A stretch of 39,771 nt of DNA, from positions 1 to 39,771 of IMG/VR virus record IMGVR_UViG_3300010370_000079, one strand, 5' to 3'. Shown here in pieces: positions 1 through 39,771 of this stretch (position 1 is the first letter of the stretch; each line of letters opens with the position of its first letter). This DNA comes from a virus. A program made the position numbers and the translations under genes. The notes below the pieces were generated by a model. The model did no database searches. It worked only from the letters and a program-made list of their open reading frames with translations, and was not told the origin of the DNA.

Positions 1-513
1 CAAGCGGCGAAAGCTAAGCCAGTTCAACCAGTTGTTGCAACAGCAGGTAAGCCAGTAACTCCCGTTGAGGAGACTCCGTTACAAAAGCTTACGAGTGCAA
101 TCAAGAAGAAGGTTGAGCGCGCGCCTGTTTATATTGAGGTTCCGGAGCGTCCTGGTGTAACGATCAAGGTCAGCCCTAATATCACCCAGAATCAGATGCG
201 CAACTGGAGAAAGCAAGCTGGAGAAGACTCCAGAAATGGCATGGATGCAACAAAGTTTGCATGTTCCGTTATTGGACATACAACTGTTGGAATCTGTATT
301 GACGGTGAAGAAGTATTCGATGATGATGGCTACGAGTTGACATTTGCTTCCCCGACAATTCTTGCGATGACAGATACAACTAAGCCACTTCCGGACTGCG
401 TAAAGGTGTTTTTCGGAGTTGACCCACACATCGAGGCTGCGGCACTTGCAATCCTTGATGCTGCTGGATATTCAGATACTGTTGACACGGTGGACCCTAC
501 GAAGGAGTCCTAG
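1..513 (+). CDS. Tail assembly chaperone, short form (5' end outside window)
   Basis: The frame is open from base 1 to the TAG at 511-513, so the true start lies upstream and about 170 residues are visible. The first 40 residues are Ala/Pro/Lys-rich and look like a linker; the rest is a compact soluble domain. It sits directly before the tape measure gene, where tail assembly chaperones (lambda G/GT type) lie, and its 3' end overlaps a second frame that continues the protein (see 486-692). Members of this family bind the tape measure during tail assembly and are absent from the virion. The call rests on position and frameshift architecture more than on a specific motif. Confidence 0.6.
   Translation, partial: QAAKAKPVQPVVATAGKPVTPVEETPLQKLTSAIKKKVERAPVYIEVPERPGVTIKVSPNITQNQMRNWRKQAGEDSRNGMDATKFACSVIGHTTVGICIDGEEVFDDDGYELTFASPTILAMTDTTKPLPDCVKVFFGVDPHIEAAALAILDAAGYSDTVDTVDPTKES
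486..513 (+). promoter_or_regulatory. Predicted -1 ribosomal frameshift window
   Basis: The zero frame ends at TAG 511-513 and the -1 frame opens after TGA 483-485, so any -1 slip must occur in these 28 bases. The lack of a start codon in the downstream frame makes a slip more likely than reinitiation. No textbook slippery heptamer is present, so the exact site is unresolved. Confidence 0.5.
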
Positions 514-692
514 ACGATTTAGTCGAGGACTCAAACGTAATTACAGCGGCCCGCCTTGGCGAGCTGTGGGGAACTGATCCAATACGCCTACTTGACTGCA
601 CGCCAGATGAATGGCTGATACGCATTGCGTGTGCTAAAGTTATAAGTAACGACCGCGAAGAGCAAGAACGCCGGGCTAAGGCCTCTAAATAG
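486..692 (+). CDS. Frameshift extension of tail assembly chaperone (GT-like)
   Basis: This frame lies at -1 relative to the upstream gene. It is open from 486 to the TAG at 690-692, about 68 codons. It contains no ATG, GTG or TTG codon, so it cannot easily start by itself. The peptide includes LWGTDPIRLL, DEWLIRIACA and a charged tail NDREEQERR, which resembles the T-like half of phage G/GT chaperones. Expression most likely needs a -1 slip between 486 and 513, giving a G-T fusion. Position just before the tape measure supports this. I see no canonical X XXY YYZ heptamer; CCCU at 495-498 is one weak candidate. Confidence 0.6.
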   Translation, partial: HGGPYEGVLDDLVEDSNVITAARLGELWGTDPIRLLDCTPDEWLIRIACAKVISNDREEQERRAKASK

Positions 693-742
693 GCGCTCGC
701 TTCTTACACTCACGCGATTCTCATCAAATCGTGGAGTAAGAA

Positions 743-3700
743 ATGGCAGACGCCAACGGCAACGTAGACATTAAGTTAGAGCTCAAGGGCTTTGCTAAGG
801 TCATTGCGCAGCTGAAGGCTGTCGATAAAGCCCTCAATGGACTAGGTAGCGGGCAAACAAACAGGCTTCAAGAACTTGCTAATGATAGCGATACGTTTTC
901 TAAAACATTAATTAGAATGAAAAAAAGCTTTGACACCTTTGATAAGGGTGTGAAGCTCATGGGAACAGGACTTACTAAATTCCTCGGTCTTGCAATCAAG
1001 GGAACTTTGCTGCAAATGGCGCTGCTCAGCGCTGCAATTCTCTCAATACATGGCTTATTTGTTGTTGGACAGGGAATAATGAAGGCCTACAGGGGCACAA
1101 TGAACCTCGTTGGTGGTGCTGCTGGTGGACTTGCCGTAACCCTAACCACAGTTGCTGCGGCTATACGTGAGCAGCAGGCTGCAATGTTTGCCTTCTCGAA
1201 GGGCTCAGCCAGAGAGTATGGATCGGCAACAAATCAGGTCCGGATAGCCATGCGCTCACTGCAGTCAGACGCTGATCTTGCTGGACTAGGCGTAGAGAAC
1301 CTAAATAAAGCCTATGGGGCGATGGCAAAGTCGATGAATTCGACTCAAATAGCTGGCAGTAAAAACATAATGAAGGCCCTTTTTGACTTTGGCGCTGCAG
1401 GCCAGGATCCCGGTGCTGCTGCTGAAAAAATAGGTGCTGTTGTTGCTGCGCTAAATGACACCAAAAAGAGTTTTGGAGATGTTCAAAAAGAGGCAAAAGC
1501 ATTAGGTCCACAAATGGAAAAGGCCATGAAGGACCTTGGCATAAGCAGCAAGAAACAATTTCAGGAAGCCCTACTTTCAGGTGATCTAGCCAAAAAGGGT
1601 GGAGTATTCGGCCAGTTTGCTGAGGTTAATAACACACTTATAGGAAGAATAAAAACATTTTTTAATATAATACGGAGCGAATTTGCTGACTTTGGTCTTC
1701 AATTTTTGGAGCCCGCAAAAGTTGCGATGCAGAAGATATTCCGAATCATAAGACGTGATCTGGGCAGAGTTAGCGTAGAGCTTGGCCGATTTGGCTCTGG
1801 CGCATTTATGGATGGCCTAGTAAATTTTGTAGATAAAGTATCTAACTTTTTCGTAAAACTTGTTAGAGAGTATCTACCAAAAGCTACTGGAACGCTTGGA
1901 AAAATTGGCGACTGGATGAGCAATTTCAAGCGCGGCTGGAACATCGTACTTGAAAGATTGCGCAAGTTTACTGAGGGCGCAAGGGTGCTAGAAAAAGCAT
2001 TTAGTCCAATATGGAAAGCCATCAAAGAAGGTGGCGTCGACGCTATGAATAACTTTAATAGGCGTCTTATACAGAATGCTGACAATGTAAGAGAGCTTGG
2101 CGAAAGAGTCGGTGGATTAATAACAGCGCTTATGGAATTTGGTTCTCAGTTTAGAGAAATATTCTTTGGGGCTCTTCCATTTGTTAATGATGTACTCAAG
2201 GGCATTACTGACATGTTCCATACGCTTAAAAGCTTCCTTGGTTCATTCACTGGAGCATTTGGTGATACTGCTGGACTCATGATGTTCTCAATCATGGCTA
2301 GACAAATGAGGGGCACCACTGGCGGCGCTCTTCCAATGGGTAATACACAATTAATGAATGTGACTGCACAAAATGTCAGCGTTAATGGTGCTCCAGTTGG
2401 AACGCCTCCACAGAGGCCATCAAATGTTCCCCCAGGAGCACCCCCTGGAACCCAACCAGGTGGAACACCTCCAGTCAGGCCAATTCCAGGCGCTGGTGGA
2501 CCAGGAACAATGCCGCAAAATGCCGGAATGTCTTCTGGCGCAAGACCAATGACATACGGTCAAGCAGCATCACTAACCTCTGCGCAAAGAGGGGGGATGA
2601 GCGTTAGTCAGTATGTTGCTGCCCAGAATGCTGGCTTAGCCAGCGGAGCTGTTGTTGGCGGTGGAATGGTAAGCGGTGGAATGAGGAGCATGAGCTTTAC
2701 TAGGTGGAGAGAAGCTGTTGCCCCAAATAGCCTCCCACTAATGCAGAGGGCACAGCTTGGAGTACAAGCAGTAAGGGCTGGCGACATACGTGGAGCAATG
2801 GACAATGCTGTCAAATCAATAAAGCAAACAGGAATAGGTTTAAAAACACATAATGAAGCTATGAATCTCCCAGCTACTGGAAGATTTGGAACCGCATACA
2901 CAGGAAGATTTATTGATGAAGATGGCGTAGCTAGATATATGGATAAGAGGGGAAATATAAAAGAGTATCGAGGCTTAAGCAGCATGGGGCAAATTGCAAG
3001 AGAGCGCCGTGCTGGAGTACGCGGTGCTCGAATACTTGGTAATAAGGAAGCTGGTATTGAAGGAAGAAACCAAAGTATGGGCATGAAGATGGGCGTTGGA
3101 CTTGGCCTATCTATGGCTTCGCAATATGCACCAGAGGAGATGCGCGGAGCAATGGCCCTTGGCGGAATGGTTGGTCAGTTTAATCCATTAGCTGGCCTTG
3201 CAGTTGCCGGACTTGGTGGAGCATTAAAGGCTAGAAGCGCTGCAACTGGTGGCCTTGCTGGAGCCGCAGGTGGTGCAGCACTTGGAACAATGATTGCTCC
3301 TGGTATTGGAACAGCAGTAGGTGCTGCCCTTGGTGGTCTTTCTGGAGCAATATTTGGTGCTGCAAGAAAGTACTCACAACAGATAAAAGAAGCAAAACTT
3401 GCGATGACTAGCGCCATAGATGCCATGGGTGCAGCAGTTGTTTCAGCAGCAAATAAGCAAATGCTAGAAAATGCAAGAATTCTTGAAGAAAAAGGACCTC
3501 GCGCCTTTGAAGGTAATAGGAACGTTGGCGCTCTCGAGAATATGGCAGAGAGGTATCAGGAAAAGGGTGGCATAGCAAAAGGAATCGCTGACGAGGGCAT
3601 GAAGCGTGGATCCTCGAAGAGATTCCTCGGAATAGGCGGCGGAGGTGGAAACTTCGGTGCGAAAATGAAAACTGGAGCAATAGCTGCCGGAACAGCAGGC

Positions 3701-5497
3701 GCTCTTGCTGGTGGGACAATAGGTTTTATATTTGGTCCTGCTGGTGCTGCAGCCGGTGCCGCAATAGGTGCTGCAACTGGAGCATTGCTTGGTGCTGCGA
3801 CTGGAGCAGTCACTGGAGTTGTTGACTGGGGAATGGGGAAACTATTTGGCGATGACAAAAAGGTAAAGGCTCAGAAAAAAGCACTTGATCAACTTTATGC
3901 TCGCCAAGATGAACTTGGCATGGTTATTACAGAAGAGCAACTAAAGCAGATGAAGAAACAACCAGAAGCTGCTCTAGAAAAGCTGCAGAAACAATTTGAA
4001 GCTGAGTCTTCTGCGATTAATAAAATGGATGCTGTTTACTCAGACCGTCTTGATGAGCTCGAAAGAATATCCGGAAAGTCAAGACCAGAGATAGAGCTTC
4101 TTGCAAAAGAAATGGGAGTAAATCTCTATGACTCAACTATTAAGTTTACGGATGTACTACAAAAACTAGGGCTTGCAACGGTTAGGACAGCCGATCAAAT
4201 GCGCCAGGCAAACGTCGATATTCTGTCTGGCGCAATGGGTGTTCTAGAAAAAGCAATAAAATCAGAACAGGCTGCTGCAACAATTAACGAGCGAGCAAGT
4301 GGATTTGGATCCGCAATGAGGGGCGGGAAAGTAACCAAACAAGAACGCCTTGAGTTCATACAGGGGAACCTGCAGGATGCTCAAGCGCTATTTGGTAGCG
4401 GAGTTACAGGATTTTACGAACAGCTTGAGCAACTTGGTACAAGAGAAAATCCTGGACCAGCATTTCAGAAGGGCGGAATATTCTACGGAATAAGCCCAGA
4501 TCAGTTCTTTGGCAAGCGTGGCGCCAAGGACAGCGTAGACAATGAGCTTCTCTCTATGCGCAGACAAGGCGAAGCTGGATTTGCAACAAATGCAGCAACG
4601 CAAATAACCAAAATGTTTACAAATAAAGGTTTTTCTGTAGACCAAACAGCTCTAGAAAACCAAATAATGGGATTAAGCCAGGATCAAAGAAAAGCTCTAT
4701 TCCAATCATTTGAATCTGGAGATTTTGGTACTGGAGCTGGGATGTCACGGAAGCGCACAGCTTACGACACCCTCATAGAAGATGAAATAAAGAGAGTTGC
4801 AGGTGGCGAGGGGTTTGATATTGCTGCAGAAAAAATGCCCATGGACAAACTTGATGCAGTTGCTACCGAGCTTAAAGATGGAAGTAAAGAGTTTGTTGAT
4901 GCTGTAACAAAGTTTAAGGCAATGACAGATGAGATGTTCAAAAATCCAATGATGGACGGCCCGGCATGGCTGAAAACACCTCCAGTCTGGTGGAACACGC
5001 CTCCTGGAAGCGATACCTCTACTCCTCGTGGTGCCGCCATAGGAGACTCAACATCATCAAGACTTGGCATGACCATGGCCCGCCACGCATCGATAAATAG
5101 CCAGTTGACTGGCAAGAGAACAATTACCTCTTCCTACAGAACATTTGCCCTTGGCTCTCCAAGCTCAGACCATCTGACCGGAAGAGCAATCGACCTAGTT
5201 GGAGCAAACCTCGGTCAATATAAGAAACTGACGGAAGAGTCTGGTGGATTTGCGGAGTTCCACGGTCGCGGAGCGAGTAGACATCTACACGTTGTTCCTG
5301 GCGCTGGCCCAATAGGTGACTCACCAGTTCCAGTTATGGCAAGACCAATGTCTGGATCACAGGCCAGCAGCGGACAGGTTGGGTCTGCATCCTATGTATT
5401 CAATATCAATGGCGGAAATCAGTCACCAGAAGAAATAGCAAACAGAGTAATAATGAAAATACGAGAAATTGAAAGAACAAACAAGGAGAGAATGTAA
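743..5497 (+). CDS. Tail tape measure protein with C-terminal M15-type peptidase domain
   Basis: 1584 residues. The protein sets tail length and lies in the tail lumen. Hydrophobic Gly/Ala-rich segments occur near residues 80-140, 805-880 and 970-1030, as in tape measures that contact the host membrane. A Pro/Gly-rich linker lies at about 552-593. Near the end, SDHLTGRAID (H1477, D1484) and RHLH (H1516) reproduce the SxHxxGxAxD and HxH zinc-ligand motifs of M15/VanY-like peptidases, suggesting local peptidoglycan cleavage at DNA entry. The last 35 residues look like a coiled tail. GGAG at 732-735 precedes ATG 743. The stop overlaps the next start (TAATG). Confidence 0.9.
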   Translation: MADANGNVDIKLELKGFAKVIAQLKAVDKALNGLGSGQTNRLQELANDSDTFSKTLIRMKKSFDTFDKGVKLMGTGLTKFLGLAIKGTLLQMALLSAAILSIHGLFVVGQGIMKAYRGTMNLVGGAAGGLAVTLTTVAAAIREQQAAMFAFSKGSAREYGSATNQVRIAMRSLQSDADLAGLGVENLNKAYGAMAKSMNSTQIAGSKNIMKALFDFGAAGQDPGAAAEKIGAVVAALNDTKKSFGDVQKEAKALGPQMEKAMKDLGISSKKQFQEALLSGDLAKKGGVFGQFAEVNNTLIGRIKTFFNIIRSEFADFGLQFLEPAKVAMQKIFRIIRRDLGRVSVELGRFGSGAFMDGLVNFVDKVSNFFVKLVREYLPKATGTLGKIGDWMSNFKRGWNIVLERLRKFTEGARVLEKAFSPIWKAIKEGGVDAMNNFNRRLIQNADNVRELGERVGGLITALMEFGSQFREIFFGALPFVNDVLKGITDMFHTLKSFLGSFTGAFGDTAGLMMFSIMARQMRGTTGGALPMGNTQLMNVTAQNVSVNGAPVGTPPQRPSNVPPGAPPGTQPGGTPPVRPIPGAGGPGTMPQNAGMSSGARPMTYGQAASLTSAQRGGMSVSQYVAAQNAGLASGAVVGGGMVSGGMRSMSFTRWREAVAPNSLPLMQRAQLGVQAVRAGDIRGAMDNAVKSIKQTGIGLKTHNEAMNLPATGRFGTAYTGRFIDEDGVARYMDKRGNIKEYRGLSSMGQIARERRAGVRGARILGNKEAGIEGRNQSMGMKMGVGLGLSMASQYAPEEMRGAMALGGMVGQFNPLAGLAVAGLGGALKARSAATGGLAGAAGGAALGTMIAPGIGTAVGAALGGLSGAIFGAARKYSQQIKEAKLAMTSAIDAMGAAVVSAANKQMLENARILEEKGPRAFEGNRNVGALENMAERYQEKGGIAKGIADEGMKRGSSKRFLGIGGGGGNFGAKMKTGAIAAGTAGALAGGTIGFIFGPAGAAAGAAIGAATGALLGAATGAVTGVVDWGMGKLFGDDKKVKAQKKALDQLYARQDELGMVITEEQLKQMKKQPEAALEKLQKQFEAESSAINKMDAVYSDRLDELERISGKSRPEIELLAKEMGVNLYDSTIKFTDVLQKLGLATVRTADQMRQANVDILSGAMGVLEKAIKSEQAAATINERASGFGSAMRGGKVTKQERLEFIQGNLQDAQALFGSGVTGFYEQLEQLGTRENPGPAFQKGGIFYGISPDQFFGKRGAKDSVDNELLSMRRQGEAGFATNAATQITKMFTNKGFSVDQTALENQIMGLSQDQRKALFQSFESGDFGTGAGMSRKRTAYDTLIEDEIKRVAGGEGFDIAAEKMPMDKLDAVATELKDGSKEFVDAVTKFKAMTDEMFKNPMMDGPAWLKTPPVWWNTPPGSDTSTPRGAAIGDSTSSRLGMTMARHASINSQLTGKRTITSSYRTFALGSPSSDHLTGRAIDLVGANLGQYKKLTEESGGFAEFHGRGASRHLHVVPGAGPIGDSPVPVMARPMSGSQASSGQVGSASYVFNINGGNQSPEEIANRVIMKIREIERTNKERM

Positions 5498-7308
5498 TGT
5501 CCTCCGAAATAGATATTCGACTATTGCCACAGGGCAAAGGAACTTTTCAGTTCCCAACGATTGGTACAACCCCACAGCTCCCAAGCTCACCAAAGCCAAC
5601 TGTCAGCCCAAATCAAATTTATTATAAAGTAGTTGGGCAAACAAGCGTGTCTCCATCAAGCCTGTATAAGGGCTACGACATTACGCAAATGTTTACGTAC
5701 GTAAATGGCGAAGAAACACCTGTTCTTCCAACAAAATACTGGAAACCAATACGTATCGAAAACGAATACAGGGTTTATACAACTGGCGATGAATTTGTTC
5801 AACAAAAGTTTCTCATTGTCCCAGGTTATGAAGTCAGCTCTTTGCCACAGAAAAAACTGTCGGACTTAAGGTTTGAGCCGAATACTGTCAAGTATTGGGC
5901 ACGACAAATATATATAGCAACATCAAGGACAAGAGATCTATTTGCCGGTACAACAACGCCAAAGACGACGACGCTGCCAGGTAGAATATCTGCTCGTGGT
6001 GTAGTGGAGGTGACTAGAGGATTCACCTCACCAATACTCCCTGTAGATAAAGAAAATTTTTATCAACCAGAAAACAATCCATACTCATACAGAGACATAA
6101 GGGTATGGATAAAAATTGACGAAGGGGTTTTGACTCCATCTGCACTATCGTCCGAAGATATGGTCAAGCCAGGAACTCTTACGCCAGTAAAAGAGTACTG
6201 GTGGAATCCTAAAACAAACCAAATGATTGGTCTTCCATATGCAAGCTCTGGCTCATTATCTGACTCAAGAATTGTTGCCCAGGGCAGCACTGTAGAGATG
6301 ATTGCAGCGTCATATGGGTTCAATATTGAAACAGTAGAGAATAATGCAATGTCAATACCGCAGTTCAGGGATCAGATAAGAAGAGCAATTATTGCTGAAG
6401 CTATTAACTCTGGATTTACCGAAAGTGAAGCAATAGCTCAAGCAAATAAAATTGTTAGCGGGACAAGTAAATCAAATAATCTCAAAAACTACGGATCTGT
6501 CAACTCCGCCAAAGGTGGCAAGAGAGTAAATAACGGAAGTAGTTCCTACAATCCAAGAAGAACAACTGTAATCAGAGGAAACTTCAATGTTGGAGGAGGA
6601 TATGTATCCCCTTCTTATGACAAAGTCTCTCTTCCGCAGATGGTCCAGCAATATAAAGATCCACGTACTTTTGCGCCAAAGACATTCAGGCACATTTTTA
6701 GATTAAAGCCAAACCAAATACAGTATTCGAATATGGGTTCTGACTGGACGGAAGTTGAGAGAGCTGGAAATATTCCGCTAGTTGACTGGAAAGGCTACAA
6801 GTTACTATCTGTGTCTTTTCAGTTTCTCGTAGCTCCAGATGGTATCGGAAGCTTTGACGACAGAACAGATACTAGGGCCATAACCGAGCCAATTGATGAT
6901 GAGTTGAACAACTTACGAAGAATGGCTACATCACCATATCCAGTTGTTTTGCTTGGGTTTGATGACATATTGACCAATCAACTCCGTTTCCCATTTGAGA
7001 ATGGTAGAGGTGTTGAGTTTGTTATAACTGAATTCAATATTTCTTCAATGTATAGAACTGCCTATGGGGAAATAAATAGAGCACAGTGCGACATAACGCT
7101 TCGCGAAGTGCCAATTGAATCAGTAACTCTTCTCAACTTTCCAAAACCAGTTTCTCCGCCGCCAAAGAAGCCAGGTAAGAAAATTGACGGAGAAGGCCAG
7201 CGCGGCAATACGTGGCTACAGACATCTCAAAACGTTACTGCGACTATTGAGGCGGCAGTCATTACTGGCAATGAAGAGCCTGAATACCAGCCAAATGAGC
7301 CTAAATAA
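5497..7308 (+). CDS. Tail/baseplate protein with LysM-like segment
   Basis: 603 residues, translationally coupled to the tape measure through a TAATG overlap. Residues about 255-285 (VAQGSTVEMIAASYGF, followed by an Asn-rich turn) look like a LysM repeat. A Ser/Asn/Arg-rich linker follows. The C-terminal part (about 395-560), with RHIFRLKPNQIQYSN and later strand-rich sequence, resembles the post-tape-measure tail protein that bridges tube and hub in P2/PBSX-like tails (XkdP type). The end is Pro-rich and acidic. The exact counterpart is uncertain; a structural tail role is well supported by its position between tape measure and hub. Confidence 0.6.
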   Translation: MSSEIDIRLLPQGKGTFQFPTIGTTPQLPSSPKPTVSPNQIYYKVVGQTSVSPSSLYKGYDITQMFTYVNGEETPVLPTKYWKPIRIENEYRVYTTGDEFVQQKFLIVPGYEVSSLPQKKLSDLRFEPNTVKYWARQIYIATSRTRDLFAGTTTPKTTTLPGRISARGVVEVTRGFTSPILPVDKENFYQPENNPYSYRDIRVWIKIDEGVLTPSALSSEDMVKPGTLTPVKEYWWNPKTNQMIGLPYASSGSLSDSRIVAQGSTVEMIAASYGFNIETVENNAMSIPQFRDQIRRAIIAEAINSGFTESEAIAQANKIVSGTSKSNNLKNYGSVNSAKGGKRVNNGSSSYNPRRTTVIRGNFNVGGGYVSPSYDKVSLPQMVQQYKDPRTFAPKTFRHIFRLKPNQIQYSNMGSDWTEVERAGNIPLVDWKGYKLLSVSFQFLVAPDGIGSFDDRTDTRAITEPIDDELNNLRRMATSPYPVVLLGFDDILTNQLRFPFENGRGVEFVITEFNISSMYRTAYGEINRAQCDITLREVPIESVTLLNFPKPVSPPPKKPGKKIDGEGQRGNTWLQTSQNVTATIEAAVITGNEEPEYQPNEPK

Positions 7309-7310
7309 TC

Positions 7311-9701
7311 ATGCCACTATCTGACTACGCCGATAGAACTCGTGCTGGATCAATATCTATTGCAGATATTGATTTTTCGCTCATGTCGAATATCGACTCG
7401 TCGATAATTTCGGTAAATGTCGAATACTCAATGGATCTTGTTTCAAAGTTGACATTTAGTGTTCTTGATATTGGTCTTGAAATGATTAATAGAAATTACT
7501 TCATGATAGGTAGAGATGTATTCTACAAGACCAGCACTTTCGGGTTTATTGATGATGTTTATTTCCCTGGAGAATCACCTCAGCCACGAAATGTAACTCA
7601 GGTATTCGAAATTGCAGACATAACAATCAATCAAGGTCCTGGAAATAACCCAGTAGTTCAGGTTATTTGTTACACAAAAGCAATACAACAGATGAAGCGC
7701 GACAGAAAGTCCGGATCATGGAAGGGTAATGGAACTGACTTTGTTAATAGGGCTGCAAGAAAATATGGACTGAAGTTCTTTGGTGAAAAAACATCAAAGA
7801 GCAAAACTATAAATAAGGCGAGTGGTGACAAGCAGGCTGAGTCTCTATGGGACGTAATACAGAGCCTTGCTAGCGATGCAAAATTTGTTGTATTTGAAGC
7901 TGATGGTTGTTTGTTTTTTGGGTCAGAAAAATGGCTTCTTAACAAATGGGGGATAAAGAAAGAAACAACAAGTGTCATAAATAAGAAAACAAAAAAACTT
8001 GAGCGTACAGTCAAAAGATTTATACCAATAAGGTACATACAACCAGGTCTGCAGAACCCATGGGCGCTAAATAGCGATAATGATGAGCCTTTCTACAAGG
8101 GTTTCGAACTTGTATCTTTCCCAAATTTAAGAATGAGCGACAACAATCCATACGACGGTGATGGATCAATAGTTGTAACCAGAGAAAACGCATCAGGACT
8201 CAGGCCCGGCATGACAATAAGATTTTCTGGAGTAAATAATTTTGAAGGCTCGTATTTAATTACCAGCGTCACATTTGATGATATCTCACCAAATCCAGTA
8301 AGCATCTCTTTTAGAAAACCTCAAAAAGAAGAAAAAGAGATTAAACAGCTTCCTATAGGTAAAAGGATAAAGCAGACCAATATTTGGGATCAGCCAGATC
8401 CAACCTCAACCGGAACAAACTCAAAAACTGCAAGACAGCAATCAAAAGTATCTTTAATAAATTCACAGGTTCAATACACTCCAGGAGAAATATCTGGTGC
8501 TGTCTCGTCTGGCCCTAGTGGAAATATATTTCCACTTCCAACTGTTTCAGCATCTGTTAATTATCCAAAGTATAAAAATTACATATTAGAAGAAGGAAAT
8601 ATTAATCTCTTTTCAAGGCCGTTGAATTATTCAGATGCGAGATTCGACTCCCTTTTCCCGGTCGCTATAGACACAACAGAAGTCGGAGTAAATGAAGGAA
8701 ATGTATTTTCTTTAATACTAGCAACAGTATGGTATGAGGCTAATGGCGAGCCGGTAACTCTAGATTCAGCTGGGGCACTTTCTAAATATGCCGTAGACGG
8801 CCTGCATCTTGGCAAAATAAGAAAATACGGCTATGTCGCGCCTCAGACATCACTATTTCCGAACCAAATTGAAATAGGAAATATAGATCTAAATGACAGA
8901 CCAATTTATACAAATCCAAACGGCAGCATAAGCACTGTAAGAAGCATAATTATTGGCGAAGAAGTTAGTGGAAAGCAGATCCAGGTTGTAATACCAACAA
9001 TTCTAGGAACTGGAGTATATAGTGGAAACTCAGCATCTTTGGTCTCAGACTCTGTTGCAACGGCACACTATAAGTCAACTGGCGAGCATTTAGGTAAATT
9101 CTCGACAATTCAGGATGCTAATAAATTTGCGGAGAGCCTTAGTGTTCAGCAGGCCGCTCAATATAACCCTAAACAGGGTCCAGAAGAATACATAAAGCTA
9201 CTCAGGCAGCAACAGCTTCAAGTGCTCTCTAAAAGATTTAATGATGTGCTTATAAAGAGCTCCATATACCCAATACCAACATCAGCATCACCATATCTGT
9301 ACCCATATATGGAACTAGGGCTTATAGAGGCTGGAAACATCAACTTATATTCCCGTCCTAGGAAATTGGTGAATGGCGAAATAAAAACACTGCATTGCTT
9401 GGTGATACATGACTATGGAATTTCGACAGCTAGTTACTTTGGGGTTACTGGCGTTCCAGAAATTTCCGTAAATAGCGGTGGTTCATTTTCTTTAATTATC
9501 CCCAGAGTTGGAGTTTTTGGCGGCCAGCCAGTTGAGTGGACGGAGGCTGAAGCATTGCAAAACTACCTAAATACAGGTCAGTTTCTTGCTAAATGCTCAA
9601 CACAAATTGGTGCTGCAACTTATGCAAAGCTTCTGGAAGAGCAAGCATATGTTGTTTTAGACTCTAGATTTCCGGATAGAAACTTTACTGAGGGAGTCTA
9701 A
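7311..9701 (+). CDS. Baseplate hub protein (gpD/gp27-like) with three C-terminal repeats
   Basis: 796 residues. The N-terminal 330 residues have the beta-rich layout of hub proteins (gpD, gp27, XkdQ): repeated strands, then a helical block around KAIQQMKRDRKSGSW and LWDVIQSLASDAKFVVFEADG. After a linker at about 340-420, three copies of a domain of roughly 85-120 residues begin with GNINLFSRP (about 428), GNIDLNDRP (about 522) and GNINLYSRP (about 674). The middle copy is best conserved, with GSISTVRSI and YKSTGEHLGKF. This domain recurs in phage virion proteins, but its role is unknown to me. The gene follows the previous stop by two bases (TAATCATG). Confidence 0.7.
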   Translation: MPLSDYADRTRAGSISIADIDFSLMSNIDSSIISVNVEYSMDLVSKLTFSVLDIGLEMINRNYFMIGRDVFYKTSTFGFIDDVYFPGESPQPRNVTQVFEIADITINQGPGNNPVVQVICYTKAIQQMKRDRKSGSWKGNGTDFVNRAARKYGLKFFGEKTSKSKTINKASGDKQAESLWDVIQSLASDAKFVVFEADGCLFFGSEKWLLNKWGIKKETTSVINKKTKKLERTVKRFIPIRYIQPGLQNPWALNSDNDEPFYKGFELVSFPNLRMSDNNPYDGDGSIVVTRENASGLRPGMTIRFSGVNNFEGSYLITSVTFDDISPNPVSISFRKPQKEEKEIKQLPIGKRIKQTNIWDQPDPTSTGTNSKTARQQSKVSLINSQVQYTPGEISGAVSSGPSGNIFPLPTVSASVNYPKYKNYILEEGNINLFSRPLNYSDARFDSLFPVAIDTTEVGVNEGNVFSLILATVWYEANGEPVTLDSAGALSKYAVDGLHLGKIRKYGYVAPQTSLFPNQIEIGNIDLNDRPIYTNPNGSISTVRSIIIGEEVSGKQIQVVIPTILGTGVYSGNSASLVSDSVATAHYKSTGEHLGKFSTIQDANKFAESLSVQQAAQYNPKQGPEEYIKLLRQQQLQVLSKRFNDVLIKSSIYPIPTSASPYLYPYMELGLIEAGNINLYSRPRKLVNGEIKTLHCLVIHDYGISTASYFGVTGVPEISVNSGGSFSLIIPRVGVFGGQPVEWTEAEALQNYLNTGQFLAKCSTQIGAATYAKLLEEQAYVVLDSRFPDRNFTEGV

Positions 9702-9703
9702 AC

Positions 9704-12166
9704 ATGGCTCAACCAAACATAGTAAGACGAGACAAAGCCTCGAGTCATCCAAGGCAACAGGGGCGTTTTTACAACGGCATAGTTACTTCTGTAAGGGCCG
9801 ATGGTCAGATAACGGTAAAAATACCGCTATTAAACGTCAGTTATGGCCCAGTAATGCCACTGAACACTACAAATACAAGCAGATATTCAAAAGATGACAT
9901 TGTCTTATGTGGATTTACTGATGAAAATAATTCTCAAATAGTTGTTTTTGGTTCATTGTCTACAAAGTATGACGTATTTACGCCAACCGATTATGGAATA
10001 TCAAGATATGCGTCAACAGCAGCAAGGGATGCGGATATCACGTCTCCATCAGAGGGTCACGTTATATATCTACTTGATAGCGATGAGCTACAAATTTATA
10101 ATGGCACAGAGTGGATTACGGTAATTGATACTGGCAATTCCGAGAACATAACTGCTTCAACGATTACTGCAACATCTGCAAGTATTGGAACACTTACCGT
10201 TACTGGACCATCAACTCTAAATGTTCTTGGTTCTACAAATTTAACTGCTAGCACAACAATAGGACTTGTTTCACCAACGGAGCTTGGCTATCTAAATGGT
10301 GTTACTAGCGCAATACAGACACAAATCAATACAAAGGCGCCAATATCAAATCCAACATTTACTGGAACTGCAACTATTCCAACTTTGTCAGTTTCTGGAA
10401 ATGCAACAGTTACAGGCAACCTTACTGTTAACGGCACAACAACAACAGTTAACTCAACTACAACCACAGTTGATGATCCAATAATTACATTAGGCGGCGA
10501 CACCGCCCCTATTTCAAACGATAACAAAGATCGCGGCATTGAATTTAGATACCACTCTGGCACGGCAGCTTCCGTTGGATTCTTTGGATACGACGACTCA
10601 GCTGGAAGTTTCACATTTCTCACTGGTGCTACTAATTCATCTGAAGTTTTCTCTGGAACTCGTGGAACTCTCGAGACTGGCGCAACAACAGTAAGAGCAG
10701 TAGCAGCGCAAGATGGAATTGTCATCAGCGGTAGAGCTGGAGGAACTTCCTCCTATGCAATCACAATGACTCCAGCAACGCTTACAGCAAATCGTACAAT
10801 CACGTTTCCAAACGTCACGGGCACAGTGGTTACAACTGGAGATACGGGTTCAGTAATAAACTCCATGCTTGCTAATTCCACAATATCGGGTGTAAGTCTT
10901 GGCAGCAATCTCGGAACATTAACGCTCAGCACATCTGGTACTGGAATAACTGGATCAACCACCTACAACGGTTCTGGAGCTGTAACATTTACTGTTACTA
11001 GTGATGCGACAAGCGCAAATACAGTATCAACACTGGTTGCCAGAGATGCATCGGGGAATTTTTCGGCTGGGACAATTACTGCTGGTGCCCTTTCCTCAAG
11101 TGGATTAATAAGCACATCTGGGCATATTAGGGCCGGTAGCACTGGACTTACTTACGCTGGTGCGGTATCTGCAACAAACTGGTTCAGATCTACTGGCGTC
11201 AGTGGGTGGTATAACGAAACATATACTGGCGGAATTTACATGGAGGACACAACATGGGTTCGCGTATATAACGGCAAAAATTTCTACTGTCCAGCAGAGC
11301 TAAGATCTAATAGATATTCTGGTGATGGAACCGCTAACTATGGTTCGTATGGGTCAATTTCTATTACCGGAACAAAGGGCGGCTATGCCGGAATGGATAA
11401 TAACGACACGGCATCAACGTTCATGTGGACAAACAATATCTGCGGCCACTATTACAACAACAACTCCTGGAACTGGTACTTTGACCGAGGAACCCTAAGA
11501 CTTCTTGGTAGCTCTGATTTCTTATTGTCGTATGTTGACAACAATGCAGGTTTGCCATGGTGTAGGGGACCATATCTGCAAGGTTCAAACGGATGGGCAT
11601 TTTTCAATAACACCACAGGTGCATGGGAAATGGGCCAAAGGTATGCCCCCGGCGGACAAAATTACGGGTGGTATCGCGGTGGATTGATAATAGGAAAAAC
11701 TCCAGATGATGCTTTTGCAATGAAGGGCACGCTTAGCGTAAATGGAGATATCTCTGCGACTAGCTTGCCGTCTGCTTCAAGTCTTGACGCCACGTGGCAG
11801 GACGTTGGTTCAGCCTGGAAGTTATCGTACCAACCTTGGTCAAGTAGAAAAGTTAAGACAGATATTGGACCAATTGGAGAGGGTCTAAATACAGATAAAT
11901 TGCTTAGTTTGCAAGTTGTGCAATTTAAATATGTAGATGGACACGTATCGGAAACAGACCCCCTGCATGACCAATTGATTTGCGGACTAATAGCAGAAGA
12001 TGTTGCTCAAATATATCCTGTTGTAATTCGAAGAGATCGCGAAACTAAAGAACCACAGAGCATTAATTATCAATTGCTTATTCCTCCAATAATTGACTTA
12101 GTTCAGAAATTATCATCACGTATTGACTCATTAGAGGAAAGAATTTACAGATTGGAAACTGCATAA
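9704..12166 (+). CDS. Baseplate spike/tail fibre: OB-fold N-terminus, S74 chaperone C-terminus
   Basis: 820 residues. Residues about 15-85 (RFYNGIVTSVRADGQITVKI, then GDxVL-like and VVFGS strands) look like the gp5-type OB fold that docks a spike on the hub. The centre is Thr/Ser/Gly-rich fibre repeats with a VDDPIITLGGDTAPIS cassette shared with the fibre at 37442-39771. Residues about 490-700 are aromatic and Gly-rich (STGVSGWYNETYTGG), typical of a fibre tip. The end is a Peptidase_S74 intramolecular chaperone: SSRKVKTDI at 713-721 carries the likely self-cleavage serine, followed by GLIAEDV and a C-terminal coiled coil (SRIDSLEERIYRLE). Confidence 0.8.
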   Translation: MAQPNIVRRDKASSHPRQQGRFYNGIVTSVRADGQITVKIPLLNVSYGPVMPLNTTNTSRYSKDDIVLCGFTDENNSQIVVFGSLSTKYDVFTPTDYGISRYASTAARDADITSPSEGHVIYLLDSDELQIYNGTEWITVIDTGNSENITASTITATSASIGTLTVTGPSTLNVLGSTNLTASTTIGLVSPTELGYLNGVTSAIQTQINTKAPISNPTFTGTATIPTLSVSGNATVTGNLTVNGTTTTVNSTTTTVDDPIITLGGDTAPISNDNKDRGIEFRYHSGTAASVGFFGYDDSAGSFTFLTGATNSSEVFSGTRGTLETGATTVRAVAAQDGIVISGRAGGTSSYAITMTPATLTANRTITFPNVTGTVVTTGDTGSVINSMLANSTISGVSLGSNLGTLTLSTSGTGITGSTTYNGSGAVTFTVTSDATSANTVSTLVARDASGNFSAGTITAGALSSSGLISTSGHIRAGSTGLTYAGAVSATNWFRSTGVSGWYNETYTGGIYMEDTTWVRVYNGKNFYCPAELRSNRYSGDGTANYGSYGSISITGTKGGYAGMDNNDTASTFMWTNNICGHYYNNNSWNWYFDRGTLRLLGSSDFLLSYVDNNAGLPWCRGPYLQGSNGWAFFNNTTGAWEMGQRYAPGGQNYGWYRGGLIIGKTPDDAFAMKGTLSVNGDISATSLPSASSLDATWQDVGSAWKLSYQPWSSRKVKTDIGPIGEGLNTDKLLSLQVVQFKYVDGHVSETDPLHDQLICGLIAEDVAQIYPVVIRRDRETKEPQSINYQLLIPPIIDLVQKLSSRIDSLEERIYRLETA
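10404..10661 (+). repeat. Fibre cassette, copy 1 (inverted partner at 38116-38376)
   Basis: The encoded segment from TVTGNLTVNGTTTT to SSEVFSGT is about 80% identical at protein level to a segment of the minus-strand fibre gene, while many third codon positions differ. It is an old, selectively maintained protein cassette and not a recent DNA duplication. The two copies lie in opposite orientation 27 kb apart. Confidence 0.8.
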
Positions 12167-12318
12167 TGGAACCAGAGGAATTCCCAGAAGCTAGACCAGA
12201 TGCTGGTACGCCGTTCATACCACCACGTCATCCATTTGATGTTATGAGCCCTGCTGATCTTATTGAATATTATGCTAAGTTTGACGAAAATAACTCAATT
12301 AATTTAGAGGAGAAATAA
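12166..12318 (+). CDS. Small acidic Pro-rich protein, unknown
   Basis: 50 residues starting MEPEEFPEARPDAGTPF and ending NNSINLEEK. The ATG overlaps the previous TAA by one base (TAATG), so it is translationally coupled to the spike/fibre gene. The first half is Pro-rich with a PPRHPFDVMSP turn, and the middle is helical (ADLIEYYAKF). Its location between the spike and the gp25-like wedge gene suggests a small baseplate or fibre assembly factor, but I do not recognise a family. Confidence 0.6.
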   Translation: MEPEEFPEARPDAGTPFIPPRHPFDVMSPADLIEYYAKFDENNSINLEEK

Positions 12319-12319
12319 A

Positions 12320-12460
12320 GTGGAAGTGTCATCTGAACTCGTTGTGGAAGGTTTACTTGATGAAATCAAGAGGCTGACGATGGAAATTGTTATGCTTCGA
12401 TCAGCGATGAAGACCCTTGAGGAGCGACCCTCTATCAATGAAATAAAAGAAAGCAGTTGA
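12320..12460 (+). CDS. Small coiled-coil protein, unknown
   Basis: 46 residues from a GTG at 12320, with AGAGGAG at 12306-12312 giving ideal spacing. The sequence is nearly all one amphipathic helix (LLDEIKRLTMEIVMLRSAMKTL). It closely resembles the N-terminal half of the minus-strand protein at 19415-19669 (LLKKVNTLTAENIILSAQVKTL), so the phage keeps two related mini coiled-coil proteins, each beside structural genes. A trimerising or chaperone role for fibres is possible but speculative. Confidence 0.6.
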   Translation: MEVSSELVVEGLLDEIKRLTMEIVMLRSAMKTLEERPSINEIKESS

Positions 12461-12461
12461 C

Positions 12462-12764
12462 ATGGACTCAATAAAGTTTCCATTAAAGTTTGACAGTACT
12501 GGCGTACAAAAACTTACAGAGGGAACTGATGATTACTATGCACAGCTGCTGTCAATAGCTATACAAACAGAGCCCCAGACACACCCATTTTCTCCACGAT
12601 TTGGCGTATACGACCCAACATTCCAAGGCGTTGACAGAGGTTTATTCATATTAAATGCTGCTCGGTTTGTTCCTGAAGTTCAAATATTAGAGCTTCAAAC
12701 TAGCTTCGATACTAATGGCAAAATTAATGCTACATTTTCATTTCGCATAAAGGAAACAGATTAA
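12462..12764 (+). CDS. Baseplate wedge protein, gp25-like
   Basis: 100 residues, the normal size of the T4 gp25/P2 gpW family. The N-terminal helix with a Gln/Glu-rich turn (DDYYAQLLSIAIQTEPQT) leads into PFSPRFGVYDPTF, matching the family pattern of a helix followed by a polar loop, and the rest alternates strand and helix (VQILELQTSF, INATFSFRI). It attaches sheath-like symmetry to the wedge in contractile baseplates. It sits directly before the baseplate J-like gene, the usual order. Its presence is one of the clearest signs that this is a contractile-tail phage. Confidence 0.85.
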   Translation: MDSIKFPLKFDSTGVQKLTEGTDDYYAQLLSIAIQTEPQTHPFSPRFGVYDPTFQGVDRGLFILNAARFVPEVQILELQTSFDTNGKINATFSFRIKETD

Positions 12765-12766
12765 TC

Positions 12767-14230
12767 ATGCCAGCAGACTTTTCAGAATACGTAGACCTGA
12801 CGCCATTTGATCTATCTGCTGGCGACATATATCGCGATGCCATATCTATGGCCCGTCTTACCCTGCCTGAATTTAACTTACGTGTTGGCACCCCGGAGGA
12901 TGCAATATTTCAGGCTGCTTCTTATATAAGTGCATTAAACGTTGCCGCAATAAACAGACTCCCAGACAGGCTTATGGCGGGAATACTGCTAATGATGGGT
13001 GTCCAGAGACAGGACGGTTTTCCGGCAGAAATCTCTGTAGTTTTTACTGCGGACAGCTATGACGGTGCCACTATTCCACTTGGAACAACAGTCAGTTTTG
13101 AGGCAACTTTTGAAGATGAGATACAAGAGTATGTATTTGTCACTACAGAGGTAGGAGAAATACAGCCCGTAACTAGCCCTGGCCCTGGGGATCCATTTCC
13201 AACAATAGAAATATCAGCTCAATGCACTAATCCAGGATTAATACCAATAGTTTCGGCTGGTGATGATTTAACAATACTTACATCTGGGACTTCACTTCTT
13301 TCAGCAGAAGTCGGATCAAACTTTGTAAATGGCATAGATCCAGATACAGATTCTGAATATTTAGCAAGGTGTGTTTCCTACCTCAATTCCCTAAGTTCAA
13401 CGCTGGCAAAGTCAACGCAAGTTGATTCACATGTATCGTCAACATATCCAGGTGTTGTTTACAAAACAAAAACATACGACCTTACAAATGGCGACGAAAA
13501 TCTTGGCGACATCAGTGTTTATAGAAGCGCTTCGCCATCGTACTACGGAGGTAATGGAACTCTTGTACAGATAAATTTCCCAGAAGATCATCAATTTATA
13601 GTTGGTGACAAAATATATGTTCAGGGACTAAATTCAACACTGAATTCGCCATCAACAGCCCTTACGTCTCTTTATACAGTTACGCAAACAACAGCAACAT
13701 CAATTAAGTTTTCGCTTGGATATTCAGCATCTGCTGCAGTTGCCACATCTTCTGCTGCAGTCATAGCAGCGGACGATCAGCCTGGGTATGCAACTGTATT
13801 TGTTTATGGAAATAACGAAAATATTTCCTCTGCAGATAAAACTAAAATACTCATTGATCTAACAAATAAATCTGTTGCTGGTCTGTCCTATAAAATAAGG
13901 GATCCAGAAATTGTCACACTCGAGATTTCGGCTGAGGTAGTGCTTAGCGAAGATTATGACCAAGAACCACTGCAGGAAACTATAAAGTATGCGATTGTTG
14001 ATTATCTAAGCCCACTTGGATTTCCATACTCAGAAGACAGGGTCCGACAGACATCAATTATTTCTCTTATTGCCTCAGTCCCTGGCGTTCTGTACGTAAA
14101 GTCAGCAACAGTAACTCCAACAGGAGACGGTTGGCTTCCGCAAATTGATTCAGATGCGCAGTTTGCATATAAGGGGAGCCTCCCCTCAATAGCCATTGAT
14201 GACATCTCTATAACATTTACGACGCAGTGA
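12767..14230 (+). CDS. Baseplate wedge protein, J-like (gp6 family)
   Basis: 487 residues. The N-terminal region (about 15-100) has the acidic, helix-rich opening of Baseplate_J proteins (TPEDAIFQAASYISALNVAAINRLP), followed by the strand-rich middle (TIPLGTTVSFEA; IPIVSAGDDL) and the PDTDSEYLARC segment that is a good family marker (normally D-D-E-x-L-x-R). The C-terminal part has LEISAEVVLSEDYD and the helical LQETIKYAIVDYLSPLGF typical of the family end. These proteins form the wedge ring around the hub. Order gp25-like, J-like, I-like is as in P2 and Mu. Confidence 0.9.
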   Translation: MPADFSEYVDLTPFDLSAGDIYRDAISMARLTLPEFNLRVGTPEDAIFQAASYISALNVAAINRLPDRLMAGILLMMGVQRQDGFPAEISVVFTADSYDGATIPLGTTVSFEATFEDEIQEYVFVTTEVGEIQPVTSPGPGDPFPTIEISAQCTNPGLIPIVSAGDDLTILTSGTSLLSAEVGSNFVNGIDPDTDSEYLARCVSYLNSLSSTLAKSTQVDSHVSSTYPGVVYKTKTYDLTNGDENLGDISVYRSASPSYYGGNGTLVQINFPEDHQFIVGDKIYVQGLNSTLNSPSTALTSLYTVTQTTATSIKFSLGYSASAAVATSSAAVIAADDQPGYATVFVYGNNENISSADKTKILIDLTNKSVAGLSYKIRDPEIVTLEISAEVVLSEDYDQEPLQETIKYAIVDYLSPLGFPYSEDRVRQTSIISLIASVPGVLYVKSATVTPTGDGWLPQIDSDAQFAYKGSLPSIAIDDISITFTTQ

Positions 14231-14239
14231 GGTGTTTGT

Positions 14240-15787
14240 ATGTCTAGAACTATAAACAGGCTCTCTGATAACAATGCTCTTCTCAGCTACTCAACAAGCA
14301 GTGGACTTGCTATACCGCTATATGGTGCAACTGAAACTATTTCTAACGTTTTATATTATGGTGACTCATCTGTAATTTCAGTTCCTCCAACTACAAAGAT
14401 TAAAGCTGGGAATAAGATACAGGTAAATATAAGCTCAGCAAGTGTTTATATAGAGAATGTCCTAACAGCTTCCCCGCATCTAGCCTCAAATGTAACAGGA
14501 ACATATGAAGTAACTTCTGTATCAAATTCTTCAAGTGTCTCTAATATTTATTTTAAAACAATATCTACATTAAGCGCAATATCTCTTGCTTCTGGCTCTG
14601 TAAGTTTTGTTCCAACAACTGGAGAAATTACTCCAATATATGCAGATGGATGGAAGACTCCAGAATATTTGGAAAATAATGTTTTGAGTACTCGAGCGAC
14701 ACTATCTGTGACATCAGAGGGTCAAAGTAATCTTGATGTCTATGCTCTGAAGATATCTCCAAGTACTAGTAGTGATGTAACTATTTATCTTCCAGGAACA
14801 GAATTAGTTCTTGCTGATAACAGCAGAAGATTCTCTTTTAATGCCAAAGTTCATCCATCAGTTAAATCAACGATTACAGCGCTGCTTTCAGTTGATGGTG
14901 AAACTATAGGTGATGGATATTCCCAAGAGATATTCGGTGGAAGATATGGTGCCGCTAGGTCAAATACAGTAACTATTCCACAATCAAGTTCAGCAACTTA
15001 CTCTGTATCTGCATCAATAACCTTTTCAGGTCATGAAGGTCAGCCAATATATATGACACTTCCGCACCTAATTGATGATCAGATGTACTACGAAAACACA
15101 TTTGTGAATCAGGCTCGTTTATATATGCCAGATTTTTACTGGGACATAGATTATGAGCAGGTCAATCCAATTGCTCCATTTCACAGACTTATTGACTGCC
15201 TTTTCAATATTGCTGGAGAAACATATGAAATGTATAGAGAGTATTTTCCATATGAAGTTAATGAAATTGCAGCACTATCAAATCAACTAGATAAATTAAC
15301 AAACTCAACTCTTGTAAATCCAAACTTTATTGAACCAAGGTACATGACGTGGTTGGCCCAGTTTAATGGGGCAAAACTCAAGCGAAACATAATAGGTAGT
15401 GATGGCTCTAGGCTGTATGACTCAACTTCTCTTGAAGATGAGTACAGCAGATGGCAGCTACTAACTGGCTATTACGGAAATTCAGCTGGAAGCCGTGATG
15501 CAATATCTAGTGCAGCAAAGAAAGTTCTTTACAAACTGAATAACTCTAGTTTTTCTGTAGCAATTTCTCGTAGGTATCTTGGAGACCCATTCAAAATACA
15601 GATAATAACTTTGGTTGCAGAAACCCCAGATGTTGATGCAGCCGGAGAGGAGAGCTTCATGGTTCTTGATGCAGTAGAACCAGCAAGGCCTATGGGTTAT
15701 GCGATTTACCACACAACAGTGGATGAGTTTGAATTTACGTTAGATAACGACACGTTGGGAATCTTGGATGAATTTCCTCTTGGCTAG
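14240..15787 (+). CDS. Baseplate/tail protein with gpI-like C-terminus
   Basis: 515 residues; ATG lies 9 bases after the J-like stop. The first 270 residues are Ser/Thr-rich beta structure. From about 290 the protein becomes helical: PFHRLIDCLFNIAGETYEMYREYFP, LDKLTNSTLVNPNFIEPRYMTWLAQFNG, then a helical YYGNSAGSRDAISSAAKKVL block and a short alpha/beta end (IQIITLVAETPD, AVEPARPMGYAIY). The last 200 residues fit P2 gpI-type wedge proteins, and the position directly after J agrees. The N-terminal extension may hold a fibre. Medium certainty on the family, high on a baseplate role. Confidence 0.65.
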   Translation: MSRTINRLSDNNALLSYSTSSGLAIPLYGATETISNVLYYGDSSVISVPPTTKIKAGNKIQVNISSASVYIENVLTASPHLASNVTGTYEVTSVSNSSSVSNIYFKTISTLSAISLASGSVSFVPTTGEITPIYADGWKTPEYLENNVLSTRATLSVTSEGQSNLDVYALKISPSTSSDVTIYLPGTELVLADNSRRFSFNAKVHPSVKSTITALLSVDGETIGDGYSQEIFGGRYGAARSNTVTIPQSSSATYSVSASITFSGHEGQPIYMTLPHLIDDQMYYENTFVNQARLYMPDFYWDIDYEQVNPIAPFHRLIDCLFNIAGETYEMYREYFPYEVNEIAALSNQLDKLTNSTLVNPNFIEPRYMTWLAQFNGAKLKRNIIGSDGSRLYDSTSLEDEYSRWQLLTGYYGNSAGSRDAISSAAKKVLYKLNNSSFSVAISRRYLGDPFKIQIITLVAETPDVDAAGEESFMVLDAVEPARPMGYAIYHTTVDEFEFTLDNDTLGILDEFPLG

Positions 15788-15853
15788 TAAATACTTATCA
15801 TATTTTTTTACACATTATATAAATGATAAAATCATAGATATCAAGGAGCGCAA
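15788..15853 (+). promoter_or_regulatory. AT-rich leader of the fibre genes, possible promoter
   Basis: This is the only non-coding gap of note in the plus-strand tail module. It contains a T-run (15803-15809), TTTACA at 15807-15812, TATAAATG at 15818-15825 (one base off the T4 late promoter core TATAAATA) and a 7-base inverted repeat TTATCAT/ATGATAA (15795-15801 and 15823-15829). AAGGAG at 15843-15848 is the ribosome binding site of the next gene. A late promoter for the fibre genes is plausible; no spacing match to a sigma70 promoter is convincing. Confidence 0.4.
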
Positions 15854-16954
15854 ATGTCTGGTTTAGGAATAAAAAAATTTGTTAGCGGCGAAACGCTAAC
15901 AGCAGATGAGGTAAATGGTTACCTCATGGACCAGGCTGTCTGCGTATTCGATACTACGGCAGCAAGAGACGCAGCATTTGGTGGATCTGGTGAACCAACC
16001 CTTTCCGAGGGAAGGGTTTGCTATATCAAGGCGTCAAACCTTATACAGTTTTATGATGGCACCCAGTGGGTTGACTCGTCGCAGTTCGCAGTTTCCCAAA
16101 GCTCACAGGTTTCCGAGGGGATCCTAGAACTTAATAGACTTATCGATGGGGCTTCTGGGCAAATAATAGTTTGTAACAGCAGCGGTGTTCCTACATATGT
16201 AACACTTTCTGGTGACGCAACTATTAGTGATACTGGCGTAATAACCGTAAGTAGCAACGGAATTGCCCTGGGCACTGACACAACTGGAAACTATGTTGCC
16301 ACAGTCGCTGGTACAACAAATCAAATTACAGTTTCCGGATCTGGTACAGAAACTGCAGCCGTTACGTTGTCGCTACCTCAAAATATACATACGGCTGCAA
16401 ATCCAACATTTGCTGGTGCAACACTGGATGCCGTTCAGATTGGAATAACTGCAGCTGGCGAAATTGATACATCAAGTGGAGATTTAATCCTTGATTCAGC
16501 CGGTGGCACAGTAACTATTGACGACATCCTTTCAGTGAGCGGAAGTGCGGCAATATCTGGTGCTGCATCGGTTGCTGGTGCATTTACGGCTGTAGGAAAT
16601 GCATCCGTTGGCGGATCCGTATCTGTTACCGGGAATGTTGTGGGCCACATAACTACAGCAAGCGTCGCAAACAGTGCATCAATAACAGCAGCAAGTGATG
16701 GAAGATTTATAGAAACTGACTCGTCCACTGCGGGAACTGTATTTGTAACTGGCACTGGATGGACAATAGGTTCACAAGTTACAATTATGCAGATGAGCAC
16801 TGGATCTGCTTCTGTATCATTCCCAGGGCAAACACTTCGCGGCACTCCACTTGCTTCATCAACAGTTGCTGTTCTAAGAACTCAATATTCGAGCGTCACA
16901 TTGATAAATCGCGGCACCAACGACTGGTACGTTATTGGTGACCTGAAGGCTTAA
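15854..16954 (+). CDS. Tail fibre protein
   Basis: 366 residues with a strong AAGGAG site. The N-terminus (MSGLGIKKFVSGETLTADEVNGYLM, then FYDGTQWVD) is a frequent opening of phage fibre proteins that attach to the baseplate. The middle consists of Ser/Thr/Gly/Ala/Val repeats (ALGTDTTGNYVA; LSVSGSAAISGAASVAGAF) that form a beta-structured shaft; ALGTDTTGNY also occurs in the fibre at 37442-39771. The last 100 residues form a small beta domain ending NDWYVIGDLKA, parallel to NTWLLSGDLKV at the end of that other fibre. It is most likely a receptor-binding or connector fibre. Confidence 0.8.
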   Translation: MSGLGIKKFVSGETLTADEVNGYLMDQAVCVFDTTAARDAAFGGSGEPTLSEGRVCYIKASNLIQFYDGTQWVDSSQFAVSQSSQVSEGILELNRLIDGASGQIIVCNSSGVPTYVTLSGDATISDTGVITVSSNGIALGTDTTGNYVATVAGTTNQITVSGSGTETAAVTLSLPQNIHTAANPTFAGATLDAVQIGITAAGEIDTSSGDLILDSAGGTVTIDDILSVSGSAAISGAASVAGAFTAVGNASVGGSVSVTGNVVGHITTASVANSASITAASDGRFIETDSSTAGTVFVTGTGWTIGSQVTIMQMSTGSASVSFPGQTLRGTPLASSTVAVLRTQYSSVTLINRGTNDWYVIGDLKA

Positions 16955-16956
16955 TC

Positions 16957-18798
16957 ATGCCAGCATTTCCCATATCTCAGCCAGGAGCTAGCGCAAGACT
17001 GCCAACGCCGCCGACATCGGTATCTGCTTCCGCATCTGCTGGGACTGTCAATGGAACTGCTGGAGCAGTATCTGTTTCATTCACTGCATCAACAAACCCT
17101 GGTAAACCTTCTGGCAACTATGTTGCAACATCAAATCCTGGCAGCGTGACAGCATCGGCTGCTAGTTCGCCAATAGCATTTTCAGCTGGAACGTTAACTG
17201 CTGGAACAGCTTATACATTTTCCATAGTCAAGCAGTCTGGTTCTGGCATCACTTCAGCTGCAGCAACTACTGGCTCAGTAACTCCATTTACAGTTCCAGC
17301 AGCACCAACTAGCGTTTCTGCTTCAGCAAACGCAACTTCAGGTGAAGTAGTTGTTTCATGGACCGCTCCATCTGGTGCAGCAAATACAGGTGGTAGCGCA
17401 ATAACAAATTACTATATTGACTACTCGACAGTTTTGAACTTTTCTAGCGGTGTTACGACAATAAATACTGGTAGCACGAGTACGTCAAGAACTGTTAGCG
17501 GTTTAACAAATGGCACTACTTACTACTTTAGGGTTCGTGCACAAAATGCTGCTGGACAAAGTCTTAATTCATTGTCTGCAAATGATGCTCCGTATGCTCC
17601 TCCATCTTTTGGAACAGAAACAAAATCATCTACCGCTACAACGCCAGGAACAAGCACAACTTCAGTTTCTGGAGTTAGCACTACGACGGCAACCCTTGGC
17701 TATTCACTTGGATCTGGTGCCGCATTTGCCGGTTACGAAAGAATTAGTGGAACTGCAGTAACTCCATCAGGAAGTTCACTCAGTGGGCTTGCTGCAAAAA
17801 CAGCACATTCATGGAGAGTGCTGGTTACGAATACAGGAGCATCGAATAGCATAACAACAAAAGTAACACCAAATGGAAGTACTGCAACCGTTAGCGTTGG
17901 ATGGGATACTGGGTCTGGTCTATACAACAACAGCGCAACATCTGGTGGAAATTTGTCCGTTAATATCGGAGCTAGCAATTCTGAACAATCAACTACATGG
18001 TCACTTGCGCTAGGAATAGTTACTACAGTATATTACAGAATAACTGTGAGTTATAGGGGTGGGGCGACAGTTACCAAAACTGGTACACTCAGCCCAACAA
18101 TATCTGTTTTCAATGGAACAGCAGTTGACTTTAATACATATGGGACTTATACATATAATTCAACTAATAACAATATATCATCAATGCACGTAACTAAACC
18201 GTCTTATGGCGTAGACATAACATCAATATCTGTTGATCTCGCTGGCGGTGGTGGTGGTGGAACTAGCAATTCGGGTTATGGAGCTGGTGGTGGTGGCGGC
18301 GGACGTTACGTAACATCATCGGGGATAACTTCAAATAATAATATTGCTGCAACAAGAGGCGGGCCAGGTGGTGTTAATGGATACGGTGGAACTACGTCTT
18401 TCACATACTCTGCGGGAACGGTTTCAGCAGAGGGCGGAACCCCGGCAGCTGGTGCCCAGGGTGGAGCATCTCCGCGTGGTGGCGGTAATTACTATTATGG
18501 ATATGTCGGAAATCTAAGCTATGGTGGCGGCGGTGGCGGTGCTGGTGGTGCGGCAACTGACATAAATGGCGGATCATCATATTTCGGTGTTGGGCCTGGC
18601 GGGCCGGGTTATTTCAATCTAGCACCCTATGGGGGAGCTGGATATGGATCGTGGGGGGCTGGTGGATCATCTACTTCCGTTGGCGCCGGTGGGCAAGGTG
18701 GCTTCGATAACAACAACGCATCGGGTGGCAACGCTGGTCTTTTTGTAATAACATACACCGGACCGCACCGCGATGGAGGGAGCTTAGCTGATCCGTGA
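16957..18798 (+). CDS. Fibronectin-type-III and glycine-rich tail adhesin
   Basis: 613 residues. Two FN3-like modules are visible: about 20-110 and about 112-210 (VPAAPTSVSASAN, VSWTAPSG, LTNGTTYYFRVRAQNAAGQS). A beta-rich middle follows. Residues about 428-605 are a glycine-rich domain with runs such as AGGGGGGTSNSGYGAGG and NYYYGYVGNLSYGGGGGG, ending LFVITYTG. Such Gly-rich tips with a final strand are typical of phage adhesins that bind surface sugars or proteins. It lies two bases after the fibre stop (TAATCATG). The tip domain is the likely host-range determinant. Confidence 0.75.
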   Translation: MPAFPISQPGASARLPTPPTSVSASASAGTVNGTAGAVSVSFTASTNPGKPSGNYVATSNPGSVTASAASSPIAFSAGTLTAGTAYTFSIVKQSGSGITSAAATTGSVTPFTVPAAPTSVSASANATSGEVVVSWTAPSGAANTGGSAITNYYIDYSTVLNFSSGVTTINTGSTSTSRTVSGLTNGTTYYFRVRAQNAAGQSLNSLSANDAPYAPPSFGTETKSSTATTPGTSTTSVSGVSTTTATLGYSLGSGAAFAGYERISGTAVTPSGSSLSGLAAKTAHSWRVLVTNTGASNSITTKVTPNGSTATVSVGWDTGSGLYNNSATSGGNLSVNIGASNSEQSTTWSLALGIVTTVYYRITVSYRGGATVTKTGTLSPTISVFNGTAVDFNTYGTYTYNSTNNNISSMHVTKPSYGVDITSISVDLAGGGGGGTSNSGYGAGGGGGGRYVTSSGITSNNNIAATRGGPGGVNGYGGTTSFTYSAGTVSAEGGTPAAGAQGGASPRGGGNYYYGYVGNLSYGGGGGGAGGAATDINGGSSYFGVGPGGPGYFNLAPYGGAGYGSWGAGGSSTSVGAGGQGGFDNNNASGGNAGLFVITYTGPHRDGGSLADP

Positions 18799-19199
18799 TG
18801 AACTCTTTTTATTTTGCAGAACTAGATGAAAATAATATTGTCGTAAATATATTAGGCGGAGAAACTGAAAGCGATTATGAATCAGAGTTAAATTCTCTAA
18901 TTTATATCCTTGGACATAGTCGGATAGTTCAAACTTTCAAAGACGTACCGGAAAAAAGATATGCAATGATTGGCGGTACATATAATCCTGAAGCAGATTG
19001 TTTCATAGATAAAAACCCCGACCATTACCCTTCATGGGTTTTGCAAGATGATGGATCATGGGCTCCGCCAATTCAATATCCATCTTTGATCTCTGAATCT
19101 GATTGGCCAGAAGAGTATGGAGAATATGTTATTAACCAAAGATATTACTGGGATGAAGAAACTGTTTCCTGGGTTCTATTTAGACCGCAACCACAATGA
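18798..19199 (+). CDS. Fibre-associated small protein, aromatic-rich
   Basis: 133 residues from ATG 18798, overlapping the adhesin stop as TGATG; a GTG three bases upstream is also possible. The opening FYFAELDENNIVVNIL, the central IGGTYNPEADCFIDK, then PSWVLQDDGSWAPPIQYP and the ending YYWDEETVSWVL form a pattern I associate with small proteins next to fibre genes in aquatic phages. The Trp-Pro clusters suggest a compact accessory, perhaps a fibre assembly or attachment factor. No catalytic motif is visible. Tightly coupled to the adhesin, so probably works with it. Confidence 0.6.
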   Translation: MNSFYFAELDENNIVVNILGGETESDYESELNSLIYILGHSRIVQTFKDVPEKRYAMIGGTYNPEADCFIDKNPDHYPSWVLQDDGSWAPPIQYPSLISESDWPEEYGEYVINQRYYWDEETVSWVLFRPQPQ

Positions 19200-19414
19200 A
19201 ATTCAAAAGAACTACTGGAAAAAATGTTTCGCCAGTTGACCTTCTGAAATCAGATACGGAATTTGTAAATAAGTCAACAGAACGAGAACGTTACTCAATA
19301 TGCGAAGACTGCGATAGGCTGACAAATATAACCAAGCAGTGCCGTGAATGCGGCTGCTTCATGAAGCTAAAGGTAAAACTTGCTGAAGCAGTTTGCCCAT
19401 TGGGCAAGTGGTAG
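19196..19414 (+). CDS. Cysteine-rich zinc-binding mini-protein (DUF6171-like)
   Basis: 72 residues. The ATG overlaps the previous TGA (ATGA). Cysteines at 36, 39, 49, 52, 54 and 67 form CEDC, CRECGC and a last CPLGKW, enough for one or two zinc sites. The pattern, including the CPLGKW ending, matches small DUF6171-like proteins frequent in aquatic phage fibre regions. Function unknown. It is the last plus-strand gene; its stop abuts the stop of the opposing gene with no spacer. Confidence 0.6.
   Translation: MKFKRTTGKNVSPVDLLKSDTEFVNKSTERERYSICEDCDRLTNITKQCRECGCFMKLKVKLAEAVCPLGKW
19393..19407 (+). terminator. Weak hairpin at convergent gene ends
   Basis: TTGCCC and GGGCAA form a 6-bp stem with a 3-base loop inside the last codons of the cysteine-rich gene. 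A run of U does not follow, so termination is uncertain. It is noted because the two opposing operons meet here with no other space for a terminator. Confidence 0.25.
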
Positions 19415-19669
19415 TTATTCTTCTTCGATTGGCCTGGCCGGATCTTCTATAATCTGCGGTGCACCAATTCTACCTTGCGAAACAGCCTCTTCATATTTAC
19501 CCTGACTGCTTATTGTCTCCGCCATCACACCTGAAGGCGATACGGCTGAGAATCCAGCCATTTTGTCGCCTAGCGTCTTTACTTGAGCAGAGAGAATTAT
19601 ATTCTCTGCTGTCAAAGTATTTACCTTCTTGAGCAGCTCGTCAATTATTGTCTGTGGACTGAGTTCCAT
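19415..19669 (-). CDS. Small coiled-coil protein, unknown
   Basis: 84 residues. The N-terminal half is a heptad-like helix (IIDELLKKVNTLTAENIILSAQVKTL), clearly related to the plus-strand mini-protein at 12320-12460. The second half is polar, with Gly/Ser/Pro turns and an acidic end (DPARPIEEE). The start overlaps the preceding TauD-like gene by one base, so it is the last gene of the minus-strand operon. Possibly a trimerising or assembly factor; no family recognised. Confidence 0.6.
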   Translation of the reverse strand: MELSPQTIIDELLKKVNTLTAENIILSAQVKTLGDKMAGFSAVSPSGVMAETISSQGKYEEAVSQGRIGAPQIIEDPARPIEEE

Positions 19670-20643
19670 TACGGTTTAGCCTTCCTGAAATGCCAACTTT
19701 CATCGCTGTAGTCTATACCTGATTCAAAGCACCAGAAACCATCAAATTCTCTTTCCCCAGAAGAAAATCCAGCTCTCGCTGCGTGAATCATTATAAATAA
19801 ATCTGGAATTAGAAAATCACCCTGCTCCCACTCGTGGAGCCATATATTTTCCCCTGACCCTATCTGGATGGTTAACCACTCTTGTATTGATTTAAAAAAT
19901 TGATTATCGTCAATAGATGGCTTTTCCCCATTAACCGAAAAAAGAATATGCTGATTGCCCCATTGCTCAACACACGGACACAGCCTAAGAACCTCATATC
20001 CCATTAGCGGATGTTGCTGTATCGCACTATGGGCATTACTTGCTATCTCCATATGTCCATCCTTGGACCATATTTCTGACTGCAAGAGCGAGACCATTTT
20101 CATGAAATGAGATGTCATTTCATCCGGATCAGGCCTTTCTGTTACAAATATTGGGTAATGCATCAATTTTGATACTTTTAAGAATGAATACATATCCCTA
20201 GGCATTTTTTCAACAAGCTCAGAAGCATCTATGAAACCAGTCTGCCCAACACTGCTTGAGCACTTAAAGTTTCTCATATTCCAGCCCGCAGCGTGTTGGG
20301 TATGTTTTTTGTACATCCCCTCTAAATGCCATGGATTGACGAGTTTTGTGGAGGAGACCAGCGGTTTGAATTCTTTGTCTTCGCCTACTCTGTCATCGTA
20401 ATGCTGAGTGTATTTCCAGTTGGAAACTCTTCCGTTTTGTTTACTGTATGTTGGCGTCCAGTGAAAATGATTTGAAATCTCGGTCAGTACATCTATTGAT
20501 GTTTCATCACCAAGATTTGCCTCTCTAAAACAAAGAATTCCGTGAGTCTTTAATATTTCTGCATACTTGCTAGAATTTTTTGAAACTTCTAGAAGTCCAG
20601 GGTATTTAACAATGTATTGGTCTGACGATTTAATCCTCTTCAT
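19669..20643 (-). CDS. TauD/TfdA-type Fe(II)/2-oxoglutarate dioxygenase
   Basis: 324 residues from ATG 20643; a longer upstream reading is open but overlaps the preceding gene in another frame, so the shorter start is preferred. PWHLEG gives H106 and E108, a HxE variant of the HxD iron site. WEQGDFLIPD before IMIHAAR gives the distal H287, with R298 as a likely 2-oxoglutarate anchor. FKCSSSVGQT near 126 matches FTCSNDVGQT in the second TauD-like protein (26843-28420), so the two are paralogues. Substrate unknown. It overlaps the preceding P4H-type gene by 14 bases, which fits coordinated expression. Confidence 0.75.
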   Translation of the reverse strand: MKRIKSSDQYIVKYPGLLEVSKNSSKYAEILKTHGILCFREANLGDETSIDVLTEISNHFHWTPTYSKQNGRVSNWKYTQHYDDRVGEDKEFKPLVSSTKLVNPWHLEGMYKKHTQHAAGWNMRNFKCSSSVGQTGFIDASELVEKMPRDMYSFLKVSKLMHYPIFVTERPDPDEMTSHFMKMVSLLQSEIWSKDGHMEIASNAHSAIQQHPLMGYEVLRLCPCVEQWGNQHILFSVNGEKPSIDDNQFFKSIQEWLTIQIGSGENIWLHEWEQGDFLIPDLFIMIHAARAGFSSGEREFDGFWCFESGIDYSDESWHFRKAKP

Positions 20644-21604
20644 ATGGAATTTTTGTCCCAGTAGGGGCACCTTCAACTGATCTGCATTGTGATATAACCG
20701 TATTATTGTGAAGACCCAATGCGCGCTCAGTTGAGTCATCGAAATGTGAATAACCAGACTTAGAGAACTTCTCTGCATCTTGGTAAACAAATGGAAGATA
20801 AACAGGAGGAAGCCAATCTACGCTCTCCTGCGCTTCTCTTACCTCATCATTCTTTGCAACGCCATGACCAAATTGGGCGAGATACGTATACCTCTCTCCA
20901 CTTCTTATTGGCGCAACAGCATGAGTGCCTATGTAATTTGCCGGGAAAAATACTATGTCACCAGTATTCGGCTTGAGGGTCACGTCTGCATAGGGGAATC
21001 TAAACTCTCCGCCGTCGTATGAGTCGTTGAAGTAGATTATGGCATTTACCACTTGATACATAGCCACTTCTCTTTGTGAGAAGTACCTCTGTCCGTCTAT
21101 TACTCTGAAGTTTGTATCATTATCGTTATGCATTCCGAGAGATGCTCCCGGAAGGTACTTGAGAACATGACCACGGCCTTTCCACCAAATTGTGTTAAGT
21201 ATCAATGGATGTATGTCTATATATCTCATTAGACACAGATAAAGGGCGCGCTCACAGTCATTAAAAAATTTAACAATGTCTGGATCTGTATAGTCTTCTA
21301 CTGGGCCTGGCATTCCAAATCCACCCAGCCTCAATGGAAGTGCTAGTAAGTTCTCGTATGGCTGCTCGTTCCCCTCAAAGTCTCGAGCTTTTTTTACACC
21401 ATTTTCCTCATAGATCTCCAGACCGCAACTTGGCACATAGGAGTACTCGTCTATGTATGGCAATATTTTTGACTGCGGCACATCAATGACGGACTTGAAC
21501 TGCATAACGCCAGTTCCGTGATTGACATACTCAATTTTGTTTATTTCCTCACAACCAGTTGGACCCAATTTGGGGATCTCTAGGTGCTTTATGTCTAGCT
21601 TCAT
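20630..21604 (-). CDS. P4H-type Fe(II)/2-oxoglutarate oxygenase
   Basis: 324 residues; AGAGG lies before ATG 21604. The C-terminal half is a canonical double-stranded beta-helix: LGMHND gives H159 and D161, DGGEFRFPYADVTLKPNTGD is the typical middle, IGTHAV gives H228 and ERYTYL gives R238. The first 140 residues are a variable cap; its VNHGTGVMQF recurs as INHGYGVVEF before the oxygenase domain of 24851-26041. The family hydroxylates prolyl or other side chains or small molecules. The C-terminal tail after 250 is extra and may select substrate. Confidence 0.85.
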   Translation of the reverse strand: MKLDIKHLEIPKLGPTGCEEINKIEYVNHGTGVMQFKSVIDVPQSKILPYIDEYSYVPSCGLEIYEENGVKKARDFEGNEQPYENLLALPLRLGGFGMPGPVEDYTDPDIVKFFNDCERALYLCLMRYIDIHPLILNTIWWKGRGHVLKYLPGASLGMHNDNDTNFRVIDGQRYFSQREVAMYQVVNAIIYFNDSYDGGEFRFPYADVTLKPNTGDIVFFPANYIGTHAVAPIRSGERYTYLAQFGHGVAKNDEVREAQESVDWLPPVYLPFVYQDAEKFSKSGYSHFDDSTERALGLHNNTVISQCRSVEGAPTGTKIPYEED

Positions 21605-21624
21605 TTTTGCCTCTGTGTTGGAAG

Positions 21625-22395
21625 TTAACTAATCCTCTTCGTGACAGTTAATCCTACATCATATGGCAGGTGGTATGAAATGAAATCGCCCCTGCTGGCT
21701 ATGTATTTCCCATAATCCAAAAACTCGGAAGTTATCTCTGAATCTGCTGTCATATAGAGCATTCCGTAATCCGATGAATCAGAAAGAATGAACGTCCCGC
21801 CAACCTTTACAGAATCCATTAGTGATTCAAGGACCCTCATTGATGGTCTGTTTATGCCGAAACCAGTCGCTCTAACCATGTCGTAAGAATACGCCGATCC
21901 GCCAGATGTTATGTCAGCAGAGTCGATTGCGGAATATCTGATATTTGGATATTCCGAGAGTTTTTGTTCAGTAAGGTAGAATTTTTCAAAATAATATAAA
22001 TCAATATTATTTATGAATGTAAATTCTTTTGTTCTTTCAGACATGTAATCCATCATAAAAGACCATGGGAATTGCATGTATGTCAGAACTTTTTGCGGAT
22101 TTTCAGCAGTACCACCTGGTATCAGCAGGTCGTACCACATTTTTACTTGAGATATGTTCTGCCAAATGACATGAGCCAAATCGTCATTGACGGAAATCAT
22201 CGCTTCGTGCCAGTGGGCCTCCAGGTCTGTGCCAACAGCAACTGCCCTTCTATCCACGGCAGCCAATTCATGGAATTCTTTTATTTTTTTAGCGTAGTCA
22301 GATAGATCTTGAATTTCCGCAGAAAAAGATTCTTCAAGACCAGCTCTAGAGAGCCTTCTGGATATCCGGGCCCTATCGACCCAACCTCTAGCCAT
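21625..22395 (-). CDS. SAM-dependent methyltransferase-like protein
   Basis: 256 residues. The C-terminal half has the layout of a class I methyltransferase: strands FTFINNID (126-132) and IRYSAID (152-158), YDMVRATGF (171-179) in the place of the YDLI motif, then a helix and VKVGGTFILSD (197-206) like the KPGG-strand motif, and an end YHLPYDVGLTVTK. A clear GxGxG SAM loop is not visible, so it may be divergent or inactive. The N-terminal 100 residues are helical and basic at the start. The gene overlaps the one before it by 8 bases. A methylating role in the locus is an inference. Confidence 0.4.
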   Translation of the reverse strand: MARGWVDRARISRRLSRAGLEESFSAEIQDLSDYAKKIKEFHELAAVDRRAVAVGTDLEAHWHEAMISVNDDLAHVIWQNISQVKMWYDLLIPGGTAENPQKVLTYMQFPWSFMMDYMSERTKEFTFINNIDLYYFEKFYLTEQKLSEYPNIRYSAIDSADITSGGSAYSYDMVRATGFGINRPSMRVLESLMDSVKVGGTFILSDSSDYGMLYMTADSEITSEFLDYGKYIASRGDFISYHLPYDVGLTVTKRIS

Positions 22396-22723
22396 TTTGA
22401 TCAGACCTTATATATTTAGCTATTTTCAACCAGCGATTATTGCGCCTAAGAAGAAGACTAAGCTTTTGGAAGTTCTTATTTATATAAAATTCGTAGCCAG
22501 GCTTTATGCCAGATACTACGCTATCGACTTCGATTGACTGCCTTAGGACTGGAAATGATTTTTTGAGTTCAGAAATCATTTCTTCTATTTCATATTCACC
22601 GACAAGGCTGCCATCCATACCAGAGATGAACATTATTGCAGACATTTCTACTTCTATTTCATCTATTGCATTTTCCACTGAAAATGTTTTATTTTCAGTT
22701 TCCCAAGAGTTTCTTATGGGCAT
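22388..22723 (-). CDS. Unknown protein, 111 residues
   Basis: No family recognised. The first half is acidic and amphipathic (ENAIDEIEVEMSAIMFISG, EYEIEEMISELKKSFP). The second half is basic, with IKPGYEFYINKNFQKLSLLLRR. A purine-rich GGGGG site precedes the ATG, and the gene overlaps the methyltransferase-like gene by 8 bases. Alternation of charge and short strands suggests a small alpha/beta domain, perhaps a partner of the next gene product. Confidence 0.55.
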   Translation of the reverse strand: MPIRNSWETENKTFSVENAIDEIEVEMSAIMFISGMDGSLVGEYEIEEMISELKKSFPVLRQSIEVDSVVSGIKPGYEFYINKNFQKLSLLLRRNNRWLKIAKYIRSDQNG

Positions 22724-22729
22724 AAATCT

Positions 22730-23065
22730 CTACCCCCTCGCACTCTCTAGGATTAAGTAATAAATTGGTTCACTTGATTGATTTATTGAATTATTTGACT
22801 CAGAGTACATTGGGCATCGAATTATGTAATTGTCAGATGAAAATACTGGACAGTTAACCGAGCTATTCCAGGAAATTGTGTCATCAGTTCTGTCTATTGC
22901 TGGTTCCGGGGAGAAAACCTTGCCAGCTGGCGAAATACTAGTTTTTGATCTTGATATTCCAAGATTGCTGTTATATGCAGTTATGAACATCCCGTTTAAT
23001 TGGGCAGCTTCTTCTAACTTTTTTGCCCCTGATGCAATTTCAAAAATCTCTTTTGAGATCTTCAT
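22730..23065 (-). CDS. Unknown protein, 111 residues
   Basis: The ATG at 23065 overlaps the previous stop as TGATG; a TTG three bases upstream is also open but less likely. The N-terminus is a helix (ISKEIFEIASGAKKLEEAAQ), then Ser/Asn/Thr-rich strands with three Cys-free turns and a late CP pair (NCPVF, IRCPMYS). The composition resembles a small beta-structured virion or surface-linked protein, but no family is recognised. It lies in a tightly packed set of five small genes. Confidence 0.55.
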   Translation of the reverse strand: MKISKEIFEIASGAKKLEEAAQLNGMFITAYNSNLGISRSKTSISPAGKVFSPEPAIDRTDDTISWNSSVNCPVFSSDNYIIRCPMYSESNNSINQSSEPIYYLILESARG

Positions 23066-23298
23066 CAAACAATACTTTCTATGACTTCTACTTGTCTCTT
23101 AAGGCAATCAATGGCAGATTTGAGCTGCAAAACATTATCTGGCGTATATGAGCCCGTGCTTGGGACATCAAGATCTATTTCATTATCTATATTTTCTGGG
23201 TCAATGCCCAGCATGAGGCAGAGCATGTAACTGGAGTACTCCAAATACTGTAAAGCTTCATTTTTTGCTCTGGAAACCTGATTCTCAGATAATGCCAT
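23065..23298 (-). CDS. Small helical protein of the LGIDPD group
   Basis: 77 residues, AGAAGG before the ATG. Helical, acidic; YMLCLMLGIDPENID matches FELCEMLGIDPDSVS in the next upstream gene and a looser IDPDTLGEGW in the one before that, so these three neighbours form a small related group. The ending LKSAIDCLKRQVEVIESIV is a coiled-coil-like helix. No known function; may form heteromers with the neighbours. Confidence 0.6.
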   Translation of the reverse strand: MALSENQVSRAKNEALQYLEYSSYMLCLMLGIDPENIDNEIDLDVPSTGSYTPDNVLQLKSAIDCLKRQVEVIESIV

Positions 23299-23312
23299 TT
23301 TTATCTACCTTC

Positions 23313-23822
23313 TCAAAACTGCCCATATTCTCCACAAAATGTGCAACTCACTTTTCCGTCTTGATTTGGAGAGTCGCAACCAAAAACCTGATTGCAATTT
23401 GAGCACCAGTGAAAGTGCCCATTTGTAATCCAGCTTCTTGTGGAATTTTCTTTTTCTTCTTTTATTTGTTCTGATTTTTTTAGCAATATCACATGTTTTT
23501 TAATGTGATACTCGAGCATTTCAGCAAAAGGCTTAAGTCTCTCTAGCTTATCGCCACCTGTAGCTACGGCTCTAGATGTAAAGAATATTGGGAGTCCGTC
23601 ATATTCTGCCGCTTTTATAACCGGAGTATTGTCTACGACTTCCTGGACTATGCCAATATCTTCTTTTTTCCAATCTTCAGAAACTGAATCCGGATCTATG
23701 CCAAGCATTTCGCATAGTTCAAAAATGCGTCGCGCATTCTCAACTATCTCTCTTCCGGCTATTCGCAGCCTTACCTCTTCGTGTACATAGTTGGATGGCG
23801 AGTTATTGGATATTTCGCTCAT
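23313..23822 (-). CDS. LGIDPD-group protein with C-terminal zinc ribbon
   Basis: 169 residues from ATG 23822; a TTG two codons upstream is also possible. The first part is helical with FELCEMLGIDPDSVSEDW, the middle has LPIFFTSRAVATGGDKLERL and LEYHIKKHVILLKK. The last 30 residues hold CSNC (140, 143), C149 and CTFC (160, 163), a zinc ribbon. It therefore joins the small-group helical domain to a metal site, which suggests nucleic-acid or protein binding. No closer family is recognised. Confidence 0.6.
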   Translation of the reverse strand: MSEISNNSPSNYVHEEVRLRIAGREIVENARRIFELCEMLGIDPDSVSEDWKKEDIGIVQEVVDNTPVIKAAEYDGLPIFFTSRAVATGGDKLERLKPFAEMLEYHIKKHVILLKKSEQIKEEKENSTRSWITNGHFHWCSNCNQVFGCDSPNQDGKVSCTFCGEYGQF

Positions 23823-23833
23823 ATTCAATCGAC

Positions 23834-24094
23834 CTATGAAAGCGCTTCTAGCTGATTCTTTGCTGAAAAATACCTTTTTAGATGAAATTCAAGCAATTCA
23901 GCAGAGGCCCAGAGGAAATGGCCTTCCTCCAGTCCAGAGTCAGAAGCTTTCCATCCCTCCCCCAAGGTATCTGGGTCGATCAAGGCTTCTATTGCAATTC
24001 GGAAAACCTCTGAGCTTGCTTGCTCCATCGCTCTTTGCAGTATCTCCCTCTTTGAATCAGATGGGACTAGTGCACTTATTTTAAACGTAGCCAT
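23834..24094 (-). CDS. Small helical protein of the LGIDPD group
   Basis: 86 residues; AGGAG at good spacing before ATG 24094, the best ribosome site of this block. FRIAIEALIDPDTLGEGW matches the LGIDPD motif of the two following genes, and LEFHLKRYFSAKNQL matches LEYHIKKHVILLKKSEQ in the next one. Likely a duplicated and diverged mini-family. It starts a subset of small genes after a 63-base gap following the oxygenase at 24158-24835. Function unknown. Confidence 0.6.
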   Translation of the reverse strand: MATFKISALVPSDSKREILQRAMEQASSEVFRIAIEALIDPDTLGEGWKASDSGLEEGHFLWASAELLEFHLKRYFSAKNQLEALS

Positions 24095-24157
24095 TGGCCT
24101 TCTCCTGTACGTAAGATTTGCGCGAATCTACTGCCAATATTTTACTACGGAAAGGCC

Positions 24158-24835
24158 TTATTCATAGTAGAACTCGCCAGTGTCAAGCGCTGTTGGTGGC
24201 AGATTTCTGTGCCACACATTGACAACCATGACGTTTCTTTTTCCAGACATTGCTGGAGTAGTCCCATGTAAAACGTGTCCGGCATCAAAGATAATTAGCC
24301 TATTTGCTTTACAGGCAATTCTTTCCCTCTTTGATACGTCAACCAGTAGTGGTGCGACAATTTCCTGCTCAAGAGCATTTTCACTAAAATCATCTATTAC
24401 CGATGGATACATTTCGAGAAATCCACCGTTATCGGCATCTGTTTCTGGACCGTAATAGACGCACCCTATCCTTGGTCCAGTGAGAACTTTCGTCTTGGCG
24501 TATCTGAAAGTATCCTCGTCAACGTGTGGCCCAAGATACTGGCCAGCATTGAATGTCCTCGTCCAGTACTCAAAACCACATAAATCGTCCAGTGGGAATG
24601 GAAGATTATTTTCCCATATCTTCTTTACAACTTCTTGCCTGATGGTCCTCGGCTGAGACTTGTGCCACCCATCCCAAAACATGTATGGGGCAAAACAGTC
24701 GGACTGCTCACTGTGGTAAGAATTTATTTCCGAAGCAATTCTTTCATCATCACCCATTGATCTGGGGAAAAATGAGTGATCATTGATTATTTTCAGACAA
24801 GTATCTTTGTCTAGGAAGTTATCGATTACTTTCAT
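24158..24835 (-). CDS. Fe(II)/2-oxoglutarate oxygenase (P4H-like, distinct subtype)
   Basis: 225 residues, nearly only a catalytic domain. LGPHVDED gives H104 and D106, FDAGHVLHGTTP gives distal H190 and GKRNVMVVNVW gives R200; the ten-residue spacing between H and R is the same as in the other oxygenases here. The first 20 residues (IDNFLDKDTCLKIIND) are the usual helix of P4H-type enzymes. It lacks the GGEFxFxYxD middle of the neighbours and has a longer insert (131-170), so it is a separate acquisition or strongly diverged. It starts 15 bases after the previous stop without a clear Shine-Dalgarno. Confidence 0.8.
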   Translation of the reverse strand: MKVIDNFLDKDTCLKIINDHSFFPRSMGDDERIASEINSYHSEQSDCFAPYMFWDGWHKSQPRTIRQEVVKKIWENNLPFPLDDLCGFEYWTRTFNAGQYLGPHVDEDTFRYAKTKVLTGPRIGCVYYGPETDADNGGFLEMYPSVIDDFSENALEQEIVAPLLVDVSKRERIACKANRLIIFDAGHVLHGTTPAMSGKRNVMVVNVWHRNLPPTALDTGEFYYE

Positions 24836-24850
24836 TTGATTTAGAACATA

Positions 24851-26041
24851 TCATATTGGCTTTATCTGGCCACTAACGCTCCCATGCCCAAAGAATTCAA
24901 GGTAGGAAATCCTGACGCCTGACTCAACGGGTCGTACTGCATGACTGCCAAGAAATCCGGAAGGGTAGATAATTAGTGTCCCATTTTTAGGTTTAAATAC
25001 CTTGCTTATATACTTAAACTCCAACTCGCCACCTTCGCACCTATCCGAAAGAATCAGCGACATCGACAGAACATTAAAAATTGGATTCTCGTTCTTGCCA
25101 GCAGTACCTATTGCATTATCGTGATGCATCCCCATGCCTGCAATAGGTGGGTAAGAGGCTATATGCGCATCCGTTCTCCATTGAAGACAGTCGTATACCT
25201 CTGGGTATATCCCGCGATATGCGTTAATGCACTTTGAAACACATATCTCTATGTTGTTATATAAGTCAATATCTTCTTTTGGTGATGACTCGTTGAACAG
25301 TTTCAGATATCTGCGCGGAGCTTGGTCCACCTGTGATTTTGTAAATCTATACCCGCCCCTATTTACGTAAAAGCCCTCATCGTCTATGTAGTAATCCTGC
25401 GGCTCGTCGGCTTCTCTTCTCATCATGTATTCATCAATAAACTTATTGTCTATATTTAGGGCATCGGGAAACTCAACAACCCCATACCCATGGTTGATAT
25501 GAGGCATGCAGTTTGTCCTATCTGCAACTTCCCTTTGTCTCTTTATTTCTTTAGCTGAGATTTCTGAAACTTTGCATTCAAATATTTCGCCATTAAATAT
25601 TTGACCAATCTTCCCAGCATCTTGACCGAATAGGTAAAGTGTCCTTTCGCCGTTTGGATCATTTTCGTGCGGATAAGGCCACCCGTATATTGATGCATCA
25701 ACATAACTAATTCCAGCACTATTGAGCATCTCTGAAAGATGATCTTCGTGCGATGCATCTCCAATGTGATTTGCATCTACGTAAATTCCAGAAAATTTTG
25801 CGTCTATTACAGATTTTGCATTCGGCATAACGCCAGCACCCATGCATATTGAAACAATGACATCACATTCTGTTGACATTCTCTCAATGGTGACCAAATC
25901 AATAAGATCACCGCTTTTCCCTCGTTCGATACTGGCATTTGACCTTCCCGATGAAGCCCAGTAAACGTCGTGACCATTGCGCTTTGCCGCCGTAGCTAGC
26001 GAATATCCCATTTTGCCAGTATGGAGTATTCCGACCTTCAT
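24851..26041 (-). CDS. Fusion: DUF1932-type NAD(P)-binding domain + 2-oxoglutarate oxygenase
   Basis: 396 residues, ATGA overlap with the previous gene. Residues 1-155 are a Rossmann domain like those of DUF1932-type 6-phosphogluconate dehydrogenase relatives: VGILHTGKMG (3-12), a possible NADP phosphate pocket SSGRS (30-34), CDVIVSICMG, and the IYVDAN and TLYLFGQDA strands seen in that family. Its usual helical catalytic domain is missing. Instead residues 180-396 are a P4H-type oxygenase: GMHHDN (H306, D308), ECGGEL-like CEGGELEF, LGSHAV (H367), GVRISYL (R377). The linker INHGYGVVEF is shared with the oxygenase at 20630-21604. A cofactor-coupled oxidation-reduction is possible. Confidence 0.85.
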   Translation of the reverse strand: MKVGILHTGKMGYSLATAAKRNGHDVYWASSGRSNASIERGKSGDLIDLVTIERMSTECDVIVSICMGAGVMPNAKSVIDAKFSGIYVDANHIGDASHEDHLSEMLNSAGISYVDASIYGWPYPHENDPNGERTLYLFGQDAGKIGQIFNGEIFECKVSEISAKEIKRQREVADRTNCMPHINHGYGVVEFPDALNIDNKFIDEYMMRREADEPQDYYIDDEGFYVNRGGYRFTKSQVDQAPRRYLKLFNESSPKEDIDLYNNIEICVSKCINAYRGIYPEVYDCLQWRTDAHIASYPPIAGMGMHHDNAIGTAGKNENPIFNVLSMSLILSDRCEGGELEFKYISKVFKPKNGTLIIYPSGFLGSHAVRPVESGVRISYLEFFGHGSVSGQIKPI

Positions 26042-26859
26042 TTCTGATCTCCGTTGTCTTTTAGCTTATAACCGGTTGTCATGTAGATGTTCGAGGAAAT
26101 TCTTGCTGCTTCAGGATTTGCAATCGGATCAATGACATTTTCAAGAACATCACTATTTGGCGTCCCCTGACAATACCAGCCAAGGTATGAGTATCTTGTT
26201 CCGGATGTAACTGGTTGAACCTCGTGAGCTGCGACGTAATTTGAAGGAAAAAATATTACAGAACCCTTTTTGGGCTTTATTGCTATATCGAGGTAATTGA
26301 AGTAGTGATGACCGCCAGTAAATCCAGTTCCATCGTTCTCTTCTTCGGTGTCGAAACAGTCATTGATATATGCGACTGTTGAAACTATATTTCTAGTTGC
26401 AAGTTGATCTTTTGGATGTGGCTTTCCATATTCATATTCTGTTTGAATATCTGCGTGAAGACCAAGAAATGAACCTTTTGGATAGGCAACTATATGTCCA
26501 CGTATTCTCCACCAAATACACTTTCCTGCCAGTGGAAATTTCCTAAGATAGTCTTGCAGGCATGAGTCTTTGACATCTTCAAGATAGTCAATTGTTTCCT
26601 GGACCCTTTTGTCTGAATTTTGATGTATCAAACTTCCACGCCATGGCATTACGTCAATAGAGTCTTTTTTGAAGAAGTAGTTACTCTTGTTTATGTATCC
26701 ATCTTCCCCGGTAATTGGGTCAACTCCAGGGGTGTACATTGCATCACGCTCCTGAGCCAGGGTTGCATGACAGAAATTCCTAACCCACTCCCAGTCAAGC
26801 GAAAATACTTCTTCGTAAAGAACAACACCGCCGCCAAGATGTTTACCGATCACGTTCAT
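26038..26859 (-). CDS. P4H-type Fe(II)/2-oxoglutarate oxygenase
   Basis: 273 residues from ATG 26859. This start aligns with the paralogue at 29136-29831 (MNVIGKHLGGGVVLY against MEVAGYLGHANAGIVLY) and has GGTGAG in front; upstream codons belong to the preceding gene's frame. GLHADI gives H135 and D137, GGHHYFNYLDIAIKPKKGS is the middle of the fold, VAAHEV gives H212 and TRYSYL gives R222. The WWRIRGHIVAYPKGSFLG segment resembles WWKGRGHVLKYLPGASLG of the enzyme at 20630-21604. Soluble, no signal peptide. Substrate unknown. Confidence 0.85.
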   Translation of the reverse strand: MNVIGKHLGGGVVLYEEVFSLDWEWVRNFCHATLAQERDAMYTPGVDPITGEDGYINKSNYFFKKDSIDVMPWRGSLIHQNSDKRVQETIDYLEDVKDSCLQDYLRKFPLAGKCIWWRIRGHIVAYPKGSFLGLHADIQTEYEYGKPHPKDQLATRNIVSTVAYINDCFDTEEENDGTGFTGGHHYFNYLDIAIKPKKGSVIFFPSNYVAAHEVQPVTSGTRYSYLGWYCQGTPNSDVLENVIDPIANPEAARISSNIYMTTGYKLKDNGDQK

Positions 26860-28420
26860 ACTCACCAAGATCAATCATGTATTGCATGTAGTCAATGATT
26901 CTTTCAATCAATTTTTTTCTATCTTCATTTGACTGAATGTGATTAAAACACCCATAAACGCTATCTATCGCAAATTGGACAAGGAAATCCTCTGGTGGTG
27001 GAGCTCCATTGAATTGCTCGTATTCAAAGAATGAAAGATTATGGTAATCCCATGGCCTAAATTTCAGTTTTCTTTGATGTGGAAACCAGCATGGGTAATG
27101 CCAAGCATGACCAGCATGCCGCATATCTGGGTGCATCTCAACGAGTGTTTTTACAAGTGGGACTGGTGCTGGTCTTCCGTCCTCGTATGGCTCGGTTCGG
27201 AATAAGTCATCGTCTGGCCCAAAACATCTTTCAAGATCGCCATTTTGGGTGAATAAGAACTTTTGCCCGAATAGTGGCAGTCCTGAAAGGTATGCCCTTG
27301 AAAACCTACGCATTCTGTCTTCAGATTTATCACTACCAACCCATGGTTCAACTGCAATAACTTTAAAGTCTTCATTGCCTATTGAATTCTGGAAATCTAT
27401 TACATCATTTGGGATGGATCCATCTTCCGAATAAACAAACATTGTAACTTTTTGATACAGGTGTGAATATTCGCTCAGCGCATAGATGCCTTTTGTAAAT
27501 ACAAGTGGGATATGGTCAGGGTTTGGTCCTACTGTATTGTCTCTCTCTACACCCTCTATGCTCCACGTATCCCCAAAGTCAGAATTTACCACTATCTTTC
27601 TATTCGGCTCATACTTGGGTTTCTCTTTGCCAACTTCGCATCTAGTGAATACTCTTTGATCATGCGACCAGCCAGGTGAAAAGGAGTGGAGAACTGCCCT
27701 GTTATCCCAGATAATAAGGTCACCCTCGCCCCACCACCATGTGTAACGAAGTTCCGGATTCGTCAACTGTTCCTGCATGTATTTCTTCAGATCGATAAAC
27801 CACTGTGGATTATCGTCTGAGTCAAGTCTCATGTCATGGCCAGACCAGAAAAGCATTGTCTCACCAGTGCATGGATGAGTTCTGAGCGCCGGGTGCTTGG
27901 GGAGTTCGTCTATTGATTCGCCAACAAACCCAGTTGCATTTATCAAATATGCATTTTCAAGATATGGCTTTATATGGTCAGGGCAATCTCTATATGCATT
28001 GACGAGACTATAGACATGCGTTTGACCAACATCGTTCGAGCATGTGAATTTATCCATTCTCACGCCAGTATAAGAAGGAACCTCTTCGAGGAATGGGTTA
28101 TCCATATGCCACTGTGAATTTATAAACCACTCAACATCTTCTGTCTGTGTATTCAGGTTTCCGGCATGTTTTTGGTCAAAGAGTAAGCCAGGCATCAAAG
28201 AAGAGTAATCATTATCGCCCTTATAGATGTGACGCATGATCTCGCAAAACTCTTCATTGCTGGGATTAAGTCCTATAAATCCGATCATTTTGTTTCTTAC
28301 TAATATTTCACCAAAGTAATCCGCATCATCGATCACTTCCCTTGGCGTAACGCCACGCACCTTGAAACCCAGATTTCCCAACCTGAGTCCAGCAGCAATG
28401 CCACCTTTTAATTTTTTCAC
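26843..28420 (-). CDS. TauD-type dioxygenase with a second, unknown C-terminal domain
   Basis: 525 residues from a GTG start at 28420 (GTGA overlap with the previous stop). Residues 1-270 are TauD/TfdA-like: SQWHMDNP gives H105 and D107, WWWGEGDLIIWDNRAVLHS gives distal H245, R256 follows. This copy keeps the classical HxD, unlike its paralogue at 19669-20643. Residues 300-525 are an added domain: strands VTMFVYSED and FKVIAVEPW, FGQKFLFTQNGD, then a His/Trp-rich stretch (HAGHAWHYPCWFPHQ) and a helical end. I cannot name this domain; glycosyltransferase-A-like or ligand-binding are both possible. Confidence 0.75.
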   Translation of the reverse strand: MKKLKGGIAAGLRLGNLGFKVRGVTPREVIDDADYFGEILVRNKMIGFIGLNPSNEEFCEIMRHIYKGDNDYSSLMPGLLFDQKHAGNLNTQTEDVEWFINSQWHMDNPFLEEVPSYTGVRMDKFTCSNDVGQTHVYSLVNAYRDCPDHIKPYLENAYLINATGFVGESIDELPKHPALRTHPCTGETMLFWSGHDMRLDSDDNPQWFIDLKKYMQEQLTNPELRYTWWWGEGDLIIWDNRAVLHSFSPGWSHDQRVFTRCEVGKEKPKYEPNRKIVVNSDFGDTWSIEGVERDNTVGPNPDHIPLVFTKGIYALSEYSHLYQKVTMFVYSEDGSIPNDVIDFQNSIGNEDFKVIAVEPWVGSDKSEDRMRRFSRAYLSGLPLFGQKFLFTQNGDLERCFGPDDDLFRTEPYEDGRPAPVPLVKTLVEMHPDMRHAGHAWHYPCWFPHQRKLKFRPWDYHNLSFFEYEQFNGAPPPEDFLVQFAIDSVYGCFNHIQSNEDRKKLIERIIDYMQYMIDLGEYERDR

Positions 28421-29139
28421 TTCGGCTCATCCAATCTCATGTGACCATCGTGTCGCGGGCCTATCTGTTGACCTTTTTCATCAAGGCCAGTCCTTATTCC
28501 GCCCATCCATGTCCAAGGCTGCTCGGTGACTTTCCTCATCTTTGCTTCCCCGTAGGAGGCCCTGGCATCCATTAGCTCTGGCTTATCCCAATAATTTTCT
28601 ACTTCAAATTCAACCATTGGCATCAATGAGGTGTCGTAGAACTGGAAAAACATAAATGGCATTCCAGATGGGAATGTCACTGGTTCTCCAATTTTCGTTA
28701 TTTTCCAATTCATATTGAACTCATCTGGCCACCAATCCGACGGGATTGTTGCAGTTAGGGGTACGGCTCCATCAATGAAATAGTTTGGAGCACCAGATAC
28801 CCATGTCCATATATTTTTTGGTGTAGAAAATGTCCATCCAGTTGTAAATGACATAATGCCGACAATACTTGGCATGACTATTGCTTTTTGATATTCATGC
28901 CCATCTGCTTGGAATGTTGCAAACTCACCAGAGAGAACTCTCGGAACTGACTGACCACCATCCCACTGAACAACAACATCATGCTGCAAAACCATCTCCC
29001 ACCCAGAGGTATTTGCCTCTGTAAGGGGAAGGCATTTGTATGCATGCTTGTTGTATGTGTCGTCCATCCAGTCGCGCCTAACTAGGCACTGCCGTATTTG
29101 AGGTGGATTCTGGTGAGTCCTAGTCAGGGCTACCTTCAT
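28417..29139 (-). CDS. DUF6065 family protein
   Basis: 240 residues. Two stretches are diagnostic in my reading: CLPLTEANTSGWEM with VVVQWDGG (36-62), and GWTFSTPKNIW, SDWWPDEFNMNW and VTFPSGMPFMFFQFYD further on. This is the pattern of DUF6065, a family without known function. It is joined on both sides by 4-base overlaps (ATGA with the P4H-type gene before, GTGA with the TauD-type gene after), so the three products are probably made together. Trp-rich composition suggests a beta-sandwich that binds a sugar or aromatic ligand; that is inference only. Confidence 0.65.
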   Translation of the reverse strand: MKVALTRTHQNPPQIRQCLVRRDWMDDTYNKHAYKCLPLTEANTSGWEMVLQHDVVVQWDGGQSVPRVLSGEFATFQADGHEYQKAIVMPSIVGIMSFTTGWTFSTPKNIWTWVSGAPNYFIDGAVPLTATIPSDWWPDEFNMNWKITKIGEPVTFPSGMPFMFFQFYDTSLMPMVEFEVENYWDKPELMDARASYGEAKMRKVTEQPWTWMGGIRTGLDEKGQQIGPRHDGHMRLDEPK

Positions 29140-29831
29140 GAAATGCTGGAAACCTGACCAGATGCAGCTGCTAGACCAGAAGTTGTAGACACATTTGACC
29201 CATAACTTCCAGTCTGATGATTTCTGTCGTTGTAGTCATACATTGTGACTGCAGAATATTTCGTACCCTTCGTCACAGGCATTGAGGCGTGTGCGTAGAT
29301 GAAATCAGACGGGTGGATGATTACATCACCCATTTCTGGGAAGAATTTAAGACCCTGATATGGCATGTAGTAATCACCACCCTCGTAACCGCCATTGATG
29401 TAGCCAATTGCCGAGACTGCACAGCTGTAAGAAAAACCAGAGTCTGGGTGAACGGAGAAGTGCTGCCCCTCTCCATACTTGACGAAATTTGTAGCCTCTT
29501 CATATTCCAGGGAGAGGTTATACAGACCAGAATAGTGCTTTACGCACTCTCTAACACCAGATATAACTTCTGTATAAATAGCGCCTAGATCTGAATAATT
29601 CTCATCAGTAATAGGAATATCGCTCTGTCGCAACTTGAAATCAAAGCAGTCTCTGTAATCTTTCATAATTACCTGATCGCCAACCATCGCCTGATTCCAC
29701 TTGTATCTATCACTGGCGCTGTCAGTAAGAACGGCTTCAAGTCGCTCTACAAAGTTGGAGTCAGATGGCCAAACGTTCTTGTAAAGAACAATTCCAGCAT
29801 TTGCATGCCCAAGATAACCGGCTACTTCCAT
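29136..29831 (-). CDS. P4H-type Fe(II)/2-oxoglutarate oxygenase
   Basis: 231 residues with a GGAGAG site before ATG 29831. FSVHPDSG gives H128 and D130, EGGDYYMPYQGLKFFPEMGD is the fold middle, FIYAHASMPV gives H181. The position normally held by the 2-oxoglutarate-binding arginine is lysine (GTKYSAV, K191), as in some P4H-type members. The N-terminus is related to 26038-26859. The last 30 residues are Ser/Gly-rich and probably disordered. It starts one base after the previous stop. Confidence 0.85.
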   Translation of the reverse strand: MEVAGYLGHANAGIVLYKNVWPSDSNFVERLEAVLTDSASDRYKWNQAMVGDQVIMKDYRDCFDFKLRQSDIPITDENYSDLGAIYTEVISGVRECVKHYSGLYNLSLEYEEATNFVKYGEGQHFSVHPDSGFSYSCAVSAIGYINGGYEGGDYYMPYQGLKFFPEMGDVIIHPSDFIYAHASMPVTKGTKYSAVTMYDYNDRNHQTGSYGSNVSTTSGLAAASGQVSSIS

Positions 29832-29832
29832 T

Positions 29833-30471
29833 TTATTCTCTCCCTAGTTTTGTTATTGTATAAAAAGAAGGTGTTGTCCAGCGTTCGCCAGAGAGTATCT
29901 CCTTAACGCCATGCAGGTAATTTATATCCCCGGGATGGGCAACTGCAAGGCCCGGTTTTATCTCAACCTCAATACCGTGCTGTGGGTAGTATATTTCACC
30001 ACCAGTAAAGTGGTCATTCCAGTAAATTACTGAATTCAAATCATATGTAGGAAATGGGTTTGGGGTTCCATCATTTAGCTGTTTATCAGCATGTGGTGAT
30101 TGGCTATTCCCGGGAAGCCACCGGACAAGAACGGGAGGCCTACATGAAACTGTCACGTCATACTTTTCAGATATGGCCTCGGCCATTCTGTGTATATATT
30201 TATCAATAAGGCTGAAAATCTCTGGTGATATCCTTTTCAGGATCTCACCGCTGCACATTCTATCCCGCCAATACGATGAGTCATATATGCATGTTCCGTC
30301 ATCATTGAATTCGTCATCCTTGCCATTTTCCCACTCTGATATCGATGGAAAAAAATTCTGCATCACCTCGAGATCTTTTTTATCAACAAAATCTTTTATG
30401 ATTAATATATTCTTGCTTGAATTGCCAAAGTGGCCGGGCTCAACAAGTGATTTTTCTTCAAAGAATGTCAT
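29833..30471 (-). CDS. P4H-type Fe(II)/2-oxoglutarate oxygenase
   Basis: 212 residues. SPHADK gives H127 and D129, TGGEIYYPQHGIEVEIKPG is the fold middle, INYLHGVKEI gives H187 and GERWTTPSFY gives R197. The helical N-terminus contains ILIIKDFVDKKDLEVMQNFF, the usual first helix. It is a short, catalytic-core-only version of the group. It follows the carbamoyltransferase by 20 bases and has no clear Shine-Dalgarno, which suggests reading through from that gene. Confidence 0.85.
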   Translation of the reverse strand: MTFFEEKSLVEPGHFGNSSKNILIIKDFVDKKDLEVMQNFFPSISEWENGKDDEFNDDGTCIYDSSYWRDRMCSGEILKRISPEIFSLIDKYIHRMAEAISEKYDVTVSCRPPVLVRWLPGNSQSPHADKQLNDGTPNPFPTYDLNSVIYWNDHFTGGEIYYPQHGIEVEIKPGLAVAHPGDINYLHGVKEILSGERWTTPSFYTITKLGRE

Positions 30472-30491
30472 CAGCGCATCATGCTACAACA

Positions 30492-31973
30492 TTAATTAAA
30501 GATCTGCGATTCACCACCGAGTATTGATATTTCACTATTTTCTGCAGCCCAAACTGCTGCATCAACCTCATCATTTAGTAATGGTTGATTTTTTATATTT
30601 AAACTTGTGTTTAAAAGAATTGGAACTCCAGATATATTTTTCCATTCCTTTAGAACTCTGTACAGGCCAGGATGCTGTTTGGCTGTCACTGTCTGAACCC
30701 TGCTCGTGCCATCCACGTGAACAACTGCTGGTATCAGGGATGGGTTTTTGCACCTAACGGCAAACTGCATGTATGGAGACTCGCCATCCATTTCGAACCA
30801 CTCAGATGCATGTTCAGCCATCACAACTGGAGCGAATGGCCTAAACTTCTCTCTCTTCTTAATTTTGTTTACGGCATCCTTGTTTCCAAAAGTCCTCGGA
30901 TCAGCAAGAATGCTCCTATTACCCAATGCTCGCGGCCCGAACTCAGCTCGTCCAGACGCAACAGCAACTATGCCGCTATTCGTAAGTTCACTTATTATCT
31001 TGGAAACTGGATAATCTCCAGAAATATTTTTCCCTAGGTATGGACCATGCCATTCGACATGCCCCCCATATTCCGCTAAAGCTGCGCCGAGACTAGACCC
31101 AGCATCACCTGGATTTGGCATTATCCAAACATTTCTCCACATGTCGCTTATTAATGCATTCGCCTTGCAGTTGAGCGCACAGCCGCCCATGAATACAAGA
31201 TTTTTAGAACTAGATAAACTTTGGGCAAATCCCATTATTTCCAATAGGCGATCCTCATATACCGACTGGACGGAGGCAGCTATGTCATATCTGTCCTGTT
31301 CGGACATCACCGTATTGGGCCAATTAGGGATTCCTTTGTGCATATTTATGGGCTGGTGATTGAAATTGGGAAAATAAGAATTAACTGTTGATTTAAATAT
31401 GGATTTATCTCCAAATCCAGCCATCCCCATCAATATGTATTCCTCTTTCCCTGGCTCAAGTCCAAGCAAGTGGGTGAAGGCGCTGTAAAAAAGTCCAAAA
31501 GATACTGGGTAGCGAAGAGAAAATTTCTTACTGATTGATCTACCAGATGCTTGCCATATTGTTGCTGTTTCAAACTCTCCAATAGCATCTATGACGATAA
31601 TCGTTGCATTCGTGAATGTGGACGTATAGTAACCGGCAGCAGCATGAGATAGGTGGTGGCTATATTGTTTTTCCTTTATTGACTTTAGATATTCAAACTT
31701 ATCTCTATACAAATTTTTATATTCACCATTTATGCCACCGAATAGTGTTCTTCTTGCTTTTTTCAGCATTCTTTTTTCGAAATAAGCTACGGATGATGGC
31801 GTACCGTACGCAAGTGCATCATCCAGCAGCTCCGGGGATATGGAAAATGAATTTTTAATTTTGTCATAGCGCTCTGAATGCGCAGCAAATTTTATTTGTC
31901 CATCAACAACAACGCTCAATGCGGCGTCGTGGGACGAGTCATTTATTCCCCATATAATATTATTTTTGATCAT
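30492..31973 (-). CDS. Carbamoyltransferase, NodU/TobZ family
   Basis: 493 residues. The enzyme moves carbamoyl from carbamoyl phosphate, through carbamoyl-AMP, to a hydroxyl group. Family signatures are complete: GINDSSHDAALS (9-20), HHLSHAAAGYY (106-116), GGCALNCKAN (263-272), GRAEFGPRALGNRSIL (341-356), FRPFAPVV (378-385), and NTSLN (455-459). The length is a little below the usual 550-600. Known acceptors are hydroxyls of sugars, antibiotics and, in some phages, hydroxymethylated DNA bases. Being first in its transcription unit and surrounded by hydroxylases, it may act on a group they create. There is no Shine-Dalgarno before the ATG. Confidence 0.92.
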   Translation of the reverse strand: MIKNNIIWGINDSSHDAALSVVVDGQIKFAAHSERYDKIKNSFSISPELLDDALAYGTPSSVAYFEKRMLKKARRTLFGGINGEYKNLYRDKFEYLKSIKEKQYSHHLSHAAAGYYTSTFTNATIIVIDAIGEFETATIWQASGRSISKKFSLRYPVSFGLFYSAFTHLLGLEPGKEEYILMGMAGFGDKSIFKSTVNSYFPNFNHQPINMHKGIPNWPNTVMSEQDRYDIAASVQSVYEDRLLEIMGFAQSLSSSKNLVFMGGCALNCKANALISDMWRNVWIMPNPGDAGSSLGAALAEYGGHVEWHGPYLGKNISGDYPVSKIISELTNSGIVAVASGRAEFGPRALGNRSILADPRTFGNKDAVNKIKKREKFRPFAPVVMAEHASEWFEMDGESPYMQFAVRCKNPSLIPAVVHVDGTSRVQTVTAKQHPGLYRVLKEWKNISGVPILLNTSLNIKNQPLLNDEVDAAVWAAENSEISILGGESQIFN

Positions 31974-32059
31974 AAATAATTAGTATAAATAGAAATCTTT
32001 GTCTTCTTTATTTTTAATTTTCTTAAATAAAATAACCTTAGCTCTTGACCGTAGTAGCG
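31974..32059 (-). promoter_or_regulatory. AT-rich leader of the carbamoyltransferase operon
   Basis: 86 bases between the terminator at 32060-32091 and ATG 31973. On the minus strand it contains TATACT about 11 bases before the ATG, close to a -10 box, but no good -35 and no ribosome binding site. Since transcription from above should end at the terminator, a promoter is expected here; a very short leader or phage-specific promoter would fit. Confidence 0.4.
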
Positions 32060-32091
32060 AAAAAAAGGTAAGAAACCTAAAAAATCTTACC
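32060..32091 (-). terminator. Intrinsic terminator
   Basis: On the minus strand GGTAAGA, an 11-base loop, TCTTACC and then seven T form a textbook rho-independent terminator, starting about 20 bases after the stop of the SGNH-like gene. It ends the transcription unit that runs from 35008 and separates it from the carbamoyltransferase operon. Confidence 0.8.
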
Positions 32092-32110
32092 CTTGCTCTC
32101 TTTCCGAATA

Positions 32111-33184
32111 TCACGGCATTTCCTCCAGTATTGAAGCTGGTATCTCTTCTCCCAGCATTTGCTCAGCGTAATGTATTTGATCATGCAGACCGGGGTGTTG
32201 GCTATTTATTGATATGTACCAAAATTTCTCCTGACTTTCTGTCAGTGGTACATGATCACACGTCTCAAGTCTTGATGGCGCGCCATGCCTCCTCCACCTT
32301 CCATCTCCACCTATCTTCATCTCCATTTCTCTAAATCTGGCTATCTGATTAGTGGATGTTTCGAGACGCAGTTCAGATTTTCTTTTAATGGTGAAAACAT
32401 CATGAGAGTCAGCAAGGGACGGGTAGTTGGAATGAAACCAAGTCATACAATCGAATGGTATTTCCATAGATTCAAATATTTTCTTTAAGGAATGAAGTGC
32501 TGACATATTGGAAAAAGCAACTGTTTCTGGCGATATTAAATGTTTTTTACCCATGTGATCGACAAGCCGTAGTGGCTTATTTCCCAACCCCATATTGTTG
32601 TGCATATATGAATCAAATGTTTTTTCCCAGTAGGCATGACCAAATATTATTCTTCCGTCTTCAACACCTCCATCGGCATTAGATTCATTGCCTTCAGCGC
32701 TATTAATCCAAGAGTAGGGAAACCACAACCTATACGGGTCAGGCATTAGCGCTAGAACATGCTTTGGAGGTCCGAATTTCGCGGACGCATCCATAGTGAG
32801 AGCTGATATTTTTCTATACCCAGCCCCAACTTCTGAGTAATTATTTACTGTTTTGCCAGTAAACAGCTCAACGATTGATGGCCACGAATAATCAACCGGA
32901 AGCCCTTTTGAAACAGTGTACGAGCAGCCAATACACGCATAGTGCGGATTTTCTGAAAATTTTCTCATTGAGTATGGGGATGATTTTCCATCAAAATCAA
33001 CTATTCCATTGTCATTAACGTATTCATATGATTTATTTTTATCTATAAAACTTTTTTTTGTCTCCTCATCATATTTTGCTGTGTCATATATAGAGAAAAA
33101 AGCCCTATCTGCTGCAGGATTAGAGAAAAATGAAAGAGCGTAAAGTTCATTCGGGTTCAATAATTGATTCTTTATTTTCCTCAT
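32111..33184 (-). CDS. SGNH/GDSL hydrolase-like protein, copy 2
   Basis: 357 residues from ATG 33184, overlapping the previous gene by 38 bases; an ATG 42 bases earlier is open but deeper inside that gene. CIGCSYTVSKGL carries the block I serine in the GCSxT form frequent in phage members, WPSIVELFTGKTVNNYSEVGAG is block II-like, and the end has HPGLHDQIHYAE, which fits the C-terminal catalytic histidine block. A paralogue of 33941-35008 lies one gene upstream. The family hydrolyses or transfers acyl groups on sugars and peptides. The block III GxND is not visible. Confidence 0.6.
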   Translation of the reverse strand: MRKIKNQLLNPNELYALSFFSNPAADRAFFSIYDTAKYDEETKKSFIDKNKSYEYVNDNGIVDFDGKSSPYSMRKFSENPHYACIGCSYTVSKGLPVDYSWPSIVELFTGKTVNNYSEVGAGYRKISALTMDASAKFGPPKHVLALMPDPYRLWFPYSWINSAEGNESNADGGVEDGRIIFGHAYWEKTFDSYMHNNMGLGNKPLRLVDHMGKKHLISPETVAFSNMSALHSLKKIFESMEIPFDCMTWFHSNYPSLADSHDVFTIKRKSELRLETSTNQIARFREMEMKIGGDGRWRRHGAPSRLETCDHVPLTESQEKFWYISINSQHPGLHDQIHYAEQMLGEEIPASILEEMP

Positions 33185-33944
33185 GACAATGTTCTTCCTT
33201 TGGTTTTTGAGGGAGCATTTCCTCATCGATGGAGTCGATGTAACCCTTTGGAATTACTTTCCATATCTGTTCTGGATTATCAACCCTCTTCCACCAATTT
33301 CTATAAACTTCACTAACAAGACTCAGACAAATAGACCTAACTCCTGGCCAAAAGAGAGTAATTGTCATTCTTTCTCCAGATAAAAGCTTTGTTACACCGT
33401 GTGTATAAAAATGATTTGCCGGAAATGTGATTACGTCACCAGCGGATGGTTTGATTTTGTAATCAAGGTAGTTGAAGAAGAACTCTCCACCATCGTATTC
33501 ATCGGTTAAATAGACAACAGATGCATAATCGTTAAAGTGTTCCGATATTGGAACAGGAGGATTCTCATTACCCCTTTCCTCTATTATTAGTTCACCCCAT
33601 GGGTGCCCACTGTCGTTATGGGACTTGATTTCATCGCCAATCATCCATCTGTTATATGAAAGATTTGTCGGTACGAAGAGGAGTTGCCCGTAGTGTTTCT
33701 CCAGCTCCTCATGTATTTTATTTTTTATTTCTCTATCAATCTTGAGCAAATCTGGATTTTCGCCCTTTTCATTGCTTAACGTATAGTGCTGCCTTATATC
33801 TGGGTAATATTTTTCCTGTTTTACCCAGTCAGATTCCCCAAGGAGAAGATTTCTAAATATAGAAAGTTCTTCCTCTTTTAAGAAATTCTCTAAAACTAAG
33901 AGTTGTGGCGGCCTATTTCCGTATTCGATTCTTTTTGAGTTCAT
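33147..33944 (-). CDS. P4H-type Fe(II)/2-oxoglutarate oxygenase
   Basis: 265 residues, start overlapping the previous stop as ATGA. KSHNDSG gives H109 and D111, DGGEFFFNYLDYKIKPSAGD is the fold middle, FYTHGV gives H182 and ERMTITLFW gives R192. The N-terminal helix LVLENFLKEEELSIFRNLLL is typical. A tail after 205 is Lys/Glu-rich and probably disordered. It lies between two SGNH-like genes with overlaps on both sides, so the three products are likely a functional set. Confidence 0.88.
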   Translation of the reverse strand: MNSKRIEYGNRPPQLLVLENFLKEEELSIFRNLLLGESDWVKQEKYYPDIRQHYTLSNEKGENPDLLKIDREIKNKIHEELEKHYGQLLFVPTNLSYNRWMIGDEIKSHNDSGHPWGELIIEERGNENPPVPISEHFNDYASVVYLTDEYDGGEFFFNYLDYKIKPSAGDVITFPANHFYTHGVTKLLSGERMTITLFWPGVRSICLSLVSEVYRNWWKRVDNPEQIWKVIPKGYIDSIDEEMLPQKPKEEHCHEENKESIIEPE

Positions 33945-35008
33945 GGCATTTTCCTTAAAAAATCATTTCCGATTTTCTCCTCAAGGAGATGTTCTGCAAA
34001 GTGAATTTGATCGTGGATCCCAGGATGCTTGCCGATATCGCTAGCAACACTCCACCATTTTTCTTGATATTTAGTCTGTGGAAGATGGTTACATTCATCC
34101 CCAAAGCCAAGCCTTCTCCATGGTGTTCTATATATTTGACTTATTTCCGCTTCCCCATCCCACCAAGTGTCGTTCATTTTTGTTGAGCTTTTTATTAGAT
34201 TTTGTGATTTTAAAATTTGTGTATTATTCTCAAAAATTTTTGCTTGAACATAATTGTTTTCATAATGCTGAATTTGTGAAAGTAAGTAATTCAGCTCATT
34301 ATCCCATGAAGAAAATTTAAAGTTTATGTTATTAATTTTGCAATAATGCAAAAGCATTTCCAGAGAAGTAAAGCTATTGAAAATTGTTAAGTCAACAGAA
34401 GAAGTTGCCCTCCTGCCGCTGCTGTCAGAGAATACAAAAGGTTTTACTGTTTCTGGCTTATCGCTACCACTTGCAAATGAGTGGCGAACATCAAGAAAAT
34501 ACTCATGAACGTCGGTATGCCATGAAGCGTGAATTGTGTGATTTTTCTCGTTTCTCAGATCCGCATATGAGTTTATTGTCCACATTCTGTAAATATCTGG
34601 GAAAAGAGCTAAGACATTTTTGGGTTTCCCAAATTCAGCAAATGAGTCAAATGCGACGGAACAGAGAAACTCCATTCCAGAACCTGGTGAGGAGAGATTA
34701 TTGACCTTCGCCCCAGTAAGTTTTCTTATAATTGATGGCCACGAGTACTCTTCAATTAACCCCATAGAAACAGTGCATGAGCAACCAATACAAACAAAGT
34801 CTGGATTTTTCTCTAGGCCCACCCTTCCCCACGGAAGAGATGATCCGTCAAAATCAGTTATCCCACACAGATTTCTTCCAGGATAAGGCCTATTGCTGTC
34901 CCTTGGCTCAAGTGACTCTTCATATATGATCGCAAATGGATCTTCTACATTATTGCCAAATGATGAAACAATGGGGTCTTGCCCACTATTTCTTCTACTG
35001 ATTGACAT
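33941..35008 (-). CDS. SGNH/GDSL hydrolase-like protein, copy 1
   Basis: 355 residues from ATG 35008; a TTG at 35053 would add 15. The ATG gives an N-terminus of similar length to the paralogue at 32111-33184. CIGCSCTVSMGL carries the block I serine, YSWPSIIRKLTGAKVNNLSSPGSG is block II-like, VLALFPDIYRMW replaces block III, and HPGIHDQIHFAE near the end is the histidine block. The paralogues align over the whole length with about one third to one half identity in the core. Acyl esterase or acyltransferase activity on a glycan or protein modification is plausible. Confidence 0.6.
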   Translation of the reverse strand: MSISRRNSGQDPIVSSFGNNVEDPFAIIYEESLEPRDSNRPYPGRNLCGITDFDGSSLPWGRVGLEKNPDFVCIGCSCTVSMGLIEEYSWPSIIRKLTGAKVNNLSSPGSGMEFLCSVAFDSFAEFGKPKNVLALFPDIYRMWTINSYADLRNEKNHTIHASWHTDVHEYFLDVRHSFASGSDKPETVKPFVFSDSSGRRATSSVDLTIFNSFTSLEMLLHYCKINNINFKFSSWDNELNYLLSQIQHYENNYVQAKIFENNTQILKSQNLIKSSTKMNDTWWDGEAEISQIYRTPWRRLGFGDECNHLPQTKYQEKWWSVASDIGKHPGIHDQIHFAEHLLEEKIGNDFLRKMP

Positions 35009-35086
35009 ACAAGGATAATACTTCACGTCACGGTCCGCCAATGCGCTTACCAATCAGTTAAGTCTCAGACTGATACCATTCAAAAT
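35009..35086. promoter_or_regulatory. Divergent intergenic region
   Basis: 78 bases separate the SGNH-like gene (minus) from the oxygenase at 35087 (plus), the only divergent gene pair in the window, so promoters for both directions are expected. On the minus strand TATTAT lies about 12 bases before ATG 35008 with TTGGCG about 15 bases further up. On the plus strand nothing close to consensus is seen. Confidence 0.4.
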
Positions 35087-35977
35087 ATGATTAATTTTGA
35101 TCTTTCTTATAAAGAAATATATCCAAAAATATTTGTTTACAGGAATATTCTTCCCAATAAGGAACACATACATTCGATCCTTAGAAAATCGCTTGATTCT
35201 TCAGATGGTAAATATCATTTTGGGCAATGGAAAGATTGGTATGGATTTGGGAGGCTGTGCGAGCCAAAACAATACAACGTTTTAGATACAGATTTTTCAA
35301 ACCCGATGTACGATCACGAAAGATCAATAGAAGAGCAACTCCAGAACGTTATTAGTTCAGTATTTTCACACTACGTTGGAATAAATAATGTACCGATTCC
35401 GGATAATTCGATAATTTCAAGAGTTAGCTTTGCCGCATACTATGAGGGAATCGAGACAGGCAATGGAAATGTAATGCAATATCACACCGATTATATAGTT
35501 AGTCAACATTTCAGTAGATTTGAAAATTTTCTTCTTACATGCACAATTTACATAAATGATGACTATGAGGGGGGGGACATTAAATTCACCAGCCTCAATG
35601 GTGAATTTCTCAACTATAAACCAGAGGCCGGAGATGTCGTAGTTTTCCCATCTGGATCGCCAGTTTTCCCGGGAAGAGAGCCATATTTTCACGCAGTAAA
35701 AGCTGTAGATTCTGGTACAAAGTTTCTAATACGCTCTTTTGTTAAATATCAGCATGAAGGATCTGGGGAATGGTTGCTAAACGAAAAGATTTATGGAAAA
35801 AAAAGATGGATGGAACTCGAGCAGGAAAGAGTACTTAGTACTGCCGGAAGAGTTTCAAATCAGATGCAGCTCATTGATGGAGTAAAGCACTACTCCCAGT
35901 ATCTAGTTGATGCTTTTGGGTTTACTGAAGAAGATAAAAAGCAATTAGGTTATGAGGTTGGTGGATTTTACGAGTGA
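35087..35977 (+). CDS. P4H-type Fe(II)/2-oxoglutarate oxygenase, reversed gene
   Basis: 296 residues and the only plus-strand gene in the second half of the window. MQYHTDY gives H133 and D135, EGGDIKFTSLNGEFLNYKPE with AGDVVVFP is the fold middle, PYFHAVKAV gives H202, and TKFLIRSF puts lysine K212 in the 2-oxoglutarate anchor position. The C-terminal 75 residues (LNEKIYGKKRWMELEQER and on) are a helical addition absent from the others. No Shine-Dalgarno is seen before the ATG. It ends 10 bases before the end of the opposing peroxidase-like gene. Confidence 0.85.
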   Translation: MINFDLSYKEIYPKIFVYRNILPNKEHIHSILRKSLDSSDGKYHFGQWKDWYGFGRLCEPKQYNVLDTDFSNPMYDHERSIEEQLQNVISSVFSHYVGINNVPIPDNSIISRVSFAAYYEGIETGNGNVMQYHTDYIVSQHFSRFENFLLTCTIYINDDYEGGDIKFTSLNGEFLNYKPEAGDVVVFPSGSPVFPGREPYFHAVKAVDSGTKFLIRSFVKYQHEGSGEWLLNEKIYGKKRWMELEQERVLSTAGRVSNQMQLIDGVKHYSQYLVDAFGFTEEDKKQLGYEVGGFYE

Positions 35978-35987
35978 TTGAATTTAC

Positions 35988-36872
35988 TTAGATATTTAAA
36001 TATCCATCAATATCTCTGCGAATTATTTCAAGAGATAGATTAATACCGAACTGCTGTTTTTTACTCGGCCACTTTTCCCCATCATCAGAAACCTTTGGGG
36101 AGTGGTCGCGCCTGCCGTCCTCTTTATACTTTTCCTCAACCCAGGGGAATGTTTCATTTGTTACACCACGTTCCCCCAAAAGGAAACCATTCGCATATCT
36201 TTTTATGCGCCTTCCAGTCCTGTCGACTAAGAATTTTTCGAAGTTTCCTCTTAACGGAACAAAACTTTTTGCTCCATCTGGAATTTTTACAGGATCTGCA
36301 TATGACCACGGTATGTCCTCTTCGTGGTACGGAACGCCATTTTCATTCAGGTCAGCTGAATACGAACCGGTTAAGTACTTCCATAGCTCATGCTGTTCTT
36401 GCAATTTGAATAAGCCTGGAACGTAATTCTCATCGTATGTATGTTTATCAAATCTACCGTTAGTTAACTCTGTAAATTCATATGTTGTATTGAAGTTATC
36501 CTCAGCATACTTTTTTGCCACCTGCCCAGGTGTTGACTGGATACAGTTTTGCTCTATGTAAGAGTTGAGCCCATTCTGAAACTCTGGATACCCATGACAT
36601 ACAAAATCATCTACAGTTACTGCAATTATTGAAAAGTCTGGCTCTGATGAATATATCTTGTTCAGTTGCTCCAGAACTGAGTGCTGTGGTATGTTTCCGC
36701 ACCCCGCTGCGACATTAAATAAAAGTGTTACTTTTCCCTTGCGGCCAGCGAGAAGGTCTTGATTCCGCAAATCAGCAGAAGAGACCTTTATGTCGTATAT
36801 GGATATTGGCAATTCAATCTCATCAACTACTTGTTTAGAGATTGGATAAGTGATGTTGTCCAAAGATGTCAT
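35988..36872 (-). CDS. Glutathione peroxidase-like protein, divergent
   Basis: 294 residues against the usual 160-200. LFNVAAGCGNIPQH holds the peroxidatic C58 in the NVASxCG context, LEQLNKIYSS the following helix, and NFEKFLVDRTGRRIKRY (210-226) the end of the fold. The conserved Gln segment is VTVDDF (85-90) and the WNF motif is GNF (209-211), so Gln and Trp of the catalytic tetrad appear lost while Cys and Asn remain. An insert of about 70 residues (131-200) and a charged tail are additional. It may be a thiol peroxidase with changed partner or a redox-sensing protein. Its ATG follows the PASTA gene stop by two bases. Confidence 0.7.
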   Translation of the reverse strand: MTSLDNITYPISKQVVDEIELPISIYDIKVSSADLRNQDLLAGRKGKVTLLFNVAAGCGNIPQHSVLEQLNKIYSSEPDFSIIAVTVDDFVCHGYPEFQNGLNSYIEQNCIQSTPGQVAKKYAEDNFNTTYEFTELTNGRFDKHTYDENYVPGLFKLQEQHELWKYLTGSYSADLNENGVPYHEEDIPWSYADPVKIPDGAKSFVPLRGNFEKFLVDRTGRRIKRYANGFLLGERGVTNETFPWVEEKYKEDGRRDHSPKVSDDGEKWPSKKQQFGINLSLEIIRRDIDGYLNI

Positions 36873-36874
36873 GT

Positions 36875-37423
36875 CTACTTAAACGATGGTGGGAAATGCG
36901 GTGGGAAATGGGGTGGGAAAAATGGAGGGAAGTGAGGGGGGAAATGTGGAGGGAAATGAGGAGGGAAGAATGGGGGAAAATGCGGTGGGAAGTGCGGAGG
37001 GAAGTGGGGAGGGAAGAACGGAGGGAAGTGGGGCGGGAAGTGCGGAGGGAAGTGTGGGGGGAAGAATGGTGGGAAAAACGGAGGGAAGTGTGGGGGGAAG
37101 AATGGTGGGAAAAACGGAGGGAAGTGTGGGGGAAAGAATGGTGGGAAAAATGGAGGGAAATATGGCGTCGAAACGACATAATCAATAACCTCACCGAGCG
37201 GTAGAACTGAGTTTGCTGCTTCTGTCTGTGATGTGACTTTATTTAAGTTTCCCGAACCTATGGTTCCAGAGGCATCATTTATCGGAGTTGTTGTTGATGC
37301 AGATCCAATAAATCCAGCATTAGTTACAGCTGTTTGCGCGGAGGCGGACGTAAGCCCGGACAGGTTTGGGACCACGCCTTTCGGGAGATCTGGTTCTTTC
37401 TCTTGATTTGCTCCGCCAGCCAT
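36875..37423 (-). CDS. PASTA-like domain protein with xFPP repeat tail
   Basis: 182 residues, AGAGGA before the ATG. Residues about 17-86 follow the PASTA pattern: VVPNLSGLTSASAQTAVTNAGF, then VTSQTEAANSVLPLGEVIDYVVS. Residues 88-179 are 23 consecutive four-residue units, FFPP or HFPP (first unit YFPP), with 46 prolines. PASTA domains bind peptidoglycan or stabilise surface proteins; the repeat could be a rigid spacer or, with its regular histidines, a metal-binding stalk. It lies directly after a tail fibre gene, so a virion role is likely. PP pairs at this density would stall ribosomes without EF-P and are attractive prolyl-hydroxylase targets. Confidence 0.75.
   Translation of the reverse strand: MAGGANQEKEPDLPKGVVPNLSGLTSASAQTAVTNAGFIGSASTTTPINDASGTIGSGNLNKVTSQTEAANSVLPLGEVIDYVVSTPYFPPFFPPFFPPHFPPFFPPFFPPHFPPFFPPFFPPHFPPHFPPHFPPFFPPHFPPHFPPHFPPFFPPHFPPHFPPHFPPFFPPHFPPHFPPSFK
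36887..37162 (-). repeat. 12-bp coding tandem repeat (23 units)
   Basis: The DNA behind the xFPP units is a continuous 12-base repeat, strongly purine-skewed on the plus strand (GGGAAG/GGGAAA). Units are organised in higher order: F-F-H units repeat three times near the start (36 bases), then H-H-H-F units repeat (48 bases). Two almost identical 36-base copies at about 37062-37140 point to recent slippage or unequal exchange. Confidence 0.9.
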
Positions 37424-37441
37424 TTTAAAATCCTCTTAATT

Positions 37442-39771
37442 TTAGACCTTTAGGTCACCAGACAGAAGCCATGTGTTGGAAGACCGCTTGCGTAGTGTAG
37501 CAGTTGACCACTGTGCACGCAGTCTAGATCCAAGAGCGTTATTTACAGTTACTCCAGCAGAGGCTGTTACCTGAACTTCACCAGCGCCTACTCTTATTAT
37601 CTGTATAACTGACCCAACTGGGAAGTTATCGCTTGCATCTGCCGGAACTGTAATTACTGAAGTTCCAGCCGATGCAGTCATTTCCAAGGTTGCATACCTG
37701 TGTGTTGTTGAGTTAAGCGTAACGCTTGATGATACAGATAAGTACTCTTCTGGAAAGAATGTCTTTGCTGGCAAGGTTACGCTTGCGCTCGCATCAAACT
37801 GAACACTTCCAGATACATATGGTGCAACAATTGAGGCACTTGATAATGAAGCGCTAGAAAGTGATGCGCTACTTATTGGCTTGCTAATTGTGAATACGTT
37901 ACCACTAGTAAATTGTATTGACGCAGTTAGTCCATTAGAGGTTTTCCAATGAATTAATTGTCCAGACATTGATGAGTACATCTCAACAAATTGGTCAAAC
38001 GAGGCGTAGTTTACCCTTGCTCTTCCTTCCGAACTTTCACCACTGAGTGTTACGAAGTCTGCTCCCCCAACACCGCCAACTACATGCAGTGAACCAACCT
38101 GAACCGATGCATTTGTTCCGGAGAATACTTCTGAAGAATTTGTTGCTCCAGTAAGGAAATTAAATTTTCCAGTTGAGTCGTCATATCCCATGAATCCGAC
38201 GGACGCTGCTGTTCCAGAATAGTAACGGAATGAAACGCCACGATCCTTATTGTCATCAGATATTGGTGCAGTGTCTCCACCTAAGACAATAATTGGGTCA
38301 TCAACAGTAAGCGTTGTTGAGTTTATTGTTGTTGTAGTTCCATTAACAGTTAGATCACCACTTACTGTTAGTGGCCCACCAACAGTAAGATTACTTATAT
38401 TCAGGGCACCAACGCTCGCTGTGGTCAAGCTTGCCGACTCAGCATACAACATGTAGTTATTAGCTGATACCCCCACAGAGATTCTCACAGCATTTGATGA
38501 ATCTCTTACTTCAAGCATGTTTGATGAACCAGATACCTGGTCATATAAAACAAACGCTGCAGATGAACTGTTTGATCGCTGAACAGCAAGATGAACGGAA
38601 CTAGATGCATCGGAAGTCATTGAGCTTGACAGGTCGCTTGCATAGCTTGCTGAAACAAGAATTCTTGGACCAATTGTTACTACTGGTGAGAATCCGCTGT
38701 TAGCGGTACTAGTAGTTAGCTGTATTCCAGATGCAACGTTTCCAGAGAAGTTGATTCCCTGTATGTAAGCAGATGTATTGAATGTTCCTATGCTGTACTG
38801 AGACGCCAGCCTTAATGTTTCGTATGGCGCACCAGCATTTAGCGGTCTGAGAGATATTCTTGATTGACTTGCTGATTCGTTTGCAACTATTTGTCCGCCA
38901 GCAACAAATAGAGCGCTCGATACGCTTGCATTTGTGCCTATAGATGCTGTGCCAGTTGTTGTTATTGCAGCAAATGTTGGGCTTGCAGTTGTTGCGACAG
39001 ACTGGCCAATTGCTATTGAGGCAGTTGAACCTTCGCCTGGGGTATGTGTTACGGTTACGCCAGTTCCTCCGGCAACATCTGCAACATAGTTGCCTGTTGT
39101 GTTTGTCCCCAGAGCAATTGCATTACTTGCTATGGATACTGAACCGCTTGATACAGCGAAATGATTTGAGTTAAATTGCGCTATACCTTTTTGAGTCGTA
39201 CTTGCATCTTGTACCGAGCTGGTATTGTAGGCAGTTACCTGACCGTTTGAGTTAACTGTAATTGAGGATATAAACGATGTCGTGTCGGAACCAGCATTGC
39301 TTGATGTGATTACTGGATCAAACGATATCGAAGCAGTTGAGCCTTCGCCTGGTGTGTGAGTTACAACTATTCCACCAGATCCAACTATGTTGGTCATGTA
39401 GTTGCCAGTTGTGTCTGTTCCAAGTGCAACTGAATTTGCTGCAATTGTGAATGCACCTGAAGCATTGACCGTGATATCACCAGATGGCGTTTGATATTGG
39501 GGGACACCTGTTGCATCTGTAACTATTATCTGACCAGCAGTTCCACTCTGAAGCTTAAGTAAACCTATGCTTGCGTTCTCACTTATATCGCTATTAGTGA
39601 TTGTGCCATTGGCGATTTGTTCAGCTGTAATCGCACCATTAGCGATTTGAACAGAACCACCCGAAACTGAGAAATGGCTTGAACTGAACTGAGCAATGCC
39701 CTTTTGGGTTGTACTCGCATCACGCACATCTGCGGTTACTGTTCCGGTTACTCGACCATAAGAATCAACTG
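37442..39771 (-). CDS. Large tail fibre protein (N-terminal part outside window)
   Basis: 775 residues are visible and the frame stays open to the window edge; the GTG at 39727 is internal. The shaft has repeats: DASTTQKGIAQF appears twice, ALGTDTTGNY twice, and SISFDP/SIAIGQ strands alternate with HTPGEGSTAS. Around 440-560 lies the TVDDPIIVLGGDTAPIS cassette shared with 9704-12166. A coiled, Ser/Ala-rich section follows, and the end SNTWLLSGDLKV parallels the fibre at 15854-16954. It is probably a long receptor-binding fibre that shares its attachment and shaft design with the other two. Confidence 0.8.
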   Translation of the reverse strand, partial: VDSYGRVTGTVTADVRDASTTQKGIAQFSSSHFSVSGGSVQIANGAITAEQIANGTITNSDISENASIGLLKLQSGTAGQIIVTDATGVPQYQTPSGDITVNASGAFTIAANSVALGTDTTGNYMTNIVGSGGIVVTHTPGEGSTASISFDPVITSSNAGSDTTSFISSITVNSNGQVTAYNTSSVQDASTTQKGIAQFNSNHFAVSSGSVSIASNAIALGTNTTGNYVADVAGGTGVTVTHTPGEGSTASIAIGQSVATTASPTFAAITTTGTASIGTNASVSSALFVAGGQIVANESASQSRISLRPLNAGAPYETLRLASQYSIGTFNTSAYIQGINFSGNVASGIQLTTSTANSGFSPVVTIGPRILVSASYASDLSSSMTSDASSSVHLAVQRSNSSSAAFVLYDQVSGSSNMLEVRDSSNAVRISVGVSANNYMLYAESASLTTASVGALNISNLTVGGPLTVSGDLTVNGTTTTINSTTLTVDDPIIVLGGDTAPISDDNKDRGVSFRYYSGTAASVGFMGYDDSTGKFNFLTGATNSSEVFSGTNASVQVGSLHVVGGVGGADFVTLSGESSEGRARVNYASFDQFVEMYSSMSGQLIHWKTSNGLTASIQFTSGNVFTISKPISSASLSSASLSSASIVAPYVSGSVQFDASASVTLPAKTFFPEEYLSVSSSVTLNSTTHRYATLEMTASAGTSVITVPADASDNFPVGSVIQIIRVGAGEVQVTASAGVTVNNALGSRLRAQWSTATLRKRSSNTWLLSGDLKV
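38116..38376 (-). repeat. Fibre cassette, copy 2 (inverted partner at 10404-10661)
   Basis: It encodes TVSGDLTVNGTTTT through SSEVFSGT with about 80% identity to the spike/fibre at 9704-12166. Differences are concentrated at third positions, which shows divergence under protein-level selection. Confidence 0.8.

Follow-up and report, generated by a model that had tools for sequence, protein, structure and literature searches.

A candidate tail-protein maturation module linking prolyl-hydroxylase-like oxygenases to Phe-x-Pro-x repeats in uncultured phages

INTRODUCTION

In the collagen P4H system, extensins and mussel foot proteins, enzymes of the prolyl 4-hydroxylase (P4H) fold act on tandem short proline repeats, and the Skp1 hydroxyproline pathway pairs a P4H with a GT60 GlcNAc transferase. 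The chlorella virus PBCV-1, which infects eukaryotic algae, has a single enzyme and repeats other than those described here, and to our knowledge neither DUF6065 nor a multi-enzyme run behind a tail gene. Its P4H, vCPH, has been put forward as a hydroxylase of viral proteins with proline-rich repeats (Eriksson 1999, as relayed in PMC9301287), and the viral use of prolyl-4-hydroxylase-like genes has been called cryptic (PMC9301287). Among aquatic phages, cyanophage S-SCSM1 carries 24 2-oxoglutarate (2OG)-Fe(II) genes (PMC9602691) and pelagiphages carry eight types (PMC9599517); phage 2OG oxygenases have been assigned to host metabolism (PMC9602691).

The locus described here resembles these cyanophages and pelagiphages, in which no substrate has been identified, in its many PF13640-type oxygenases. 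Large 2OG gene numbers were thus already known; what is new is a neighbouring protein of Phe-Pro-Pro-x (FPPx) repeats, behind which the hydroxylase genes sit. As in a PBCV-1-type system, a proline-repeat protein is linked to the enzyme genes, but its repeats are not homologous to the animal and plant substrates, and the context is a phage virion. No FPP repeat was present in the DNA read around three such cyanophage or marine-virus 2OG genes; cyanophage S-CAM7 has one P4H near a collagen-like tail protein.

RESULTS AND DISCUSSION

Ten oxygenases in one gene run

The window, the whole 39,771-nucleotide stretch of viral DNA analysed here, holds ten 2OG oxygenase genes within 16 kb, each where the first-pass annotation had placed it. 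Nine reach the Pfam cut-off, seven with 2OG-FeII_Oxy_3 (PF13640; genes at 20630, 24158, 24851 (residues 293-383), 26038, 29136, 33147 and 35087) and two with TauD (19669 and 26843), and the tenth (29833), without a Pfam match, is recognized by PHROG profiles, so that the profile searches proposed at the outset bore out the full set. The HxD or HxE motif, distal His and spaced Arg/Lys (about 9-11 residues after the distal His) attributed to these proteins recurred in all ten on a motif check, and of 334 cassette domains nearly all retain the HxD...H triad.

The eight P4H-type enzymes share about 19-38% identity where alignable and thus do not reflect recent tandem amplification; chance can be excluded as their source because PF13640 occurs in only 1 of 50 random viral contigs. 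Calling ten such genes in one locus exceptional was an overstatement, as many relatives have 5-11 PF13640 matches each and S-SCSM1 has the number reported above. The ten-gene block itself holds, but the unit is larger than the interval originally delimited: a minus-strand gene run extends from the tail fibre at 37442-39769 to 19415, with 35087-35977 (plus strand) its sole exception, and by ending at 35977 that interval left out the gene at 36875, whose repeat protein is the key to understanding the whole. The features are as follows.

37442..39769, minus: tail-fibre-like structural protein (phrog_697 structural protein, E 5e-44), first gene of the run visible; runs off the window end, with a longer homologous ORF (1291 aa) in overlapping contig G001
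36875..37423, minus: PASTA-like domain (E 6e-4, below cut-off), then about 23 FPP[F/H] tetrapeptides, ending ...FPPSFK; proposed substrate
35988..36872, minus: glutathione-peroxidase/thioredoxin-like protein adjoining the repeat gene (GSHPx E 7e-5, below cut-off)
35087..35977, plus (opposite strand): P4H_8, P4H-type 2OG oxygenase (PF13640 E 9e-9); family in 27 of 40 repeat-bearing contigs
33941..35053, minus: SGNH-hydrolase-like protein 2, recognized by eye (GCSCT...PG.HD..H), without family match
33147..33944, minus: P4H_7, P4H-type 2OG oxygenase (PF13640 E 3e-8)
32111..33226, minus: SGNH-hydrolase-like protein 1, recognized by eye only, without family match; apparently paralogous to 33941
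30492..31973, minus: NodU/TobZ-type O-carbamoyltransferase (Carbam_trans_C E 2.5e-54, Carbam_trans_N E 1e-33)
29833..30471, minus: P4H_6, core P4H-type 2OG oxygenase (phrog_2297 E 7e-14, phrog_61 E 6e-12)
29136..29831, minus: P4H_5, core 2OG oxygenase of prolyl-hydroxylase fold (PF13640 E 9e-7)
28417..29139, minus: DUF6065, core partner, predicted dUTPase-like beta-barrel (PF19541 E 6e-40)
26843..28420, minus: TauD-type 2OG oxygenase with extra C-terminal region (TauD E 7e-23; PDB TauD/TfdA relatives E 2e-12)
26038..26874, minus: P4H_4, P4H-type 2OG oxygenase (PF13640 E 1.6e-12)
24851..26041, minus: P4H_3, P4H-type domain (PF13640 E 4e-9) with a fused N-terminal NAD-binding Rossmann-like domain (Rossmann families sub-threshold; encoded separately in relatives)
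24158..24835, minus: P4H_2, divergent P4H-type 2OG oxygenase (PF13640 E 5e-6)
21625..22395, minus: conserved cassette protein without family match; small partners at 22388, 22730, 23065, 23313 and 23834
20630..21604, minus: P4H_1, P4H-type 2OG oxygenase (PF13640 E 6e-10)
19669..20790, minus: TauD-type 2OG oxygenase (TauD E 1.5e-12)

The last frame is over-extended at its 5' end, its TTG start falling inside the upstream gene; a true start near 20643 is more plausible. Weak homologues of the conserved cassette protein adjoin a homologue of its partner at 22388 in G002 and G042. The small cassette ORFs, considered as RiPP precursors, are small, helical-looking sequences. The carbamoyltransferase, used to gather relatives, matched solely an overlapping contig of the same phage, and PADLOC assigned two oxygenases to a generic CRISPR-associated 2OG model and gave no defence-specific profile, so a reading as an anti-phage defence island was rejected.

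The repeat protein

The repeat of 36875-37423 is a tandem array with 21 overlapping pattern matches against 0 in shuffles, and its units differ in synonymous Pro codons; its FPP[F/H] unit is not the GXY repeat of collagen. At least 119 viral contig stretches encode FPPx repeats, borne by tail proteins that contain fn3, PASTA-like or S74 domains. The S74 chaperone domain, found on one repeat protein, is typical of tail fibres. Repeats near DUF6065 were counted in six frames, as ORF-based counts are too low because longer opposite-strand ORFs hide the GC-rich repeat. Matches in bacterial genomes were mostly single and were set aside; among those examined more closely, L309 and L337 are phage-like contigs inside MAGs. 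The adjoining peroxidase-like protein, which also matches an NCBIfam glutathione peroxidase model below cut-off (E 2e-10 across 69 residues), has homologues beside the repeat genes of G012 and G019 and had no match in deposited phages.

Near-obligate linkage across viral contigs

PF13640 genes were present in 45 of 50 repeat-bearing viral records (median 6) and in 1 of 50 random contigs (Fisher p 3e-21, a value that overstates independence because the contigs are related); some of the five records without them are short. Among 40 repeat-bearing contigs, the P4H_5 type was found in 39, the P4H_6/7 type in all 40 and DUF6065 in 39, and in nearly all of them no more than about 2.2 kb, and in many less than 100 bp, separates the repeat gene from the nearest 2OG gene. 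Loci selected independently of the repeat gave the same picture. With DUF6065 as the bait, all 32 loci of at least 16 kb contained the repeat, against 0 of 64 random loci; in all 63 loci with a repeat it preceded the bait on that gene's strand, which answers the earlier call for a search for conserved gene order, and it lay upstream in 40 of the 42 loci with 5.5 kb of upstream DNA available. Selection by P4H_5 placed it upstream on the same strand in 61 of 80 loci (22 of 28 where more than 6.5 kb was available) and never downstream only; five of the six remaining loci with that much upstream DNA carry FNPG or FGPS tetrapeptides. L410 and L420, which encode P4H_5 and/or DUF6065, have no FPPx repeat in 8-10 kb upstream, and L420 has collagen-like repeats. 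Among baseplate-J relatives, the repeat occurs in 9 of 12 records with at least five PF13640 genes and in 0 of 37 with fewer, the three exceptions (G002, G044 and G046) being short contigs. The module sits on two backbones, portal-type and baseplate-J-type, with no overlap among the contigs read.

WhiB genes in 20 of 37 records, against 1 of 37 random ones, suggest actinobacterial hosts, and the virus probably infects actinobacteria; a cyanophage origin was rejected on the same counts and on psbA/D, found in 0/37 records.

Structure of the core proteins

Fold comparison among the oxygenases covered P4H_5, for which the structure prediction proposed earlier gave a prolyl-hydroxylase-like fold (pLDDT 86). 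Its best PDB matches are prolyl hydroxylases, headed by a Pseudomonas putida enzyme solved with EF-Tu and including an algal P4H with (Ser-Pro)5 and PBCV-1 vCPH (5c5t), and its profile matches Bacillus anthracis P4H (E 7e-7). H128, D130, H181 and K191 are invariant in 51 homologues; K191, about 10 residues after the distal His, corresponds to the Lys that binds the 2OG C5-carboxylate in prolyl 4-hydroxylases, a position held by Arg in several other window members. DUF6065, encoded in at least 570 viral contig stretches and without a match among the 50,697 deposited phage genomes searched, was modelled at pLDDT 89.5, with dUTPases as its best PDB folds, though at E ~4e-4 and TM 0.3-0.4 by query length.

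A proposed hydroxylated tail tip

Gene content, conserved active sites, the fold of one core enzyme and the near-obligate linkage, order and strand together point to a tail-protein maturation module whose prolyl hydroxylases act on Phe-x-Pro-x repeats, a reading we consider probable. In this reading the gene order opens with a tail protein that has many Phe-Pro-Pro-x tetrapeptides at its end (window 36875-37423); in other phages the repeat is C-terminal in tail proteins of the fn3, PASTA-like or S74 type. The P4H-type 2OG/Fe(II) oxygenases encoded downstream on the same strand, with a core of P4H_5 and P4H_6 types and DUF6065, would then hydroxylate repeat prolines, most likely the third-position Pro common to FPPx, FNPG and FGPS, yielding a hydroxyproline-rich tail tip that would touch the host surface and presumably benefit the phage. 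DUF6065 may be a partner that binds the substrate or the assembly. The other oxygenases and the carbamoyltransferase, peroxidase-like and SGNH-like proteins may add lineage-specific modifications, though for these accessory enzymes action on a peptide is not obvious. In one relative, G042, a PF11397 GlcNAc transferase adjoins a P4H-type enzyme near the repeat gene. The GlcNAc-transferase that acts on Skp1 hydroxyproline belongs to PF11397, and the pairing recalls the Skp1 pathway; the transferase is not encoded in the window.

The enzymes might instead modify other residues of the fibre (Asp, Asn, His, Phe or Lys), the repeat marking only the tail type. 2OG folds do not determine the substrate residue, and P4H-like folds act on other residues too; relatives also encode Asp_Arg_Hydrox, PhyH and 2OG-FeII_Oxy_5 enzymes, P4H_5 is the sole oxygenase modelled, and the repeat units include Phe, His and Tyr. 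We nonetheless regard a non-proline target as unlikely, given the resemblance of the core enzyme fold to prolyl hydroxylases and the presence of other Phe-x-Pro-x repeats in most loci without FPPx, as expected if the repeat proline is the target. It is more doubtful still that the cassette tailors glycans or small molecules, its oxygenases, carbamoyltransferase and Rossmann domain acting on a surface sugar or metabolite, while the repeat belongs to a hitch-hiking host-range gene. The NodU-type carbamoyltransferase, the two TauD-type enzymes and a cyanophage 2OG cluster that adjoins glycosyltransferases fit such tailoring, but carbamoyltransferase and TauD lie outside the core (repeat protein, P4H_5, P4H_6/7 and DUF6065), and hitch-hiking would not preserve one order and strand in every repeat-containing DUF6065 locus. 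For the accessory TauD pair and carbamoyltransferase, a glycan role is still a candidate.

Cyanophage 2OG genes have been proposed to act on host proteins or on 2-oxoglutarate levels (PMC9602691), and such a role here would accord with the EF-Tu complex of the top fold match; we hold it to be very improbable, since the genes lie within a tail gene run directly behind a tail protein, and host takeover would need no repeat protein, yet repeat and enzymes are nearly inseparable. Nucleic-acid hypermodification, with TET/JBP-like oxidation followed by carbamoylation, seems scarcely credible: besides the carbamoyltransferase it can draw on a Tet_JBP match of 33147 (E 0.0027), which at 17.4 bits falls short of the cut-off of 34.9, whereas the best match of that protein is PF13640, the cassette has no methyltransferase family match, and the tail-region location and linkage to the repeat speak against it. 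Of the dedicated hydroxylation pathway first suggested for a virion protein, glycan or nucleic acid, the virion-protein branch has gained support, from the near-inseparability of FPPx and P4H cassette across independently selected loci and the P4H_5 fold, and the nucleic-acid branch has none, with no TET/JBP match above cut-off.

CONCLUSIONS

Aquatic phages carry prolyl-4-hydroxylase-like genes in abundance. The ordered, near-obligate association of a repeat protein with two P4H types and DUF6065 offers a testable enzyme-substrate hypothesis and the first context for DUF6065. It is an evenly balanced proposition that uncultured actinophages share a widespread, undescribed system in which prolyl hydroxylases and a DUF6065 partner of predicted dUTPase-like fold make the Phe-x-Pro-x tail tip an adhesin that is rich in hydroxyproline, possibly glycosylated and similar in principle to extensins or mussel foot proteins. 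If so, viral prolyl 4-hydroxylases would acquire a defined job, and hydroxyproline repeat proteins would join phage virion biology.

Genomic context of the oxygenase block

Up to 19.4 kb, the plus strand of this 39.8-kb virus record carries tail and baseplate genes, and the right end, down to the same point, consists almost entirely of minus-strand genes, tightly packed or overlapping. Features used below are:

9704, plus strand, S74 chaperone domain
12767, plus strand, Baseplate_J (above cut-off)
28417-29139, minus strand, DUF6065
29136-29831, minus strand, P4H-type oxygenase P4H_5
29833-30471, minus strand, P4H-type oxygenase P4H_6
36875-37423, minus strand, repeat gene

From the right end, the minus-strand order is tail fibre, a PASTA-like protein closed by ~23 FPP[F/H] tetrapeptides (FPPx repeat), a glutathione-peroxidase-like protein and the oxygenase block, which also holds DUF6065, a carbamoyltransferase and two SGNH-like proteins; the same gene order recurs in G001, a contig from this phage that overlaps the window. 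The first-pass annotation had predicted ten 2-oxoglutarate (2OG) oxygenases between two tail-fibre regions, and all ten are present: nine score above the Pfam cut-off, the tenth (29833) was recovered through PHROG profiles, and HxD/E, distal His and Arg/Lys are retained in every one. The eight P4H-type proteins (P4H_1 to P4H_8) are divergent and spread over several families, so the set is an old assemblage rather than the product of recent amplification. The TauD-type enzyme at 26843-28420 has an extra C-terminal region of ~260 residues. The window oxygenases match phrog_2297, phrog_274 and phrog_3531. Here PHROGs with the names DNA endonuclease (V) and ferrochelatase hit plain 2OG oxygenase domains; these names look wrong, or meant for fused domains, and may propagate into phage annotations.

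The proline-repeat tail protein

Phe and Pro are constant in the window repeat while Pro codons vary across all four, so it is the protein sequence that is maintained, and the repeat is no recent DNA duplication. A degenerate repeat pattern gave 21 matches in the window versus none in shuffles, and matched at least 119 IMG/VR stretches; among the matches listed, the repeat is often the C-terminal tail of fn3 proteins, with an S74 domain and an intein-like domain each following it in one viral case. In some cases the FPPx tail protein runs on into an intein/Hint-like domain (L135:3-785, PF14890, E 2e-5, below cut-off; L115:3762-5012 and L188:1759-3075, judged by eye), a hint that the tail tip may process itself. 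Bacterial and archaeal genomes (257 Gb) yielded 57 matches, mostly single. Two multi-copy matches among those examined (L309 and L337) are phage-like contigs that carry PASTA-like-FPPx genes and apparently ended up in Verrucomicrobiales and Gammaproteobacteria MAGs through mis-binning. The string FPPFFPP was not found in print in the literature searched.

Linkage of repeat and oxygenases

The linkage of oxygenase genes to the proline-repeat tail protein is near-obligate and ordered. PF13640 genes occurred in 45 of 50 repeat-bearing records (median 6, maximum 11) and in 1 of 50 random contigs drawn by length-weighted sampling. To control for relatedness, G001 was scored together with 48 records related through the window's baseplate-J gene, 49 in all. 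Of the 12 with at least five PF13640 hits, 9 had the repeat, as against none of the 37 with fewer; the other three of the 12 are short contigs where the cassette may be truncated. Near-universal families in the 40 repeat contigs read were P4H_6/7 (40), P4H_5 (39), DUF6065 (39) and tail fibres (38), with P4H_8 in 27 and each remaining oxygenase group in at most 14. The oxygenase closest to the repeat gene usually lay <1 kb away, often as the adjacent gene, and most contigs had the two on one strand.

Loci were also picked by criteria other than the repeat. When DUF6065 served as bait (at least 570 stretches, of which 80 were read), the repeat was present in 63/80 loci and in 32/32 of those of at least 16 kb, always upstream on the same strand at 1.5-7.7 kb; most repeat-less loci have little upstream sequence, and one DUF6065 locus that lacks FPPx, L420, bears collagen-like repeats. 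With P4H_5 as bait, the repeat lay upstream on the same strand in 61 of 80 loci and solely downstream in none. Six P4H_5 loci had >6.5 kb upstream yet no FPPx, and five of these carried FGPS or FNPG tetrapeptides upstream of P4H_5. Phe-x-Pro-x is the denominator common to FPPx, FGPS and FNPG repeats, a feature that would be retained in the substrate of a prolyl hydroxylase.

Two backbones carry the module, and among the contigs read they do not overlap: one has the baseplate-J gene, the other a Phage_portal gene. Of 37 records that bear the repeat or are related, 20 have WhiB, an actinophage marker (PMC6802176), and none has photosystem genes; among 37 random records, 1 has WhiB.

Structure and active sites

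The predicted P4H_5 model (pLDDT 86) has a prolyl-hydroxylase fold: its best PDB matches are the P. putida enzyme with EF-Tu, an algal enzyme with (Ser-Pro)5, PHD2 and the PBCV-1 enzyme. Its metal ligands and 2OG-binding Lys are invariant across 51 homologues, and each HxD...H ligand is kept across 334 cassette domains, with at most one exception among rows with a residue there. The DUF6065 model (pLDDT 89.5) weakly resembles dUTPases. A second family of ~250 aa, without a Pfam hit, is present in 23 of the 40 repeat contigs (L391:12667-13464, L353:16953-17729), and by eye its C-terminal GTPxxQIxPF stretch is like DUF6065.

Relatives and other phages offered further observations. In contig G042, from a relative, a PF11397 GlcNAc transferase (7549-8562; L096) adjoins a 2OG gene near an FPPx tail protein; the Skp1 hydroxyproline GlcNAc transferase belongs to PF11397 as well. 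In G028, a relative without FPPx, the corresponding variable region holds a gene that by eye is like a flavin-dependent tryptophan halogenase (139182-140672; L102:182-1672). In cyanophage S-CAM7, a tail-like protein of 1545 aa containing 23 collagen-like GXY blocks is followed a few genes further on by a P4H-like gene (L351:3206-7843 and 9860-10456), a possible parallel pairing.

Conclusions

The oxygenase genes are present with intact active sites. Numerous oxygenases in one phage were already known (PMC9602691, PMC9599517), and PBCV-1, as cited in PMC9301287, sets a precedent in which a prolyl hydroxylase and its peptide substrates are both viral; the combination and its consistency are undescribed as far as we searched the literature. 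We propose a tail-protein maturation module in which the repeat would be the enzymes' substrate, DUF6065 would play a part and the repeat may be glycosylated, presumably to the benefit of the phage.
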